Part shown: positions 1 through 64,000 of the stretch, one piece after another
How the letters are laid out: each line of letters begins with the position of its first letter
How positions within the stretch are numbered: the first letter of the stretch is position 1
Assembly: GCF_025717555.1 (NCBI RefSeq)
Contig: NZ_JAJIRP010000011.1
Span: 124,001-188,000, forward strand
Reading direction: 5' to 3'
DNA: 64,000 nucleotides
From: Paucibacter sp. B2R-40
Lineage (GTDB): Bacteria; Pseudomonadota; Gammaproteobacteria; Burkholderiales; Burkholderiaceae_C
Notes under the pieces: model-generated
Databases searched by the model: none
What the model saw: only the letters and a program-made list of their open reading frames with translations
What the model was told of the DNA's origin: nothing
Position numbers and translations under genes: made by a program

Positions 1-1075
1 AAACTGTGTATTTCTATTAGCCATAAATGCTGCTCGTCAGTGACTTGAGGTTGGTGGGTGATGTACCCCGACCTCAGTTAGACAGTTGAAAATCTTAGGC
101 CACGGTTTCTGTGATGAAGCAAGCCATGGCCACGCTGTATCTGCCGCATCGATATCTGAGTCAAGTGGCAGCCGAAGGCGTCGTTTTAATTTCATACATC
201 GGTCCAAATTTGGTTAATTCTCTAGCGAGCACCTCAGAAATTGAAGGCTATTCAGAACAGGCTTCCATCTTAAATTTAAATATTTAGATAATTTTCACAA
301 CCGTACATCACCACAGTCAGTCAATGTTTAAAAAACCAACTTTTGCTGGGCCATTCAATTTTTTTACAATTTCTCATGGGCACTCAAAACACTCTTTCGT
401 ACTGGGACTAATTGCCAACATTTAAATCACATATTTCTTGGAACTGGACGGGAAATTGCCATTATTAGCGCATATTTTCTGGTCCCACGCACAGCCGCAA
501 TGCGTCACTTTTCTTCGCTTTGCCATTGGAATCCATCACAGAACAGACCATTCTCATCAATTTTTCTTTCCAGAGCCAACCAACGAATACTAAATTCAAA
601 TGAACAGATGATTTTTGTGACAATGGGCCACCACAGCCTGCCCATGTCCAAGAAACGGACAGCAGCACTGCACTCATCGATATGCGCATCAATACTTGAA
701 GGTGGTGTCCTGCGAGGCACCAAAACTGAGCGAAGCAATAGCGGCTAGCAATTTGTCGACGGGGCAAATATTCATATTGGGCTTGGACATATTCCGTCTC
801 GAATAGCAAAACGCAGTTCCGCTTGCATTTGCGAGCACTTCTGACATGGCTTACTCAAGTTTCCGCCCGGCAAATCCAGCCTAGATCGGCGCCAGCGCCA
901 AGAATTGGAAACCAACCGAGGGTAAATCTTGATCGCGGCGCCTGCCCGAAACGCATGCACTGTCAAAAAGGTGTGAGAACATCCCCAACGGCATCACTTT
1001 CATACGGCCTCACCAGCAACTCGCGAGCGCCTGTGATTTGGACAAATCAAAATATTCAAAATCGGGGGGGGATTA
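1..1075. other. Long stretch without a convincing gene
   Basis: This AT-richer stretch holds only short, overlapping open frames on both strands, with no recognisable protein motif and no good ribosome binding site. It contains one copy of a dispersed ~60-bp repeat (884-944). I see no tRNA or terminator. It probably carries the promoter of the membrane-protein operon that starts at 1076, but no clear -35/-10 pair stood out. Remnants of older mobile DNA are possible but not demonstrable by eye. Confidence 0.5.
884..944. repeat. Dispersed ~60-bp imperfect repeat, copy A
   Basis: This stretch aligns in the same orientation with 5332-5389. Both begin with GATCGGCG and end with CGCCTG, with roughly three quarters of positions identical and one 3-nt gap. 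On the minus strand both copies read as a similar peptide around AAIK-YP, so they may be relics of the same short coding end. Nothing links them to a known repeat family. Confidence 0.5.
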
Positions 1076-2287
1076 ATGATCGGACTTGCAGGTATTTCGG
1101 TTTCTCGGATAATTCCGGAGAACACCTTGCTCGGGCTTCTCAGTGGAGCCTACTCATTACATGGCGGGGTCGTTCGAGACATGGGCGGTCGAATCGTTGC
1201 GCACATGGCCGCACCATCCTCCGCCTTGAGTCTGCTGCCTGGACTGGGGTGGGTGGCCGATGCGTTCCAGACCTACCAATTGCACAAGATGGGCCTGGTC
1301 TTGGCTCGCGTCGAAACCCAACTGGGCACCCTAATGAAGGTTTCCGCAGCCACGGTGGCCCTTTCGGGCCTTGGGCTTGTAGTTTCCGTTGCAGGTTTTG
1401 CGTTGTTGTCTCGCAAGCTCAATGAACTCAATGTCACCCTCGGGCGAATTGAGCTCAACACTCGGAAGACAAATCAGTTTTTGCAGGCAGTCCAGTACAG
1501 TCAACTGAAGGCTGCGGTTGACAACCTACGGCATGCCCGTGAAACCACCGACCCGAATACTCGGCGTGACTGTCTGATGTCCAGCAAGAATGATTTCGGT
1601 CAACTGGTTCATCAGTACCCTCACCTTTGGTCTCAGTTTGAGGACCTGAACGAGTTGCAAGCTCTGGACGACGGCTATTCAATCGCCATGGTGGGCCTGG
1701 CCCAAGCCACCAGTGATTTGGGCATGGGCCAAGTCGCTTTGCATGACTTCGCCACCCATCGAATGGCGTGGCAACACGTTGCGCGGAATCACTGCACGTC
1801 CAAGGCGTTGAAGACAGATCCGCAACGCTTGATCCATCATCGGTATCTTTCTTCCATGCCGGCTGACTCGCTCTTGAAGCTACTCGACTTCGCTCATCAG
1901 ACAAACAAGGGCGTGCAATGGTTGGATGAATTGAGGGCTATGGAGTCTGATGCGTCGTTCCTACGACTTCGCAAGTTCGGCAACGAAGATGCCGAGTTGG
2001 AGTTCGTGCGCAAGTTGGTTGCTAGAGATGACGTACTCGCTGGCTACGAGTCGCACCTGAACTTTTTGGTCGAGCAAGACATCCGCTCTTGTGATTTCCA
2101 AGCCAAAGTGCAAGAGTTGGCTGACAACAGTCTTGGAACCGACCCGGTCTGGGTTGTCCTTGCAGAACCTATTGCGAGCAATCTGCCTGCAACCTATGCC
2201 TCCCCGACAGCCGAAGCAGCGCCAGCAACCTGGATGAGTCGGGTCAAAAAGGCTTTGGGGTTTGAGGAGCAAGCCCGCTTAAATTGA
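1076..2287 (+). CDS. Hypothetical membrane protein, first gene of a WYL-linked operon
   Basis: This 403-aa protein has no family I recognise. A hydrophobic segment lies near residues 45-60 and a clear membrane helix near residues 88-112. A heptad-like stretch follows (about 112-150) and then a soluble, mostly helical domain to the end. The ATG is preceded by a G-run (GGGGGGG) 6-8 nt upstream that could serve as ribosome binding site. The gene heads a same-strand set with a 57-aa membrane protein, a 274-aa membrane protein and a WYL regulator. The set looks like a membrane-acting unit under WYL control; that role is inferred from context only. Confidence 0.7.
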   Translation: MIGLAGISVSRIIPENTLLGLLSGAYSLHGGVVRDMGGRIVAHMAAPSSALSLLPGLGWVADAFQTYQLHKMGLVLARVETQLGTLMKVSAATVALSGLGLVVSVAGFALLSRKLNELNVTLGRIELNTRKTNQFLQAVQYSQLKAAVDNLRHARETTDPNTRRDCLMSSKNDFGQLVHQYPHLWSQFEDLNELQALDDGYSIAMVGLAQATSDLGMGQVALHDFATHRMAWQHVARNHCTSKALKTDPQRLIHHRYLSSMPADSLLKLLDFAHQTNKGVQWLDELRAMESDASFLRLRKFGNEDAELEFVRKLVARDDVLAGYESHLNFLVEQDIRSCDFQAKVQELADNSLGTDPVWVVLAEPIASNLPATYASPTAEAAPATWMSRVKKALGFEEQARLN

Positions 2288-2446
2288 AAGGCATGGCAGC
2301 TACCGCGCTGCTGTCTTGCTGATAGCCACCCATCGCGCCGAAAAAAGTTGACGCATTTTTTGCGGCACTTTGAAAACGACACAACCTGTCGTGCCCCCCT
2401 CGCACACTGCAAGAACTCACCAATTTCACAAAAAGGAGTTCATGCA

Positions 2447-2620
2447 ATGTTCTGGATTTTCACCCTGTTGGTCGCCTTGGGATTTAGCTTCTTCAAGCTA
2501 GGCGTGATTTCAATATTGGTCAGACTCCTGGGGGCAGGACTGATCGTCGCTATGGCCGTGATCGCTGTACTCGTTGTCGCTTTGATTTGGAAAAGACACA
2601 TGTCAAGCAACACTCGTTGA
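2447..2620 (+). CDS. Small membrane protein (57 aa)
   Basis: The start is set by an AAGGAG ribosome binding site at 2433-2438, eight bases before the ATG at 2447; longer upstream frames lack such a signal. The peptide is almost entirely hydrophobic, with two predicted membrane segments (about residues 2-20 and 22-46), and ends in a short basic tail (KRH). It lies between two larger membrane-protein genes of the same operon. Function unknown. Candidate roles are partner or inhibitor of the neighbouring membrane proteins. Confidence 0.7.
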   Translation: MFWIFTLLVALGFSFFKLGVISILVRLLGAGLIVAMAVIAVLVVALIWKRHMSSNTR

Positions 2621-2701
2621 AAGCCATAAGCGCAGCCTTGAAATCGACAACCATCCCCCCTGTCTATACCAAGGCAGAGACATCCAATCTTGAGGTCCCA
2701 T

Positions 2702-3526
2702 ATGGCTATTCCTTTTACCCCGATCCAGGGTGCCGAAGCAGCGCTCTCTCTAGGTGGTTTTGCATTCAGCAGCGTAGCTAAAGCTGTCGCCGGCCTCTAC
2801 GGCGTTGCTTCAGACATCAATGATTTCCTGGATAAGCACATCCAGGAAATGCAGACGTCAGCCAACTCCACGATTGCAACGACTGGTCGGATTCTGGAGA
2901 TGGCCAAGTACGGTTTTGGCCTCGGGTACCTGAGCTCCGTCACCATCATCGCCGTCGGCCAATTTTTGCTGGGTAATACGCTTTCGGCCATGGCCACCGT
3001 GGCGACTGCCGCCACATTGAGCAACCCCATTGCGATGACCTGTGGCGCGGTGGGTGCAATTCTGTATGGCTGGGGCGCTCTTAGAGATGAAGAAAAAAAC
3101 GCCATGCTGGACCAACTGGCACGAGGCTTGGACATCGGCGTAGAACTGATCAGGTCAATCATTTCTTTCGTGATCAATACTGCCAAGGACTTGCTGAGCT
3201 CTCAGGCACTTAAGGATTTCAAAGCCTTTATTTCAGACAAGGCCGCCGTGTTTGGACGCAGTTTGTCCGACGTCACGCACCAAACGGTAGATGTCATGAA
3301 CGATGCTGCCGCCTCGGTCAAGAAGCGCGCAGAACTGGCCATTGCCGGCACCGTCAAGGTAACCAGCGACGCCTCCGCCAAGTTGGGCGACTCCTTGTCT
3401 GATTTCAGCAAAACAGCCGGGCACGCCATTGAACAAACAGGTGAGGCCGCCAAACAAGTAATGGAGAGCGGAAAGGCCGCTGTTCAACGTGTTCGCGGTC
3501 AGAACTCGGGGAATACAAAGCCATGA
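2702..3526 (+). CDS. Hypothetical membrane protein with helical C-terminal tail
   Basis: This 274-aa protein starts at ATG 2702 behind TTGAGG; a TTG four codons upstream is less likely. Residues about 70-120 form hydrophobic, Gly/Ala-rich segments, probably two membrane helices. Residues about 170-265 are charged, Ala-rich and likely long helices or coiled coil, resembling phasin or apolipoprotein-type sequences in composition only. Its stop overlaps the start of the WYL regulator by four bases (ATGA at 3523-3526), so the two are very likely cotranslated. No known family was recognised. Confidence 0.7.
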   Translation: MAIPFTPIQGAEAALSLGGFAFSSVAKAVAGLYGVASDINDFLDKHIQEMQTSANSTIATTGRILEMAKYGFGLGYLSSVTIIAVGQFLLGNTLSAMATVATAATLSNPIAMTCGAVGAILYGWGALRDEEKNAMLDQLARGLDIGVELIRSIISFVINTAKDLLSSQALKDFKAFISDKAAVFGRSLSDVTHQTVDVMNDAAASVKKRAELAIAGTVKVTSDASAKLGDSLSDFSKTAGHAIEQTGEAAKQVMESGKAAVQRVRGQNSGNTKP

Positions 3527-4440
3527 CAGCGCCCAAACCCGCACCTAAACACGATACCTTGGTGCGCAGGTTAGTTCAAATTCTGATCAAACTGAATCAT
3601 GGTGAAAAACTCAGCCCAATCGCGCTCTCAAGCGAGTTCAACGTCGACCTGCGGACCATTCAGCGCGATCTCAATGAGCGTTTTGCCTATTTGAACCTCG
3701 AGAAGGCAGGAGGTTACTACTCGCTAGACCCGGTTTTCCTCGGCAAACTCAGCACACGTGATATCGACAGATTTGCTGGCTTGGCCGGTATAAAAGGTCT
3801 ATTTCCTTCGTTTTCTGACGATTTTTTGAGAGACATCTTTGACTCCCGAATCCAGTCCGCACTGCTGGTCAAAGGCCACAACTACGAAGAACTACACGAC
3901 GACGAAAACCAGTACTTTCAACAATTGGAAGGTGCGATCGCTTCACGCCATCGAGTCAGCTTCAGTTTCAAGAAGGACGAAGGCGACAAACAGTATGCTG
4001 ATTTAGATCCCTACAAGCTTGTAAACAATAAAGGCATCTGGTATCTGGCGGCAAAGGACAATGGAAAGCTGAAGACATTCTCCTTTACAAAGATTAGCCG
4101 ACTGATGGTCTCAAAAACCGTCTTCGACCATGACGCATCCATCGAGAAGGCCCTGACTGAGAACGACGGAATTTGGATGAATGAAACACGCAGGGAAATT
4201 GTTCTAAAAGTGGCCAAAGAAGTAGCCGGCTATTTCAAACGACGCAAGCTTATTGCCAACCAAGTTATAGAGAAAGAGCTGGAAAATGGCGCATTGATTT
4301 TGTCAGCCAAAGTGGGTCACTTGAACCAAATTCTTCCGATCGTTCGCTACTGGATTCCTCATATTCAAATCATCAGCCCGGACCATTTACAGAACGAACT
4401 CAACCAAGAGCTTTCCGATTACTTGAAGAAAACACAATAA
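3523..4440 (+). CDS. WYL-domain transcriptional regulator
   Basis: This 305-aa protein has an N-terminal winged helix-turn-helix (about residues 8-65, including the DLRTIQRDL recognition segment typical of DeoR/HTH_11 folds). A WYL ligand-binding domain follows (about 125-200, with PYKLV and GIWYLAA). A C-terminal WCX-like region spans about 215-300. WYL proteins often repress or control phage-defence genes by sensing nucleic acid or nucleotides. It is coupled by an ATGA overlap to the membrane-protein gene upstream, so it probably regulates its own operon. The family call is firm; the target is inferred. Confidence 0.88.
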   Translation: MTAPKPAPKHDTLVRRLVQILIKLNHGEKLSPIALSSEFNVDLRTIQRDLNERFAYLNLEKAGGYYSLDPVFLGKLSTRDIDRFAGLAGIKGLFPSFSDDFLRDIFDSRIQSALLVKGHNYEELHDDENQYFQQLEGAIASRHRVSFSFKKDEGDKQYADLDPYKLVNNKGIWYLAAKDNGKLKTFSFTKISRLMVSKTVFDHDASIEKALTENDGIWMNETRREIVLKVAKEVAGYFKRRKLIANQVIEKELENGALILSAKVGHLNQILPIVRYWIPHIQIISPDHLQNELNQELSDYLKKTQ

Positions 4441-4497
4441 GCAAGCCCTCTATTACCCATATTTCACCAATTATCTTCGATGTAGTTCATAGATCAG

Positions 4498-5094
4498 ATG
4501 AAGTCATTATCAGTCTTGATGCTATTCATGACCGTAGCGAGCGTCACCGTCTTCTTTTTGATATGCGCCATTAACGGGCGACTTAATATTTCATCCGCAT
4601 TTCGGGCTAGAAAAGGCCCTCACTCTTTTGCTGTACTCGAAAGGGGACAGAAGACCATCGCACTCAGGTTGGATCGACCCTTCCGAACTTTGGCGGGGTT
4701 AATCTATACGGCAGGTTTTTTTCTTGCAATTCCCCTTCTTATTTGGCGATACGGCGCATGGAGGTCTGTGATTTTGATCGCATCGCCTTTTGCGGCAAGC
4801 TTTGCAATTGCCTTCGCCATGGCACCAATTTTGGGTTTGAATTCCGAAGACAGTACGGCAATGAAGTTCATGCTCACCCCTGCTTTTCGCGGAACCATCG
4901 GATACATGCTCGGCCGTCATGATTCAACCATCTTCCTGGCTCAAAAAATTAAGGCTGGATGGCGCCAAATCGACAATGTCGAAGCCCGAAACAAACGAGA
5001 AGCCATACTTGCCGTGCATTCACAAAGCCAGAGCAAAAATAGGTCCGGCAAGACTTGGCTCTCAACGCACATACTGTCACGAAAAATCATCTAG
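4498..5094 (+). CDS. Membrane protein, possibly DUF2628-like
   Basis: This 198-aa protein has an N-terminal membrane helix (about residues 4-26) and two more hydrophobic segments near 63-84 and 89-112. A short conserved-looking end follows, containing FRGTIGY and RGTIGYMLGR-type residues. The arrangement of helices followed by an amphipathic tail reminds me of DUF2628-type inner membrane proteins, but this is weak. No good ribosome binding site precedes the ATG at 4498. It may belong with the WYL operon upstream, 57 bp away. Confidence 0.5.
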   Translation: MKSLSVLMLFMTVASVTVFFLICAINGRLNISSAFRARKGPHSFAVLERGQKTIALRLDRPFRTLAGLIYTAGFFLAIPLLIWRYGAWRSVILIASPFAASFAIAFAMAPILGLNSEDSTAMKFMLTPAFRGTIGYMLGRHDSTIFLAQKIKAGWRQIDNVEARNKREAILAVHSQSQSKNRSGKTWLSTHILSRKII

Positions 5095-5835
5095 CCGCAG
5101 TGTCCCGTGTGATCAAGTCCCTCGCCTTGAAAAATGGCTAGGTCCGAGGGGGAGCATGATCACACAGGACTCCAAAAGTAAATTCCATGAACTGCAATGC
5201 AGTGCCCTACCCTAGTCAAACTTTGCTATCGCCGCAGTCACCTAAAGAAGAAACTGATGGATATCGAATTTTGCTTGCATACGCGCGACTGGGAATACTT
5301 ACTAAAACGTTCGGGAGCGAACTGATTTTTCGATCGGCGTCAGAGCCAATGGTTCAAGAACCAAGGGTAAGCTTTGATCGCAGCGCCTGTCCTCCATGCC
5401 TTATTCTTCGAAAAGCTACGCGAACATCGATAAGGCAGTCTAAGTCATAGGACCTCGACCTCGACTCGCATTAGTTCGATATCTGATAATTCCCATACCA
5501 ATTCACGGGGCGAACACCGCCACATATTAAAAAAAATAGCCTACCGGTTGAACTTCAATGCTTAGTCTTTTTTCTTAAAAATTATATTCACGCTTATTTT
5601 CTGCATTTGAGAAAAAGTGACCAATCCTTGCGCCGATAAAGTACGGCACCCTTCCTCAGAAGGGCTGAACGCTCATTTAAATCTGAACTCTTTTTGCCGA
5701 TTAAAAACATATTGCTTGGACAGCAATAACAAAGGACCGCTGCCATAATTTATCTATTTACGTGACTGACTGAATTTTTAACATCACTCGTACTCAATGG
5801 CCCAATTAAATATATTCTCACCGCGACCTTAACCA
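5095..5835. other. 741-bp intergenic stretch
   Basis: Only short overlapping frames are present and none has a credible start or motif. The stretch is AT-rich, especially 5520-5830, which fits an upstream regulatory region for the gene at 5836. It includes repeat copy B at 5332-5389. No terminator or RNA gene was recognised. Confidence 0.5.
5332..5389. repeat. Dispersed ~60-bp imperfect repeat, copy B
   Basis: This is the second copy of the repeat at 884-944, in the same orientation and about 4.4 kb away. Both edges (GATCGGCG and CGCCTG) are conserved while the middle has diverged. Read on the minus strand, this copy gives a short peptide ending at a stop codon inside the repeat. That would fit a fossil of a gene's 3' end. 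Confidence 0.5.
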
Positions 5836-6444
5836 ATGATAAAAACATTCCTCGCCATCACGATGATCCTTCTTTCAGGCGTCATCGCATGGAAATTAAA
5901 ACCAGAGAAAGAACATGTCCCGCCTCCACCCGCGCTAGTGACTGTTCAAGAAATGGGGGTACTGACATCACTTAAAGTCAATTACGCGAATATTATTGAA
6001 TTCAACAAACGAGTTACCCAAGAAATACCCTGGACACAGTGGGAGCTTCGATTTGGAGGAACGCGCGTAATTTTGGTTGCACGAGGTGATTGTTTGATAG
6101 GAACAGATCTGAAGCTAGCAAGATATGAAAAAGTTTCATTCCAAGATAAAACAGCATCTCTGGTAGTCCCTCACCCAAAAATAATATCAGCGCGACTAAA
6201 TCATGACCCGAAAAGTGGGGGCTCTTATTTTTACGAAATGACCAATAGTGGAGTAGTCGCACTAGTACCGGGAACCGAGGGGCAAACAAAGGCAATGAAC
6301 CTCGCGCTCCAGAAGGGGCAAAGCGAAATTCAAACAAATTGCGGAAAGTCTGAACTGATCGAATCTGCTCGCAAGAGTGCTGAAGCTGTGCTTCTACCAA
6401 CCGTTTCTGCTACTGGATGGAAGGTTGGTATTGTTTGGCAATAG
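5836..6444 (+). CDS. Hypothetical exported or membrane-anchored protein
   Basis: This 202-aa protein has one N-terminal hydrophobic segment (about residues 3-19), a signal anchor or signal peptide without a clear cleavage site or lipobox. The rest is soluble and mixed alpha/beta. The composition is AT-rich compared with the island core, suggesting separate acquisition. No family was recognised. It stands alone and converges on the WYL gene at 6552-7523. Confidence 0.6.
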   Translation: MIKTFLAITMILLSGVIAWKLKPEKEHVPPPPALVTVQEMGVLTSLKVNYANIIEFNKRVTQEIPWTQWELRFGGTRVILVARGDCLIGTDLKLARYEKVSFQDKTASLVVPHPKIISARLNHDPKSGGSYFYEMTNSGVVALVPGTEGQTKAMNLALQKGQSEIQTNCGKSELIESARKSAEAVLLPTVSATGWKVGIVWQ

Positions 6445-6551
6445 CCATCAAAGTGACCTTTCATTCGGTCGAATTGGCTCGCGACTTTTGACGTTGGTCT
6501 GTGCATGAGCCTTCCCGACCCCTGTGATGCCAATGAGCTTCGGCACACTCG

Positions 6552-7523
6552 TTAATACAAGGCCGCAGCCTCTGCCAACTGCCTCGCCACAGCCGCAACA
6601 AGACTCGCCGGCGCCACCGCTTTGACCTGATTGCCATGCCGCAAGATGTCCATCACGATCTCGGTCTCGTGAACGAAGGGGATCTTGAGCTCATAGCTGC
6701 CGTCATCCAGCCAAACGCCCTGCTGCTCCGCATGCCATTCCTCGCGGCTGACCCATTGCGCAGCCTTCTCCTGGAACACCAGTGTTGCCCATTGCCGTTT
6801 CTCGCCGGCGAAGATGCCGAAGCCGCCGTCCATCTCGTTCTGAATCTGCTTGATCGAAATCTCCTTGGCCTTTTCGTCGAGCATCGTGGCCTGTTCAATC
6901 GCGTCCAGGGCGAACCGCAAGACCTGTTTGCGCGAGTGGCACCACGCATCCAGGTACCAAGTGTTTCGATAGTGCACCAATCGCTGAGGCGACACATCGC
7001 GCTCGCTGACGGCCGACCGACCGCGGGTGAGATAGCGCAGGTGCAGTCGCTGGCGTTTCAGCAATGCCTCCCCGACCATCTCGAAAAACTGCGTCGGCAC
7101 TGGACGTTTGGCCGGGCTGATGATCTTGATGCGTTTGAGCAGCCCCTTGGCGTCGGCCTCGCCGGGCGCCAGCAGTACATGAATGCGCTCCAACAAGGGC
7201 GCCAAGTGGCGGCTGATGACACCGTCGGAACCCAGCTCGCTCAGCATTTGGTGCGCCATCAGCAGCGAATACAACTCGCGCTCGTTGAACCAAAGGCCGG
7301 GCAGCTCATGCTTTTCTTGCCCTCGGTAGCCGGCGCCAAAGCCGTAGCCGCCGTCAAGGCGGCTGTACTCAATCGGCGCGCCGAGCTGGTCTCGCAAATA
7401 CTCCAAGTCGCGCTTGAGCGTGGCGTCCGACACCTCCAACTCGTCCTTCATCTCCTGAAAACTCACATGACCGCGATTGCGAATCAGCATTTCTATCTTG
7501 TAGACGCGAGCGGTTTTTGACAT
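6552..7523 (-). CDS. YafY-type WYL-domain transcriptional regulator
   Basis: This 323-aa protein has an N-terminal HTH_11-type winged helix (about residues 5-60, with ATLKRDLEYLRDQL). The WYL core (about 145-215) contains SPQRLVHYRNTWYLDAWC, and a C-terminal WCX region spans about 235-315. The length is normal for the YafY family. It has no same-strand partner nearby, so its targets cannot be read from context. Many WYL proteins regulate defence or DNA-damage genes. It is more GC-rich than its left neighbour. Confidence 0.88.
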   Translation of the reverse strand: MSKTARVYKIEMLIRNRGHVSFQEMKDELEVSDATLKRDLEYLRDQLGAPIEYSRLDGGYGFGAGYRGQEKHELPGLWFNERELYSLLMAHQMLSELGSDGVISRHLAPLLERIHVLLAPGEADAKGLLKRIKIISPAKRPVPTQFFEMVGEALLKRQRLHLRYLTRGRSAVSERDVSPQRLVHYRNTWYLDAWCHSRKQVLRFALDAIEQATMLDEKAKEISIKQIQNEMDGGFGIFAGEKRQWATLVFQEKAAQWVSREEWHAEQQGVWLDDGSYELKIPFVHETEIVMDILRHGNQVKAVAPASLVAAVARQLAEAAALY

Positions 7524-7860
7524 AGCAGGGCTGAATGAAGTTGATTGAAAGGCTCACAACTTGAGCCTCTGGGACTGTAGCCGGTCGACGTGACAAAGCG
7601 ACGCTTTGCCTGGTGGTGTCTCGTGTTTGCAGGCCCGAGGTCGAGGTACATAAGAGCGCGTTCGCCCAACCTCCCCTCGACTTGGCTTACCCAGCTCCTG
7701 AAGCATGGGTTCAAGTTTTCAAGCCGGCGGACTAGCTCGGTATTTGAGCTTCTGGACATTCATCATTGCTGTCAAGAAGGTGGCGACGAGACCCGCACAT
7801 GGATCTCCGAGCCCCTCTTTTCCAGCTTAGGCATGACCCAGACCCAGGGAGAGCAGAAGA
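7524..7860. other. 337-bp intergenic region between divergent genes
   Basis: This region lies between the WYL gene (minus) and the gene at 7861 (plus), so it should contain both promoters. It carries one copy of a second dispersed repeat at 7730-7786. Open frames across it are short and not convincing. No clear operator palindrome was found. Confidence 0.5.
7730..7786. repeat. Dispersed 57-bp repeat, copy 1
   Basis: It matches 11937-11993 in the same orientation. The first 25 bases are identical (starting GACTAGCTCGG), and 49 of 57 positions match overall by manual alignment. Read on the minus strand both copies could encode a short peptide containing QKLKYRAS, so the repeat may be a fossil of a gene start rather than a regulatory site. 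Confidence 0.65.
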
Positions 7861-8361
7861 ATGATGACGGCGTCAAATCTCACATCAGCGTTGGTGCAAA
7901 GCCTCAAAGACAAGCACCCCGACGGCACCCGCCTGAACAGGGCTGGACCGTTCGACTTCAAGCCACCAGTCCGGCCGGCCAGTTTGCAGGACTTGTGCCT
8001 GGCCGTTGTCGAACACCTGGCCCACGGCGGCCAAGTCTACGGATTGGCATCTCACTGCCAAGCGCTTTGCGTGCACCCGGATGTCAGCCAAGCTTTTTGG
8101 CGCTTGAGCCAATTGATCAAGAGCCCCGGCGTGATGTGGCTGCTATTGGCCGACTGGATTGACCGACGCCGTCCAATGACTGAGAAGAAGAGCAGTGACC
8201 AAGATGTCTCGTCCGTCTTGCTGCCTCATCTTCAATGCCTGGATCCAGCGTTGATCGACGACGCCGGCAGGTTGTTCGATCGTTTGCTGGGCGCCTACGG
8301 CAATGAGGGCTGGACGCCTGCACGACTGCAGCGCCTGCTGCGCTCGATTCGGGCCAAGTGA
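7861..8361 (+). CDS. Hypothetical protein (166 aa)
   Basis: This is a soluble, helix-rich protein with no motif I recognise and no signal or membrane segment. Two ATG codons stand in tandem at 7861 and 7864; a GAGCAGAAGA stretch lies just upstream. The codon pattern is that of a real gene (GC-rich third positions). It precedes the lipoprotein gene by about 100 bp on the same strand, which may or may not be functional linkage. Confidence 0.6.
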   Translation: MMTASNLTSALVQSLKDKHPDGTRLNRAGPFDFKPPVRPASLQDLCLAVVEHLAHGGQVYGLASHCQALCVHPDVSQAFWRLSQLIKSPGVMWLLLADWIDRRRPMTEKKSSDQDVSSVLLPHLQCLDPALIDDAGRLFDRLLGAYGNEGWTPARLQRLLRSIRAK

Positions 8362-8463
8362 AACAAGCGATTCAAGAAAACGAATCAAGCAATCGAGGCG
8401 CGAGGCCATGGCTTGGATGGGCCAAGTCGGGCTGAGGCGCACTCGTCAACAGGGAGTACAAAT

Positions 8464-9303
8464 ATGTACAAAAAGACGATTGGAAGTACGGCGGCCAAGT
8501 CGGCCAAAGCGGGCATGAGGACCGCTCGGAATGTGACGCTGGCTTCGACCTTGGTGTCAGCCATGACGGTCCTCTTGGTAGGCTGTGGTGGTGGCGGCTC
8601 GGATTCGCCTGCGCCCGCAACTGCCTCCGGCCCCAGCGCAGAGGGAGTCTATGGCGGCACTTTGACCGGCAGCACGTTAAACCGGGACTTCCAAATGTTG
8701 GTGCTGGAAACCGGCGAAGTCTGGGCACTCTATGGTGCTCAGGGCGGCGGCCAGTTCGGCGTGGCCGGTTTCATTCAAGGCTCGGGAAGTTCCTCGAACG
8801 GCAACTTCACTTCGCCCGACACCAGGGATTTTGGCTTCAGCCCGGCCATCTCTGGTAGCACCAAAGCCAGTTACGACGCCACAGCGAAGACCGTCGCCGG
8901 CACGGTCACCTGGCCTTCAGGCGCGGTGAGCTTCAACGGCGGCCCGGTCGCCGGATCGCTCTACGACTACAACAAGCCTGCCGCATTGAGCACGATCGCC
9001 GGCGTTTGGTCTGCCACCAGCGTAACGGGCGAGCGCATCTCGCTGAACCTCGCTGCTTCAGGGACCTTAACTGCCAACTCCAACCTTGGCTGCAACTTCA
9101 GCGGTACGGTCACACCAAGGCCATCCGGCAAGAACGTGTTCAACGTGGCTCTGACCTTCGGCACAGCACCTTGCGCATTGGCCGGTCAAGGCGCGAGCGG
9201 CATCGCATTGGCCTACCCCTTGGCCAATGGCAAGACACAACTGCTGATGGTGGCGGTGGACGGGACACGCCAATACGGCTCAGCAGCATTCGCAACTCGG
9301 TAA
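8464..9303 (+). CDS. Predicted lipoprotein
   Basis: This 279-aa protein starts at ATG 8464 behind an AGGGAG ribosome binding site (8451-8456). The N-terminus has basic residues, a hydrophobic stretch (about 25-38) and a lipobox ending LLVGC, so Cys41 should be lipidated. A GGGGS linker follows, then a Gly/Ser/Thr-rich beta-type domain with two similar halves (about 60-160 and 170-279). This arrangement is common in betaproteobacterial surface or periplasmic lipoproteins of unknown role. It is probably a host-type gene rather than a defence gene. Confidence 0.8.
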   Translation: MYKKTIGSTAAKSAKAGMRTARNVTLASTLVSAMTVLLVGCGGGGSDSPAPATASGPSAEGVYGGTLTGSTLNRDFQMLVLETGEVWALYGAQGGGQFGVAGFIQGSGSSSNGNFTSPDTRDFGFSPAISGSTKASYDATAKTVAGTVTWPSGAVSFNGGPVAGSLYDYNKPAALSTIAGVWSATSVTGERISLNLAASGTLTANSNLGCNFSGTVTPRPSGKNVFNVALTFGTAPCALAGQGASGIALAYPLANGKTQLLMVAVDGTRQYGSAAFATR

Positions 9304-9578
9304 AGTAGCGCAGCCTGATCCATGACGAATCAGGATCGCCCTGCTCAAACAAGGGGCGCCTGGCCGGCGCTGGCACAACGCGGCGTTACGGCTGACAGCC
9401 GCGCGGACAATCGCTGCGGCTGAAGTTGATACCTCTTGGCCCGCAAACAGATCCGAGGTCCGGTGATCAGTCATGCGTGTTAGTTCGGCCGCTAGTTCAC
9501 GGTCGTCCAGCAAGAACTGACCCCGCACCCCGGGCGTCAGCGGGTACTTTGGAGTTTGCGGGGGGCTGGCCAACAGCT

Positions 9579-9998
9579 CTACTCCTCAGGCTCCTGAACC
9601 GCCACCGTGTGCCCTTGTTCTCGCCCGATTTCAGCCAGCACATTAGACAAACAAACCAAGGTAAGAACCTCCATCAACCCCGCCAGCTTTGCCTGACGGG
9701 TGTCATACTGCGGCGATGCAGGAAACCCAGCACCAGGGGGCAGGATTGACTTTGATGCAGCCCGCAGATCCTCGCTGATCTCCTCCAGGCTGTAACCTTC
9801 ATAGATCCGGGTGAAGTCCCGCTCCATGCCCCATGATGAGATGTAGGTCAGCACCGCTATCCATTTCTCATCAGCTTCACGGAAAAGACGCAGGGTTACG
9901 CCGCGCTTATCTTCAGGCAGCATCTGTGTGTCTGAGTACAGGGCTTCAGCCTCTACGGTAAAGGGAGAGTAACCTGTGGCTTGAACGGTAGTTTTCAT
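9579..9998 (-). CDS. Hypothetical protein (139 aa)
   Basis: This is a soluble acidic protein with no recognised domain. Its ATG at 9998 overlaps the stop codon of a 34-aa membrane-peptide gene by four bases (9995-9998), so the two are probably translated together. The sequence mixes a beta-rich N-terminal half with a helical C-terminal half. Function unknown. Confidence 0.6.
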   Translation of the reverse strand: MKTTVQATGYSPFTVEAEALYSDTQMLPEDKRGVTLRLFREADEKWIAVLTYISSWGMERDFTRIYEGYSLEEISEDLRAASKSILPPGAGFPASPQYDTRQAKLAGLMEVLTLVCLSNVLAEIGREQGHTVAVQEPEE

Positions 9999-10099
9999 GT
10001 GGTGAGTCCTTTGATGATTGCATCGAGAAGCTTGTATCCGCCGAGGATGATCGAGGCGCAGAATGCCAGCGCTTGCACCCCTTCAAAGAAGTTCTTCAT
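9995..10099 (-). CDS. 34-aa small membrane protein
   Basis: This short frame starts at ATG 10099 with a GGAG ribosome binding site five bases upstream and ends in TGA at 9995-9997, overlapping the next gene's ATG by four bases. The peptide has an aromatic N-terminus (MKNFFEG), a hydrophobic middle (about residues 9-27, AFCASIILGG) and a short polar tail. A proper ribosome binding site plus the coupling overlap make it more than chance. It could be a small phage-type or toxin-type membrane peptide, but no family is known to me. Confidence 0.55.
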   Translation of the reverse strand: MKNFFEGVQALAFCASIILGGYKLLDAIIKGLTT

Positions 10100-10215
10100 T
10101 CGAACTCCAGGAGGCGGTCAACTTCAACTGGATCACACTTAGGAGCGGCGTATTTCAAGGGACCACCCAGGGCGGGCGAAGAGTGGCGCGAGAGTTCTTC
10201 AAGCGGAACCAAGAC

Positions 10216-10641
10216 TTAGCGCAACAAGATCAACTGCGGCACCGCGTCAGCGCCGCTCCAAATGATGGCGTTCTGCGCCCACCTTGTTCCCAGCGTCTTG
10301 GCCGCCTCCAAGGTCAGGCCAAAGATCAGAAAGCTCGCCTCGCCAAACCACTCATTGGACGGAGGCTGGCCGACACCCTCAATGCTGACGAGGCTGCGCT
10401 TCCGAATCTCTGCGGATAACTCGGCATTGCGTTGAGTGTTGACACCAATCTTCTGGTCTACGCCGAGCGGATTCCATGCGGTGATGTAGGCGCTGCAATT
10501 CACGCCGTGACGCTTGTGTGCGGCGGCCAGAGCCGGACTGGCCTCCTCCACTTTCAGCGTGAAGGGTTCGTCGCCATGCACCGTGTATTCGGTTTCCCGG
10601 TAGGCCTGCGCGAGGCCGATGTCAATGACTGATTCGAGCAA
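10216..10641 (-). CDS. DUF3293 domain protein
   Basis: From about residue 10 onward the protein matches what I know of DUF3293: an AYRETEY start, a SAYITAWNP motif and a WFGEASFLIFG block, ending in a WSGADAVPQL-like strand. The family is found as stand-alone ~140-aa proteins of unknown function in proteobacteria. I chose the TTG at 10641 because GGAGG lies eight bases upstream and the resulting 141 aa fits the family. The frame is open to 10770, but the added 43 residues look non-coding. Confidence 0.75.
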   Translation of the reverse strand: MLESVIDIGLAQAYRETEYTVHGDEPFTLKVEEASPALAAAHKRHGVNCSAYITAWNPLGVDQKIGVNTQRNAELSAEIRKRSLVSIEGVGQPPSNEWFGEASFLIFGLTLEAAKTLGTRWAQNAIIWSGADAVPQLILLR

Positions 10642-10875
10642 AACAAAGCCCTCCGAAATAAAAAATGGGAGGGCCGACGCAGCTCCCGTATCTTTGCCCG
10701 CGATGAGGCCACATCCGCTTGCGCGATCCACCTTGCCCGGGATGGCAGGTTGGCGTGGGCGTCGGCCCATCTCCAGATGCGAGTTAGACTGTATCCGAGT
10801 TTGTGCAGTCTGGCCGTCGCTTTCAGTGCTTGTCAGAGCTGCAGGCCCAAGCCCTCTAGGATGTCCAATCCTTTG

Positions 10876-11739
10876 TCAGGGGTGACCCAACTCAACCGCC
10901 TGTAGCGCACTCAAAGTGTTTCGATGCAGTTTCAGTACCGGCTTGATTCCGCCTTCGGCATCGCGTTGATAGCCGCCTGCTAAGTTCCAAACCAGCGGCC
11001 TGTCGCGAAAGCCCGCAAACACTGCATGATCGCGCTGCACCATCTCAAGCTCGGTCAAGACACCGCCCAAGGGATCATTAATGTGCGGGTCGGCGCCCGC
11101 TTGATAAATCACAAGATCGGCATCCTGGCAATCAGCGATGGCCTTGTACAGCCAAGTCAGAAAGTGCTTGGCATCTTTACCGACCCCATCGCGATCATGG
11201 AAATGTCGGCCCAGGGTGTAATGTTGAATCCAATCAATCTTGTGATGGCAAATGAGGTCGTCGGTGCCGTCTCCGTAATGAACATCGCAGTCGATGATGG
11301 CCACGCGATTCACAAGTCCCTCTCGTTTCAATTTGAGAGCTACCACCATCAGCCCGTTGAACGTACAAAAGCCTTCGGGCTGATCGTAGTGGGCATGGTG
11401 AAAACCACTGGTGGGTGAACAGACAGAAGTTTTGTGTTTCAACGCATAGCGGGCCGCGGCAAGCAAAGAGCCGGTCGTGTAGGGCAAAGAAGCGGCGACT
11501 TCTGCATCCCGATTGCTGAAGCCGTTAGGCCGGATCAGGTCCAAAACGCCATCAACAAAGCTGGAGTCATGGGCGAGTTTGAAGTCTTCGCGTGACACCG
11601 GCTCGAAGCTGAGAATGTCGAGCCGGCTGATCAGGCCTTGCTTGAGCCAGTCCGCCATCACCAAACGAGGCTTGTCGGCCGAAGGCGCGAACGCTCCGGT
11701 ATTGCGGGCGGCCTGTTCGGCTCTATAAAAGACTTTCAT
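10876..11739 (-). CDS. Histone deacetylase-family zinc hydrolase
   Basis: This 287-aa protein carries the deacetylase superfamily hallmarks: the active-site pair HH at 114-115 (FHHAHYD), zinc ligands in DCDVHYGDGT (Asp152, His154) and GADPHINDPLGG (Asp217), and a GGY segment with Tyr257 as the likely transition-state tyrosine. Bacterial members remove acetyl groups from small molecules or proteins, as AcuC and polyamine deacetylases do. The length is normal to slightly short. It stands alone between unrelated genes, so the substrate cannot be inferred. Confidence 0.88.
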   Translation of the reverse strand: MKVFYRAEQAARNTGAFAPSADKPRLVMADWLKQGLISRLDILSFEPVSREDFKLAHDSSFVDGVLDLIRPNGFSNRDAEVAASLPYTTGSLLAAARYALKHKTSVCSPTSGFHHAHYDQPEGFCTFNGLMVVALKLKREGLVNRVAIIDCDVHYGDGTDDLICHHKIDWIQHYTLGRHFHDRDGVGKDAKHFLTWLYKAIADCQDADLVIYQAGADPHINDPLGGVLTELEMVQRDHAVFAGFRDRPLVWNLAGGYQRDAEGGIKPVLKLHRNTLSALQAVELGHP

Positions 11740-12261
11740 CGCTGATTCCTCCTGATTTTGACTCCGAGGCTTGCCGTTGCGACCAACATTCAGCCCACCG
11801 TGCGAGTTGCAATCAGCTTAAGTTCCCAGTAGCTCACCAGGTGCGCCACTCTCCTGCGGCGCCAGAAAACCCAAAAGGAATTGGCAGAAGGCCCAAAGCA
11901 AGCCGCAGTGCCTAGTTTGAATTTGCAGGCTTCTCCGACTAGCTCGGTATTTGAGCTTCTGAAGTTTCATCATTGCTGCCAGGACGGCTGCGAAGTGAAG
12001 CCAAATTTGATCTTCAACAACCACTGCCCAAGAAGTACAGAAGTATTGATAGCGACGAAAAATGTCGCTGTTGCGAATCGAGACGCCCCATTTCAAGTCG
12101 TCACAAAGTCGCCCCAAAAAAATGGCTGGCTATATTTTCGACGTCCAGCTTGTGAGTTATGGTCTACCGTTATTTCCTTATTCCAACTGGTGGCGGAGTT
12201 TGACATCAGCCATGTTCCTGGACATCAGCCAATATTGACACTCAAACTCAAGGAACAATCA
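11740..12261. other. 522-bp intergenic region
   Basis: This is the space between the divergent deacetylase gene and the HD hydrolase gene. It includes repeat copy 2 (11937-11993). An open frame runs through from 11881 into the HD gene, but it lacks a start signal and shows no domain before residue 128, so I treat it as non-coding. Confidence 0.5.
11937..11993. repeat. Dispersed 57-bp repeat, copy 2
   Basis: Second copy of the element at 7730-7786, same orientation, 4.2 kb apart. The leading 25 bases are perfectly conserved and the rest is about three quarters identical. Both copies sit in intergenic DNA upstream of a plus-strand gene. Confidence 0.65.
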
Positions 12262-12735
12262 ATGAGCTCACTGGAACGCGCAATCGCAATCGCCGCAGAA
12301 GCCCACTCCGGCGCGACTGACAAAGCCGGGGCGCCTTACATCCTTCACCCATTGAGAGTCATGCTACGCATGAGCAGCGAGGCTGAACGTATCGTCGCTG
12401 TCCTACATGACTTGATCGAAGACTGCAGCCCGGACTGGAGCATCGAACGTTTGAAACGCGAAGGGTTTGAAGAGGTCATCCTTGATGCAATCAAGTCGGT
12501 AACCAAACTCCCGTACGAAGAAGACGTCAAGGGCGATGATCAAGAACAGAAGCTGGCGCGCTACATGGGCTTCATCGAACGCGCCGGAAAAAATGTAATT
12601 GGACGCGCTGTCAAGGTGGCCGATCTGCAGGACAACATGGACTTATCCAGGATCGCGGAGCCCTCCGACAAGGACTACCTTCGTCTTGACAAATACCGCG
12701 CCGCATTGGCCGCGCTCGGCGCTTCAGCCAAGTAG
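12262..12735 (+). CDS. MESH1-like HD-domain hydrolase ((p)ppGpp-hydrolase family)
   Basis: This 157-aa protein starts at ATG 12262 behind AAGGA. It matches the HD hydrolase half of RelA/SpoT: AHSG near residue 15, PYILHP with His29, and VLHDLIED with His49-Asp50 and Glu53-Asp54. A later KVADLQDN segment should supply the last metal ligand. It has no synthetase, TGS or ACT domain, so it resembles small alarmone hydrolases or other stand-alone HD nucleotide hydrolases. It lies 100 bp before the AddB-like gene; a link with the defence island is possible but unproven. Confidence 0.8.
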   Translation: MSSLERAIAIAAEAHSGATDKAGAPYILHPLRVMLRMSSEAERIVAVLHDLIEDCSPDWSIERLKREGFEEVILDAIKSVTKLPYEEDVKGDDQEQKLARYMGFIERAGKNVIGRAVKVADLQDNMDLSRIAEPSDKDYLRLDKYRAALAALGASAK

Positions 12736-12837
12736 TCAGCCAACCTGCGCGGCAAGATCTGCGACCTAATTCCCAGAAATTGATCACAAGCAGGAAACGT
12801 CAGAAGAAGGCTCTCGACAGCAGGTGAGGATAAAAAA

Positions 12838-15483
12838 ATGCAAAAAATTCGGTTGGGCATGGCACTTGATGGCGCTCGCGGCTGGCATCTCAAAACCCAG
12901 CTTGGGGAGCCGATTTATGGGCCGCTGGCCTTGCTGACCCAATTGGAACTCCAACTGGGTTTGGTCGCTGCAAACACTTCCTTTGCCGGCCGCGTGGTGC
13001 AAATGCGGGAGTGCTTGCAGGCGGCCAAGTCCGGCTCGAGATTCTATGAAGCCAGTTTCAATTTGGATGAACTGGGCACTGCCGCTACCTTGCTCGAGTG
13101 GCGCGATGCTTGGTATGAGCAAGGCTGGACAGGCAATTGCGCGGCGGACGCACCGCCACGGATCGCTGACCTGGGCTTTGTTGAAGGATCGGCGAAGCTC
13201 AAGGTTGCTCTGGGCATCGGCCAGCGGCTGACTGCGATCGAGACCCTTCTATCGCACCGGCGTCCACAAATAGCATCAATCAAGCTTGAGGAGCCCCTCG
13301 CAGCTTGGCCAAAGCGCTGGCAGGACGTCCTGAGCCGTTTGCCTATTGTTGAACCGCAAGCGCTGGTGCCCTGCGCCAAGAAAGGGTCGGGCCTGCACGG
13401 TCTGCAAGTTGCACTCCTGGCCGCTCAGAATGGACTGTCCATGCCTTTGGTCGACAACTGGGCCGACGGAAGCATCCTGGTGCTCCGTGCCGAATCGGCC
13501 TTGGCCTCCTCGCAATGGGTCGCCAACAAGCTTGTGAACGATCCCGCTGCAGCCGACCGAATTGCCATCGTGGCCGAGCAGCATGGCACTTTGCTTGACG
13601 CCGCATTGGAGGGCGCTGGCGGCGCGCGCCTTGGCTTGGGGCAAGCCAGCACGTTCAGACCCGCATTCCAACTCGTGCCTTTGGCACTTCGGGTTTTGAC
13701 GGATCCTGTCGATTTTGGAATCTTGTTGCAGTTCCTAACCCACCCAATTTGCCCGATTCCGGGAAGTAGCCGCCGCCAACTCGCGCAACGACTCGCCGGT
13801 ACACCGGGAATCGGTGGCGAGTCTTGGGAGCAACTGTTGCTGGAACTCGCCAACGCGGAGGAGCCAGGGTACGAGGCCCGATTGGCTGAGCTTCGCTATT
13901 GGTTGGAGCATCCACGCTACCCGCGCGAGGCGGGACTTCCGCTGTCTGTGCTTGTTGAGCGTACGAGCCGCATTGCCCAGTTTTTCGACTCAGGAGCGAG
14001 CAACCCAGACCTTTCTCGCCGGGCTGCAATGATGACCGGCCGCGAACTCGCCTTGAGTCTTGAGGTGACACTGCAAGCACTGCTGACCCAAGGCAGTGAA
14101 ACTATCAGCGCGCCAGCGCTGGATAAACTCGTTGTCCAGTCAATGGGCTCCGGCTTATCGAATCCGCACCAATTTGCGCAAGCGGGCGCAGCGGCCACGG
14201 TCAGCACGCCTGCTGCGCTGATAGAGCCGTTCACCGAGGTGGTCTGGTGGCATCTGACGGTGCCGGGGGGAATACCGAAGCGGCCTTGGTCAAAAGGAGA
14301 GTTGCTCGCTCTGCGCAAAGCAGGCGCGCTGTTGCCGGACAACACCCTGCTGACCGAAAGCCAGGCGCTGGCTTGGCTGCGTCCGATCATGCTAGCTCAA
14401 GAGAAACTGACTTTGGTTTTGCCACCGGAGGGCGAAGAGCTCCACCCGGTTTGGTGGCTCGTCAAGAACGCCTTGCCGGGGCTGCCCGTCGAAACGGTAG
14501 AAAACGCGCTTTCCCAGGGGGTGAACGCAAAAGGGCTCACGCGTGTGGTCCACAAAGCATTGCCGGCCTTGCGTCGCTGGTGGTCAATGCCAGAAGATGT
14601 GAACATTGAATGGGACAAGGCCTATTCGTACAGCAGCCTTGAGCCCCTGGTGTTCAACCCCTACCAGTGGGTTCTCCAGTACCCTGCCCAATTGCGGGGA
14701 TCTTCCTTGTTGAGTTTGCCCGACGAGTTCACCTTGATGGGCACTTTGGCGCATCGACTGGTTGAACTTCTATACAAAACAGACGGCTGCCTGGCTTGGA
14801 CTCCGAGCCAACTCGAAACATGGATCGACAAGGCGTTTTCGCCCTTGATCTCGGAAGAAGGTGCGGTCTTGCTGATGCCGGGCAGGCAGGCCGAGTTGCT
14901 ATCGTTTCAAACACGCTTGCGCGAATCGGTTTTGCGCCTGCATAGCCTAGTTCAAGAGGCCGGCGTCACTTCGGTAAAGCCGGAGGTTGCGCTGGAGGGT
15001 TCCGCACGCCACCGCGAGTTGAAAGGCAGCGCAGATCTCATTCTTGTGCTTGCGGACGGTAAGGATTTCGTACTGGACATGAAATGGGCCGGCAACAAAA
15101 AATATCGCAGCAAGCTTGAAGACCATAGTCATCTGCAGCTCGCGCTCTACGCCAAGTTGCAAATGAAAACTGGCGCCGCCTGGCCGCAGGTTGGCTACTA
15201 CATCCTCAAAGACGCCGAACTTCTCACGCCTGCGCTGGATGTTTTCAAGGGGATAAAAGCGGTCGCCATGGAGCCCAATGCAAATGCGGCGCTATGGGCG
15301 CAATTGCTGCAAAGCTGGCATTGGCGCGCAGAGCAACTCGGCAAAGGACAAGTCGAAGTCATACTCGACGGGATCGAGCCCACCGATGAGTCTGCAACGC
15401 CGCCGAAGGGCCTAACGTCCCAAACGCTAGACAGCAGCTACAACCCGTTTGTGAATCTGGCCGGCTGGGATAGCTCAAAATGA
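12838..15483 (+). CDS. AddB-like PD-(D/E)XK exonuclease subunit
   Basis: This 881-aa protein starts at ATG 12838 behind GAGGA. Its C-terminal domain shows a RecB-family nuclease signature: a conserved helical lead-in at 635-660 (FNPYQWVLQYP, then TLMGTLAHRLVE) followed by GSADLIL and DMKW near 729-750. The region before it looks like a degenerate helicase-fold scaffold without a Walker A motif, as in AddB subunits, but it is shorter than the usual ~1100-1200 aa. Its stop overlaps the start of the AddA-like gene by four bases (ATGA at 15480). Together they should form a two-subunit DNA end-processing nuclease. Confidence 0.75.
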   Translation: MQKIRLGMALDGARGWHLKTQLGEPIYGPLALLTQLELQLGLVAANTSFAGRVVQMRECLQAAKSGSRFYEASFNLDELGTAATLLEWRDAWYEQGWTGNCAADAPPRIADLGFVEGSAKLKVALGIGQRLTAIETLLSHRRPQIASIKLEEPLAAWPKRWQDVLSRLPIVEPQALVPCAKKGSGLHGLQVALLAAQNGLSMPLVDNWADGSILVLRAESALASSQWVANKLVNDPAAADRIAIVAEQHGTLLDAALEGAGGARLGLGQASTFRPAFQLVPLALRVLTDPVDFGILLQFLTHPICPIPGSSRRQLAQRLAGTPGIGGESWEQLLLELANAEEPGYEARLAELRYWLEHPRYPREAGLPLSVLVERTSRIAQFFDSGASNPDLSRRAAMMTGRELALSLEVTLQALLTQGSETISAPALDKLVVQSMGSGLSNPHQFAQAGAAATVSTPAALIEPFTEVVWWHLTVPGGIPKRPWSKGELLALRKAGALLPDNTLLTESQALAWLRPIMLAQEKLTLVLPPEGEELHPVWWLVKNALPGLPVETVENALSQGVNAKGLTRVVHKALPALRRWWSMPEDVNIEWDKAYSYSSLEPLVFNPYQWVLQYPAQLRGSSLLSLPDEFTLMGTLAHRLVELLYKTDGCLAWTPSQLETWIDKAFSPLISEEGAVLLMPGRQAELLSFQTRLRESVLRLHSLVQEAGVTSVKPEVALEGSARHRELKGSADLILVLADGKDFVLDMKWAGNKKYRSKLEDHSHLQLALYAKLQMKTGAAWPQVGYYILKDAELLTPALDVFKGIKAVAMEPNANAALWAQLLQSWHWRAEQLGKGQVEVILDGIEPTDESATPPKGLTSQTLDSSYNPFVNLAGWDSSK

Positions 15484-18400
15484 AAAACAAGATACGGTTC
15501 ATCAGCGCCGGCGCAGGCAGTGGTAAGACTTTTACCTTGGCGGATCTACTCCACAAAGAATTGACGGCAAAGCGGATTTCGCCGGCGGGTGTTTTGGCCA
15601 CGACCTTTACCAACAAGGCCGCCGCCGAATTGCGGGAACGCGTGACATCGCACCTGGTCGAGAAGCGGGCCTTCGCGCTGGCCAACCAGATGGGTCAAGC
15701 GCGCATTGGCACCGTCAACAGCGTTTGTGGCGAGCTTTTGCAGCGCTTCGCCTTCGAGGCCGGCATGGCTACCGAACAGACTGTGCTGGACGAAGCTCGG
15801 GCGACTCAGCTGCTGCGTGAAGCGATAGACACCGTCATTGAGGCGGCCGACCTTCACAGCCTGCTTCATGTGGCCCAACGCCTGAGCTTGCGCGACGACC
15901 CGCAAGGTGGCGCCCCGCCTTGGCGCTCCGCATTACGAGCGTTGATTGATCAAGCTCGCTCCAACGCCATTGGTGCGTCCGAGTTATCGGCCCTCGGCCC
16001 ATCCAACGCCGAACAGATGCTCGCGCACCTTCCGAAAGTGAGCTCGGCGGATCTCGATGCCAAACTGGCGCGCGAGATCAAACAAGTGTTGCCAGAACTT
16101 CGCAAAGCGTCAGAGGCGAGCGGCAAGAAGAATACGGCCACCTATCTAAAGCTTTTAGAAGACTTGACTCAAAGCTCAAGTGTCGTCGACATGAGCTGGG
16201 CCGACTGGGCCCGTTTGTCCAAAGCCGAGCCGGAAAAGTCACTGATCCCTCTTACACAAAGTGTGGCCGATTCTGCCGGCCAATACCTGAGTCACGAGCG
16301 ACTGCGCTCGGATGTCCATGAATACCTGTCACGCATGTTCGACTTGGCGGCCAAGACTCTGGGGGTCTATGAACGTTACAAAGACGAACTGGGTGTCGTC
16401 GACTTCACAGATCAGGAGCGCCGACTACTGACCGTGTTAAACCACCCCGTCGTGGCAGAGACGTTGAGCGAAGAACTGGAGCTTTTGTTGGTGGATGAGT
16501 TCCAGGACACCAGCCCGATCCAATTGGCCCTTTTCTTGAAGCTTGCTCAGTACGCCAAGCAAGTCGTCTGGGTGGGCGACATCAAGCAGGCAATCTATGG
16601 TTTTCGGGGCAGCGATGCTGATTTGATGCGCGCGGTGATTGATGAACTGCCGGCACTGAATGGCAGCAAAGAGGTGCTGCCAAAATCATGGCGATCCAGG
16701 CCGCCCTTGGTCCACTTTGTCAACCACCTATTCGGAACTGCCTTCGCAGGCATCCCTAAGACCGAAGTCACTCTTCAACCCACGCGCGCAGACATTGACG
16801 GTACCGCCGTGGCCGACTGGATTCTTGAGGGTGGCAATCAGGAAGCACAATACTTGGCCTTGTGCGCCGGCATCGCAGAATTGGTCGCCGAAGGTCGTCA
16901 AATCCTTGATAGAGAGACGCTACAACTTCGCCCCATACGCTGGTCGGACATTGCTGTCCTATCCCGATCGAACGACAAAGTGCAGCGCATAGCCTCAACA
17001 CTTCAGCAGCATGGTGTGCCCAGTGCCACCGAGCAGCCGGGCCTGCTGTCCACGCCCGAGTGCGTATTGTTCATGGCCTGCCTGCGGCGCTTCAATGACC
17101 GTGGTGACACCATCGCCACCGCCGAAATCTTGTCCCTCGCAGACTGCCTCGAGCCGGAAGAGTGGCTGGCAGATCGCCTGCGCTGGTTGGAGAATAGCGG
17201 CAAGCCCACACAATGGATTGAGGGGCAAGAAGGCGCTGGGCATGCGCATGAAATCCTCAAGGTCCTGGTGCAACTGCGCGAGCTGGCGTTGGTGCTGACT
17301 CCGCGCGAGGTTGTAGAACTCATCCTCCAGCGCTGCCAAATCGCCAGGCTTGTATTGCAGTGGCAACAGCAAAGCGATATTGCAAGGCAGCGGCTCGCCA
17401 ACTTGGATCAACTTCTGGGGTTGACCTCGCAATACGAGGATGAGTGCCGATCGAGTCATGGTGTGGCCACGATATCTGGCTTGCTGCTTTGGTTACTGGA
17501 CAAGCAATCTCAGCTACAAGACGCCTGTGCACAGCCTGGCGTTGACGCCGTGCACATACTCACTCATCACCGGGCCAAAGGACTGGAGTGGCCGGTCGTC
17601 ATTCTTTGTGATTTGAATGCCGATGTACGCGATCGCCTGTGGAACAGCGTTCAGGCCTCGACGCTGGGAGATTTTGAAGTGCACGATCCACTTGGAAACC
17701 GCTACCTGCGCTACTGGCCTTGGCCTTTCGGCGCCCAGAAGAAGGTGGCTTTCGCTGATGACATGGCGCAGACAGAGATCGGAAAACGCTTGCGCGAAGC
17801 TGCAGTCAACGAGGAAAAGCGCTTGCTCTATGTCAGTATGACCCGGGCACGCGATCTATTGATACTGGCCCGGTCGGCTAAGAAATTAGACGGCGAATGG
17901 ATGCAAGCCATCAATCTGAATGGCCTGCTACCTGAGGGTGATGCGACCTGCATTGCACTCGAGAAAAAGCTCTCCATTCCGTTCGAACGAAAGCAGCTTT
18001 CGGCAGCAAATTTGAAGAACCCGCCTAAGCCAAATGCTCAGGTTCTGCGTTGGTTCGCCATGGGCACAAGCGCCCTATCTCGTCCGGCCTTGTTTGAGTC
18101 CCCCTCGGGCGCCAAAGATGTCGCGGGCAAGGTTCTTGAAACGATCAAAGTAGGTCAACGGATTGCGACCAAGCAGGTCACCGACCGCGGCACCTTTGGC
18201 GATGCCGTCCACGCCTGTTTAGCAGCTCACATGGCAGACGCGAAGGCACCGTTAAACGGGCAAGAGGTCATCGCCATGTTGGCAAGAACTGGACAATCAC
18301 ACGTGGTCGACGGAGCCGAGCTCCATAGTCAAGCCGAAGCAATTCGGGAGTGGGTATTTTCGCGGTGGCCGGATGCCAAAGCCTGGGTGGAACTGCCGAT

Positions 18401-18650
18401 GTCCCAAGCCCAGGCAAATGGGCAACTGCTTTCTGGTCGAGCCGACTTGGTGTTGGATACAGAAGCGGGCTTGATACTCATAGATCACAAATCCACACCG
18501 GCAGGGACAGCTCAGCATGCAAGCCTTGCTGAGGCGCACTGCGGACAGCTACGAGCCTATGCAGCAGTCCTGGAGTCGACCACAGGACGGAAAGTTAGCG
18601 AGTCGTGGCTGGTTCTTCCGGTTTCGGGCGCGGCTATCCGTCTAGCTTAA
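15480..18650 (+). CDS. AddA-like UvrD helicase-nuclease
   Basis: This 1056-aa SF1A helicase has Walker A SAGAGSGKTFT (residues 9-19), Walker B with LLLVDEFQDTSP (about 333-344), the GDIKQAIYGFRGSD motif III region, HHRAKGLEWPVV and LLYVSMTRARDLL as late motifs. A RecB-type nuclease domain follows at the C-terminus (SGRADLVLD then ILIDHKS, about 983-1008). This is the AddA/RecB layout. It is coupled to the AddB-like gene and faces the minus-strand SNF2 gene. It could be a host recombination enzyme carried in the island or a part of the defence locus. Confidence 0.88.
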   Translation: MKNKIRFISAGAGSGKTFTLADLLHKELTAKRISPAGVLATTFTNKAAAELRERVTSHLVEKRAFALANQMGQARIGTVNSVCGELLQRFAFEAGMATEQTVLDEARATQLLREAIDTVIEAADLHSLLHVAQRLSLRDDPQGGAPPWRSALRALIDQARSNAIGASELSALGPSNAEQMLAHLPKVSSADLDAKLAREIKQVLPELRKASEASGKKNTATYLKLLEDLTQSSSVVDMSWADWARLSKAEPEKSLIPLTQSVADSAGQYLSHERLRSDVHEYLSRMFDLAAKTLGVYERYKDELGVVDFTDQERRLLTVLNHPVVAETLSEELELLLVDEFQDTSPIQLALFLKLAQYAKQVVWVGDIKQAIYGFRGSDADLMRAVIDELPALNGSKEVLPKSWRSRPPLVHFVNHLFGTAFAGIPKTEVTLQPTRADIDGTAVADWILEGGNQEAQYLALCAGIAELVAEGRQILDRETLQLRPIRWSDIAVLSRSNDKVQRIASTLQQHGVPSATEQPGLLSTPECVLFMACLRRFNDRGDTIATAEILSLADCLEPEEWLADRLRWLENSGKPTQWIEGQEGAGHAHEILKVLVQLRELALVLTPREVVELILQRCQIARLVLQWQQQSDIARQRLANLDQLLGLTSQYEDECRSSHGVATISGLLLWLLDKQSQLQDACAQPGVDAVHILTHHRAKGLEWPVVILCDLNADVRDRLWNSVQASTLGDFEVHDPLGNRYLRYWPWPFGAQKKVAFADDMAQTEIGKRLREAAVNEEKRLLYVSMTRARDLLILARSAKKLDGEWMQAINLNGLLPEGDATCIALEKKLSIPFERKQLSAANLKNPPKPNAQVLRWFAMGTSALSRPALFESPSGAKDVAGKVLETIKVGQRIATKQVTDRGTFGDAVHACLAAHMADAKAPLNGQEVIAMLARTGQSHVVDGAELHSQAEAIREWVFSRWPDAKAWVELPMSQAQANGQLLSGRADLVLDTEAGLILIDHKSTPAGTAQHASLAEAHCGQLRAYAAVLESTTGRKVSESWLVLPVSGAAIRLA

Positions 18651-18651
18651 G

Positions 18652-18714
18652 TGAGGGGCGTAGAGATTGCGCGGATGGTAGCTTCAATTAAAACCGAGCC
18701 TGGTCAGCCCCTCA
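18652..18714. terminator. Inverted repeat between convergent genes
   Basis: An exact 8-bp inverted repeat (TGAGGGGC at 18652-18659, GCCCCTCA at 18707-18714) brackets 47 bases between the stops of the convergent AddA-like and SNF2 genes. The loop is long and there is no T-run, so a rho-independent terminator is doubtful. I record it because of its position. Confidence 0.25.
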
Positions 18715-18720
18715 TCCCCC

Positions 18721-21700
18721 TCAAATCGCAGGAACAGAAGCGATATCTCCCAAAATACACCACATTTCCTGTGCTCCGAGGTATTTCACCGGATGAATCA
18801 TGCGAGCTTCAATTGATCCATTCTTCGAGAATATAAAATCAGGCCCGATATGAGACTGATTGCGCAGCAGCGTCCGATGCAGGACTTGCTTATTATCGTA
18901 GGCAGAACCGTCCTCAATGACTCGACTGATAACCATCCAGGCCTTCCAAATCTTCACCGATATTTTTAAACCTCTATATCTCAGGGTTTGATGAACTTGG
19001 TTTTTGCTTGGAGCCCAAATGAGCTCGCCAGAATTGCAATAATCAATGGTCTCCTGCAATATTCTAAATAGATCGGCCGAGGTTCCATTTGGTGGAGAAA
19101 AATCGACTGGAACGTCGACGCGTTTGATTAAATCCAGCACTTCCTCTCGATCAAGTTCGGCCTCGCTTTTTGCAAAGCATGCTGCATGAACATGCAACTG
19201 CCAACGGCCGTCATCATCTTTCATCAGTCCGTACTTGCGCAGCCGGTCGGCAGCGATTTCCATGATGTCATCCAAGTTCGGTCGCCCGTCCTCCAAACTC
19301 AAGCCTCGTAGCCACGCTGGAAGCTCAGCTTCCTGCAAGGGCCTAGACGCATGAATACTCAACTCTCCCGTTGTGTGGGCTGGGCGTAGAGAAAGTTTGA
19401 CCTTCATTTCAGGATGAATGTGGCATTCGGGGTGCGCCGCGTCTTGCTTAAAACCGCATTTTGAGGCGACCTCCGCCAATATATTTGTTGCATGGGTGAT
19501 GATACTTTTCGCCTCTGAAAAACACCTTGCAACTTCAATCCCTTCAACGCAGCCGTGACTGTCAAAAAGCTCGGGCTCGAACGGGGACTGCAAGCGATAG
19601 GACAAGAGAGGCGGTATGCGCCTTATATCACCCACCACTTTTGAGAGGCTCGCACTGTCTTGGGGATCTTTGGAACCCACATGATTCAAAGACCGAAGAT
19701 AGTCATTGATGTTTTGCGAAAGATCTCGAATTTGGAACCATTCCAAACTCTCCCTTAAATGCGGGAAAGTTACTCGTATACCGGCCTCCTCTACACTTAA
19801 ACCCGCTTGCAAATTTCGCTGAGCGCGTGACCCGATGCGATCCACGCGGCCATTCTTCTGCTCGATACCAATTGGGCTGCCGGAAATTCCAAAATGGGTA
19901 ACTCGGTCGCAACAGACATGCAAGTCCTCGCCCTCCTGCAGAACGCTGGTGGTTATGAGGACCATCGGGTATCCCGGCATCCGAAATCGCCGAGCTATTG
20001 AAGTTCGAGAACTGGTGTTTTGGCCGCTTGCCCATTCCACTGGTGCAAACGGGCTCATTTGTTGCTGAAAAGTCAGCCTCCACTTATTCCGCTTGACGCG
20101 ATCGGCCCCCTTAAGAAATTCCGCAAAATTTGTCTTGGCAATCTGAGGCCAAGCCTCGGCCAAACTCCGCAAAATGGATGCGGTTCCGAACACTCTCTCC
20201 GGACGAGCGCATATGGCCACGACTCTTGCAACTAGCGCTTTTGCAGCAGAGTTGCTGTCGTCGTTGGCCGTGCTCCACCAACCCAGATAAAGGTCTATGA
20301 AGGGATGATCAAGCCGGAGCAACGCGAAAAGGAGCTCGCGCTGCAAATCGAGCTCCCTCAGTTGTGAGTTGGCTTTGGCAAGTGCACTGCCATCCTCAGG
20401 CTCGGCTGCATTGTGCAGGCAGGACCACACGGTATCCCATGCCGGCAGTATTTCCTTACCCAACCCTGATTGATACAAGGCCAAGCCAATCGTTGGAGCA
20501 GATAGAAGAACCTCCGCTTGCTCCATGTCGATCAGATCCTCCTCTTGGCGATCAGATGAAATGAGCTCCAGTAAATATTCATGCAAATGCCGGAACGGCA
20601 TACTTTCTAACTGCGGCAGCTTATCCGCCATCAATAATGCCCAGGCGCACTGTAGGCGGCGGTGTCGGCCAAGCTCATTTGCCGCTCCAGCCAGCTTTGA
20701 GGCTGTCTCGGCAAGTTCGAAGAATGGTATTTGCGGCAAATTTGAACAGCGCTCCATGATGAAGTGCCGCCAATCCAGCTCACCGATGATGGCTTCTAGG
20801 CGCCTTGGGTCGCGAAGACGATCACGCAGCAACTTGGGATGGGGCAGCCTATTGACGTCCGCGAACCTTGCGCCCATTGGATCCAATTTACCCCGAAAGA
20901 ACCAACTGAAGAGCGTTTCTGATCCAGCAGGAATTTCGACTTCCTTGTCATCGATCATCACCTCAGGTTCGTCTTCCACCGACGTGGTCGCGCCCGTGGC
21001 CGCAGGTGAAGCAACGAGTGTTTTTCTGGATTGATCTCTTGCATTTGACAACTCAATTGCGGAGCCAGGCATACCCTCTTGGACCAAATACTGAACAAAC
21101 CAGTCGTCGAATTCTTGGTTCAATCGCGAGTAGAGGTCATCAACGCTCTTCAATCGACGCACGAATACGAGTTGTTTATCCCCTTCAGAGAACGCCTCCC
21201 TGCCCAAGCGTTTGGCCTCTACTTCCAGTTTTGGATGAGGCGGCTCTTTTCCAAACACTTCCCTGTAGGAGCCGACTAAGCTTCCAATCAAAGTGCCATC
21301 AATAGCCTGGGCGTCGCTGGCCGGGCCGGAACCGAGCTCGACGTCCAGAGTCGCACCGCTTGGTAGCCCGCGCCCGTCTTCATCGGCAAGTTCTTCCTTC
21401 TCGACCTTAGCGGTCTGCGGCGGAGCGTACGCCTCCCACGACGAAAACATGGCCATCGGGAATTGACCACCATTCTCTCCCTGCAAATGTTCGACCAAGC
21501 GTTTTTGAACCACCGCAGTAAATAAGCGTTGTTGCAGAGTTTCTGGATCGCTTTTGCCTGCCAAACTGATTCCTGCCTCAGCGCGGCGCTCGATACGATA
21601 TTGGTTTCGACTCAGTCTATTGAGACCGACCTTTAGCTCTTGAACCCGCCGGATCATGTATGGCTTTAGGCCTGCCTGGACTTCACTCCAGCCGCCGCCC

Positions 21701-22593
21701 GCTCGCCGTTGCTCAGCTACTTCGCGGATGCGCTCATGAGGTGCCGGACTTACATGGGGCGATGCAAAAAGTTCAAATTGCTTCACCAATTGCATCAAAT
21801 CCCGGTCGAACGGCGTGCCAGAAAGCAATAGGGCGGCCCCAAATTTCCGCGTCCCGCCTTGCTCCCCTACACCCAATGCATTTGCAAGAAAATTCGCGCG
21901 ATCAGAGGCACCCTTGCCAGCGCCGCTTTTGAGCAAGTGTGCTTCATCAACGACCAACAAGTCGTAGTACGGGATAGCAGCATTCACAAGACCGGCAGCG
22001 CGTTCCTTGAACTTCGCCTTTGTTTTTACTCCCCGAAAATCGACCGGCGCCCCAGCCAGCGCGGCCAGCGTTCTGACTCGATTGGCCCAGCCTTCAGTTG
22101 TATCGCCTGTAAGGTGAAAACTAAGCGCTGAAAGGGTAAGGAATACATCTGGGGTCGAAGGCGCGGTCACTGCGTTTGTTACCCAGTCATCAACTCGCAC
22201 ACATGCAAAACTCGCCGCAGGAGGCAATCCGGCTGGTCCCTGAACACGCATGTCTGGCTGTCGTACGTTGCTGCGAATAAATGCGGGTAGCTCCCTTGAA
22301 TGCCATTTGCGCATCACGTTCTGGGACGGAGCCAAGTACAGCACCCGAAAGCCAGGCTGCAGATGGCGAAAAAGTGCAACAACGGCAAGTGCCACATAGG
22401 TCTTTCCCATGCCGACCTCATCTGCCAGATAAGCACAGCCCTGAGAAATTAGCATCCTATGCAAGGCCATGGCCGCCTTCAATTGTTGCTCTCCGATATC
22501 CTCAAAGCCCGGCAGTTTTCCGGACATATCAAGCAAGGCAGAGGCAGCCTCGAATGACCACGGGCGTTGCGATGGAAAGATTTCCGAAGTCAA
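18721..22593 (-). CDS. SNF2-family DNA translocase/helicase (last gene of the minus-strand run)
   Basis: This 1290-aa SF2 ATPase has Walker A DEVGMGKT (58-65), DEAH box at 216-219, LLLSGTPFDRD as motif III, and a C-terminal helicase domain with QKNGRVDRIGSR (about 913-924). A long middle insert (about 400-850) has no recognised domain. I start it at TTG 22593: AAGGA lies six bases upstream and the TTG overlaps the upstream TGA by four bases; the open frame extends to 22737, but those residues overlap the PLD gene. It should act on DNA with the PLD and 415-aa proteins encoded just upstream. Confidence 0.85.
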   Translation of the reverse strand: MTSEIFPSQRPWSFEAASALLDMSGKLPGFEDIGEQQLKAAMALHRMLISQGCAYLADEVGMGKTYVALAVVALFRHLQPGFRVLYLAPSQNVMRKWHSRELPAFIRSNVRQPDMRVQGPAGLPPAASFACVRVDDWVTNAVTAPSTPDVFLTLSALSFHLTGDTTEGWANRVRTLAALAGAPVDFRGVKTKAKFKERAAGLVNAAIPYYDLLVVDEAHLLKSGAGKGASDRANFLANALGVGEQGGTRKFGAALLLSGTPFDRDLMQLVKQFELFASPHVSPAPHERIREVAEQRRAGGGWSEVQAGLKPYMIRRVQELKVGLNRLSRNQYRIERRAEAGISLAGKSDPETLQQRLFTAVVQKRLVEHLQGENGGQFPMAMFSSWEAYAPPQTAKVEKEELADEDGRGLPSGATLDVELGSGPASDAQAIDGTLIGSLVGSYREVFGKEPPHPKLEVEAKRLGREAFSEGDKQLVFVRRLKSVDDLYSRLNQEFDDWFVQYLVQEGMPGSAIELSNARDQSRKTLVASPAATGATTSVEDEPEVMIDDKEVEIPAGSETLFSWFFRGKLDPMGARFADVNRLPHPKLLRDRLRDPRRLEAIIGELDWRHFIMERCSNLPQIPFFELAETASKLAGAANELGRHRRLQCAWALLMADKLPQLESMPFRHLHEYLLELISSDRQEEDLIDMEQAEVLLSAPTIGLALYQSGLGKEILPAWDTVWSCLHNAAEPEDGSALAKANSQLRELDLQRELLFALLRLDHPFIDLYLGWWSTANDDSNSAAKALVARVVAICARPERVFGTASILRSLAEAWPQIAKTNFAEFLKGADRVKRNKWRLTFQQQMSPFAPVEWASGQNTSSRTSIARRFRMPGYPMVLITTSVLQEGEDLHVCCDRVTHFGISGSPIGIEQKNGRVDRIGSRAQRNLQAGLSVEEAGIRVTFPHLRESLEWFQIRDLSQNINDYLRSLNHVGSKDPQDSASLSKVVGDIRRIPPLLSYRLQSPFEPELFDSHGCVEGIEVARCFSEAKSIITHATNILAEVASKCGFKQDAAHPECHIHPEMKVKLSLRPAHTTGELSIHASRPLQEAELPAWLRGLSLEDGRPNLDDIMEIAADRLRKYGLMKDDDGRWQLHVHAACFAKSEAELDREEVLDLIKRVDVPVDFSPPNGTSADLFRILQETIDYCNSGELIWAPSKNQVHQTLRYRGLKISVKIWKAWMVISRVIEDGSAYDNKQVLHRTLLRNQSHIGPDFIFSKNGSIEARMIHPVKYLGAQEMWCILGDIASVPAI

Positions 22594-24620
22594 TTCGAAT
22601 CCTTTGTATTGACGAAATGGCGAGCCACTCCACTCTCCTGCCCCGGCGCGCACAGAAACATGCGCTCGGCCCATTCCAACCAAACCGGCTCCAAAGTTGA
22701 GAGCGGCTTCTGCAAGAGCAGCCCATTCAAAAGGCACTTGGCCCGGAGGGACAATTTCTTGGCGGAGAGAATTTCGCGGTGATCAGAACAAATTTGAATC
22801 ACCCACAGCAGCATTGCCCAAGCTGCGACCGGTTCCACAACATTTCCGTCCTCAGCTTGCTCAATACGGTCCACCAAACACCGCAAGGAATCAGGTCTGG
22901 GTGCTGAAAAATAGTATTCACAACGAACGGAATTGAGGCGAAGTTGCTCTTCCTTTAATCTCACTCGAAGCAGATAGAAGCTTCCATGGACCGCAGCCAT
23001 TTCTTCAAAAATATCCAATTCCAATGAGCCTGCCGGAGGTGTTTCTCCTGAGGCTCCCCGCCGCAAGAGCAGAACTTCCAATTGCTCATAGTCTCCCGGA
23101 CAGGAGCCCGTGCCACCAGCCGCAAGGCTTCGCCACATCTCAAGGATGCGCCAGACGTCCGGTCTCAAATCCTCAGGCGGAGGCCGGTGGTCAAGGGCGC
23201 ACTGTTGAACCCACACGATCGAAAGACCAACACCGTCAACTTCGACCTTGATCCATGGATTGCTCTGTAGATCCCTGTATAGCGATTCACTGGTCTTCAA
23301 CTTGAAACTGTGAGGCAGCATGGTCGCTCGCCCGAATTTCTTGCCCTGCGCATCAATCAGGCGAACTTCTGTCTCGGCATATCGCCGGCGGTCTTTGCTG
23401 GTGACGAAATCGATCCCAAGCTCCAAGGTGTGCCAATTGAATATGGCAAAAATATTGGGCCCTGTTTCCACCACATCGGCATGAGTGGCAGGCTCAAGTG
23501 GTTTAAGAAATCGTATGGGCTGGCGGCTCAGGTCGGTGAGCCATGCGTCCCCCTTATCGGGAAACAAGAAACCCGCCTCAAAATTGAGCTTGAAAGCCTT
23601 GTTGCTGAAATTCACCGAGCCCATAAAGCAGAATTGGCCCGGAATTCGAATCACTTTGGCGTGAAAGAACCGTGGCGTTTCCTCTTTTCTTCTACTTCCC
23701 GCGAGGTCTGCGTCGCCAAACTCACACCAGCGGAGGTTGGCAGCATCTCTGAGTGCGCAATAGGCGTCTTCTTCTATCTGTGCTGCTCCGCCCGCCGCCT
23801 GCCATGGATCCTCAGGCAGCCAAAGGTCAAGCGCCTTTGCACCCGTCGTATTCAGCAACAGTTGAACCAATTCAGCATGCCCAGCGTCAGCAAAGTAAGG
23901 TGAGAACACCTCCACTCGGACTCCATCACTTTGCTTAACCTTGTGCTTCATGATTTCGTCAAACCATTTGATGAAGCTAGGTTTTCCAGGGACAAATACC
24001 TGAAACAAGGGCTCATCAGAACGACGCCGCAGAGCAGAGCTATCACTCAGCTCCTTGCGGAACATGGCAGCCACACTGTTTCGAGCACCACTTCCGGTCA
24101 AAAATGAGAGCAAACCGACCAAGCCGGGAACGACGCCCGCAGGCGGTTTGGCTGGATCGAAAGCAGGCGCAAAATACCAGCACTCAATGTTCTCCCACCA
24201 GCCTGCTTTGGTCAGATTGGCTGAGCCAGCGCCTAACACCCAGCGCACCAATCCTTTGCCGTTCTCGAGGCGGAGCAACATGACCTTGCCATGAAATTCA
24301 TGCTGCAAACGCATGGGCAACATTTCATAGGCCAGCATTGGGCAGCCTGCCACGACTACTCGGGCATCGAAGTACACCGCGACATTGATAGGGGAATCGC
24401 GCAACAGCGACTCCATTTGCAAATGGCGAACAGCAGAATGCAAGGACAGTCCATCGCCACCATCCGGCTGCAGCAATGGAAGGATTGCCGTCTCAAAAAA
24501 CTCGGGCTCAAAGGCATATGTGGTGAAGAGAGCATCGGTTACTCGATACCCATCCAACTCTTCAATGGCACTGCGCAGGGCATCCTTCAGCATGCCCCAT
24601 TGGCTGGTAGTCTCGCTCAA
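22590..24620 (-). CDS. Phospholipase D-fold protein, likely nuclease
   Basis: This 676-aa protein has two HxK-type half-sites: HGK at 110-112 with GSANLT at 132-137, and HAK at 320-322 with GSVNFS at 334-339. This spacing matches the PLD superfamily in its Tdp1/BfiI/DrmC-type branch, in which two His-Lys motifs form one phosphodiesterase site. The remaining ~330 residues are of unknown fold. The protein is much larger than the small DrmC proteins of DISARM. ATGA overlaps join it to the 415-aa gene upstream and TTGA to the SNF2 gene downstream, so the three probably form one complex. Confidence 0.82.
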   Translation of the reverse strand: MSETTSQWGMLKDALRSAIEELDGYRVTDALFTTYAFEPEFFETAILPLLQPDGGDGLSLHSAVRHLQMESLLRDSPINVAVYFDARVVVAGCPMLAYEMLPMRLQHEFHGKVMLLRLENGKGLVRWVLGAGSANLTKAGWWENIECWYFAPAFDPAKPPAGVVPGLVGLLSFLTGSGARNSVAAMFRKELSDSSALRRRSDEPLFQVFVPGKPSFIKWFDEIMKHKVKQSDGVRVEVFSPYFADAGHAELVQLLLNTTGAKALDLWLPEDPWQAAGGAAQIEEDAYCALRDAANLRWCEFGDADLAGSRRKEETPRFFHAKVIRIPGQFCFMGSVNFSNKAFKLNFEAGFLFPDKGDAWLTDLSRQPIRFLKPLEPATHADVVETGPNIFAIFNWHTLELGIDFVTSKDRRRYAETEVRLIDAQGKKFGRATMLPHSFKLKTSESLYRDLQSNPWIKVEVDGVGLSIVWVQQCALDHRPPPEDLRPDVWRILEMWRSLAAGGTGSCPGDYEQLEVLLLRRGASGETPPAGSLELDIFEEMAAVHGSFYLLRVRLKEEQLRLNSVRCEYYFSAPRPDSLRCLVDRIEQAEDGNVVEPVAAWAMLLWVIQICSDHREILSAKKLSLRAKCLLNGLLLQKPLSTLEPVWLEWAERMFLCAPGQESGVARHFVNTKDSN

Positions 24621-25864
24621 ACGATGCCCTTCTTTTTGAAGTCGACTTGATTCAGGATTGCCAAAAATGAGCCGAGAAAAAAATCGTTACTGTGTGAATT
24701 CATCCAATTTTGAAAATTCAAACTCGATAACTCGCTGGCTGTTGGCAGCGTACCGGGGGTCATATTCAGCACCACTTTGATGAGCCCGCCCTCCCAATAG
24801 CACCACGGCACACCTCCACGCTGCTTGGAAACTTCGGCGTGATGATTGAGAAGGAGATCAATCGCTAGCCGCCAGTTCTTCGCCTTCATCGCGTCACAGA
24901 AGTCTCTCAACCCACCGGCTCTCTTTTGCCATTGGCCATCAAAACCGGCACCAGGGAAGTCCGGCAGGCTCGGATCCCTGAATGGCCATTCCGACAAGCC
25001 GGCCAGTTGAGAAGTAAGTTCTGTTGCATTGCGGCCATGTGAACCCAACAACCAGGCGAAGGTCAATGCCGCCAGAGACAGAGACTCATCAAAATCTCTC
25101 ACGCAACCCGCAAATTCCTTCAATGGCACCGAGTGGGCCGTCAGCCATGCCAAGAACTCTCTTGGTGGCGGCACGGCAGTCCTGCCTTGCAAGAAGGACT
25201 TGGCCTGGGCGAACACCTCGCCTTGCCAAGCCACGGCAGTGACTCCGCCAGACAAAAGACAGTTGGCGAGTTTTTCGCGTCCACCCTCAACCTGCAAAAT
25301 TCCGAGCACCCATTTACCAACCCCTTCCAATTGCGCTAAGTCGAGCTGCACGCACTTCTTGTCTAGCGCCAGTCGCCATTCGGAGCCAGAGGTCTTACTC
25401 AGAAATAGCTTGGTAATTTCCACTCCAACGGGCGTTAGTCGACGGCTCTCGTCTGTCAACCCTGATGACCTCAGCGCTGTGGAGTAGAGGCCCCAAAGTC
25501 CGGCCTGGCGTTGGTTGTCGAGGATGCGCGCTTCTTTGGCACCGCCAAGGAACACCGGGAATCCAGAGCTTCGCTTGATACGGCGAGAACCGATAACTTC
25601 CGGCAAATCTAGCCGCAATCGCGCTCGAGATGTCATCTGCTCAAAGCGCTCGAAGCACTCCCAATCGGGAGCCTCCTGAGCTTCATTGCCGCAAAGGTAA
25701 AAGCCAATCAACGTCAAGATGAAATTGTCCAAGTGACTGGTCACGGTAGTCAGATTGCCCACCATTTTTCGACCAACGCTTGACCACAATAGCTCTATGC
25801 CCAGGGGGTCACGACTACCACGTGGGCGCAAACTGTCGTCGAGAGAAGTGAAGAAAAAGCTCAT
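24617..25864 (-). CDS. Unknown protein of the PLD/SNF2 module (415 aa)
   Basis: I recognise no family. The sequence is soluble, helix-rich and Leu/Trp-rich; a segment around residues 110-145 (LGLYSTALRSSGL-like then LTPVG) looks like a winged helix. The ATG at 25864 gives a start that fits the likely domain edge, though no good ribosome binding site precedes it; an in-frame TTG at 25945 is the alternative. It overlaps the PLD gene by four bases (ATGA at 24617-24620). I infer that it is the first member of a three-protein PLD/SNF2 unit, perhaps a DNA-recognition or adaptor subunit. Confidence 0.65.
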   Translation of the reverse strand: MSFFFTSLDDSLRPRGSRDPLGIELLWSSVGRKMVGNLTTVTSHLDNFILTLIGFYLCGNEAQEAPDWECFERFEQMTSRARLRLDLPEVIGSRRIKRSSGFPVFLGGAKEARILDNQRQAGLWGLYSTALRSSGLTDESRRLTPVGVEITKLFLSKTSGSEWRLALDKKCVQLDLAQLEGVGKWVLGILQVEGGREKLANCLLSGGVTAVAWQGEVFAQAKSFLQGRTAVPPPREFLAWLTAHSVPLKEFAGCVRDFDESLSLAALTFAWLLGSHGRNATELTSQLAGLSEWPFRDPSLPDFPGAGFDGQWQKRAGGLRDFCDAMKAKNWRLAIDLLLNHHAEVSKQRGGVPWCYWEGGLIKVVLNMTPGTLPTASELSSLNFQNWMNSHSNDFFLGSFLAILNQVDFKKKGIV

Positions 25865-26030
25865 CGGGAGGAATGTGAGGCAACTCACACGGTCTGAGGA
25901 AAATGACAATGACAACGGAAGGAATCTGTTCCGCAACAGGTACAAAATGAATCACACCCTCTAGGCAAGAGTTAGATTCAGAAAAGCGATCCAGTCGTGG
26001 ATTCATACATGGCGAACCATAACTTCATAT

Positions 26031-26231
26031 TCACGCGCCACCGCGACGCGCTCTCTTGCCGTTTTCAACTTTTGGCTCTGGCAAACGGCACCAACCTAAT
26101 TCCGCCTCGATCTTGGCCCAGGCGGCGGTGATGACGCTGCGCTCAGCTCGCACGCGAACGCCTTCTCGCAAGTCAGACAACGGGTACAACTGGCCACTTT
26201 CTTCTTGGTAAAAAAACACGCTCGTAAACAT
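26031..26231 (-). pseudogene. Short coding-like fragment (66 codons)
   Basis: The frame from ATG 26231 has coding-like codon choice and gives a compact, basic-ended peptide (ending KRARRGGA), but there is no ribosome binding site and no family match. It lies between the defence genes and a nuclease gene remnant, so it is probably the 3' end of a deleted gene. It could also be a genuine small gene. Confidence 0.35.
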
Positions 26232-26379
26232 TTCCGGTATTCGCGATGCGGTGCGTTTCGAATTTTTGGGACAACAAAGTGAATCCGTGATTGAGACTGA
26301 TGGCCGTTGAATCCAGAGAGCCATCCGGCATGCATACCGTGCTGCAAATCAACTCGGACCTATTCATGCCCTTCACTCG

Positions 26380-26610
26380 CTACCAAAGCCCGCCTTCAAT
26401 GTCAGGTGCGACCATGGACTGCTGCCTTTTGGCCAGGTGCTCCGTGCCCTTGCGAGCAATCAGCTCAGCGGACTCAACTTGCTTGACTTTGGTAGGGCGA
26501 AATTCGCCGTCGCTTAGGCCACACAAATCAAGTGCGGTGAGGTGCTCACAGTCGATGAAGTGGACCAGGTCGGTCGCCGAGAAACACAAGCTCGAATCGA
26601 TTTTCTGCAC
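26380..26610 (-). pseudogene. N-terminal remnant of a TM0106-type RecB-like nuclease gene
   Basis: The first ~62 residues from a GTG start (26610) resemble the beginning of TM0106-family RecB-like nucleases: a short KID.. lead, FSATDLVHF, a DCEHLTALDL block and an ARKGTEHL segment. Full members run to many hundreds of residues, with helicase and nuclease parts. Here the frame stops after 76 codons and no continuation appears in any frame downstream. I therefore call it a truncated remnant left by a deletion in the island. The match is from memory of the family pattern. Confidence 0.6.
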
Positions 26611-26730
26611 TATGTTTGGCCTAGAGTTTCATCCAATTTATCAAGCGGCTAGCTCACTAAGAGATCTAGTCAAATATTCAGATCGGCAGGCAAATCCCAA
26701 TCAGGGTCTCGCCTTTGCAAACAACACCAG

Positions 26731-28950
26731 TCAAAAAAGAATCAAACCTGCCTCCCGCTTTGCTCTGGTCAGAGCGACATAAAGCAGCCGTCGCTCTTGC
26801 GCTGTTTCCTCAAGGTCACCCAGCGCCGACCGTCGCCCCACAACGATTACACGGTCAAATTCCAGACCCTTGGCACGATGTAAGGTAGCAAACCGAACGG
26901 CCTCGGGCGCCGCCGTCATCATCTGATCTTTGTCGATCACAACAGTCGACATGCCTTCCGACTTACAGCGTTGTTCAATTGCCGATCTGACTGCCGTCGA
27001 TCGAACGAGCACAGCAGCGGTTCGAGAGACCACGCAATCATTGGCGTTGAGCGAAGCGTCGGCCTCGCGCCAGTTTTTCAGGTAGCGCACTGTTTCATCA
27101 ATAGCTGCAGCTAGATCATCAACTTGGATCATTGGATGACTTGGGCCATGTGAGAGGGACTTATAACGACGCAGTTCATCGTGGCCATCGTCCAGGTCGT
27201 CCACGTCCACCCCCTCAAGCAAAGCTACGGCCTGATTGCGAATCTCGGCTGTGGTGCGGTAGTTCAAATAGAGCTTTTTGCTGCGGCCACGAATATCAAT
27301 TCCACACTTACTCATGGCGGCACGGTTGCGCGGGTAAATGCGCTGATGTCCGTCTCCGACAAAGAACAGATCATTGTTGACGCATGGCACCATTGCGCGC
27401 AGAAGGCGCAGAGACTGTGTACCGAAGTCCTGCGTTTCATCGACGATGACGCTTGAGTAGACTTGCGTACTCACTTTGCCGGAAGCCTTAGCCTCGGCTG
27501 CTTCGGTCTCCAGCAGCGCTGTCGCATCGCGATACGCATCATCAACTTCCTTCAATTGCCTTGTACTCAATTGCTGACGGTACTCATCAAACACTGGCCA
27601 CACTGCATCTCGTTTGGACCGGGCCAAGGTCACGCCTCGTCCGATGCGCCTGGCTGCTCGGTACTCATCACGCGATGAAACACCCTGGGCCAAAACAACC
27701 TGATCGAACTCCTCGTCGTAGAACTCTTCTGTCAAGTCAAGTGAACTGTCTCGAGCTGCCATTGCCGTGCTCCATGCAGCTTTCGCTCCAGCATCTTCTT
27801 TGCGTCCGTAAACGATCCGATGAGGGTAGCGCCGAGCACGCAAAAAGGCATATACCCAAGCATCGAGATTCTTGACTTCGATCTTCTCCATCGTGCGAGG
27901 AGAGCACAGTGACTTTAGGTTGTCTTCAATGTCTCGGGCGAGGTTCTTGGTGAACGTCGTGAACAGCACCTTTTGACCATCGGCCGTGGCATTTTCAGCC
28001 AACCATTTGGCGCGGTGCATGGCCAGTACTGTCTTGCCTGTCCCAGCACCGCCAAGCACTCGGACGGGACCACTACGGCTACCACTGGCCAACTTGTGCT
28101 GTGTTGGATGCAAGAAGATGCGCCATTGCGCCAGTGGTGCATTGAGCATTGCGGCCATGGCAGCATCGTCGGTGACAACCACAAAGCGAGACTGGGATTC
28201 TGGCTTCAGCAACGCGGCTTCAAAGTCCTCCGTGTCAATCGCGCGGTCGACTCTCGTTTCTCGGGAACCAAGAACCTGGTCGACCGAATCTCCGGCACCA
28301 ACAAGGAACAAGCCCTCATAGGCCTCCAGTGGCAGACTTTCTTGCATGCCGTCAAGCTCAGACTCAGTGGCAATGCGACGCACGCGCGCGAGCAGATCCT
28401 CGGGCACTCCGAGCGCCAGCAAATGTTGGTCCGACAGCCCTTCGAAGCTTGCCCATGGTGTGTTGGCGCCGCCTTGGCCGCCGGGGAAGACTTCTGGGAC
28501 TTCCACCAGTGCGGCCACCGGAGGCGCCTCTTCAACGCTCGTCACTGTCTCTAGCACCACCACTTGCATCGCACCGGTGACACGATTGATTGCCAGCTTT
28601 CGGTTCTTTGCCCAGGCGTAGGCTGCGTCATGATGATCAACGTAAAGCAAGGTGTAGACATTGCCCCGTTCCGGCTTGTGCACGATGCCACGCCAGTCCA
28701 AATCTATGCGAACAGAACGAAGATTTGGGTCGCGGGACTGAATGTTCTCGTAGTTGATACCCGGCGCGGTAGGGTCAATTTGAAATGCCATCGCCCATTT
28801 CAAAACTTTGGCATGCACAGCCATTGGCAGCTTCGCCGTCTGGGCCAAAAAATCATGCGACATCGCCACCACAGGCTTGAAACCAGCGGCCCCCGTTCCC
28901 GCAATCCTGGCTCCGCTGTTCGTCGTTGCACTCATGTTTGAGGTGTTCAT
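26731..28950 (-). CDS. UvrD-type helicase with N-terminal RelE-like region
   Basis: This 739-aa protein starts at ATG 28950, behind a strong GGAGGGG site and overlapping the DUF1998 gene's stop by four bases. Residues about 25-120 look like a RelE/ParE toxin fold (short helices, then LRSVRIDLDWRGIVHK-type strands, then YVDHHDAAYAWA). An SF1 helicase follows, with Walker A GGAGTGKT near 300, DETQDFG near 503, HRAKGLEFDRV and LYVALTRA near the end. Such RelE-like plus UvrD fusions are known in defence islands. The toxin-like part may bind ribosomes or nucleic acid, or may only be a fold relative. Confidence 0.82.
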   Translation of the reverse strand: MNTSNMSATTNSGARIAGTGAAGFKPVVAMSHDFLAQTAKLPMAVHAKVLKWAMAFQIDPTAPGINYENIQSRDPNLRSVRIDLDWRGIVHKPERGNVYTLLYVDHHDAAYAWAKNRKLAINRVTGAMQVVVLETVTSVEEAPPVAALVEVPEVFPGGQGGANTPWASFEGLSDQHLLALGVPEDLLARVRRIATESELDGMQESLPLEAYEGLFLVGAGDSVDQVLGSRETRVDRAIDTEDFEAALLKPESQSRFVVVTDDAAMAAMLNAPLAQWRIFLHPTQHKLASGSRSGPVRVLGGAGTGKTVLAMHRAKWLAENATADGQKVLFTTFTKNLARDIEDNLKSLCSPRTMEKIEVKNLDAWVYAFLRARRYPHRIVYGRKEDAGAKAAWSTAMAARDSSLDLTEEFYDEEFDQVVLAQGVSSRDEYRAARRIGRGVTLARSKRDAVWPVFDEYRQQLSTRQLKEVDDAYRDATALLETEAAEAKASGKVSTQVYSSVIVDETQDFGTQSLRLLRAMVPCVNNDLFFVGDGHQRIYPRNRAAMSKCGIDIRGRSKKLYLNYRTTAEIRNQAVALLEGVDVDDLDDGHDELRRYKSLSHGPSHPMIQVDDLAAAIDETVRYLKNWREADASLNANDCVVSRTAAVLVRSTAVRSAIEQRCKSEGMSTVVIDKDQMMTAAPEAVRFATLHRAKGLEFDRVIVVGRRSALGDLEETAQERRLLYVALTRAKREAGLILF

Positions 28951-31900
28951 TGAATATCCCCTCCTTTCGAAATTTCGAGAATCGCCTCTGCCCAACTGCT
29001 TGCCGCCGCTCCAACTTCTTCTGTGACCAGAACGACCGTCCAACCCTGCGCCTGCCAAGTTGAAGCCAGATCCGCCTGCTCTGGAAGCAGCACTGCCACG
29101 CGATATTGCTGCCAAGCAATTTCAGCCTCAGCTTGAACGCGGCCACGGCCATCAACCAATTCAAGGCCTGCAACTGGCGGAGGCAAGCCTGCCGCCGCCA
29201 GCAATCGCAAACCCCCATGCACTGCAGGTAATGTGTCATTCAAAGTGGCAGTCCACTCAGCCGCCAATGCGGCGCCATCGCTTGGAACTGGCGGCGTTGC
29301 GCAAATCGTTGGCTTCAACAGTTCGCAATCGCCCGCCTGCAAGCCACTGGCACTCATCATCACAAAGCCTGGCAGGGTCTGCATGGTATTGAAGAGCGCG
29401 AGCCAATGTCGCCACTGCAAATGCAGTGTCTTTTCCGTATCTGCGAGCGCTTCGTCCAAAAGCAAAAGTCCGGGCGCCTCACCTTCAGTCAAGCCACCTT
29501 TCAAAAGGCTGGCTGGCCAGCGCCATGCCAGACGCGGCTGGACACCCTCGCGGCTCAACACGGGTAGGCTTTTGCTCGGCGGCGGGTGCATCCAATCCGG
29601 CAGGGCTTGCCAAAGGCTTGTCAATGTTGCCTCGATCGCCGCCGCTTCAGTCCCTCCTGGAGGGCAAGCCATCAAGAAGCTTGCCCAAATAGCATTGTGC
29701 TGCGCCCTTACCTCAGCGTCGTTTCCTGCTCGCTCAAGCCACCAAAGCAGTTGGGCCACGCCATTGCTCGCAAACGCGCCCTTCTCTGCACGTGCAAGCG
29801 TCGGACTTGCTTGTAGGCCGTCATGTCGATTCATACGCACAAGTGGTGATTCCAGGTCAGTCACTGTTTTGCCATCAAGCGCTGCCTTGACGTCGTCGTG
29901 TGTGATCGACCAGACCCAAAACCGGCCGCTCGCAACCAATGCGCTACGTTTAAGTGCATCGGCCCGAATGCTGTTCTTGTGAAAGGACCAGCCGTCACAG
30001 AACACGGCAATTGGTCGCTTCTTGTTTGCCCCGCTCACCGTGGCTGGCCAGGGCCAAAGCACGAAATCAGGCCGGCTGCTTACCGCAACGCCATCGCTCG
30101 GTCCAAGATCACATTGGGGCTGAACTTTGTACCGTTGATCCCCTACCTCCAACAACCAACCCGATTTCCCATTCACAATGTCCTGGACCAATTTAGTCTT
30201 AGGCAGCCCTGAGGCGGCTACCGCCTCAGGCAACCCGAGGCGGCGTAAGCTCTCGATGAACCTGGCCTCAAGCACTGAATCGAAATTGGGGTTGATAAAA
30301 ATTTCAGAGATCGTCTTTACTCGCTCCATGTCTCCAAGCGCGCTCACCAGTTCCGACAACACTTCACGCGCCCTGTCCCGAGAAACCATATCCATCTTGC
30401 GACCAAGTCGATACTGATAGACGCAGCGGTAACAGCCATCCTTATCGGGGTCCGCATTGCAAGGGCAATCGGTAATAGCGGCTAGCGCCAATGTCAGTAC
30501 ATCGGCCAGAGTACCCGCCTTCCCGGCCAACAGTTGGTGCAAATATCCGGTGCCACCAGGCACCGAGTCATAGACCATTACGTAATGTCGGCGTGCGCCG
30601 CCATCCTTGCCGGGCTCGTCCTGAGTCACGACACGCAGGTGATCTACCTTTCCACCGAAACGCCGCTTTAGCCCCAACTGAAGCGCCGCCATGAAAGACT
30701 GCACCACTCCTTCGTCAACACCATGCCGTGTATACGGAACTAATATGCGCAGGGCTTCGGAGCTGAACTCGCGGTAAAGATACAGACAGTCAAAAATGTT
30801 GCCCGGCTGATTGCTATCGCGCACCTTGCAATCAAAGCTGTGCTGCTGTTCAGTGCCTGCACTGTCATCCCCGGCGTGCTTGCGCTTCTGCGGCGTCTGC
30901 ACTTTTCCGCAATGCTTGCAGAGCTTGAAACCAGCTCGCACAGCTTCCACATCGGCAACCTTGAAAGTCTCACCAGGCTTGGCCAACTCACCGAAATTCA
31001 TGTCCCGAAAACTCACCTTCGAGACAAACTCGAAGCCGAATGGCAATGTCCCTGTCTTAAGCTGCCAGGCTTCGCGCACGTCGGTTGCTTCGAAGTCCGC
31101 CAACAACTGCCGGACATAGAAGCGCGGTTCACGATCATCCGCGCTGTCATCGATACGTACCTTGGTGTCATCGCTGTTGGCAATTGCCTGCTTGAAGCGC
31201 AGCAACATACGCTTCTGTGCCTCGTCGCTCCACATGGCATCGGAACAGCGTGGGCATGTAGTGTGGACGTCAGCAGAGGTCTCCAAATTCTGCATATGGT
31301 GGCAAGAAGCGCACAAGCGCCAGCGCTCCGTTTTGGCCAGCGCCATATTGATTTGGTCCACCTCGACCCGGCGCTGATTGGCATAGAAACGATTCTCTGG
31401 CGCAAATTCAGACAACGCTGAATTTGCTGGGCGCTCGTATTTAAGTGCCGGCAGGGCGACGTACTTCCCCTCGCCCGGTTCACCTTCGGCGCGCGCTCGC
31501 CAGAGCACTGACTTCAACTCAATGCCAGCCTCTGGGAAGGCGTAGTTCGGGATCAAACCTGCATCGGTCAAGGTATTCAGAAGCTCCCGTCCATTGATCT
31601 CGGCAATCAATTCCAGCATCTTGTCGCGCTCTCGCAGCAGCGAGTCAATCTCGGCCAGAGTGGCTTCGTCCTTGGGCCGTTGGCGCGCGGTTTGTACCAA
31701 GACATCAAGCTGCAGTTTGCGTTTCTTGTGCTGTTTACGCTCTTCGGCAAGTTCCTCCAGCGCCTTGATCAGGCGGGTTCGCAGCCCGTCCGCATCGCCG
31801 TTACCCTGGACGAAGGCCGTCAATCGTCCTCGCACCTCGTCGTCCAGGTCATCGTCCAGTAGTTCCAGAAATCCCTGCAACAGACGCGGCTCATGTTTGA

Positions 31901-34900
31901 GCACATGGTCTGCAAAGGTATAGGGGAAACGGGACATATTGGCCTGTTCCACGGCATCGAGCGCAGTCGATGTCTTTACCGGCAAGGCTGTGGCAGAAGT
32001 CAGTCCTTCAACCCAATCGTCCATGCAATAGGCGAACAACTGCCTTCTAAGCACCTCAGCGGCGCGCATGAAAACGCCAGGCGGAGCGACTTCTCCCGCC
32101 AGCATTTCAGCCGTTGCGTCGAAGAAGTAGAGATCATGCGGGCTGCTTCCGTCTGCCAGCGTCGCGGCCATCGCGTTGCCGTCACGACGCCCGGCTCGGC
32201 CCACCCGTTGTAAAAAACTTGCCTGGTTCGGCGGCACTGAACACAGCAAAACTTGCGACAGATCGCCAATATCCACGCCCATCTCTAGTGTCGGTGTAGC
32301 CGACAGCAGGTTCTCAAACCAGGGTTTGGGATGCTTATCCTTGAAGCGGATTTCCAAGGCCTCGCGTTCCTTTCGCTCCAGCAAGCCTGTGTGCTCCGCC
32401 GCCATCACACGCCGCAAGTCGGCTCGTTCAAAACGATTTGCTAGCCAACCCCGTGCTGGAGCTTGCTCGGTGTAATGCTCATGTGTCGCATCGAGGCACG
32501 GCATGTCAAGCAAGGCTGCCGCAGCCTCCCTCGGCACCGCCAACCGCCGCGTGCCGGCCGATGTGGTCAGCAAAACCAAATCCGTCTCAAGTTGCAAGCT
32601 CTGCGGTGCCAGAGCAATAGATTCACCAAAATCGCCTGTTGTGCGGACCATGGCGCCGGCCACCTCAAGCGCCGAGATCGCAGTCAGATACAGCTCTTTT
32701 GCCAAGCCAGTAGCAAGCAGCATGTCTCGTCCCAACGTGGCTGCGGCCCAGCGCTCATACCAGTTGTTGCGCAGGCCACCGGTGGCTGCACCGGCCAGCG
32801 TCTCAAAATGCTTGTGTTGGCCGAGTGATAGAAAAATGGGCCTGGGCGTACGCTCCCCCATCGCAGGCATCCAGTCACTCCGAGCCTTTTGGCGCAACAG
32901 GCCAAATACATTGCCGTCCTGCGCATAGGTTTCCAGTTCGGGATGCATGACCGCGCCGCATTGCCGGAGGTGAGTAACAAAACCCCAGAGCCAATGCACA
33001 ACCGAAGTCTCGCGCAAACCTTGAGCGCCGAATTGCTCACGCAAACGCGGTGCAAGGTCGGCTGCAACGTTTTGCAGCAGAGCCAGCGGCAGCCCGAGCG
33101 CAGCCACTCCTACGCGCTCTAACGTTCGCCCGCGATGCCCCAGATAAGTGAACTCGAGGTAGGCTTGCCAGAGCAATCGTTTGAGTACCTTGGCTGGTAA
33201 GCGGCTGCCCTCAGGCAAAGCCCCCATTTTCTGCAAACCATGTACCCAGTCACGCTGCCAGGTCATGTTTGGCCCAAGAAACTCCGAGACAAACTTGTCC
33301 GCTGGCATATGCAAGTCGCCGTCCGGCTGGATGCATTGGCGCTCTAAGTTCGCAAGAAAACCCGCCCAAGGCAGAGCAGTCGCCCCTGCCGCTTGCACCT
33401 GGCTGCGCAAGGCTTTTGCCAAGGCAGTGCGCACATTATTGAGGTAGGTTCTCGCACCAAAAAAACCGGCCCGATGTGCTGCGTCCTGTACCGAGTCAGA
33501 AAACGCGATCAGCTTCTTATCGTCATTGAAGGGGCTCGCCCAGCTGTGCTCCACCACTTGCGAACCCAGCGTTGCATTGCGTGCACCCAGAAGAATCAGG
33601 CGGTCCCGTGTACCGCACGCAGGACATGCCGTGTCATGGCGCGTGAATTGAGCGTTGCCCTGAGTGAACTTACGTAGACCTGTGGTTTGGAATACCCCAA
33701 GAAGTTCGTGGTGACCGCAAGCCTGGCAAGGCCCGTTTCCTTGTTGAAGCTGGCCGCAGGAGGTGCAAAGCGAACGAGGCACCCCATCAACTTGGTAATG
33801 GGGGCGGGACAATCCATCAAGTGCGTAAAGCCGTGTGCTGTCGGGCCTGCCAGCAAACCAAGTGTTGTAAATTTCTTCGAGCTTGGACGACAACTTGTTC
33901 GTCCCTTCCGGCAACCGAGACAACCACCCCGTCGTATGACATTCGCTGCATTGCACCAGAGGCAGGTGCAAGCCGCCAGGGTTGGCTCCGAGCTGCGAAG
34001 AATGTTGCAGCTTCACGTCGCCTGGGTTCAAGGCCACATTCGCCACCATTCGCCGCAGCTCCCGCAGCCAGAGCTGAACCCTCACCGTCACCAAAGGCAA
34101 GGTCTTGACGACGCCTTGGCCATTTGCAGTGACAGCGGCATCGACTACGGGGCTGCGTGCCCAAGAAACCAGCACCAACAGCGCATCAATTACTTCCCGC
34201 AAATGACCGTTGGCTGCTGCCGGCAAGGCCTTGCCTTGCATCTGTTCGGCCAGAACACCCATATCCAGCACATCGCCCTTGACCCGTTTGAGTAAGTTTG
34301 AGAACAGCAAATGGTGCTTGAGCATCTGCCCCAAACGAATACGCCAAGCGGGCGAGTTCACATCCTCAATGGAAGGCGTTGCTTCGTCAGCGAAGAAAAC
34401 CGTGAACCAAGCCTGTACCGCCAACTGAGGGCTCGCATAGCGCGCGGGATCGAGCACCTCGGCAAAATCAGAACGGGCAGGTAGAAAATAGTCGGTCGTG
34501 GCATCGCCCAGAAACTCGCCGACCAACAAGCGGTTTTCGGTCACAACAGACTCAGGCGGAAACGGGCTGCCAAAGATCTGGCGAGCGTACTCGCGCAATG
34601 GCGCAGTGCCTTGCCCTCCGTGCCCACCGCCCAGTGTGGCCGAAGTTCCTACGCATAACCAATGATTGACTGGCACCTTTAAACGCGCGCGCAAGCGACG
34701 GAGCAGCAGCGCCAAGTCGGTACCCTGTGCGCCATCAAAGGTATGCAATTCATCCACCACCAGATGACGCAGGGTCGTAGGCGTATTGCTCTTCCACAAC
34801 TGCCTATCTGTCGGCCGTAGCAGCAGGTAGTCAAGCATCTTGTAATTGGTCAGCAAGACGTCCGGTGGATGCTTGCGCATCGTTTCGCGATCGGTGATCA

Positions 34901-35462
34901 CCCCTGTAGGAGTCATTGCTACACCGCTGCCCGGCTCGGTCACGCCACCTACAAACAACCCGATCCGCAGACCTTTGAAAGCCGGTGTGCTGGCCACCAT
35001 CATGGCAAGACGCCTGGCTTGGTCTGTTGCCAAGGCGTTCATCGGGTAGATCACCAAGGCCTTGATGCCGCGCTCACCTGCAGCCAACGCGCGTGCGGCG
35101 TGGTCTAGCATCGGATAGACAAAACACTCAGTCTTGCCGCTACCAGTCCCGGTAGCCACCAGCGTATTGCCAGGAACATGGTCCGACCCGCTCTGCGTGT
35201 TCAGCCGTTGCCAGGCCAGCTCCTGATGCGTAAAACCAGGAAACTCTGTCTCGAAGTTGGAAAAAAAATTTCGCCCTTTTACCCCGGGCCGAAACGGAAG
35301 CCCCAGTTGCAGGTAAGGGCCCTTCAGCCACTCGGCTTGGTTTTCGGTCGACGTGAAGCGGGCCATCATGCCGTGCAAATGCGGGTCCGACGGCTCGAAG
35401 CCCGTGAGCAAAAACTGCTTAAGGCCGTCCTGAATATCACGGGTCAAAAGTGAAGGGAGCAT
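28947..35462 (-). CDS. Giant DUF1998 helicase, DruE-like or fused DrmA/DrmB
   Basis: This 2171-aa SF2 helicase has Walker A TGTGSGKT (104-111), DELH box (237-240), a CxxC-rich zinc-binding region from about 505 to 620, and SATPTLEMGVDIGD with RVGRAGRR near 1090. Another CxxC cluster lies near 1430. The DUF1998 zinc motif follows (CPCN, then CYRC, near 1662-1676). A Vsr/DUF559-like nuclease fold comes after that, with RPDFVLWP and CDGWSFH near 1823, then an extra ~330-residue tail. The single-chain DEAD plus DUF1998 layout matches Druantia DruE; in DISARM the same parts are split into DrmA and DrmB. Overlap coupling ties it to the UvrD gene downstream. Confidence 0.85.
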   Translation of the reverse strand: MLPSLLTRDIQDGLKQFLLTGFEPSDPHLHGMMARFTSTENQAEWLKGPYLQLGLPFRPGVKGRNFFSNFETEFPGFTHQELAWQRLNTQSGSDHVPGNTLVATGTGSGKTECFVYPMLDHAARALAAGERGIKALVIYPMNALATDQARRLAMMVASTPAFKGLRIGLFVGGVTEPGSGVAMTPTGVITDRETMRKHPPDVLLTNYKMLDYLLLRPTDRQLWKSNTPTTLRHLVVDELHTFDGAQGTDLALLLRRLRARLKVPVNHWLCVGTSATLGGGHGGQGTAPLREYARQIFGSPFPPESVVTENRLLVGEFLGDATTDYFLPARSDFAEVLDPARYASPQLAVQAWFTVFFADEATPSIEDVNSPAWRIRLGQMLKHHLLFSNLLKRVKGDVLDMGVLAEQMQGKALPAAANGHLREVIDALLVLVSWARSPVVDAAVTANGQGVVKTLPLVTVRVQLWLRELRRMVANVALNPGDVKLQHSSQLGANPGGLHLPLVQCSECHTTGWLSRLPEGTNKLSSKLEEIYNTWFAGRPDSTRLYALDGLSRPHYQVDGVPRSLCTSCGQLQQGNGPCQACGHHELLGVFQTTGLRKFTQGNAQFTRHDTACPACGTRDRLILLGARNATLGSQVVEHSWASPFNDDKKLIAFSDSVQDAAHRAGFFGARTYLNNVRTALAKALRSQVQAAGATALPWAGFLANLERQCIQPDGDLHMPADKFVSEFLGPNMTWQRDWVHGLQKMGALPEGSRLPAKVLKRLLWQAYLEFTYLGHRGRTLERVGVAALGLPLALLQNVAADLAPRLREQFGAQGLRETSVVHWLWGFVTHLRQCGAVMHPELETYAQDGNVFGLLRQKARSDWMPAMGERTPRPIFLSLGQHKHFETLAGAATGGLRNNWYERWAAATLGRDMLLATGLAKELYLTAISALEVAGAMVRTTGDFGESIALAPQSLQLETDLVLLTTSAGTRRLAVPREAAAALLDMPCLDATHEHYTEQAPARGWLANRFERADLRRVMAAEHTGLLERKEREALEIRFKDKHPKPWFENLLSATPTLEMGVDIGDLSQVLLCSVPPNQASFLQRVGRAGRRDGNAMAATLADGSSPHDLYFFDATAEMLAGEVAPPGVFMRAAEVLRRQLFAYCMDDWVEGLTSATALPVKTSTALDAVEQANMSRFPYTFADHVLKHEPRLLQGFLELLDDDLDDEVRGRLTAFVQGNGDADGLRTRLIKALEELAEERKQHKKRKLQLDVLVQTARQRPKDEATLAEIDSLLRERDKMLELIAEINGRELLNTLTDAGLIPNYAFPEAGIELKSVLWRARAEGEPGEGKYVALPALKYERPANSALSEFAPENRFYANQRRVEVDQINMALAKTERWRLCASCHHMQNLETSADVHTTCPRCSDAMWSDEAQKRMLLRFKQAIANSDDTKVRIDDSADDREPRFYVRQLLADFEATDVREAWQLKTGTLPFGFEFVSKVSFRDMNFGELAKPGETFKVADVEAVRAGFKLCKHCGKVQTPQKRKHAGDDSAGTEQQHSFDCKVRDSNQPGNIFDCLYLYREFSSEALRILVPYTRHGVDEGVVQSFMAALQLGLKRRFGGKVDHLRVVTQDEPGKDGGARRHYVMVYDSVPGGTGYLHQLLAGKAGTLADVLTLALAAITDCPCNADPDKDGCYRCVYQYRLGRKMDMVSRDRAREVLSELVSALGDMERVKTISEIFINPNFDSVLEARFIESLRRLGLPEAVAASGLPKTKLVQDIVNGKSGWLLEVGDQRYKVQPQCDLGPSDGVAVSSRPDFVLWPWPATVSGANKKRPIAVFCDGWSFHKNSIRADALKRSALVASGRFWVWSITHDDVKAALDGKTVTDLESPLVRMNRHDGLQASPTLARAEKGAFASNGVAQLLWWLERAGNDAEVRAQHNAIWASFLMACPPGGTEAAAIEATLTSLWQALPDWMHPPPSKSLPVLSREGVQPRLAWRWPASLLKGGLTEGEAPGLLLLDEALADTEKTLHLQWRHWLALFNTMQTLPGFVMMSASGLQAGDCELLKPTICATPPVPSDGAALAAEWTATLNDTLPAVHGGLRLLAAAGLPPPVAGLELVDGRGRVQAEAEIAWQQYRVAVLLPEQADLASTWQAQGWTVVLVTEEVGAAASSWAEAILEISKGGDIQ

Positions 35463-35581
35463 GAATGAAGAGTCCTGAACTTCTAGATGGCCTAAGGGCT
35501 CAAGGGGTGTAACTGGTGAAATGGACCAAAACGGTGTCCTGTGCTGCTACCGCGCCGGGTGCGGCTACACCGCAGCCTGGA

Positions 35582-36496
35582 CTACACCGCCGGGTCGGAC
35601 GCCCGCCATACTGCCGTCGTCATGCCCGCAGCCTCTAGCCAAGGCACTGGGTTTTGCAAAGGTTCACCAACAACTTTGCCGCCCCCATCGGTCACTAACA
35701 CCCGGTAAAGCCAGCCCTTGTCGCCCAAGGCCGCGAGCACCTTGCGCTCGTTTTCCGAGAGGTAGATATCGCTGCCCAGCCTGGTCGTACTCTTGACCTC
35801 TATGCAGCGCTCCTCGCCCGGCCATGAGGACTCAATGTCATAGCCACGACCGACATCGCTCAGCGCTACATGGTGAACAAAGGCTACAGGATTGACGCAA
35901 CCGGCCTTACTCAACCGGGCCCGTTCAAATTCCAACGCTGCGAGTTCGCCCGCCTTACCGGTCTCGCCTTGCTGATTCAACTGCGCGAGCAAGTCTTCCA
36001 TCGAAACCACCCTGCGACCCGAAGTGCTGCTTGGTGGTGGGGATGCGGCTGGGACAGAGTGGCCCGAAGCTTCGACTCCCGCAGGTTCAACTGCAGCCGG
36101 GGCTAGATAAAGATCCAGCAAGCGGCGTATCTCGGCCCGAGCCACCTTGACTCGTATAACGACGTTGTCTCTCGAGGGCGTCAGGTAAGGCACCTTGCCT
36201 TGCATCAGAGCCGAACCCGCATTGCCATCCTTGGGGTAGGTTTTCTTGATGCTGACAGAAGGCCAAATGGCGCTCAAAGATTGCCCATTGCGAGTGCGAT
36301 CTCGCATCACGAATATGAGATCGCGCTTGTTGAAAGGCAGTTGCAAGGTCAGTCCACCATGCCGAGGAAAGGAATAGGCAACCCTTGGATCCTCATCGTG
36401 GTCCGACGCATAGCCAGGGATTGCGCCGTAGTCATTTGTCATTAGCTCGACCGCGTGGCGGACATCGTCTCCCACCGCATAGCTCTTCTCGCCCAT
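35582..36496 (-). CDS. DUF3883 protein, predicted PD-(D/E)XK fold
   Basis: The C-terminal domain (about residues 180-290 of 304) is DUF3883: a helix with GELAALEFER, then GYDIES, EVKST and SDIYLSENE followed by a Tyr-containing strand. The Glu, Asp and EVK positions match a restriction-type nuclease core, and the family accompanies McrB-like, BREX and other defence genes. The N-terminal ~120 residues form a separate alpha/beta domain, joined by a Pro/Ser-rich linker. I take ATG 36496; a TTG five codons upstream is also open. It precedes the giant helicase gene by ~120 bp. Role inferred: DNA cleavage or modified-DNA sensing. Confidence 0.8.
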   Translation of the reverse strand: MGEKSYAVGDDVRHAVELMTNDYGAIPGYASDHDEDPRVAYSFPRHGGLTLQLPFNKRDLIFVMRDRTRNGQSLSAIWPSVSIKKTYPKDGNAGSALMQGKVPYLTPSRDNVVIRVKVARAEIRRLLDLYLAPAAVEPAGVEASGHSVPAASPPPSSTSGRRVVSMEDLLAQLNQQGETGKAGELAALEFERARLSKAGCVNPVAFVHHVALSDVGRGYDIESSWPGEERCIEVKSTTRLGSDIYLSENERKVLAALGDKGWLYRVLVTDGGGKVVGEPLQNPVPWLEAAGMTTAVWRASDPAV

Positions 36497-36663
36497 GTGT
36501 ATCGTGCTCAAGTCAGTCTCGATTCGAAGTTAACAACATTCACACAACTCCTGTTCGGCGTGCTTTACGACTGCCCGCTCAGTGCGCCGTACCTATCCAT
36601 GTGCGAACTTGATGCAATCTCTGAGGGCGCCCCATAAAATGCTTTCTTGTGATGTCAGGTTCA

Positions 36664-37698
36664 TCAGATCGCCACGCGCATGGCATCTCGCAAAGCCAAT
36701 GCCAACCCTCTGACTGCCGCGTCGTCTAGCTTCACCTGGCTCATGCCTTTGTGCAGATAGGGCACGGGATTGGAGAGCTTTCGCACATTGGCCAAACGCC
36801 AGCCATACACCCACCCCTTGTCAAAGACCTCACGCAAACGAGTCGGCTCAACGGAATGTTCGGCAGAATGAAGGCTTAGCTCATGAAGACTCAAAGGGCC
36901 GATTGAATCGACAATGTCTGCCACTCCAACGATCTGACCCGAGCCCTTTCTGATCAAAGCCACCGGCCCCAACTGACGGTTATGCCGACCGCGCAATTCA
37001 AGTCTTTTGCGACCTTCCAAAATTCGCGCCAAGGCGTATTCATGAATCACTAGACCGCGCTGAGGCACTGCTGCGGACATGACTGTGGCTGGACAAGACT
37101 GCGTAAGCTGTCGATAGCTCGGCGGAGCAATCGTCGAAAGTGAAGCTGGCGGCCGCTTCGAAACCGCTCTTGCTGCCGGCAAAGAGTGTGAACGTGCGGG
37201 TGCCCGCCCTTCCTCGTACCGACCCTGGCGCTGGGGCTGCATATGGTGTGGTACCTGCGGCGCTCGCCCCTGCCCCTTGATATGGTGCCACTTCGACTCA
37301 AAAATTGGTAATGCGGCCAATCGCGCGAATAAGCCGCGCTTCTTTTTGACATAGCCAGCGTGCCACGGGGCCACAAAAGACTGACGATTCTTCCCTGCTC
37401 CTTGCGCCTGCGCGAGCTGGATTGCCTGCCACAGCGTCAGTTTTGACCTCGGGCCGAGGCTTTTGAATACCTCTCGCTCGTCCACCACCATGCGGTGAAC
37501 CATCGTCCCGACTGGCAGGTCGTAGTGTTGATGAGCCTGCTCCTCGGTTCGCAAGCTGCCAACATCGAACCCATCCACCGAGGTGCAACTGCTGCATTTG
37601 AGTTCGATCGAATTCCCCTTTGACTTTGGCCAAGCAGCATGGATGAGCCAAACCAAGCTAAGCAGCGCAAGCCACCAAAGTGGCCAAGCCATGCTCAT
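36664..37698 (-). CDS. Membrane-anchored ASCH-domain protein
   Basis: This 344-aa protein begins with a Trp/Leu-rich membrane helix (residues 4-22) and an RNA-type linker region rich in Pro, Arg and His (about 140-200). An ASCH-like beta-barrel follows at the C-terminus (about 216-344), with the EGRKRLELRGR motif at 228-238 and later NPVPY. A CSSC pair at 35-38 follows the membrane helix. ASCH and EVE/PUA-like barrels bind modified bases or RNA. It overlaps the methyltransferase gene by four bases. A membrane tether on such a reader in a methylation-linked operon is unusual; its job is unknown. Confidence 0.72.
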   Translation of the reverse strand: MSMAWPLWWLALLSLVWLIHAAWPKSKGNSIELKCSSCTSVDGFDVGSLRTEEQAHQHYDLPVGTMVHRMVVDEREVFKSLGPRSKLTLWQAIQLAQAQGAGKNRQSFVAPWHAGYVKKKRGLFARLAALPIFESKWHHIKGQGRAPQVPHHMQPQRQGRYEEGRAPARSHSLPAARAVSKRPPASLSTIAPPSYRQLTQSCPATVMSAAVPQRGLVIHEYALARILEGRKRLELRGRHNRQLGPVALIRKGSGQIVGVADIVDSIGPLSLHELSLHSAEHSVEPTRLREVFDKGWVYGWRLANVRKLSNPVPYLHKGMSQVKLDDAAVRGLALALRDAMRVAI

Positions 37699-40600
37699 GC
37701 TTGCACCTCGGTTTGATTGAATACCTTGGCAGACTCAAAAAACGCCCAGGCCTGCCGGTAGTCGGACTCGCGGTTGGCGCGGGCGAAAGGGGCGGTGAAA
37801 CTGCGCTCGACGGTGCGCGGGCCGCCGGGCCAGGTGTCGTCGATCAGCGTCATCGTGATGACGGTGCCGTCGGGGACTTTGGAGGTGCCGCAGCTCTCAT
37901 TGGCAGAGGCGCCTGCAGCGGCCGGATAGGTCCAGAGATCGACCCAGCCGAAGCGGCCTTCGCGGCGGGTGCCGTCGGGCAAGGTTATGCGCACTGTTGG
38001 CGTCTTGGCGCCTCCCTTGCGCGGCAGGCCGACGCCCGAAATGCCAACATTCCGAGTGAAAATGATGCGTCCCTTGATGTCGTACCAAGTGTCCCGCTCG
38101 TTTTGCTGCATGACCGGAAACTGCACTCGGTAGATCAGCAGCAACTCTTCGAGCGTCAGGCCCAGCGCGTGGGCGACAAGTACGTCGATCTCGACCAGCG
38201 CCATTTGGCGCGCGTAGTCGCTGCGCAGAGCGCAATGTCGCGTCCAGTCGCTGGTGAGGTCTTGCCAGAAGTCTTGAGGCAGACGCGGGTTATCGGGCTG
38301 ACTCCAACTTTGGTCACAGAAGGCGATCTCGTACAGCTGTTCCCACAGCGGGGCATAGTGGGAAGTGAGGCAGTTGAGCGCGATATAGCGGCTGCTTACA
38401 GAAGACACAGCAGGAAGCAAAGGCAACTTGTCCACCAAATCACCACGCAAATCACCTTTCCCCGTGCTCTTTATTAAAAAATCAAATGGGACTGACGCCA
38501 AGCTACTTGCGAAAGCAATCAACTGCTCCGGGCTCTCAAAAGTAATGGAAAAGCCACCATCAATGTGAGCAGCACCAGGAGGTATCAACGCTCCTGTGGC
38601 CGATCGCTCGTTATTGACGTTAACTCGTCGACGACTGATATATCTAAAATAATCTATTACCCGTCCTGCCTGAGTCTCTCCTCTTTCAACCCAGCTCACC
38701 CTTGGGGTTCGATTGCTGTATTCAGCACGGTCTTGCATGGGTCGAAAGTTGGTACGTGGTAGGTAATCGCTAGGGATAGTTTCAAGGTCGATTGAGTCGT
38801 ATGCCAGTGGTGTATTGCAATTTTTTCGGGGCGTTTTGTAAAAGGGGTTGGCCACAAAGAAATGCGGGCCGGACAGCACCCAGTCGGTCGGCGTGGTGGG
38901 GAAGTCGGCGTCAGTGCTGGCGCGGCGGGTCAACGTGCCGTCTCGCTGCGAGTAGGTCTCGTCAAACATCACCGTCGAGCAGTAAGCATTGCCCAAATCC
39001 GCCAGCCGGGTCGGGTACGCCGCCAACTTGGCCAGCACATTTTTCATGGCCCCAGCGTGCAGGGCGGGCAGACGGGCACGGCGGGCTGGCGTGCCAGGCT
39101 CGTCGTAGAGCTGGGCAAAGGTCGCCAATGCGGCTTCGTCCAAGCGCACGATGCGGTCGCAGTGGCCAGCGGTGTTCCATTGCCCACTGTCATCTTTGAT
39201 GCCATCAAGCAAATTTGAACCGTCATGTAAATAACAAGCATCCACCGTAGCAGGTACAAACAAATTCGAAATATTGTCAAAAGATGGATTGATCTCTTGC
39301 CCACCGTAGATGTTGATGGAGTACCGAATCCAAATCAGCACCTCTTGAAATAGCGACTTGACGTTCAGAAATTGAAAATGCCGCCGCAGTCGCGAATACA
39401 TCGCCTCGCGCAAGTCCCCGCCCTTAGGGTCGTCATATGGTCCCTCCGGGTGCAGCAGCGCGGTCACGCCGCGCTCACTGGACATGCCCCAGGCCAGCGG
39501 CATGAAGCATTTGTACAGATTTGTTTGCGATCCTTTCAGCAGCGGGTAGTTCTGCACTGCATTCAAGAAATTCTGCGTGCCTTCGGCCTCCTGCAGCTCG
39601 GCCGTCCAGGCCTCTCGCAAACCAGGAAACTGAGCGAAGGCCTCGGCGCGCTTGCGCCCAAGCTCCGTTGCACTGAATTTGCGGATTGCAAACAGCGGGT
39701 TGAACTCACCGAGGATGCCGGACTCGTTCCACTCGACCTTCAACCAAGGCGGGTTGCCCAGCAGCAGATCGAAGCCGCCCTTGCTGGCAAAGACATCGGC
39801 AAACGCCAGCTCCCAATGCATGAAGCGGCGCTCGGCGGTCACCGCCTCGACCAGGCGCACGCGCGGGAAATGCTCGCGCAGGCGACTGATGCGCAATTGA
39901 CCCAGGCGGTCATGCAAATTGGGCGGCTGGCCGGCGGCGGAGGTTAGGCCCGGTTGCACGGCGCCGAACATATCGCCCTGCGGCGCCGGCATGATCTCGA
40001 CCGGCTCGGTCAGCCCATCCCAGTCCAGCTCGCCCTGCGGCTGCGGCTCCAGATCAACGACATTGCCTTCCAGAATGGCGCCCACTTCCATCCACCATTG
40101 CTCGCGGCTGGGTAAGTCGGCACTGCCGGTGATGGGCCAGAACCACAGCGCGCACCAATAGTCCATCACCAGTTTGAGGCGGCGGTAAGCGGTAGCGTGG
40201 TCGCCGTCGTCGTTCAGCAAGCCGCACTTGCGGGTGGCGTCTTTTTCGCTGCGGCTCAAGGCGCGGTGGGCTGCGGCGATGGTGGCGCTGCCCGCAGCGT
40301 CGGCATAGGGCCAGATGCTCAGGTCGTCTTCGGTGGCGGCACGGTCACGGGCCAGCGCCGCCGCATGCTCGGCCCAGAGCTTGTCGATGCAGGCGCTGAG
40401 CTGCTGCAGGCGGGCAATGTCGGTAGCGTCGAGCGGACGGATGAACTGCTTGCGCCAGGTTTTCAGGCGGGCAAAGTCCTCCGGGTACAGCTGCTTGGCG
40501 ACCTTGTCGCTGTAGTCGGCCATGCCGGGGTCGGGCAGCAGGAAGTGATAAATACTGGCTTCGGGCCGGGCCTCGGCCTTGATATTGATCGCCCGCGGAG

Positions 40601-42935
40601 CCTGCTCATGCCAAAAGGGCTTGTTGCGGGTGGTGAGCAGATGCGGCGCATAGACCTGGCGACGCGCGCCGATCAGGCTGTTGCCATTGAACAGCTGATA
40701 GCCGAACCAGGGCACGCGGGCGGCTTTGGGCGGCAAGGGCTGGCCGTCTTTGTCGGTCGTTGGTTCACCGTAGATTGCGTTCAGCCACAGCGAGACCTCG
40801 GCCAACTCAACGGCGATGGGGTTCAAGTCAACGCCGTAGACATTGCGGTCGGCGATGTACATACGGACTTTTTGCAACTCCTGCGGATAGTCCTCATGCG
40901 GCACGCGCTGGCCGGTTTCGGCCTGCTTGCGCTCCAGGTAGGCTTCGGAGAGCTGGTTGACGGCCTCGTTGATAAAGGCCGCGCTGCCCATCGCAGGTTC
41001 GCAGACGGTCAGCGTCAGGATTTGGTCGGCCGTCTTGCCTTGCAGCAACTCTTTGAGCGCGTACTTGACCAGGCAACGGGTCAGCACCTGCGGGGTGTAA
41101 TAGCTGGCGCTCTTTTGGCGGTCGCGGCCGGCGAGTCGGTAAATGAACTTGCCGCGCGGGTATTGGCGCAGGCGGCGGTGGCCGGCGTCATCGACCTCAT
41201 GCACGCGCTCTTGCGGCAGGTAGTCGGCGAGGCGGCTGGCGGGCACGAACCAGGCGCTGTCGAGCATGTCGGTGCCAGCGCCGCCGGCCTTGCCGGCAGC
41301 GGCGTCGTCGCTGCCGACGTCGTCTGCGTCGCCGTCTTCATCATCTTCGTCACCGGCAGCTGCCTTGGCCTTGCCGGCGGCGGGCTGGACCTCGAACAGG
41401 TCTTCGGCGGCAAAGAAGCCACGGTAGCTGAGCAAGGCCTCATACACGGCGCCAAGCTGGTTGATCGACAGCAACTGGTAGCTGACCCGGCCCTTGCGAC
41501 GGTTTTTGCCGGTGCCGCCGCGCGATTCGCTCATCAGGCGGATGACGCTTTGCCAGACATGGTTGGGGAAGCGCACCTTGGCCAATAGAGGCGTGGCGCT
41601 GTCGTCAAACAGGCGGCTGTCCAAGGGCGAGAGCACGAACACATCTTTGGAGCCTGTGACGGCGCTGAGTGCCTGCTGGCCATCTGCCGCACCGAGGCCA
41701 CAGCCTTGCGCGACCAAACTGAACAAGCGCCGCAAGCTGGCGTCAAAGTAAAAGCCCTCGCGGGCATGCGGGGTGTTGAGCGGCTGGCGCTCGAGGTCGC
41801 GCAGCGCCTCCAGGCTGTAGCCCTTCAGATAGACCTCGCTCTTGGCGATGGGCACATAGCCCAGCTCGGGGCGTGCCTCGATGTAGAACATGAAGAGCAG
41901 GCGGTAGACTAGGCGCAGGCATTCGAGGCTGAGATCGCCGGCGTCGAGCTGGTCTTTGCCGGTGAAGAAGCCCTTCTTCGCCTCAATGGCCTGGGCGCGC
42001 AGTTGGCGGGCGGCCTCGTCGCCGAGCAGCTCGATCGCTCCGCGCAGGGCGTATTTGAGGTCTTCGCTGACGCCAAAGGCATGCTTGTGGGCGTTTTCGT
42101 CCAGCGCTTCGAGCAGGCTGGCGCCACTGCCCGGAGCCAGGCAGTCGCGGTGCAAGAGCGCTGCGGCGGCTTGCAGCGTGGCGCCATCCTTGCGGTCAAG
42201 AATTTCGGCCCAGTCGAAGCGCAGGGCGCGGTTATTGGGCCATTTGTAGCGATCCAGCAGCAACCATTCATTGCAGCCGGCCAGAATCACATAACGCGGT
42301 GGCGCATCGGCACCGAAGATGGCGTCGCCCACCAGGCCGGCCCAGGTCTCTTTGGCCAAGTCGGGCGGGACCGGCAGGCCGTTGTAATGCAGCGAGGTGA
42401 GGCCGTGGTCGAGTAGCTCTTCGTCCTCGGCAAAGGGCTGGTAGGCGGGCACGATGGCGAGCTGCAGCGGCAGGCCGGCCGAGGCGGCGAGGCTGGCCTG
42501 GGCGTTCACACCACCGGCGGCAATCAACTGCCAGACGGGAATGGGCGAGCCGGGCACCAGTTCGCACAAGGAGACCAGGCCGGTGCCCTGCGCGGATTGG
42601 GGCACTGCGTAACCCAAGGCTTGCAGCAAGCAGGACTGCGCCTCGCTGAAGAGCGCCCATTTTTCTTTAGCATCACGACTGCGACCAAGCTGGCCACGCA
42701 GGCCGAACCATCGCTGCGCGCAAGCCGCCAACGCCCGAGGTGGGGCGCGCCGGGAGGTGTCGGCCTGGGGCTCGATGCCATCGGCCGCCGGAGGGGCTTC
42801 GGCAGCGGCGGCATCCCAGGCCTCAAGGCGCGACTTGATGTCACCCTTGAATACCTCGGCCAAGTAATGGTGGCTGTAAAACTCGTTTTCGTTGGTGATG
42901 CCAACAAAGGTCTGGACGGCGTCAAGCACGGACAT
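37695..42935 (-). CDS. Giant Eco57I-type N6-adenine DNA methyltransferase
   Basis: This 1746-aa protein has SAM-binding motif I in VCEPAMGSAAF (near 647), a preceding SASYYTPQVL helix, and the catalytic GNPPW motif (near 1060) typical of N6-adenine methyltransferases in PglX/DrmMI/Eco57I-type enzymes. The ~600 residues in front form a large domain of mixed fold; the region after the catalytic motif should hold the target-recognition domain. Parts of that region are clearly AT-richer than the rest of the gene. It is far longer than ordinary Dam-type enzymes. Its neighbours point to host-DNA marking for the adjacent helicase system. Confidence 0.85.
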   Translation of the reverse strand: MSVLDAVQTFVGITNENEFYSHHYLAEVFKGDIKSRLEAWDAAAAEAPPAADGIEPQADTSRRAPPRALAACAQRWFGLRGQLGRSRDAKEKWALFSEAQSCLLQALGYAVPQSAQGTGLVSLCELVPGSPIPVWQLIAAGGVNAQASLAASAGLPLQLAIVPAYQPFAEDEELLDHGLTSLHYNGLPVPPDLAKETWAGLVGDAIFGADAPPRYVILAGCNEWLLLDRYKWPNNRALRFDWAEILDRKDGATLQAAAALLHRDCLAPGSGASLLEALDENAHKHAFGVSEDLKYALRGAIELLGDEAARQLRAQAIEAKKGFFTGKDQLDAGDLSLECLRLVYRLLFMFYIEARPELGYVPIAKSEVYLKGYSLEALRDLERQPLNTPHAREGFYFDASLRRLFSLVAQGCGLGAADGQQALSAVTGSKDVFVLSPLDSRLFDDSATPLLAKVRFPNHVWQSVIRLMSESRGGTGKNRRKGRVSYQLLSINQLGAVYEALLSYRGFFAAEDLFEVQPAAGKAKAAAGDEDDEDGDADDVGSDDAAAGKAGGAGTDMLDSAWFVPASRLADYLPQERVHEVDDAGHRRLRQYPRGKFIYRLAGRDRQKSASYYTPQVLTRCLVKYALKELLQGKTADQILTLTVCEPAMGSAAFINEAVNQLSEAYLERKQAETGQRVPHEDYPQELQKVRMYIADRNVYGVDLNPIAVELAEVSLWLNAIYGEPTTDKDGQPLPPKAARVPWFGYQLFNGNSLIGARRQVYAPHLLTTRNKPFWHEQAPRAINIKAEARPEASIYHFLLPDPGMADYSDKVAKQLYPEDFARLKTWRKQFIRPLDATDIARLQQLSACIDKLWAEHAAALARDRAATEDDLSIWPYADAAGSATIAAAHRALSRSEKDATRKCGLLNDDGDHATAYRRLKLVMDYWCALWFWPITGSADLPSREQWWMEVGAILEGNVVDLEPQPQGELDWDGLTEPVEIMPAPQGDMFGAVQPGLTSAAGQPPNLHDRLGQLRISRLREHFPRVRLVEAVTAERRFMHWELAFADVFASKGGFDLLLGNPPWLKVEWNESGILGEFNPLFAIRKFSATELGRKRAEAFAQFPGLREAWTAELQEAEGTQNFLNAVQNYPLLKGSQTNLYKCFMPLAWGMSSERGVTALLHPEGPYDDPKGGDLREAMYSRLRRHFQFLNVKSLFQEVLIWIRYSINIYGGQEINPSFDNISNLFVPATVDACYLHDGSNLLDGIKDDSGQWNTAGHCDRIVRLDEAALATFAQLYDEPGTPARRARLPALHAGAMKNVLAKLAAYPTRLADLGNAYCSTVMFDETYSQRDGTLTRRASTDADFPTTPTDWVLSGPHFFVANPFYKTPRKNCNTPLAYDSIDLETIPSDYLPRTNFRPMQDRAEYSNRTPRVSWVERGETQAGRVIDYFRYISRRRVNVNNERSATGALIPPGAAHIDGGFSITFESPEQLIAFASSLASVPFDFLIKSTGKGDLRGDLVDKLPLLPAVSSVSSRYIALNCLTSHYAPLWEQLYEIAFCDQSWSQPDNPRLPQDFWQDLTSDWTRHCALRSDYARQMALVEIDVLVAHALGLTLEELLLIYRVQFPVMQQNERDTWYDIKGRIIFTRNVGISGVGLPRKGGAKTPTVRITLPDGTRREGRFGWVDLWTYPAAAGASANESCGTSKVPDGTVITMTLIDDTWPGGPRTVERSFTAPFARANRESDYRQAWAFFESAKVFNQTEVQA

Positions 42936-42980
42936 GGTGGGGCCTGCTTTGGGGTAACGAGGAAAACATGGGGAGCGAGT

Positions 42981-45900
42981 TCAACCCTTGACCGAGGCAA
43001 AGCCTTCGGTCGACGTTGACTCGGCAGTGGCGGCAGCCGGGTGGCACAGCGCCGCGACGACCTGAATCCAGGCCTGCGGCTCAGTGGTTAGGGTGTCTTG
43101 CACCCATTGGCGGTAGTCGTCGAAGACGCGGTGAATCTGCTGGGTACGCCGCTCGAAACGGCCGCGTTTGACCGTCTCCAACTGATTCTCGAGCTTCAGC
43201 TCCAGTTGATTGATCTGGCGGCCCTGCAAGCGTTCCAGGTCGGCCAAGGTCCCCTCCAAGCGCTGCGCCAAACCCGTGGCGAAGACAGCCTGCTTGGCCT
43301 GCATGAAGGCGGACATGGCCGCAACGGCCTGCGGCAAACCGGCTTGCAGCTCGGCCAAAGGCGGCGCTTGACTGCTGCTGCGGTTGGGCAGCGAGGCGGC
43401 GCGCAGACCGGTGCGCAGAGCGAAGCCATCGAAGGACTCCAGACTGAACGCAGCGCCGGCGTCCGGGCGGCAGGCCACTTGCCATTCGACCAACAGGGGC
43501 TGACCTTTGCGATTGGGCACCAAGCTCATCAGGACGAAGGCCTGAGTGCCGGGCGGCAACTGCGCCACTTGCAAAACCGGCGCGCGGTGCCGGCCAAAGG
43601 TGGTGAGCACACGGTCAGCGAGCCATTCCATGATGGGGTGCTGCGGCCAGAGATAGTGCAGCGTCGGCCAGGTGTCGTCTTCCGCGCGGGCTTGGCGCGC
43701 CGTTTCCATCGCCTCCATCATGCGCGCGGGGCTGGCGCAGAGGGTGTAGTGGTCGGCCTTGGCCTGCGCCTCGCTGGGCAGCTGGCGCAAGCGATCCTTC
43801 AGATCGAGCGGCGCGGTGATGGCGATGGTCGACTCGGCGTCATTGCCCTGCCAGCTGGCGAAGACGCCGTTGCCTTCAAGTTGCTGCTGCGCGGAGAGCA
43901 GGGTCAAGGCCGTCTTAGCCCATTGGTAGTCACTCGCGAACAACGAATGGCCGGGTGCAATGGCCTCCAAGCTGCTGGCCGGCTCCCGCAGGTATTTGGC
44001 GGACGGCTCGGCAATGTGGTCGGCAGAATCAGCTGCTGGCGCCGAGCCATCGATCACGTCAAGGCTCAGGTCGGCAGCGGCTCCATGATTGGCGCCAAAC
44101 AGATCCATCAGCCAATCGCCCTCATTCTCATCGGCGGCGGCCAGGGTAGCGTCGAGTTTGGCCTCAACTTGCTCAGGCGCCATGCCATCGACCATGAAGC
44201 CGGCGACCTTGTCGGCCTCCTTGCCGGGGTCATAGACATTCAGGAAGGCTGACGGATCCCCCAGGTTTTTGTAGGCCTGGTCGTCTTTGTTCTGCAAGAT
44301 TTCGAGAATGCGCAGGTCGCCGCGGATCCCCTCCACCGCTGACTCGGTAAACAGGTAGACGATCTGCGGTGGCTTCTTCTGACCATAGCGATCAACCCGG
44401 CCATTGCGCTGTTGGAAGACCATCAGGGACCAGGGCAGGTCGAAGTGGACCAGTCGATGGCAGAAGTAGTGCAGATTCAGGCCTTCGGATGCGACGTCCG
44501 AGCAAAGCAGGATGCGCAAGGGATTGTCCAAGCGACCGAAGGCCTCGACCAGGTCTTGCTGTTCCTTGTCGGTCATCTGGCCATGCAGCACCTCGATTTG
44601 CTTAGGCTTGAGCTTCAAATCGACGGTCAGCTGGGCATGCAACCAACGCAGCGTTTCGATGCGCTCAGAGAACACCACCAGCCGGTCGGCCGCGGCATCG
44701 GGCTGCCAGGCAAAGCCGGGCGAACGCAGTTCAGCCAGGAAGCGCTGGTATTTTGAAAAAGTGCCGGGCGTGATGGCGCGCAGCGCCAGGGCCAGTTCTG
44801 TCAGGCCCTCGATTTCAACCCGTTCATCGGGTGTGACATCGGGCTTGGCACGCAGCAAAGCGATGCGTTTGTCGGTCGACTCAGCAGCAGCGGCTGGGCT
44901 GGAGAACAGACCTTTTTGCATGCCCACGCGCTGCAATTGCTGGGCCTTGCCGGCATTGTGTTTGCCACTTTGCGTGAAACGAACATCCAGCAAGGCGCGG
45001 TAAGCGGCCTCCTCTGCGGGCGTGGCGGCTTGACGCAAGCAATGGGTGCTGCGCTCCTGAAACTCGGCGCTGACCTGGTCGCGAATGTCCTTCTTGAAGC
45101 GCCGCACGACCAGACCTTTGTGGCGAAAGTCTTCGGGCGTGTAGTCATCGGGATCGGAAATGGCTGTCGGATCGAGCAGGCTCATCAGGGAAGCAAAGCT
45201 GCGCGCCGAACCGTCGTGCGGCGTGGCCGAAAGCAAGATCATCGTGTCTGACCGGGTGGCCAGCAGCCGGGCCAAGCGAGCTCGCCGCGAGACCCCCTGC
45301 TCGCCGGCACGCGCGGCGACGTTATGGCATTCGTCGATGACGATGATGTCCCACCAGGCGTTCTCGAGGTAATTGCGGTACTCGAGATTGCTCTTGAGGG
45401 TGTCAATCGAAATGATGCTGCGGTCGAAATGGTTGAAGGGGTTGTGATTGGCCGGGATGCGATTACGCACCCGCGCCAGGCCAACGGAGTCAAGCCGCAC
45501 CAGCGGAATCGAGAACCGGCACCACCACTCCTTCTGGAACTGGGTCAGCATGCTCTTTTGGGTGACCACCAGGATGCGCTTACCGCGACCACGCTGCATC
45601 AACTCGGTAGCAAGGATGCCGGCCTCAAGCGTTTTACCCAGGCCCACCGAATCCGCGATCAGGATGCGCGCACGCGGCTGCTTGAGCGCCTGCAAGGCAG
45701 GGTCGAGCTGGTAGGGCACCAAATTCATCGCCCCCCGGTGACCCAACTGGATACTGGCGTCGTTGGCCACGCTGCGCCGGCGCTGGCTTTCAATTGCAAG
45801 CAAGGCGGCCGAGTATTGCGGGCTGGTGTCAGCGACCAGCACGGTCGTGGCCGGGTCCAGCACCTCGATGGGCCCTTCCAGCTCGGTCAGGAACAGCGCG

Positions 45901-46034
45901 GACTGGTTGCGGACCAATTCGGAAATGCCGTCGCATGTCAGCAGATGGCCACCATCGGAAGAAGGGTCGACACGGCGAACAAGCCATTCTTCGTCGCGAA
46001 TGACGACACGGGATCCAGGAGCGGGGGTTTGCAT
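42981..46034 (-). CDS. DrmD-like SNF2 helicase
   Basis: This 1017-aa SF2 ATPase begins with a small beta-barrel (residues about 5-75, PGSRVVIRDEEWLV). It then has Walker A ADSVGLGKT (near 126), DECH box (near 236), LLSATPHDGS, and a helicase C domain with QQRNGRVDRYGQKK (near 545). A long C-terminal helical part follows. This is the layout of DISARM DrmD proteins, also found in other helicase-methyltransferase systems. I start at ATG 46034; a TTG four codons upstream is open. It lies 45 bp before the methyltransferase gene, as drmD precedes drmMI in class 1 DISARM. Confidence 0.85.
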   Translation of the reverse strand: MQTPAPGSRVVIRDEEWLVRRVDPSSDGGHLLTCDGISELVRNQSALFLTELEGPIEVLDPATTVLVADTSPQYSAALLAIESQRRRSVANDASIQLGHRGAMNLVPYQLDPALQALKQPRARILIADSVGLGKTLEAGILATELMQRGRGKRILVVTQKSMLTQFQKEWWCRFSIPLVRLDSVGLARVRNRIPANHNPFNHFDRSIISIDTLKSNLEYRNYLENAWWDIIVIDECHNVAARAGEQGVSRRARLARLLATRSDTMILLSATPHDGSARSFASLMSLLDPTAISDPDDYTPEDFRHKGLVVRRFKKDIRDQVSAEFQERSTHCLRQAATPAEEAAYRALLDVRFTQSGKHNAGKAQQLQRVGMQKGLFSSPAAAAESTDKRIALLRAKPDVTPDERVEIEGLTELALALRAITPGTFSKYQRFLAELRSPGFAWQPDAAADRLVVFSERIETLRWLHAQLTVDLKLKPKQIEVLHGQMTDKEQQDLVEAFGRLDNPLRILLCSDVASEGLNLHYFCHRLVHFDLPWSLMVFQQRNGRVDRYGQKKPPQIVYLFTESAVEGIRGDLRILEILQNKDDQAYKNLGDPSAFLNVYDPGKEADKVAGFMVDGMAPEQVEAKLDATLAAADENEGDWLMDLFGANHGAAADLSLDVIDGSAPAADSADHIAEPSAKYLREPASSLEAIAPGHSLFASDYQWAKTALTLLSAQQQLEGNGVFASWQGNDAESTIAITAPLDLKDRLRQLPSEAQAKADHYTLCASPARMMEAMETARQARAEDDTWPTLHYLWPQHPIMEWLADRVLTTFGRHRAPVLQVAQLPPGTQAFVLMSLVPNRKGQPLLVEWQVACRPDAGAAFSLESFDGFALRTGLRAASLPNRSSSQAPPLAELQAGLPQAVAAMSAFMQAKQAVFATGLAQRLEGTLADLERLQGRQINQLELKLENQLETVKRGRFERRTQQIHRVFDDYRQWVQDTLTTEPQAWIQVVAALCHPAAATAESTSTEGFASVKG

Positions 46035-46386
46035 GGGGCTGTTCAACGGTGGATTTCAGGCGGGCAAAAAATAGGTTGTAGGCATCGGCTAAGACTTTGG
46101 GTTGATATCCCCAATCAAGCTTTAGACCCGATATGTCGCCTCAAGCCGGCGCCGAGCAGGCGCTGATTGATGCTGTCGAAGCGTGTCATTGCCCGGCCTA
46201 TGCGAATGGCGCGCAGTATTCATGTTCAAGTAGGTTCTACGTCTTTGTCTGGGTTGGTAAAAGCCTTGCTTGCACCTTGCTATCGGCCACCATCTGAATG
46301 AAAAGTGATCTGCAGTGGCGCTGGGCGTAATTGGAGACGGGTCGTTTCATTTGGTGGTTGGAGTTTGGGTTCTTTGGCGACTGAAT
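46035..46386. other. 352-bp gap between NERD-UvrD and DrmD-like genes
   Basis: No convincing gene is present. The gap interrupts the tight minus-strand gene run and should hold a promoter for the DrmD-like gene onward. I see no clean operator palindrome or terminator. Confidence 0.4.
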
Positions 46387-48039
46387 TTAAACGGCAACTA
46401 GCTCAAAGCGTGCGCTAGTCAAAGAAATTTCTCTGACTAGCGCCGCTTCCGCAAATTCGGACAGAACCAGCTCTAAATGCATAGAGGCGCGAGTCAAGCC
46501 GACAAACAACAGGTTTCGCTGAGCGGAGCCGAGTTCATCAAACTGAACCTCGGTGAGCACCACAGCTTGGGCCGACTGACCTTTGAAGCGGCGCAGCGTC
46601 TCGATTCGCAGCAGGCCCTCGGTCCAGTTCGGTCGGCCTTGTTCGTCGTAGCTACCGTCAAAGTGGCTCAAGGACCATGGACCCAACTTGGCTTCACCCA
46701 TTAGTTGAGATTTCTCTCTGCCACGCCAGCACAGAACAGCGATGTCAGGCAAGGCAAAGCCTTTATCTATACAGCGTTGAATTGCAAAGATGGTGGCCCG
46801 CTCCAAGCCCTCTTCTTCGGGGCGGTAGCTATGCAGGCCAGGTTGTTCGCCCTCAAAGGGGCTGCAGGCCTGAATTAGCTCTGGCGTCAGCCGTAGCATA
46901 TTGATCGTGCCAACCAGTCGGCGAGGACTGCGGTAATTCTCATTCGAACGAACCACCACTGCGTCAGGAAATTCAAGCTCCTCTCGATCTGGATAGAGGC
47001 TTTGCGAAGGATCGTCCAACAAGTAGACGCGCGCATCAACACGAAGCCGTGAAATCAGAGCCTGCACCCAATCGGCCTGCATATCCTGCAGTTCATCCAA
47101 CACCAGTAGGTCGAGGTCCGGAGCAACTTTTTCGCTCATCTCCAAGTAGCGTTGCCCGAGCGCTTCGTAATCCTGTTTCGGCCCAACGGGCCGACCAGCG
47201 GCCTCCCAGCAAAGTTGATGAAATGTGTGCACCTTAGCGGCCTGGGGCGCTATGTCGCGAACATGGTCGGCCAAGGGCCGGTTGAAGCACACGTAGGCGG
47301 CCTGCTTGTCGGCCAAGCTCGCGTCGCGCAGCAAGCGCAGGGCAAGTTGCGTCTTGCCAGAGCCCGCGGTTGCACGAACGCGAATCACGCCCGATGGCGC
47401 TTCAATACGCGGCACCCAATCAGCAAGGCCGCCAGAAATTTTGGTGACCCGCGCTTGCAGGCTTCCGGCCAGGGCGGACACATCGGGCTCCAGCGCCAGC
47501 CTGTTTTCAAAGAAAGCGCATACGCGCTCCCTCAGCGGGTCGGCGAGGCCGGCGCCCAATGTGCGCTGAACATAGCCCGGCAGGTCCACACAGTCCGAGG
47601 CGTCGGCTATGCGCTCACGTGGAAAGGCAATGCTGCTGTGCTCCCCGGCCGTCATATCGGGCAGTACAAGGAAATGCATCAGCCTTGCGCCCAAACCGGC
47701 CGAACGCAATCGGTGCATCACGGCATCGAACTGCGTCGCGACTTGCCGCGCCACATCTTTGTTCTCCACCCCGTAGCGTTTAAAGACGCCCTGCTCGGTC
47801 AGACTGACGGCCCCGGCCTTGACTTCGAGTAGCGCGACATCGCCGGCGCTATTGACGACGACGATGTCGAGTTCGCCATGTTTGTCATGATTGGGGTGAA
47901 CAGTGGCCCAGTCGACGCTGTGAAAGAGCTCATAGGCGGACGGAAGACCATCGGCAAGCGACTTCAAAATCGCAAGCTCGGCATAGTCTCCAGCCGTAAT
48001 AGGCCGGATGGTCGACAGCGGGGGGTGAACTCTGGCCAC
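46387..48039 (-). CDS. NERD-domain UvrD-type helicase
   Basis: This 550-aa protein starts at GTG 48039, giving the MARVHP start that NERD proteins often have. Residues about 20-130 form a NERD nuclease-related domain, with GELDIVVV and LLEVKAG as the PD-(D/E)XK-like core. Walker A AGSGKT sits near 222, LDELQDMQ near 311 and VGLTRA near 515. It is a short SF1 helicase without the large inserts of UvrD proper. As the first gene of the minus-strand run it may act with the helicase-methyltransferase system, but a 352-bp gap separates them. Confidence 0.82.
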   Translation of the reverse strand: MARVHPPLSTIRPITAGDYAELAILKSLADGLPSAYELFHSVDWATVHPNHDKHGELDIVVVNSAGDVALLEVKAGAVSLTEQGVFKRYGVENKDVARQVATQFDAVMHRLRSAGLGARLMHFLVLPDMTAGEHSSIAFPRERIADASDCVDLPGYVQRTLGAGLADPLRERVCAFFENRLALEPDVSALAGSLQARVTKISGGLADWVPRIEAPSGVIRVRATAGSGKTQLALRLLRDASLADKQAAYVCFNRPLADHVRDIAPQAAKVHTFHQLCWEAAGRPVGPKQDYEALGQRYLEMSEKVAPDLDLLVLDELQDMQADWVQALISRLRVDARVYLLDDPSQSLYPDREELEFPDAVVVRSNENYRSPRRLVGTINMLRLTPELIQACSPFEGEQPGLHSYRPEEEGLERATIFAIQRCIDKGFALPDIAVLCWRGREKSQLMGEAKLGPWSLSHFDGSYDEQGRPNWTEGLLRIETLRRFKGQSAQAVVLTEVQFDELGSAQRNLLFVGLTRASMHLELVLSEFAEAALVREISLTSARFELVAV

Positions 48040-48582
48040 GTTGTAGTTCTTCTAGTGAACCTCGCCAGGCCAGATCCGGGAACCCCTTTCCTCTAGGGGC
48101 ACTCGCCAAACCGTGAATAAAGCTCATGCCCCTCGTTGGAGGCTACGTAACCATTCGCGTGATAGGGATTTTGCATCAGTTTTGTGACGCGAGCCCCCAT
48201 GGAAGTACCAAGGGTTGGTGGGCCTGAAGGTCGATTCTGAATTGAATGACTATGGCGCGCGCTACGTTGCCTTATCCACAACCTATTGATGCCGAGCGAG
48301 TTGAACCCTGTTGCCGGCGATAGCCAGCAATGCTGCTGCGCCGGCAAGACGGCTGGGCGCCGGTCTACGAAGCACTCAACCTCGACTGGATTGATAGGGG
48401 TTGCGGTGCGGATACCGAATTTCGGTTGCCCCAAAAAGAGATCGTGCGCAGGCTCAAAGAGCGGGCAAGGGAAGATTTCTTCTGACAGCGCAAGAGATTT
48501 ATGCTGCTGCCTTGTTCGCTAACTCTGAATCGCCCTGGCAGCCGGAAAGCAGCTGCCTGGGCCTCTTCATTACTCAGTTCAC
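48040..48582. other. 543-bp boundary region
   Basis: This sequence lies between the defence locus and the integrase-linked operon. It holds one short coding-like frame (48330-48485) and otherwise nothing recognisable. As the junction between two differently organised blocks it could contain a former recombination site, but I could not find a direct repeat to support that. Confidence 0.4.
48330..48485 (+). CDS. Coding-like 51-aa frame, possible gene remnant
   Basis: From ATG 48330 the frame uses codons typical of a real gene (mostly G/C at third positions) and gives a charged, helical end (KEIVRRLKERAREDFF). No ribosome binding site precedes the ATG and a stop lies just upstream. This suggests the 3' end of a lost gene rather than a complete one. 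No family recognised. Confidence 0.35.
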   Translation: MLLRRQDGWAPVYEALNLDWIDRGCGADTEFRLPQKEIVRRLKERAREDFF

Positions 48583-48963
48583 TCACCAGTCACGCTCAGG
48601 CAGCAACCAGTCCTTCAGCGAAACACCCTCCAAAACGAGAGTCCAGTAACCCAGCAAAAAGTGCTCCGCAAAGTGCCGCCGTGTGAAGCGCAGAAGGTGC
48701 CGGGTTTCTTGTCTGCCCAAGCCGCTGCGCATCAAGTCATCGAACAACTGCCGAGCGTCATCGATGGCCTGCGCCCAAACCAAGGGCATGGCCGGCGCGT
48801 CGGTGAGCACGATTTCGAGCAAGGGCAGAGGCTGTGGGTAGTTGATCTGGACTAGTGCCGCGCGTACCCGAAACAGTGTCGGCACCGAGTCATCTTGCTC
48901 AATCATGGGCAGCAGTTCTGCACCCCAGCGCAGGGCGCGCATGCGTTCATGTGGCACGGTCAT
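48583..48963 (-). CDS. BPSL0761-family protein
   Basis: This 126-aa protein starts at ATG 48963 with AGGAGG seven bases upstream. Its opening MTVPHERMRALRWGAELL resembles BPSL0761-family proteins, a group of unknown function common in Burkholderiales; the usual length is shorter, and residues beyond ~60 are not recognised. It is the last gene of the small operon that runs from the integrase. The frame is open further upstream, but the ribosome binding site decides the start. Confidence 0.65.
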   Translation of the reverse strand: MTVPHERMRALRWGAELLPMIEQDDSVPTLFRVRAALVQINYPQPLPLLEIVLTDAPAMPLVWAQAIDDARQLFDDLMRSGLGRQETRHLLRFTRRHFAEHFLLGYWTLVLEGVSLKDWLLPERDW

Positions 48964-49015
48964 TTTTGCGCCTCCTGGGAAGGCAAAAGAAGACAGCGTT
49001 TGGGAAAGACTTGGT

Positions 49016-49633
49016 TCATGTGGATTTCTCGTTAGGGATTGATTTTCTTGAAGCAGAGGCAAGTTCAGCGCCCCGTACTTGCAATTCGATCAAACAGGCC
49101 TTGATCAAAAAGCTCACTTCGGCGCCTTGCGGCATCCGCTCAATTAGCCGGTAAGGCGCCAGCGTCAACTTCAGACCGTCACCCTCGTAGTCCAGCAAAC
49201 GAAGCAGCGAACCTCTGGTGCCCTGACCTGCCCGAAATCCCTCGCTGTCACCGACTTGCCAGCCATAGAGCTCGGTGTCGAAGAGCCGGTGGCGCAAGTC
49301 GTTTGCATCCGCACCGGACCAATGCCTGAAGGCATGGAAGATGAGCTGAGACTCGCGGTTATCGCCTGACCAGACTTCAACTGCAAGGTGGCGGGCGATC
49401 CGGCGCCAGAGGTCTTCGATCGCCCACCAGGCGTCCATCGGAGTGATGTCGATCTGCCGGAATTGCCCGGCGAAGACTGGCGCCTCGGGCCAAGCACGAG
49501 CCGCAAGAACCTGTCTCGACGGGCAACTGATGCGCCTGTGTCTGCGCTCGCCATTGAGGCGCCCGAGGGCGCGGCTTGAAGGTCGATGGAACGCCAGATT
49601 CGCTGGCGCGATTTGCGATGAAAGTGTTTGCAT
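49016..49633 (-). CDS. Hypothetical protein of the integrase-linked operon (205 aa)
   Basis: I start it at ATG 49633 because GAGGGG lies just upstream; an ATG at 49645 would overlap the previous gene's stop by four bases and is the alternative. The protein is soluble and Trp-rich in the middle (MDAWWAIEDLWRR), and I recognise no domain. It sits between the paralog group and the BPSL0761-like gene, so it is probably co-transcribed with both. Confidence 0.6.
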   Translation of the reverse strand: MQTLSSQIAPANLAFHRPSSRALGRLNGERRHRRISCPSRQVLAARAWPEAPVFAGQFRQIDITPMDAWWAIEDLWRRIARHLAVEVWSGDNRESQLIFHAFRHWSGADANDLRHRLFDTELYGWQVGDSEGFRAGQGTRGSLLRLLDYEGDGLKLTLAPYRLIERMPQGAEVSFLIKACLIELQVRGAELASASRKSIPNEKST

Positions 49634-49641
49634 GCTGCCCC

Positions 49642-50091
49642 TCATTGGTGAACGTTGGTGAACGCGCCGCGCGCCAGAATCCGGAAGAACGTGCCGGCGT
49701 CGATGCGGTCCCAGCGGTAAAGCCAGTTGATCGCCGCCACCGCCAAGTCATGCCGGTTTGCCAGCAGCCAGGCACTGTCCTCATTCAGGTCGTCGGCCAC
49801 GCAGCGGGTCAGCGGGCTGATGGCCACCGAGGCGCCGATTTCGTCTTCGAGAATCCAGTTCAGGATTTCGACCTGATCGGCCACGGTCAGGTCGCGACTG
49901 TCCGAGCGCACGACGAAGAGCCAAGGGCTGCCACCGAAGTACAGGTCGGCCTGCGCAAGGAAGTCATCGAAGCGGCCAACGAACTGGCGCACAGCTGCTG
50001 CGTCGGCTCCCCGGGTAGGTGTGATGCGGACCGCAAAGCGAAGCAGGGACTGAACGGCTTGCGTTTGCATTGGCAATGGCAACTTACTCAT
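49642..50091 (-). CDS. Hypothetical protein, third member of an integrase-linked paralog group
   Basis: This 149-aa protein starts at ATG 50091, overlapping the upstream gene by eight bases. It shares with its two upstream neighbours a strand-helix pattern ending in an ILNWILEDE-type block (compare VINWLLDQD and TLNWLIDQQ), but the RRRFF motif is weak here. I read it as a diverged copy of the same family. Function unknown. Confidence 0.6.
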   Translation of the reverse strand: MSKLPLPMQTQAVQSLLRFAVRITPTRGADAAAVRQFVGRFDDFLAQADLYFGGSPWLFVVRSDSRDLTVADQVEILNWILEDEIGASVAISPLTRCVADDLNEDSAWLLANRHDLAVAAINWLYRWDRIDAGTFFRILARGAFTNVHQ

Positions 50092-50638
50092 GAGCGTCCT
50101 CCTTGATGCGAGTCCGCAGGGTTTGCCAGCGAGACAGGGTCTGCAACAGGACGCCTTCAATCACCCGACGCAACAAGGCTTGGCCACTGCACTTGTGGCG
50201 GTGCTCTTCACTGCCCTTGTCCGCTTTGTCCGCCTCGCGCGCCTTTCCCGCCTTGTCATCCTCACCCTCGACCAGGTCGGTCATGGAAGACTCAAGCAGT
50301 TGCTCATGCAGGCCTGGGTTGAAGTCACCAAAAATTAGCACCCGAAGCTCCATGGGTGAGAAAACTCTGGCGCGAATGTCTGAGTCCTGATCCAACAGCC
50401 AATTGATCACTTCGTGTCGGGCCAGCCGAGAGCCCTGCCCTTCCAGCGGAATGACGGCACAGATGCCGCTGCTGTGGCCCATCAAGTAGCCTGCGCTCAC
50501 CAAATGTCGCCGCATACGGCAGAAGAAGCGACGCCGTTCGCCGCGCGATGGGGCGCCGTTCAGACGGACAAGAAAAACCAAGGCGTTGCGCGCTTGGAGG
50601 TAATTCAGCACGATTTGCAGTGCGGGGATATCGGTCAT
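50084..50638 (-). CDS. Hypothetical protein, integrase-linked paralog group
   Basis: This 184-aa protein starts at ATG 50638 behind AAGGA. The core (residues about 15-95) contains FLVRLNG, RRRFFCRMRRHL, GYLMG and HEVINWLL. Each has a clear counterpart in the 152-aa neighbour (FLVAVEM, RRRFFGQMRRAL, GCWSG, HATLNWLI). A charged linker rich in Lys, Glu and Asp (about 135-155) precedes a helical end. No known family; the paralogy is the main evidence that it is a real gene. Confidence 0.65.
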   Translation of the reverse strand: MTDIPALQIVLNYLQARNALVFLVRLNGAPSRGERRRFFCRMRRHLVSAGYLMGHSSGICAVIPLEGQGSRLARHEVINWLLDQDSDIRARVFSPMELRVLIFGDFNPGLHEQLLESSMTDLVEGEDDKAGKAREADKADKGSEEHRHKCSGQALLRRVIEGVLLQTLSRWQTLRTRIKEDAHE

Positions 50639-50859
50639 GGGAATTCCTTTTGAATTGCTATCGCTGACCGTTAGCAAGAAACGCGGGGCGGAGTTCAGCC
50701 CTGCCCTGGCCAACGGGGCATTGACGGTCTTTGCTGGCGCTAAGGCTTCGATGCAGCCGGGCCAACAAACGGTGTAATGGGATCAATCAAATCAATGCGG
50801 CCCGGCACGCACCGGAGGGCGCAAGCGCAGTCGTGGGCGCAGGCTCGACGCTTTAGCGC

Positions 50860-51318
50860 TCATGGCGTGGCCCCCTCTCCCTCGCCACCCTTTAGCAACA
50901 AAGTACCCAAGGCATGGCGCCGCTGCAGCAGGGCGCCGATCAAGGCTTGGCGCACGGCATTGCGACAGGCCCCAGCGAGCTCCGGTTCAAGCGGTTTGTC
51001 GTCGGCCGCGTCATGGACGGGAAAATCGGTGAGGTAGTCGTGCAGTGGCCTGGGCACATGCACGTGAACTGTGCTGAGTTCTTGTTGGTCGATCAGCCAG
51101 TTCAGCGTCGCATGGCGGGCTGCCGCGCTTTGGGCTGGGGCACTCGCCACCAGACACAGGCCGCACCGGCTGCCGCTCCAGCAACCCTTGGCGCGCAAGG
51201 CTCGGCGCATCTGGCCGAAGAACCGGCGCCGCTGGGCTTTGCTCAGCTGCGGGCGCATCTCCACCGCGACCAAGAAGGCGTGGAGGTCCGTCGGAACAGT
51301 AATTGGGGTCCATGTCAT
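50860..51318 (-). CDS. Hypothetical protein, integrase-linked paralog group
   Basis: This 152-aa protein starts at ATG 51318 behind AGGA, 90 bp downstream of the integrase stop. It carries the RRRFFGQMRRAL and NWLIDQQ motifs shared with the next gene, and ends in a helical RQALIGALLQRR segment. The duplicated small genes right after an integrase suggest element-maintenance or cargo functions, but nothing more can be read from the sequence. Confidence 0.65.
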   Translation of the reverse strand: MTWTPITVPTDLHAFLVAVEMRPQLSKAQRRRFFGQMRRALRAKGCWSGSRCGLCLVASAPAQSAAARHATLNWLIDQQELSTVHVHVPRPLHDYLTDFPVHDAADDKPLEPELAGACRNAVRQALIGALLQRRHALGTLLLKGGEGEGATP

Positions 51319-51408
51319 GCCGCTGTCCTTTGTGTTTTTGGGCGTGGCTCCGCCCTGCCCTGCTTGCGGGCATTTCTCAGATTTATCGGGATTTACTGCG
51401 GGGCTTGC

Positions 51409-52734
51409 TCAGCGGTTGAGCTGCAAGCCCGGTGACTTGGTCGGCGGCACGGCGCTGGCTGAGCCTGGTGATGTCTTTGGCTGCGGAGGGCTGCTGGGTG
51501 CCGCCGGCTCACTTGCCACTGCCCCGGTCGCAAAGCGCGAAGCCAGCAAGCGCTCTATCGCCGAGCCGTCCTGCCGGGTCAGGTTGGGCACGTAACGGCT
51601 GTAGACCCGAAACAGCATCTCGGTGCTGCTATGGCCCAGCTGGCGCGCGATCCACTCAGGCGCTTCGCCGGAAGCCAGCCACAGGGTGGCGGCGGTATGG
51701 CGCATTTGGTACGGCCTTCGCAACTCAAGCCCCAGATTGCGCAGCAAGGGGTACCAAATCCGGTCCGTGAAGTTCTTGTTGTCCAGCGGCTTGCCTTCAC
51801 GGTTGCAAAACACGTACTCGGACAATTTGAAGGTGGCCGCATGCATGCGCTGCAAGGCGTCGACCACGGGCTGGCTCATCTGGATCTCGCGCTGCGAGCC
51901 ATCGGTCTTGGTGTATTCATCCTCACCGAGGACAAAGGTCTCGCGGATCAGAATCAAGCGATTGGCGAAGTCCACATACTTCCACTTGAGGCCATGGGCC
52001 TCACCGGTGCGCATGCCGGTGAAGAACCGGATCAAGAAGTAGTCATGGAAATCAGGCCGCGCCTTGCTCAAGATCGCCTGGACTTGATCGAGCGTGAACG
52101 GATTGACGTCTGTCTTGCGGATGCGCAGAGGCTTGTAGTTCTGCATCGGAGAGGGAAAGCCAAAACGATCCGCCGCCTCCTCCATGATCTGGCGCAGCGG
52201 CTGCAAAATGCCGTTGATACGCTTGTTGGACAAGACGGACTTGTCGCCCTTGCCAGGCATTGACGCCAGATGATTACGGAATGCCAGGATGTCAGCCTTG
52301 CTGATAGACCCCACCGGTTTAGCGGCGAAGTACTTGATGACGTGACCGTCCAGCGTCGACCTCAACACCGCAATGTGTGACCGACGCCATTCAACCTTGT
52401 GCTCGGTGAACCATTGATCGGCGAAGGTGCTGAAGGCGGGAGTGGTCGCAATCACAACCGGTACAGGCGATTGGTTGCCGTCTGTTGCGGATCCTGTCGC
52501 AACGTCTTGCGCTCCGCCCACGAATCGACAGACCATCGGACTTCCTGGGAAAAAATCTCCGTAGTTGAAGGTTCCCGCCCCCAGTGCTTCTTTTAGCTTC
52601 GCCAAAACCGGGTTAAGCCTGCGTCGGTTGGCGGGGGTGTCGTCTAAAAGGGATTGCTCCCTGCATCGCACCCCTTTATGCGTAAAGTCAAAAAGCAATT
52701 TCCCGGACTCTTTGCGAACAACAATCTTAGCCAT
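51409..52734 (-). CDS. Tyrosine-recombinase integrase
   Basis: This 441-aa protein has an N-terminal arm-binding domain of the DUF3596 type (residues about 8-45, GKLLFDFTHKGVRC). A SAM-like core-binding domain spans about 105-190. The catalytic domain has GMRTGEAHGLKW (active-site Arg near 242), MRHTAATLW, LGHSS, and the nucleophile in YSRYV near 379. The set is complete, so it may be active. I start at ATG 52734, overlapping the excisionase-like gene by eight bases; an ATG five codons upstream lacks a ribosome binding site. It should drive integration and excision of an element here, though no att site was identified. Confidence 0.9.
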   Translation of the reverse strand: MAKIVVRKESGKLLFDFTHKGVRCREQSLLDDTPANRRRLNPVLAKLKEALGAGTFNYGDFFPGSPMVCRFVGGAQDVATGSATDGNQSPVPVVIATTPAFSTFADQWFTEHKVEWRRSHIAVLRSTLDGHVIKYFAAKPVGSISKADILAFRNHLASMPGKGDKSVLSNKRINGILQPLRQIMEEAADRFGFPSPMQNYKPLRIRKTDVNPFTLDQVQAILSKARPDFHDYFLIRFFTGMRTGEAHGLKWKYVDFANRLILIRETFVLGEDEYTKTDGSQREIQMSQPVVDALQRMHAATFKLSEYVFCNREGKPLDNKNFTDRIWYPLLRNLGLELRRPYQMRHTAATLWLASGEAPEWIARQLGHSSTEMLFRVYSRYVPNLTRQDGSAIERLLASRFATGAVASEPAAPSSPPQPKTSPGSASAVPPTKSPGLQLNR

Positions 52735-52987
52735 GGAGATTGCTCCCATTGGCCATAGGAATGCCGAAGGTAGAAGCGGCGACGCCTTGTTTCATATCCC
52801 GTTCGATGGTTTCCCACAAGTACAGAATTTTTCGTCCGCCAAAGGGCCTGACATAGTGAACGCCCTCAAGCAGGACACTGTCCTTGAGCCGCTCACGAAT
52901 CGTTCTCTGGTCGTACTTGATACGTGCCGACAGTTCGTCGGTTGTCAGGTACGTCGTCACTGCCGGGGATGTGCTAGTCTGCATCAC
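52727..52987 (-). CDS. Excisionase-like small DNA-binding protein
   Basis: This 86-aa protein has a winged-helix pattern of the AlpA/MerR/Xis kind: TTDELSARI, DQRTIRERL, then GVHYVRPFGGRKILY as the wing. It overlaps the integrase start by eight bases, the classic xis-int arrangement, so it probably directs excision or controls the integrase. Its promoter shares the operator-rich gap with the divergent XRE gene. Confidence 0.75.
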   Translation of the reverse strand: MMQTSTSPAVTTYLTTDELSARIKYDQRTIRERLKDSVLLEGVHYVRPFGGRKILYLWETIERDMKQGVAASTFGIPMANGSNLHG

Positions 52988-53002
52988 TTGATTACTCCGC
53001 TA

Positions 53003-53077
53003 ATCAAACGCTATCCACACGTAGCGTCTGATGCTCATAATAATCGCAATCTGATTATTGAAAAGAGCGTTTGATGC
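53003..53077. promoter_or_regulatory. Operator-like repeat cluster between xis-like and XRE genes
   Basis: The 123-bp gap holds an inverted repeat: ATCAAACGCTA at 53003-53013 and TAGCGTCTGAT at 53022-53032, with an 8-bp spacer. A third half-site, AGCGTTTGATGC, lies at 53066-53077. All share the core GCGTYTGATG in one orientation or the other. The position between two divergent small DNA-binding genes is that of a repressor operator, so the XRE protein is the likely ligand. This is inferred from sequence only. Confidence 0.65.
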
Positions 53078-53110
53078 TTTTGTTTATCAAATGTTGTTTT
53101 TAGGTGTCAC

Positions 53111-53341
53111 GTGATTCGCTTCAAGCTAGCTGAACAGATTGAGAAAAAGCAGTTTTCCGTGGGTCGTCGTGTGACGATTCAAGAGGTGGCTGCTGAAGCT
53201 CAGATCAACCGCATGACCCTTTCGAAGATCCTCAATCAGCGTGGATATGCAACAGGTACAGACACGATCGACAAGTTGTGTGCCTACTTTGGCTGCAAAG
53301 TCGAAGACTTGGTTGTATATGTCGAAGACAGCATCAGCTGA
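53111..53341 (+). CDS. XRE-family transcriptional regulator
   Basis: This 76-aa protein starts at GTG 53111 behind AGGTG. It is a single XRE/Cro-type helix-turn-helix (VTIQEVAAEAQINRMTLSKIL, about residues 22-43) with a C-terminal CAYFGCKVEDLV segment typical of short phage and plasmid repressors. It is divergent from the excisionase-like gene and probably controls it through the operator cluster. Confidence 0.85.
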   Translation: MIRFKLAEQIEKKQFSVGRRVTIQEVAAEAQINRMTLSKILNQRGYATGTDTIDKLCAYFGCKVEDLVVYVEDSIS

Positions 53342-53648
53342 ATCAACCAACGACGGACCGGGAAACGCCGGGGGTCGCCAACAGTTCTTTGGTTAGAACG
53401 GCTTAGGCTAATAGCAGTTGTTCTTCAGCTACTGCTTTGTGACTCCGAAGTTGGCGAACGCAGGCTGGAAGAGTGCGACGCCCCTACCGGCCTGGACGGA
53501 GCGGTCAGCGTCGGCGGCCGTAACCGCGAGCAACCGGTAGTCTGGCCGCCAACAAGTTCATCAGATGACCCATCGGGAAACTACCGATAACCGAACGACG
53601 GCGCGGCGCGTTCTCTGCTCACAGAAAAAACTCGACAAGGAGGGCTGC
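53342..53648. other. 307-bp gap before the LRAT-like gene
   Basis: No gene is visible. The gap contains an imperfect GC-rich inverted repeat (GGCGGCC near 53512 and TGGCCGCC near 53544) and several short repeats of CCGGT-type sequence. It may contain the promoter of the LRAT-like gene or mark an element edge; I cannot tell which. Confidence 0.35.
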
Positions 53649-54083
53649 ATGCAGCTGCAGCAGATCGACGTCACCGGCGCGCGTCTCGTGGGCGCCATCA
53701 CCAAGGAGCTGGGCTTCGATGGCCCCAAGCACCATGCCGTAGTGCTCGGTCAAGGGATGTTCGACGGCGTGGTCTATCTGGCAGAGCTGATGAAGGGCGG
53801 TTACCAGGTCGCAACGTTTGAAGACTTCCAGCGACGCTACGCCTCGAACGGCGATATCCGGGTGGAACCCAACGCTGGGCCGCACAGCAACGTCGAGGTG
53901 GCTAAGAGGGCGCTGACGGAGCTCAAGCAAGGTCAGGCGAAGTACGACCTCGTTGCCAACAACTGCGAGTGCTTCATCAACCGTGCGATGCACGGGCAGT
54001 CCACCAGCACCCAGGTGATCAATACGGCGATTGGTGTGCTGTTGGTCGCTGGACTCGCCCACCTCATCCGCAGCTCTCGATAG
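53649..54083 (+). CDS. LRAT-like (NlpC/P60 superfamily) protein with C-terminal membrane segment
   Basis: This 144-aa protein starts at ATG 53649 behind AAGGAGG. It has the permuted papain-like LRAT pattern: KHHAVVLG with the catalytic His near 28-29 and VANNCECF with the catalytic Cys near 113, followed by a hydrophobic helix at about 122-138. Such proteins in animals are acyltransferases/phospholipases; bacterial ones are mostly uncharacterised, and a membrane-anchored form would suit a lipid-acting effector. It converges on the STAND partner gene and may act alone. Confidence 0.78.
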   Translation: MQLQQIDVTGARLVGAITKELGFDGPKHHAVVLGQGMFDGVVYLAELMKGGYQVATFEDFQRRYASNGDIRVEPNAGPHSNVEVAKRALTELKQGQAKYDLVANNCECFINRAMHGQSTSTQVINTAIGVLLVAGLAHLIRSSR

Positions 54084-54128
54084 GCACCTCAATGCATGCC
54101 GCGGCGCCGGAGCTCGCAGCCTGCATCT

Positions 54129-54812
54129 TCAGTCATCAGATATCTCTGAACACGGCGGGAGCGTTTTTCTCATCTCACCGGCCAGAGACAAAGCCACTTT
54201 GGCAAAGCTCTCCAATTTATCGATTCTGTCGAGCATGGCCTGCTGGTTGGCCGCCTCCTGGCGCTTCAATAGCCCGTCGACGGCGAACTTGGCGATCCGC
54301 AGCTCGACGGTGGCGTCAAGGTTGCCTTTGAGGGCCTCTTCCAGCCATGGGTTGACCAGCCCGACTGATCGTTCAGCGGCCGCACCGAGCGCGTGACGAA
54401 TCAACTCTCTGGCTGCGTGATCGATGCCCAACGCGAACTGGAAGAGCTGCTTCTCCTCGTCCGTTGCACCTTCAAGCTCTTCGCTGTTCGGCAGACGGGT
54501 GAAGAACCTCAGCTTATCCGCCCCGTCCACGCCCAACGAATTGAGCGTGCGCAGCAGAGGGTCCAGTTCCCGCAGCGGTCGCATGTAAGGGGGCAACGTG
54601 TAGCGGTGCGCCCAAAGCTTCAGGATCACATCAACGCACTCTGCTGTGGCGGCATCCCTCGTCGTCTCAGGCGCTTGCTCGGCAGCCAAGATCTTCTCAG
54701 CGACCATGTGAGACATCCACTGCGCAGTGACATCGTTGCTCAGTTCCAGCCCGGCAACGATCCTCTTGCCAAGCTCGATGACTGACTTAGAGCGATCGAG
54801 TGATTCCATCAT
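54129..54812 (-). CDS. Partner protein of the giant STAND gene (227 aa)
   Basis: This soluble, helix-rich protein has no recognised family. Its start (ATG 54812, or the next codon) overlaps the end of the giant ATPase gene by 26 bases, so the two are cotranscribed and probably cotranslated. The C-terminal third is an amphipathic helix (about 180-215). Accessory proteins of similar size accompany several STAND defence genes; whether this one is an effector, a regulator or a binding partner is unknown. Confidence 0.65.
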   Translation of the reverse strand: MMESLDRSKSVIELGKRIVAGLELSNDVTAQWMSHMVAEKILAAEQAPETTRDAATAECVDVILKLWAHRYTLPPYMRPLRELDPLLRTLNSLGVDGADKLRFFTRLPNSEELEGATDEEKQLFQFALGIDHAARELIRHALGAAAERSVGLVNPWLEEALKGNLDATVELRIAKFAVDGLLKRQEAANQQAMLDRIDKLESFAKVALSLAGEMRKTLPPCSEISDD

Positions 54813-57800
54813 GTCCGATCAGGTAGTACCGGTTGTAAGGGTAGTTATAGAAGCCGTAGTCATCCTTGCCGGTCTCGTCCTTGGGCGGCTTGCGGCGGAC
54901 GATGACGCGAACTATGAGGGAAGAATCCGGGCGCACTTGCAACAACGCGCTGATGAACTTGTTGTCAGCGCTGAGGCGCGTACCGGTCAGGACGCCTCGC
55001 TCTTCGCCATAGCCCGTGCTGCGCGACCAGGTCTCGCTTCTTAAGATGCCCCCGGCTGGCAACGTCCAAGATCTCCCATCTGGATCAGTCGTCGGAGTCA
55101 GGAGGTCAAGAACCTCCTGGCAAGGGCGGGGACCCGGGCTGCTGATCGTGCCCGCCCAAGGGTCAAATTCGTCGAGTCTCAAAGAATCACTGCCCGTCGC
55201 GACCCAACCAAACATCCTCAACTCAGGGTCATCGGCCTTCTCTCCGTAGTCGACGTGATCTGCATCAGGAAGGTAGATTTCTCCGGGGTCAGGGCTGGTC
55301 TGGAGGGCAGCCAAAAGCGTCGCCGCGTGCTGCGACGGAACCAGCACCGACCCCACCGACACCGTTTCGCCGTTGACTGACTCTGTGGTCGTCCAATTGC
55401 CCCACAGGGCAGTCATGCCGTCGTCCGTTGTCACTTGGTCATCCAGGTACTGTCTGCTGGCTCGCCAGCACCACGAGGCCTCAGATCGTTCGCTGCTCGT
55501 CGGGGCGTCCTTTAGGATTTCAGGATCACGCCGTTCCGCAAGCCAGCAGTTGTCTGTGCGAGTGAGCAACTTTCCGCTCAACCAGTCATCAAACGGATTC
55601 TCGTCCTCATCCACGCGCCGGCGTACAGGTCTGGTCTCCAAGAGGTTCCCAGCGACAAACATCATGGCGTGATAGGACTGATAGACCACGCTGTCCTCCA
55701 CCTCCGGCATGCTGCTGTGCCTGTAGGTAGTGTCTTTCTCTCGAAAGAGGCCCCGCTTGTAGCGCTGATCATCTTGGCGGCGGTGGCCAAGTGACAGGCG
55801 CCCGCGCAAGACTGCCATCGCTCGCCGTTCAATGGAACGCTCGCTCAGCCCAAAGACGCTGCCCAATGGTGCGAACCAATACGGGCCGATATCGATGCCG
55901 AAGAAGTACTTGTCATCGTCGTCTACGGTCTCGCCGCCCGAGGGCTGGTCATCAATAACTTCGTACTCGCCTCGGTCGAAGATCTGCGTCGGCAATCCAG
56001 GCTGGTTGGAACTGTTCGCGACATCGAGCAAGTCTCTTGGTAATGCGTTGACTTCGTTCAGTTTCCTCAGTGTGCCTGCAGCGAAATGTCGAATGACAAC
56101 ATGCTGCTCCCGCGCGGCGGCGTCTAGAAAGGCAAGGAAGGGCGCGACGGCACGAGGTGCGTCCATGGCGCCTCGTGACAACGCAAGGCAGAGCCATTGG
56201 CAAGCATGCCACTCGTAGAACACCAGTCCGCGGTCGACGAATGGCTGAGGGTCAGCGTTGAGTGCGCGAGCAGCCAGCGCGGACAACAGCGGCTGCCAAT
56301 CGAGTTCCAGGCAAATGCGGACGCAATGGGCATGCTCCCAGCGTTCGGTGGTGGATGGACGCGCTAGACCTGCCCACAGATAGCCAGCCAAGGCTTCCTC
56401 GCAAGACGACGGTGGCGCGAGCGAGTCGTTCCACGGGCCATCGCCATCCTCTCCCTCAAGAACTTCTTCAAGCAAATCGAAGCCGAAGTTCAGCACCTCA
56501 TCGGCTTCGTCGCTGGTCAGGCGGCGCGCGAGTGGATCCACCAGGTGGAACAGATCTTCGGCATCAAGTGTGTCGAGTCGCGATAGATACCCTTTTATCC
56601 GGGCTGATGCGACGTCTTTTTCCAAGACGATGTCTTCTGCATAGAGCCCATCAAAAGGGCCCTTGTGCCCCCAGCCGCGGCGCCCGACGCGGTTGGGTTC
56701 TTCCGTGGCCACCGATAGGGCTGCCTTCCTGAGTTCGCCGCGAACGGATTGGAGTCGCTTACTCGGCTCGGGGAGGTGCCTGATGACGTCCATGAAGCTG
56801 AACACGCCGAACTCGTCATCCGACTGGATCGCACGGAGGTATCCATCGATCTCCGACAGTGCCGCGCGCCTACAGCCTTGCTCGTAGAACTCGCGGACGT
56901 ACGAGAGATGGTCAACCTTCTTTAGCGATCGTCTTGCCGCGAGTACTGCGGCTGTGTCGCGGAGATCGACTCCGCTGAAGACAGCATCCCAGTCAGGCGC
57001 CTGGATCTCTCTATCCGGGGATGTCCACGGCGCAGGAGCCGTCGATGCAGGTGGGATGGCTGCCTTGGCTTCGGAGGCTCGAAGCAACCTGTCCAAATCT
57101 GGCAGTGCCATCGCCAGCGAGTCAGCCAGCGCCTTGAGTTCACGCCAGGTGGATGCTTCGCAGGTTTGGATGCGGAGGAATCGGTACGCGATCTTTAGGA
57201 TCAATCGTTTTTGGTTGATGTCCGACTCTGCGTTGATGGCCGCTCTGGCGTCGCTGGTGCGTTTCCACCCCCTCACGGTGCCGCTCAAGGCAACTGCGGC
57301 CATTGATGGCAGCAGCTTGTGGTCGATCAGGCTGTAGACCGCGGTCGGAAACAGTTCACCAGCAAAGCCAAACTCTCGATCCCGCCAGCGGCTCAAGATT
57401 GCGAGACTGGACGAGGGGCAGAGGCCAACCAAGCCCTGGACCAATCGCTCCCAGTCCATGTACTTGTCCCGGGCCATGTGCTCGTAGCTGAGCTCCGCGA
57501 TGCGCGCCAGCCGGTACGCGGTCCGGGGCTTTGGTTTTCCCTTCCGATGCGCCGCGTCCGTGAGATCGAGGAACGTTGTCCATCGAGAGAGATGCTCTTC
57601 TCCGATCTTGCTGGCGATGTCGATTGCCTTGTCGAAATATGCAGCCGCTTCCGACCTACTCACGCAGAAGATGGCGCGGGCCAACTCCTTGAGGCTCTCG
57701 ACGCGCGTCTCCGCATCGTCGCGCGATGTAGCGAGCTGATCAAACGCTCTGGAGCTCAGTTGCAGTGAGAGGTCGCCCAGGCCTGCTGTTCGTGCGGTCA

Positions 57801-60800
57801 CGCGGCACATCCTCGTGAGCGTGCTCGAGTAGATGCGGTCGTTCTTATCCACCCACTTCAGCAGGGCGGCGATCTGAGGCGGCTGAATGGTGCCCGCGTC
57901 GCGCTGGATCTGCACCCACTCGATAGCAGCCACCTTCTCTAGATTGAAGCTCCGCTGATAGTCTCGTGAGGATGCCGATTTCGTCTGCCCGAGCGCAAGC
58001 TCGATCTCGTGATCGAGATTCAGAGGCGTACGTCCGCAAACGATATCCGCGGCCAGGATGAACCAGGCGAGGACGCCCCCCGTGACATGCTCCAGCTGGG
58101 AGGCCTGCTGGCCCTTGACCGGAGAACTTTTCGATTCGAACTCAGATCGGACGTCCTTGGGCGCCAGATCAATCAGCTCAATCCGTCTGCCGCGAAGCGC
58201 AGCTTCCAACGCGTAGGCTCGGACGAATGCCGCACGTTCAGCGTCGAAATCATGGACCTGCCGGGGTGGATCCTCTGGCAAGTACCGGCGTAGCGTCACT
58301 GCCCAGGCCTCGTCATCGCGCGGAAGGCGCCGAAGCGCTTGGGTGATCGCAGACCGAACCCCGTCCAACACGCTGGTCCCAGACTTCCATGAGAGATCCT
58401 CTTCGGGCAACTTGACCTTGGGGTCGACCAAGATGCCCATCAGATGGCGCAGCGGCTCCGCCGGCAGCAGGTGTCCAACCTGGCATGCTTCCGTTGCCAA
58501 GCCCAGCAACATCCAGACATCCCCTTCGGCATGCTCGGCAAGCTCGTCAAGCTGCTTGACGCCACCAACGTCAGCCAGTCGCGCAGCCACCAGCTTCGTC
58601 GTTCTCAACACGACGAATTTAGGAGTCCATCCTTTCAGGAAGTGCGCGGCCTCAGCAGGCCCGCGCAATCTCAGCACACCGATGGCAAGCTCGGCGACGT
58701 CCGCGTCTTCGATCTTGTTTTCTTTGCGACGCTTGGGTGGCAGCCTGCTCCAGGCGTTCAACGATTCCCCGGCCATCCTCAACCTGCTCGCGGCCTCGGG
58801 AATAAGGTCTGCATTCCCGGCTAGCAGCACCGCCTCGTACGCATGGTGCGAGCCATGAAATCCGCCGCCGAACGTCCTCCTGGAGACCATTTCTTCGATG
58901 CGATCCGACGCAAGCAGAATGCCGGCGATGTCGGTGTTTTCCTGGATGAGTGTGTTCTGGCGCGTCTCCCCAGCCACTTCGCCGCCGACTCTCAGGGCGA
59001 GCTTGGCGGCAGCGACATCTCGCCCCTGTTGCAGGCACGCCCTGAGAGCGAACATCAGTCGCTGCAGCTCGACGTCGCGGCGCTCAAGGGGGTTGTCAGG
59101 CAGGCTCTCATTCGAGAGGGCCAGCGTGATCAACTCGTTCATCCGACCGGCTGACAGCAGCAATTGCGGCAGCGCCGCCGCGACGTAAGAGCTGGTCGTC
59201 GCGAGAGGCTTGAGCTTCGAAAGAAACGCATCAAGCGAGGCTGCGTCGGGCTTGAACGTCTCGTTGAACCACGTCTCCGCCGGTTCGTCCATGAAGTGCA
59301 GACCCGACTCCTTAACGAACAACGGCCGTCCGAACTCCGTAGCGAACGTACGGACTGCGCTCTCGGGAACTCCTGCGATCTGGGCCAAGATGGAAATCGG
59401 CACCAGGGGGCGGAGAACGGCGAGGCCCTTGCAGATCAGGTCGATCTGATTCGCCTCGGTCGGTCCCCATTCAGCTTTCAGCCGGTTGATGGCCTTAGTC
59501 AGCAGCCCTCCAATCGCGTGCTGAACCGTCGTGGGTGTTGGTCCCAAGGCCCTGAGCATTTCTCCTATGGGCGGGGCGCCCTCCATGGCCAGCGCTTGAA
59601 CTCGAGGGTTATCGCTGCTGAGAAACGCAAACTCCGCAGCCTCAGCGTCCGTCGCATCCAGATAGCTCAGCCGAAGGTGCGCGGCAGACTCAGCCTTTGA
59701 AAACGACTCCAGCTTGATCGGGATGGCTTCGAGTGGCTCACCAAGGTAGTTCTGTCGGTGTGATCGGCATGTGAACGCGAATCGCACCCCATCAGGCATG
59801 TCCGTGTTGATAAGGTCATGGACAAAGGTGCGCTCCCCGATCTCTCGCGCGGCCATGTACGCGTTGTCTGCCGCGTCAATGATGATGCAAAGGCTCGCCT
59901 GGGGCGTGTGGGCTCGGAGAAGATCAATGGCCTGCTTGAGCCGGGACACGAAGGCCCGCATGAATTGCTTAGGGTCTGTGCCGTGAGACGGAATCAACGG
60001 CAGGCACAGCTGCTGTCCGGCAAGCTCGTTCGCGATCTGGACAAGCGCATCACGGTACCGGTGGCGGTAGTTCAGGGCCTGGCGGTAGGTGCCGTCACCG
60101 AAACAGTCGTACAGGATCGCTACCGACCCAGCAGGCATGGCACGAGCCAGGTGAGCTGAGAGTGTCGACTTTCCCACACCACCGTCTGCGTGGATGACGA
60201 CGGGGCGCTGCGCGGAGAGGAGCGTGGCCAGGATGACTGGCTGCTGCGTTCGAGGAAGTACGTGCTTCGGTTCCGAGATCAGCGAGGGCGCAGGCAGCAG
60301 ATCGTTCTCGCTCACCCGTAGAGCTTGAAGCACGTCGTAGAGCCGGATGGAACGGTCCTTTGCACCTTCGTCCGTCGCGCGGCGGGTGACCAGCTCCTTC
60401 AGTTGAAGCGCAGCCTCGGTATCGGACTCAGAAAGGTATGCGCCCAAGTCCTGGCTCAAGAGGTTGCGCTGCTCCCAAAGATCCGGCTCACCAGCTTCAA
60501 CCGAGAAGGCTGCAAAGAAATTCTGCACGCTGCTACCAGCGGACGCGGCATACCGTTTCAGCAATTTGTCAATTGCACGGTGCCGCGGCTCTGTCGCCCC
60601 CGCAGCGAGATCGGCCAAAGCTTCCAGGACATCCGCAGCAAAGGGCCTGTTCGTCAGAAAGACGAACCTAACCTTCTTCTCCAGGACATCCAGTCCGAGC
60701 GACGCCTCCAGTTTGTTGAAGCGACCGGCGAAGCCTTCGATGGTTCCTTTAAGGCCGCTGGCCTTCCAGGGATCGTGAGAGTGCTTGGACGAATGCTTGA

Positions 60801-61041
60801 GCTGCATGTAGCGGATCGACGTTGCCGCTACGACGTCCTCACTCCCGAAATACAAGCCGACGTCGATGACCTCGTCGCCCACGCTCGTGGATGCGTCCCC
60901 CTCGTCCAGTGACGCTCCTTCGATCGTCACTGCCACTAGGCCGCCCGTGGCGGCAAGCAGCCCTAGGCATTGCCGGGCTGCCCATTGGTAGTGAAACTGG
61001 TCGCCGCTCCTGGAGGGACCAACAGAACCTTGCTTCGCCAT
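54787..61041 (-). CDS. Giant STAND ATPase with N-terminal Cap4-type nuclease domain (Avs-like)
   Basis: This 2084-aa protein starts at ATG 61041. Residues about 10-200 look like the Cap4/DUF4297 dsDNA nuclease: FHYQWAARQCL, Glu41, Asp60 in EVIDVG, and MQLKHS with Gln80-Lys82. The STAND NTPase follows, with Walker A GGVGKST near 288 and Walker B IIIDAADN near 388, then a winged-helix part to about 600. The remaining ~1400 residues are a long helical sensor region. This matches the effector-NTPase-sensor layout of Avs-type proteins that recognise conserved phage proteins. I cannot assign it to a numbered Avs type. It is transcribed divergently from the kinase cluster. Confidence 0.82.
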   Translation of the reverse strand: MAKQGSVGPSRSGDQFHYQWAARQCLGLLAATGGLVAVTIEGASLDEGDASTSVGDEVIDVGLYFGSEDVVAATSIRYMQLKHSSKHSHDPWKASGLKGTIEGFAGRFNKLEASLGLDVLEKKVRFVFLTNRPFAADVLEALADLAAGATEPRHRAIDKLLKRYAASAGSSVQNFFAAFSVEAGEPDLWEQRNLLSQDLGAYLSESDTEAALQLKELVTRRATDEGAKDRSIRLYDVLQALRVSENDLLPAPSLISEPKHVLPRTQQPVILATLLSAQRPVVIHADGGVGKSTLSAHLARAMPAGSVAILYDCFGDGTYRQALNYRHRYRDALVQIANELAGQQLCLPLIPSHGTDPKQFMRAFVSRLKQAIDLLRAHTPQASLCIIIDAADNAYMAAREIGERTFVHDLINTDMPDGVRFAFTCRSHRQNYLGEPLEAIPIKLESFSKAESAAHLRLSYLDATDAEAAEFAFLSSDNPRVQALAMEGAPPIGEMLRALGPTPTTVQHAIGGLLTKAINRLKAEWGPTEANQIDLICKGLAVLRPLVPISILAQIAGVPESAVRTFATEFGRPLFVKESGLHFMDEPAETWFNETFKPDAASLDAFLSKLKPLATTSSYVAAALPQLLLSAGRMNELITLALSNESLPDNPLERRDVELQRLMFALRACLQQGRDVAAAKLALRVGGEVAGETRQNTLIQENTDIAGILLASDRIEEMVSRRTFGGGFHGSHHAYEAVLLAGNADLIPEAASRLRMAGESLNAWSRLPPKRRKENKIEDADVAELAIGVLRLRGPAEAAHFLKGWTPKFVVLRTTKLVAARLADVGGVKQLDELAEHAEGDVWMLLGLATEACQVGHLLPAEPLRHLMGILVDPKVKLPEEDLSWKSGTSVLDGVRSAITQALRRLPRDDEAWAVTLRRYLPEDPPRQVHDFDAERAAFVRAYALEAALRGRRIELIDLAPKDVRSEFESKSSPVKGQQASQLEHVTGGVLAWFILAADIVCGRTPLNLDHEIELALGQTKSASSRDYQRSFNLEKVAAIEWVQIQRDAGTIQPPQIAALLKWVDKNDRIYSSTLTRMCRVTARTAGLGDLSLQLSSRAFDQLATSRDDAETRVESLKELARAIFCVSRSEAAAYFDKAIDIASKIGEEHLSRWTTFLDLTDAAHRKGKPKPRTAYRLARIAELSYEHMARDKYMDWERLVQGLVGLCPSSSLAILSRWRDREFGFAGELFPTAVYSLIDHKLLPSMAAVALSGTVRGWKRTSDARAAINAESDINQKRLILKIAYRFLRIQTCEASTWRELKALADSLAMALPDLDRLLRASEAKAAIPPASTAPAPWTSPDREIQAPDWDAVFSGVDLRDTAAVLAARRSLKKVDHLSYVREFYEQGCRRAALSEIDGYLRAIQSDDEFGVFSFMDVIRHLPEPSKRLQSVRGELRKAALSVATEEPNRVGRRGWGHKGPFDGLYAEDIVLEKDVASARIKGYLSRLDTLDAEDLFHLVDPLARRLTSDEADEVLNFGFDLLEEVLEGEDGDGPWNDSLAPPSSCEEALAGYLWAGLARPSTTERWEHAHCVRICLELDWQPLLSALAARALNADPQPFVDRGLVFYEWHACQWLCLALSRGAMDAPRAVAPFLAFLDAAAREQHVVIRHFAAGTLRKLNEVNALPRDLLDVANSSNQPGLPTQIFDRGEYEVIDDQPSGGETVDDDDKYFFGIDIGPYWFAPLGSVFGLSERSIERRAMAVLRGRLSLGHRRQDDQRYKRGLFREKDTTYRHSSMPEVEDSVVYQSYHAMMFVAGNLLETRPVRRRVDEDENPFDDWLSGKLLTRTDNCWLAERRDPEILKDAPTSSERSEASWCWRASRQYLDDQVTTDDGMTALWGNWTTTESVNGETVSVGSVLVPSQHAATLLAALQTSPDPGEIYLPDADHVDYGEKADDPELRMFGWVATGSDSLRLDEFDPWAGTISSPGPRPCQEVLDLLTPTTDPDGRSWTLPAGGILRSETWSRSTGYGEERGVLTGTRLSADNKFISALLQVRPDSSLIVRVIVRRKPPKDETGKDDYGFYNYPYNRYYLIGHDGITRSL

Positions 61042-61499
61042 ATCTTTGGCGCTCCCTGTATCAGTCTATTCGCGGAGCTTACAAGCCCCGGCTGTCGTCA
61101 GCGGATCTTTTTGGGGCCAGATCCTTACATCGAACGTTGTGGGGCCGCTTTCGGGCGTCGAGTTTGGCAAAGTGAAGGGCGGCATCCGCTGCAGTGCCGC
61201 CCGCCCAAAAATGGTGTCGGTTCAAGGCTGGTTGCAGTCGTTAGTGCTCGCGCCATCAGGCGACCGTTCCTGACGGATGCGGACATTCAACCCTCTGCCT
61301 GGAGCTCTATGCCTCCGATGCAGAGGGCTGCAAACGCTCTGTCAACGCCATGAGGCTGATGCGGAGGCGATCAAATGCAGATAAGCTCAACGAATCAGAA
61401 AGCAACTCAGGTTCTGGGGCAGCCCTTGCACGCGATCGTGTGGTAGCGCTCGGATGCCAGCCCACCAGTAGGACCATCAAGGGGAAGGTATATGAGGAA
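61042..61499. other. 458-bp divergent promoter region
   Basis: The region separates the STAND operon (minus) and the RNase H-like/kinase operon (plus). It contains a perfect GC-rich hairpin at 61177-61202. An open frame continues upstream of 61500 but lacks a start signal and domain. Both promoters should lie here. Confidence 0.5.
61177..61202. promoter_or_regulatory. Perfect 8-bp hairpin in the divergent intergenic region
   Basis: GGGCGGCA (61177-61184) and TGCCGCCC (61195-61202) form an exact stem with a 10-base loop. No T-run follows on either strand, so it is not a standard terminator. It might be an operator or an attenuator-like structure for one of the flanking operons. Confidence 0.35.
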
Positions 61500-61955
61500 A
61501 TGGTGACGATTGGGATTCGCGCAAAGCCTACCGCGGTTACTTTTGTAGTGGTAGACGGCGATGAAATAAGAAACGTCGAGGACATAGAAATCCCGCGAGC
61601 TTTCGACACCCCGGACGCCCTCAAGTATGTTCGGAACAATCTTCTCGACATCCTTCGTGAGTATCGGGTAGAGGCTGCTGGCGTTCGAGTCACTGAACCC
61701 AGTGCGCGGTCGCTGAACATCGCACGTATCCAGTTGGAGGGGGTAATTCAAGAGGCCTTCGCCAGTAGCTCACTGCGGGGCTATTACGTGGGTCAGATCG
61801 CATCGATTTCGGCGCGCATCGGCATGGACCGCTCCGACTTCAAGAAGATGGTCGACGGAGAGAACAAACTAAAAATCGACTCATGGGAGGCTCTGAGCAA
61901 AGAAGCTCGGGAAGCACTCCTGTGTGCACTGGGAGCGAAGAATGTCTTTGCTTAA
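61500..61955 (+). CDS. RNase H-like fold protein, DUF3010-like
   Basis: This 151-aa protein starts at ATG 61500. The order of parts fits a RNase H/RuvC-like fold: a strand pair (TIGIRAKPTAVTFVVVD), a helix, a strand with GVRV then a Glu-containing turn, and a helix with RIQLEGVIQEAF. DUF3010 proteins share this order. The usual acidic triad is incomplete by eye, so nuclease activity is uncertain. It overlaps the kinase gene by 14 bases, so the two are probably a pair. Confidence 0.55.
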   Translation: MVTIGIRAKPTAVTFVVVDGDEIRNVEDIEIPRAFDTPDALKYVRNNLLDILREYRVEAAGVRVTEPSARSLNIARIQLEGVIQEAFASSSLRGYYVGQIASISARIGMDRSDFKKMVDGENKLKIDSWEALSKEAREALLCALGAKNVFA

Positions 61956-62988
61956 CCCGTACACGACGGCACAGGTTGCCTTTGAGTTCAAGAGGGAAAT
62001 CGGCCACGAGGGGAAAAACTCCACTGTATTCGTCGCCCATGACAAGCAGCTTGATGCGGAGATAGCGGTCAAGAAGGTGGCTAAGCCTTCGCTGGACGTG
62101 AATGTCTTTTTCAATGAGGCAAAGATCCTTTACATGAGCACTCACCCGAACGTGGTTCAGGTGCTCTACGCGTGCCAAGACAACGATTTCATTTACTTGG
62201 CGCTGCCGTTTTACGCGAACGGCTCGTTGAGGCAGCTGATGCAAACGCGATTCCTCACAGTACGAGAAATCATCAGCTTCGGGTGCAACATCGCCAGCGG
62301 CTTACACAACATCCACTCGAAGGGGCTCATTCACTTCGACATCAAGCCCGACAACGTTCTGCTGTCTGATCGGTGGGAAGGGCTACTCAGTGACTTCGGA
62401 CTTAGCCGTCCGATGAACCGCGTCGGCGAAGCGGAGCAAGACCGTCTATATGCCAAGATGGTTCCGCCAGAAGCATTTACACAACCGGCGCACGGCGTAG
62501 CCTTCGACATGTACCAGTTTGGGATGACTCTCTACCGAATGTGCAATGGGGACGACGAGTTTTATCGTCAGCTGGACACCTTTGGAAAGGGCGCAAACTT
62601 TGACCGACATGCCTTCAGGCACGCACTCGTGAATGGCCAGTTCCCCGATCGATCAGTTTTTCCTGACCATATACCGGCGAGGCTTCGTCGTGTCATAAAA
62701 AACTGTATCGATCCAGAGATACCGAATCGGCCGAAGTCGGCAATCGAAGTTGCGAACGAACTAGCTCAGATCGACGAGCGGTTAGATTGGCAGTATAAGG
62801 TCGACTCAGATACCCGAGAGTGGGTGATGCGCAGGCCTGACGGAATGGAATACAGGCTCTCTGTCCTGCCGGACGGCTCGTCTGTCGCCACGCGCGGGCA
62901 AGCTGGAACGAAGCATGCCAAAATGATCGCTTACACGAAGACGGGGATCAAAACCTCGGAAATCCAGCAGTTTCTGAAGCGTCAATGA
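61942..62988 (+). CDS. Serine/threonine protein kinase
   Basis: This 348-aa protein starts at ATG 61942 behind GGAGCGAAG. It has the kinase set: Lys44 (IAVKK), Glu59 in the C-helix, HFDIKPDN at 131-138 with Asp133 and Asn138, and DFG at 151-153. The activation segment ends in VPPEA. It has a normal two-lobe kinase domain of about 270 residues followed by an ~80-residue tail of unknown fold. Ser/Thr kinases act as defence effectors or sensors in several anti-phage systems. Coupling overlaps on both sides tie it to the RNase H-like and 65-aa proteins. Confidence 0.88.
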   Translation: MSLLNPYTTAQVAFEFKREIGHEGKNSTVFVAHDKQLDAEIAVKKVAKPSLDVNVFFNEAKILYMSTHPNVVQVLYACQDNDFIYLALPFYANGSLRQLMQTRFLTVREIISFGCNIASGLHNIHSKGLIHFDIKPDNVLLSDRWEGLLSDFGLSRPMNRVGEAEQDRLYAKMVPPEAFTQPAHGVAFDMYQFGMTLYRMCNGDDEFYRQLDTFGKGANFDRHAFRHALVNGQFPDRSVFPDHIPARLRRVIKNCIDPEIPNRPKSAIEVANELAQIDERLDWQYKVDSDTREWVMRRPDGMEYRLSVLPDGSSVATRGQAGTKHAKMIAYTKTGIKTSEIQQFLKRQ

Positions 62989-63182
62989 GCCGTCCCCCTT
63001 TCACCTTGAAGAACGATCCAAGAAAGTACCAGTCGCGCGGTGCCATCGGAGGCTCGCGCCACCCGGCCAATGCTGCCCCGTTCGACAGAGAGGAGCAGCG
63101 CGAGCGAGCAGAACGCGCTGTCATTGACGACCGCGGTTACATCCACTTCGCCCGGGCGGCCATACGGCGTCCCAAGGACTAG
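62985..63182 (+). CDS. 65-aa basic protein coupled to the kinase gene
   Basis: Its ATG overlaps the kinase stop codon (ATGA at 62985-62988). The peptide is highly charged, with many Arg, Glu and Asp residues and no hydrophobic core, so it may be disordered. As the last gene of the RNase H-like/kinase unit it could be a kinase substrate or regulator. No family recognised. Confidence 0.6.
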   Translation: MSRPPFTLKNDPRKYQSRGAIGGSRHPANAAPFDREEQRERAERAVIDDRGYIHFARAAIRRPKD

Positions 63183-63459
63183 CTGCGACCGCGCACCACT
63201 CCGCCCCGCGCTGGCGCCAAAGTGCCGACTCACCATGTCCTCGGGCGCACTCTCGCTATGACCACTTCCGTCAGAGCGATCATCCGCGCGATCCGAGCGA
63301 ACGGCAGCAACCGGCTCCTGTGACGGCATCAGGCGTGCTGAGTCTCTGGCGGTTTGCACCCGGAGCGGCGACTGTTTGGACACGGAGCTTTGAACGTGCT
63401 TGGGACTGAACAAATAGCCCAGTGGTGACTTTCGCCTTGTCAGTCAGGCAGCCCGAGCT

Positions 63460-64000
63460 CTACTGTAGAGATGGACTGCGAAACGCAAACTTCTGGGCGA
63501 GGTATTTGGCAGAGTTCTCGATGTAAGGGAACACCGTGCTCTCGTTGATATTCAGCTGGTCCAACTGCCTCAGCACAGTTTCCTTGTCTGTCACGGCGAT
63601 GCGCTGGACTGATATCTCGGGGGTACCAGCCTCGTCCAGGGTGGCGTCATGCCCAAACAGCAGAAAGGCTCCGGACTGAAAAGCTATACGGCTGTTGGTG
63701 TGCTTGCCCTTTACGCAGACGATAGACCTGAGGTGCCTCGGCTCCAGCCTGGGCTCGAAGAACGGCTTTTCTTCCTTGATGAAATGCAGCAACTGCTTCA
63801 CTGGCGCTAGCTTGTTGAACTTTCGGACATCCAGGCTACTGAAATCCAAGCCGTCCTTCGACACTTTCGGAAGCCTAGTCAGGTTAGCGATGCAACTAGC
63901 CGTGTCTGAATCGAAGTACTTGATTTGTTCTCTCACCATCGAAAACACGATGACTTCGCCGTCTTGCGTCGGGTTGCTCTTGCAGGCAAAGTACAAGGCG
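63460..64000 (-). CDS. FRG-domain protein, C-terminal part (runs off the window)
   Basis: The frame is open through the right edge, so the gene starts beyond the window; the last codon before the edge is Ala followed by LYFACKS. That ALYFACKS block, then the DGEVIVFSM strand, is the end of the FRG motif, whose Phe-Arg-Gly signature would lie just outside. Another ~150 residues follow without a further known domain. FRG proteins occur next to defence genes and are of unclear biochemical function. It points toward the kinase unit from the other strand. Confidence 0.7.
   Translation of the reverse strand, partial: ALYFACKSNPTQDGEVIVFSMVREQIKYFDSDTASCIANLTRLPKVSKDGLDFSSLDVRKFNKLAPVKQLLHFIKEEKPFFEPRLEPRHLRSIVCVKGKHTNSRIAFQSGAFLLFGHDATLDEAGTPEISVQRIAVTDKETVLRQLDQLNINESTVFPYIENSAKYLAQKFAFRSPSLQ

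Follow-up and report, generated by a model that had tools for sequence, protein, structure and literature searches.

An ARMADA Type II operon with a two-gene guest at its armB-armC junction, followed by a PDC-M27-like module, in Paucibacter sp. B2R-40

Class 1 DISARM has the gene order drmD-drmMI-drmA-drmB-drmC. ARMADA Type II (ArmABCD) was described in E. coli NCTC 12900 and ATCC 8739 (Bell et al. 2025 preprint, PMC12458937); in the passages of the preprint that deal with it, the order is given as a BrxHII-like helicase, a PglX-like methyltransferase, a YprA helicase and UvrD, all four genes are needed for phage protection, and ArmC, which forms its own branch of the YprA tree, carries a C-terminal Vsr-type nuclease, a BrxA-like insert and zinc modules. 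The finding of defence systems nested in others has been called 'guilt-by-embedding' (Payne et al. 2024, according to the citing passages of PMC12255303, PMC10855318 and PMC12988326).

The window, a stretch of 64,000 nucleotides of the Paucibacter sp. B2R-40 genome, contains a gene run (18721..48039) localised on the minus strand throughout, as seen in a list of ORFs with their coordinates that were called by a longest-ORF script rather than by a gene finder. The run had been described in a first-pass annotation as eleven genes and remnants pointing in one direction, and the ten intact ORFs and one recognisable remnant that we found, with the named genes in the order that it gave, agree with that description, as do the 4-nt stop/start overlaps at armB/g4 (ATGA), armC/armD (ATGA), g8/g9 (TTGA) and g9/g10 (TTGA). 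We propose, with a probability of roughly 0.88, that the run consists of an ARMADA Type II operon with a two-gene guest at the armB-armC junction and, after it, a separate PDC-M27-like three-gene module. A NERD nuclease-SF1 helicase fusion (46387..48039, minus strand; Pfam NERD 1.5e-4 and UvrD_C_2 4.5e-10) is a neighbour upstream of armA, outside the ARMADA core, and gave no tblastn match at 1e-5 in 57 ARMADA loci with flanks of up to 10 kb.

The four core genes follow the ARMADA Type II order, with two guest genes separating the second from the third. armA (42981..46034, minus strand; about 1017 aa from the ATG at 46034, within an ORF of 1021 aa at 42981-46046) encodes a SNF2/RapA (BrxHII/DrmD-like) translocase; armB (37695..42935, minus; 1746 aa), a PglX-like/IIG-type adenine methyltransferase; armC (28947..35462, minus; 2171 aa), a YprA-family helicase that carries MZB/DUF1998 and, at its C-terminus, nuclease-like domains; and armD (26731..28950, minus; 739 aa from the ATG), a RelE-like N-terminal domain fused to a UvrD/GajB-like SF1 helicase. 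Nearly full-length alignments to the E. coli proteins showed 46% identity for ArmA, 45% for ArmB, 37% for ArmC (2194 alignment columns, as fits an ARMADA II ArmC) and 40% for ArmD. All eight residues reported as mutated in the passages of PMC12458937 on this system were conserved in the window proteins: K136 and D236 of ArmA (K138 and D238 of the 1021-aa ORF), G605 and N971 (NPPW) of ArmB (G650 and N1061), K110 and D234 of ArmC (K110 and D237), and K266 and D454 of ArmD; the residue numbers printed there also fitted the E. coli proteins of locus L062. The predicted model of the ArmC C-terminus (pLDDT 86.8) suggested two restriction-nuclease-like regions with middling fold matches; this part gave no Pfam match, and none of 154 Foldseek hits reached E 0.001 or better. 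Fold comparison gave a RelE/YafQ fold for the ArmD N-terminus, as expected for ARMADA II, which a PDB sequence search missed. The armA-armB-armC-armD order recurred across the ARMADA loci examined, the E. coli and Klebsiella islands among them serving as the four enterobacterial reference copies compared. Judged by sequence, the core is thus the already published four-gene anti-phage system ARMADA Type II and not a new class, and since that system has been validated in E. coli none is needed.

The first-pass annotation had read the run as a DISARM-Druantia composite or as a new subtype, on the grounds of a DISARM-like order, a Druantia-like helicase and at least four extra genes. Those features are there, and the PADLOC profiles of both systems do match: ArmA matched DrmD (3.8e-103) and one DrmA-labelled model (2.6e-75), ArmB matched DrmMI (1.2e-44) besides REase_MTase_IIG (1.8e-241), and ArmC matched DruE3 (4.1e-93). 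However, the NCBIfam DrmD model scored 359 bits on ArmA against a cut-off of 610, the run has no split DrmA/DrmB pair, and each core protein can be aligned with its published ARMADA Type II counterpart over almost its entire length. The run also lacks the druH-druE pair of Druantia III: E. coli DruH of L062 found no match at 1e-5 among the ten window proteins. DruE of that same E. coli island matched ArmC in its helicase parts only, and window ArmC scored 1277 bits to ArmC of L062 versus 106 to its DruE. The combination had, moreover, already been set out as ARMADA Type II in the passages of PMC12458937 cited above, and that description together with the residue test led us to reject a hybrid, a reading that we regard as very improbable unless ARMADA itself were to be reclassified under DISARM or Druantia. 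Extra genes do exist, but the UvrD protein is the fourth core gene, ArmD, and not one of them. PADLOC-DB v2 labels ARMADA genes as DrmD, DruE and a type IIG enzyme, which calls for caution in annotation.

Downstream of armD, three genes on the minus strand form a divergent PDC-M27-like module that is separate from the ARMADA core: g8 (24617..25945), the first of the trio, g9 (22590..24620; 676 aa), a PLD protein, and g10 (18721..22593; 1290 aa), a SNF2 helicase. The first of these had been noted as a 415-aa protein; the ORF is present, but at 442 aa, another start codon having presumably been taken. The three PADLOC profiles matched in order (PDC-M27A 1.3e-9, PDC-M27B 2.9e-14 and PDC-M27C 5.5e-69), the first two over short N-terminal stretches; g9 also matched Pfam PLDc_2 (1.7e-11) and has two HxK...GSxN motifs. 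In L089, relatives of the trio lie in the same A-B-C order without ARMADA genes (blastp 5e-8 over 60 residues for g8 and gene A, 5e-7 for g9 and gene B, 2e-25 for g10 and gene C). No relatives of g8 were found beyond its own genome among 369 genomes of the class, and g9 had no match in the plasmid or PDB sequence searches and only short weak PLD matches in three other genomes of 59; across the phylum, the PDC-M27B profile had matches in 10 genomes out of 398, namely the window's own, G501 and eight others in which the matches were short only. The PLD protein had been noted as far larger than DrmC; it is not an oversized DrmC but the B gene of the separate module. Its similarity to DrmC is confined to the PLD motif region (about residues 280-356), while that to PDC-M27B and ZacB starts close to the N-terminus.

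We also considered that everything from armA through to the final SNF2 gene, nine genes in all, might form a single integrated system, with the PLD and SNF2 proteins serving as additional ARMADA effectors. They share one strand, relatives of the trio's PLD and SNF2 proteins lie within the ARMADA operon of L009 (armA-armB junction) and a SNF2 relative within that of L032 (armB-armC junction), so that ARMADA may have a recurrent partner in the trio, and a g10 relative was present in one of 28 further ARMADA genomes. The other 27 have none at 1e-8, though, and the A-B-C relatives stand without ARMADA in L089; this made us discard the idea that the trio is a regular part of ARMADA. In addition, a 785-bp gap holding a decayed gene (26094..26397, minus strand) parts the trio from armD, and the integrated system is accordingly improbable. 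Assignment of all the genes to one described system therefore held for the core, ARMADA II, and not for the last three genes.

The two genes between armB and armC are guests and not part of the core. The first (g4; 36664..37698, minus strand; 344 aa), whose first 4 nt are shared with the end of armB, encodes a protein with a hydrophobic N-terminus and a C-terminal ASCH/PUA domain that matched PDB 2dp9 (TTHA0113) at 2.5e-12; within the order, 4 genomes out of 399 had a match, its own included, and one of these matches contained an internal stop. The second (g5; 35582..36511, minus strand; 309 aa) encodes a NOV_C/DUF3883 protein (Pfam NOV_C 8.8e-12; PADLOC PDC-S36 9.5e-16) in whose sequence D...ExK-like residues can be read, and for which a PDB sequence search returned nothing meaningful. 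A homologue of this protein is the sole guest in L017, and none of the other slots examined contained the pair.

The same junction is a recurrent guest slot across species, which appears to be new: our literature search found nothing in print on it, while the embedding of defence genes is itself known. A junction was counted as occupied when its gap exceeded 300 bp. Among 57 ARMADA loci, 38 had co-directional armB and armC on the stretches read; L029/L071 was set aside (opposite strands) and 18 had no armC adjoining armB in the stretches read. The armB-armC gap was occupied in 22 of 39 loci having both genes (35 plus the four enterobacterial references, all closed) and in 3/3 of the loci read further, which gives 25/38 without the references, and armC-armD was occupied in 0/26 and armA-armB in 8/50. 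Four further loci, obtained in a second search, gave 4/4, 0/4 and 0/4 for armB-armC, armA-armB and armC-armD, respectively. With references left out, nominal Fisher tests of 25/38 gave P=1.9e-7 versus armC-armD (0/22) and P=6.9e-6 versus armA-armB (8/46), values that overstate the case because the loci are related by descent. On a locus tree, from which G1101 was omitted because its armB reads as pieces, occupancy was clustered and had changed at least eight times. The slot is not universal, as it was closed in the six cyanobacterial loci of the tree and nearly always in E. coli, where one place covered at least 80% of the 2-kb armB/armC junction in 495 of 518 matching genomes. Some occupied slots held no convincing gene (L016, 363 bp; G1136, where the only ORFs were 189 and 230 aa long), and the same was seen at the armA-armB junction of L034 (301 bp).

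The guests themselves were often defence genes. A full Zorya II set, ZorA2-ZorB2-ZorE, occupied the slots of L009 and L025 (34-56% identity), and the MkoA-MkoB pair of Mokosh that of L005; other guests matched PsyrT, PDC-M07A, AbiLi, SIR2/ThsA-like and PDC-S05 models, with part-length matches to HEC-06, mREase_IV, PDC-M38A, a kinase, HipA and a Schlafen-type protein, and several matches reflected a shared domain only (G942, with HNH to Cas9 models, G1101, L007, L019 and L034). There were 30 occupied slots (the window, 25 and 4), and the guests of 24 of them, all but L016, L023, L027, L032, L048 and L049, were scanned singly or compared by BLAST; 20 of the 24 held a match to a PADLOC model or to a guest with such a match, some at the domain level only. 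A single protein tried in each of L015, G1136, L033 and L037 gave no match. A pooled family scan (A1) covered 89 of 101 ORFs of at least 130 aa from slots, armA-armB gaps and stretches after armB, and its counts, which include unresolved and armA-armB places, are not slot counts. Looking between armB and armC is thus a simple way to discover defence genes, and guests without a match (L015:7025-7747, L037:14999-16096 and the ASCH protein of the window) are candidate new ones. Zorya II nested in ARMADA echoes the reported E. coli Zorya-Druantia-ARMADA array and provides a natural test of co-operation.

By orthology, ArmB would methylate adenines and probably so mark self DNA, ArmA (SNF2 translocase) and ArmC (YprA helicase with a nuclease-like C-terminus) would act on unmarked phage DNA and presumably degrade it, and ArmD (RelE-like plus UvrD helicase) would also be required; defence would be direct and not abortive, as described in the passages of PMC12458937 on the system. 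The operon may behave as two pairs, [armA-armB] and [armC-armD], whose open junction admits defence genes in the same orientation. We put at even odds that ARMADA is a two-part chassis with a dedicated slot, which unrelated defence genes and systems (Zorya II, Mokosh, AbiL-like, PsyrT, SIR2 and others) repeatedly enter and leave, where they would be co-transcribed and widen the phage range. That the inserts are instead passengers of no benefit to ARMADA, gathered where a defence island is prone to recombination, seems rather unlikely to us. In favour of this reading, the guests vary widely and most occur only once, a Mu-type transposase follows armB in one unresolved locus (L038), and the window itself bears a decayed guest relative, the remnant at 26094-26397 (between 25946 and 26730) matching in two frames (blastx 7.6e-21) a 240-aa protein that lies between armB and armC in L015; but 53 of the 55 slot ORFs of at least 150 aa (39-locus set) are co-directional and 2 opposite, 20 of 24 slots have the matches given above, some at the domain level only, and the inserts favour armB-armC over armC-armD. 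For the window's own pair, the ASCH/PUA protein could be a reader acting jointly with the PD-(D/E)xK-like NOV_C protein as a small modified-DNA-dependent nuclease, possibly covering phages whose modified DNA escapes the methylation-based core; this is the least certain step of the explanation, and we regard it as doubtful.

Compared with known systems, the window shares with class 1 DISARM a SNF2 helicase followed by a PglX-like methyltransferase and a YprA-family helicase, but its helicase and DUF1998 module are one 2171-aa protein with MZB and not separate drmA and drmB, and its core has ArmD and no DrmC-type PLD protein. Druantia DruE is, like ArmC, a YprA helicase of about 2100 aa in a single chain; however, window ArmC and DruE of L062 align in the helicase core only (34% identity across 215 alignment columns and 21% across 735), and none of the methyltransferase, SNF2 and UvrD-RelE partners belongs to the Druantia III gene set. 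PDC-M27 (a PADLOC-DB candidate) and Zac (a PADLOC label) have A, B (PLD) and C (SNF2) genes in the order of g8-g10, although identity is low (23% between g9 and gene B of L089) and the C protein of the window is longer (1290 versus 887 aa). The slot resembles guilt-by-embedding in that one defence system lies inside another, but the carriers named in the citing passages are Hma systems and a type I R-M system, and ARMADA goes unmentioned in those passages. With ARMADA Type II the window has in common the four genes, their order, the catalytic residues, the RelE-UvrD fusion and the long C-terminal extension of ArmC; it differs in having two genes at the junction where the four enterobacterial copies show a 1-nt overlap of armB with armC, and a PDC-M27-like module after armD.

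On the minus strand, from position 48039 down to 18721, the window contained ten intact ORFs and a single gene remnant that was still recognisable, and nine of the ten, from 46034 downward, formed a single co-directional run. The domains identified with Pfam, PADLOC and NCBIfam followed the order SNF2, methyltransferase, ASCH, NOV_C, DUF1998/MZB helicase, UvrD, unknown, PLD and SNF2; the first-pass annotation had described the run accurately. For the ASCH domain the Pfam match was weak and the match to PDB 2dp9 clear. The run had been read there as a DISARM/Druantia-like composite or a new subtype; its core is an already known system, ARMADA Type II. According to PMC12458937, this system comprises ArmA (BrxHII/RapA-like), ArmB (a PglX-like methyltransferase), ArmC (a YprA helicase with a C-terminal nuclease) and ArmD (RelE-UvrD), which in the window are encoded at 42981-46034, 37695-42935, 28947-35462 and 26731-28950, respectively.

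The E. coli system was located by DNA similarity, 515 of 5426 genomes giving a match to armB, and four islands bearing the E. coli-type system were fetched for comparison. In the one island where residue numbering was checked (L062), all eight residue numbers printed in PMC12458937 fell on the stated residues, and all eight residues were also conserved in the ArmA-D proteins of the window, which showed 46, 45, 37 and 40% blastp identity to their E. coli counterparts. In an AlphaFold model (30 rows, pLDDT 82.4), the N-terminus of ArmD had a fold matching RelE/YafQ toxins. The C-terminus of ArmC (32 rows, pLDDT 86.8) showed two regions with restriction-nuclease-like folds, the matches being middling and not decisive, and in the first of these regions the residues D, D, H and D were invariant.

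Scanning with ArmB gave 57 loci from many phyla, each extending up to 10 kb past armB on either side, in which the order armA-armB-armC-armD was recurrent. Within these limits tblastn at 1e-5 gave no match to either the ASCH protein or the NERD helicase (46387-48039) of the window, and one to the NOV_C protein (L017). A Longimicrobiales record (L071, genome G065), with armC-armD on the strand opposite armA-armB and an adjoining DruE-like protein of 1427 aa, is a rearranged ARMADA island. In another locus a stop-free antisense ORF of 2246 aa spanned armC (L068:12590-19330); long open frames in such DNA can be composition artefacts.

The three genes downstream of armD (24617-25945; 22590-24620, PLD; 18721-22593, SNF2) matched PDC-M27A, B and C of PADLOC, respectively, and are a divergent member of this candidate family. 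They are best read as a neighbour of the ARMADA operon rather than part of it: in genome G501, from the same class, locus L089 had PDC-M27 A-B-C in identical order, and the 19.5 kb read there gave no match at 0.01 to any of the seven remaining window proteins. Among 398 genomes of the phylum, the PDC-M27B profile was matched in 10, in 8 of these by short matches. On the other side, L009 had PLD and SNF2 relatives within its ARMADA operon, and L032 an SNF2 relative.

Further ORFs lay outside the run. An Avs3 system at 54129-61041 (PADLOC, NCBIfam) consisted of a full-length Avs3a (PADLOC E = 0) and an Avs3b above the NCBIfam cut-off (253 versus 200 bits); it was adjoined by a tyrosine recombinase-like ORF (51409-52749). 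A plus-strand Ser/Thr kinase-like ORF (61924-62988) had a MAD6-like match at 4e-26, under the family cut-off. Also on the plus strand, at 12838-18650, a PD-(D/E)xK protein (881 aa) and a UvrD-PD-(D/E)xK fusion (1056 aa), reminiscent of AddB/AddA, were encoded by genes overlapping by 4 nt and directed toward the end of the minus-strand run. Adjoining them, an ORF at 11881-12735 matched the RelA/SpoT profile over positions 1-120 (1e-12).

Between armB and armC the window carries two inserted genes, or guests. The first (36664-37698) overlapped the armB stop by 4 nt with its start and ended in a C-terminal ASCH/PUA domain; the second (35582-36511) encoded NOV_C with D...ExK-like residues and matched PDC-S36 of PADLOC. 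With four closed enterobacterial references included, inserts longer than 300 bp were found at this junction in 22 of 39 loci, at armA-armB in 8 of 50 and at armC-armD in none of 26. Three further loci, read farther along the contig, were all occupied, and the junction was occupied in 25 of 38 loci without the enterobacterial references. When 399 genomes of the order were later searched separately, armB was found at 1e-60 in the window's own genome and four others; all four had inserts at armB-armC, that of G1136 holding small ORFs only, and none at the other two core junctions. In E. coli the junction was nearly always closed (495/518), with inserts under about 1.5 kb possibly masked by the joining rule of the tool; the twelve E. 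coli junction spans listed measured 1.6-2.0 kb. A tree of ArmB with 43 rows, 29 of them from occupied and 14 from closed loci, required at least eight changes of occupancy, and close relatives differed, for example L009 (occupied by Zorya II) and L012 (closed). Because occupancy was clustered on the tree, the loci are not independent.

In the first set of junctions, 53 inserted ORFs of at least 150 aa lay with the operon and 2 against it. Guests were examined in 24 of 30 occupied slots, the window counted, and 20 of the 24 matched a PADLOC model at 1e-5 or a PADLOC-matched guest, some matches reflecting a shared domain only. A Zorya II gene set, ZorA2-ZorB2-ZorE, was nested between armB and armC in two loci (L009:18004-21477 and L025:20981-24459). 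Mokosh MkoA and MkoB occupied L005, and an 86% identical MkoA relative L014. Further guests included PsyrT (L058), PDC-S05 (L040), PDC-M38A/AbiLi (L024), a UvrD-type helicase (L034), a protein kinase (G1141), HNH and HipA proteins (G942), a Schlafen-type protein (G1101), and proteins like PDC-M07A/HEC-01A (L011), AbiLi/AriA (L050) and SIR2/ThsA (L008, with a relative in L018); HEC-06 (L007) and mREase_IV (L019) were matched over part of their length. In L038 a Mu-type transposase (12648-14243) directly followed a truncated armB, which may be one way in which guests enter or genes decay. The decayed gene between armD and the PDC-M27 genes of the window (26094-26397) resembled the guest of L015, suggesting past guest turnover at this locus also.

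As far as the literature was searched, no description of a guest slot in ARMADA was found; that defence genes can be embedded in other systems has already been described, according to passages in PMC12255303, PMC10855318 and PMC12988326.
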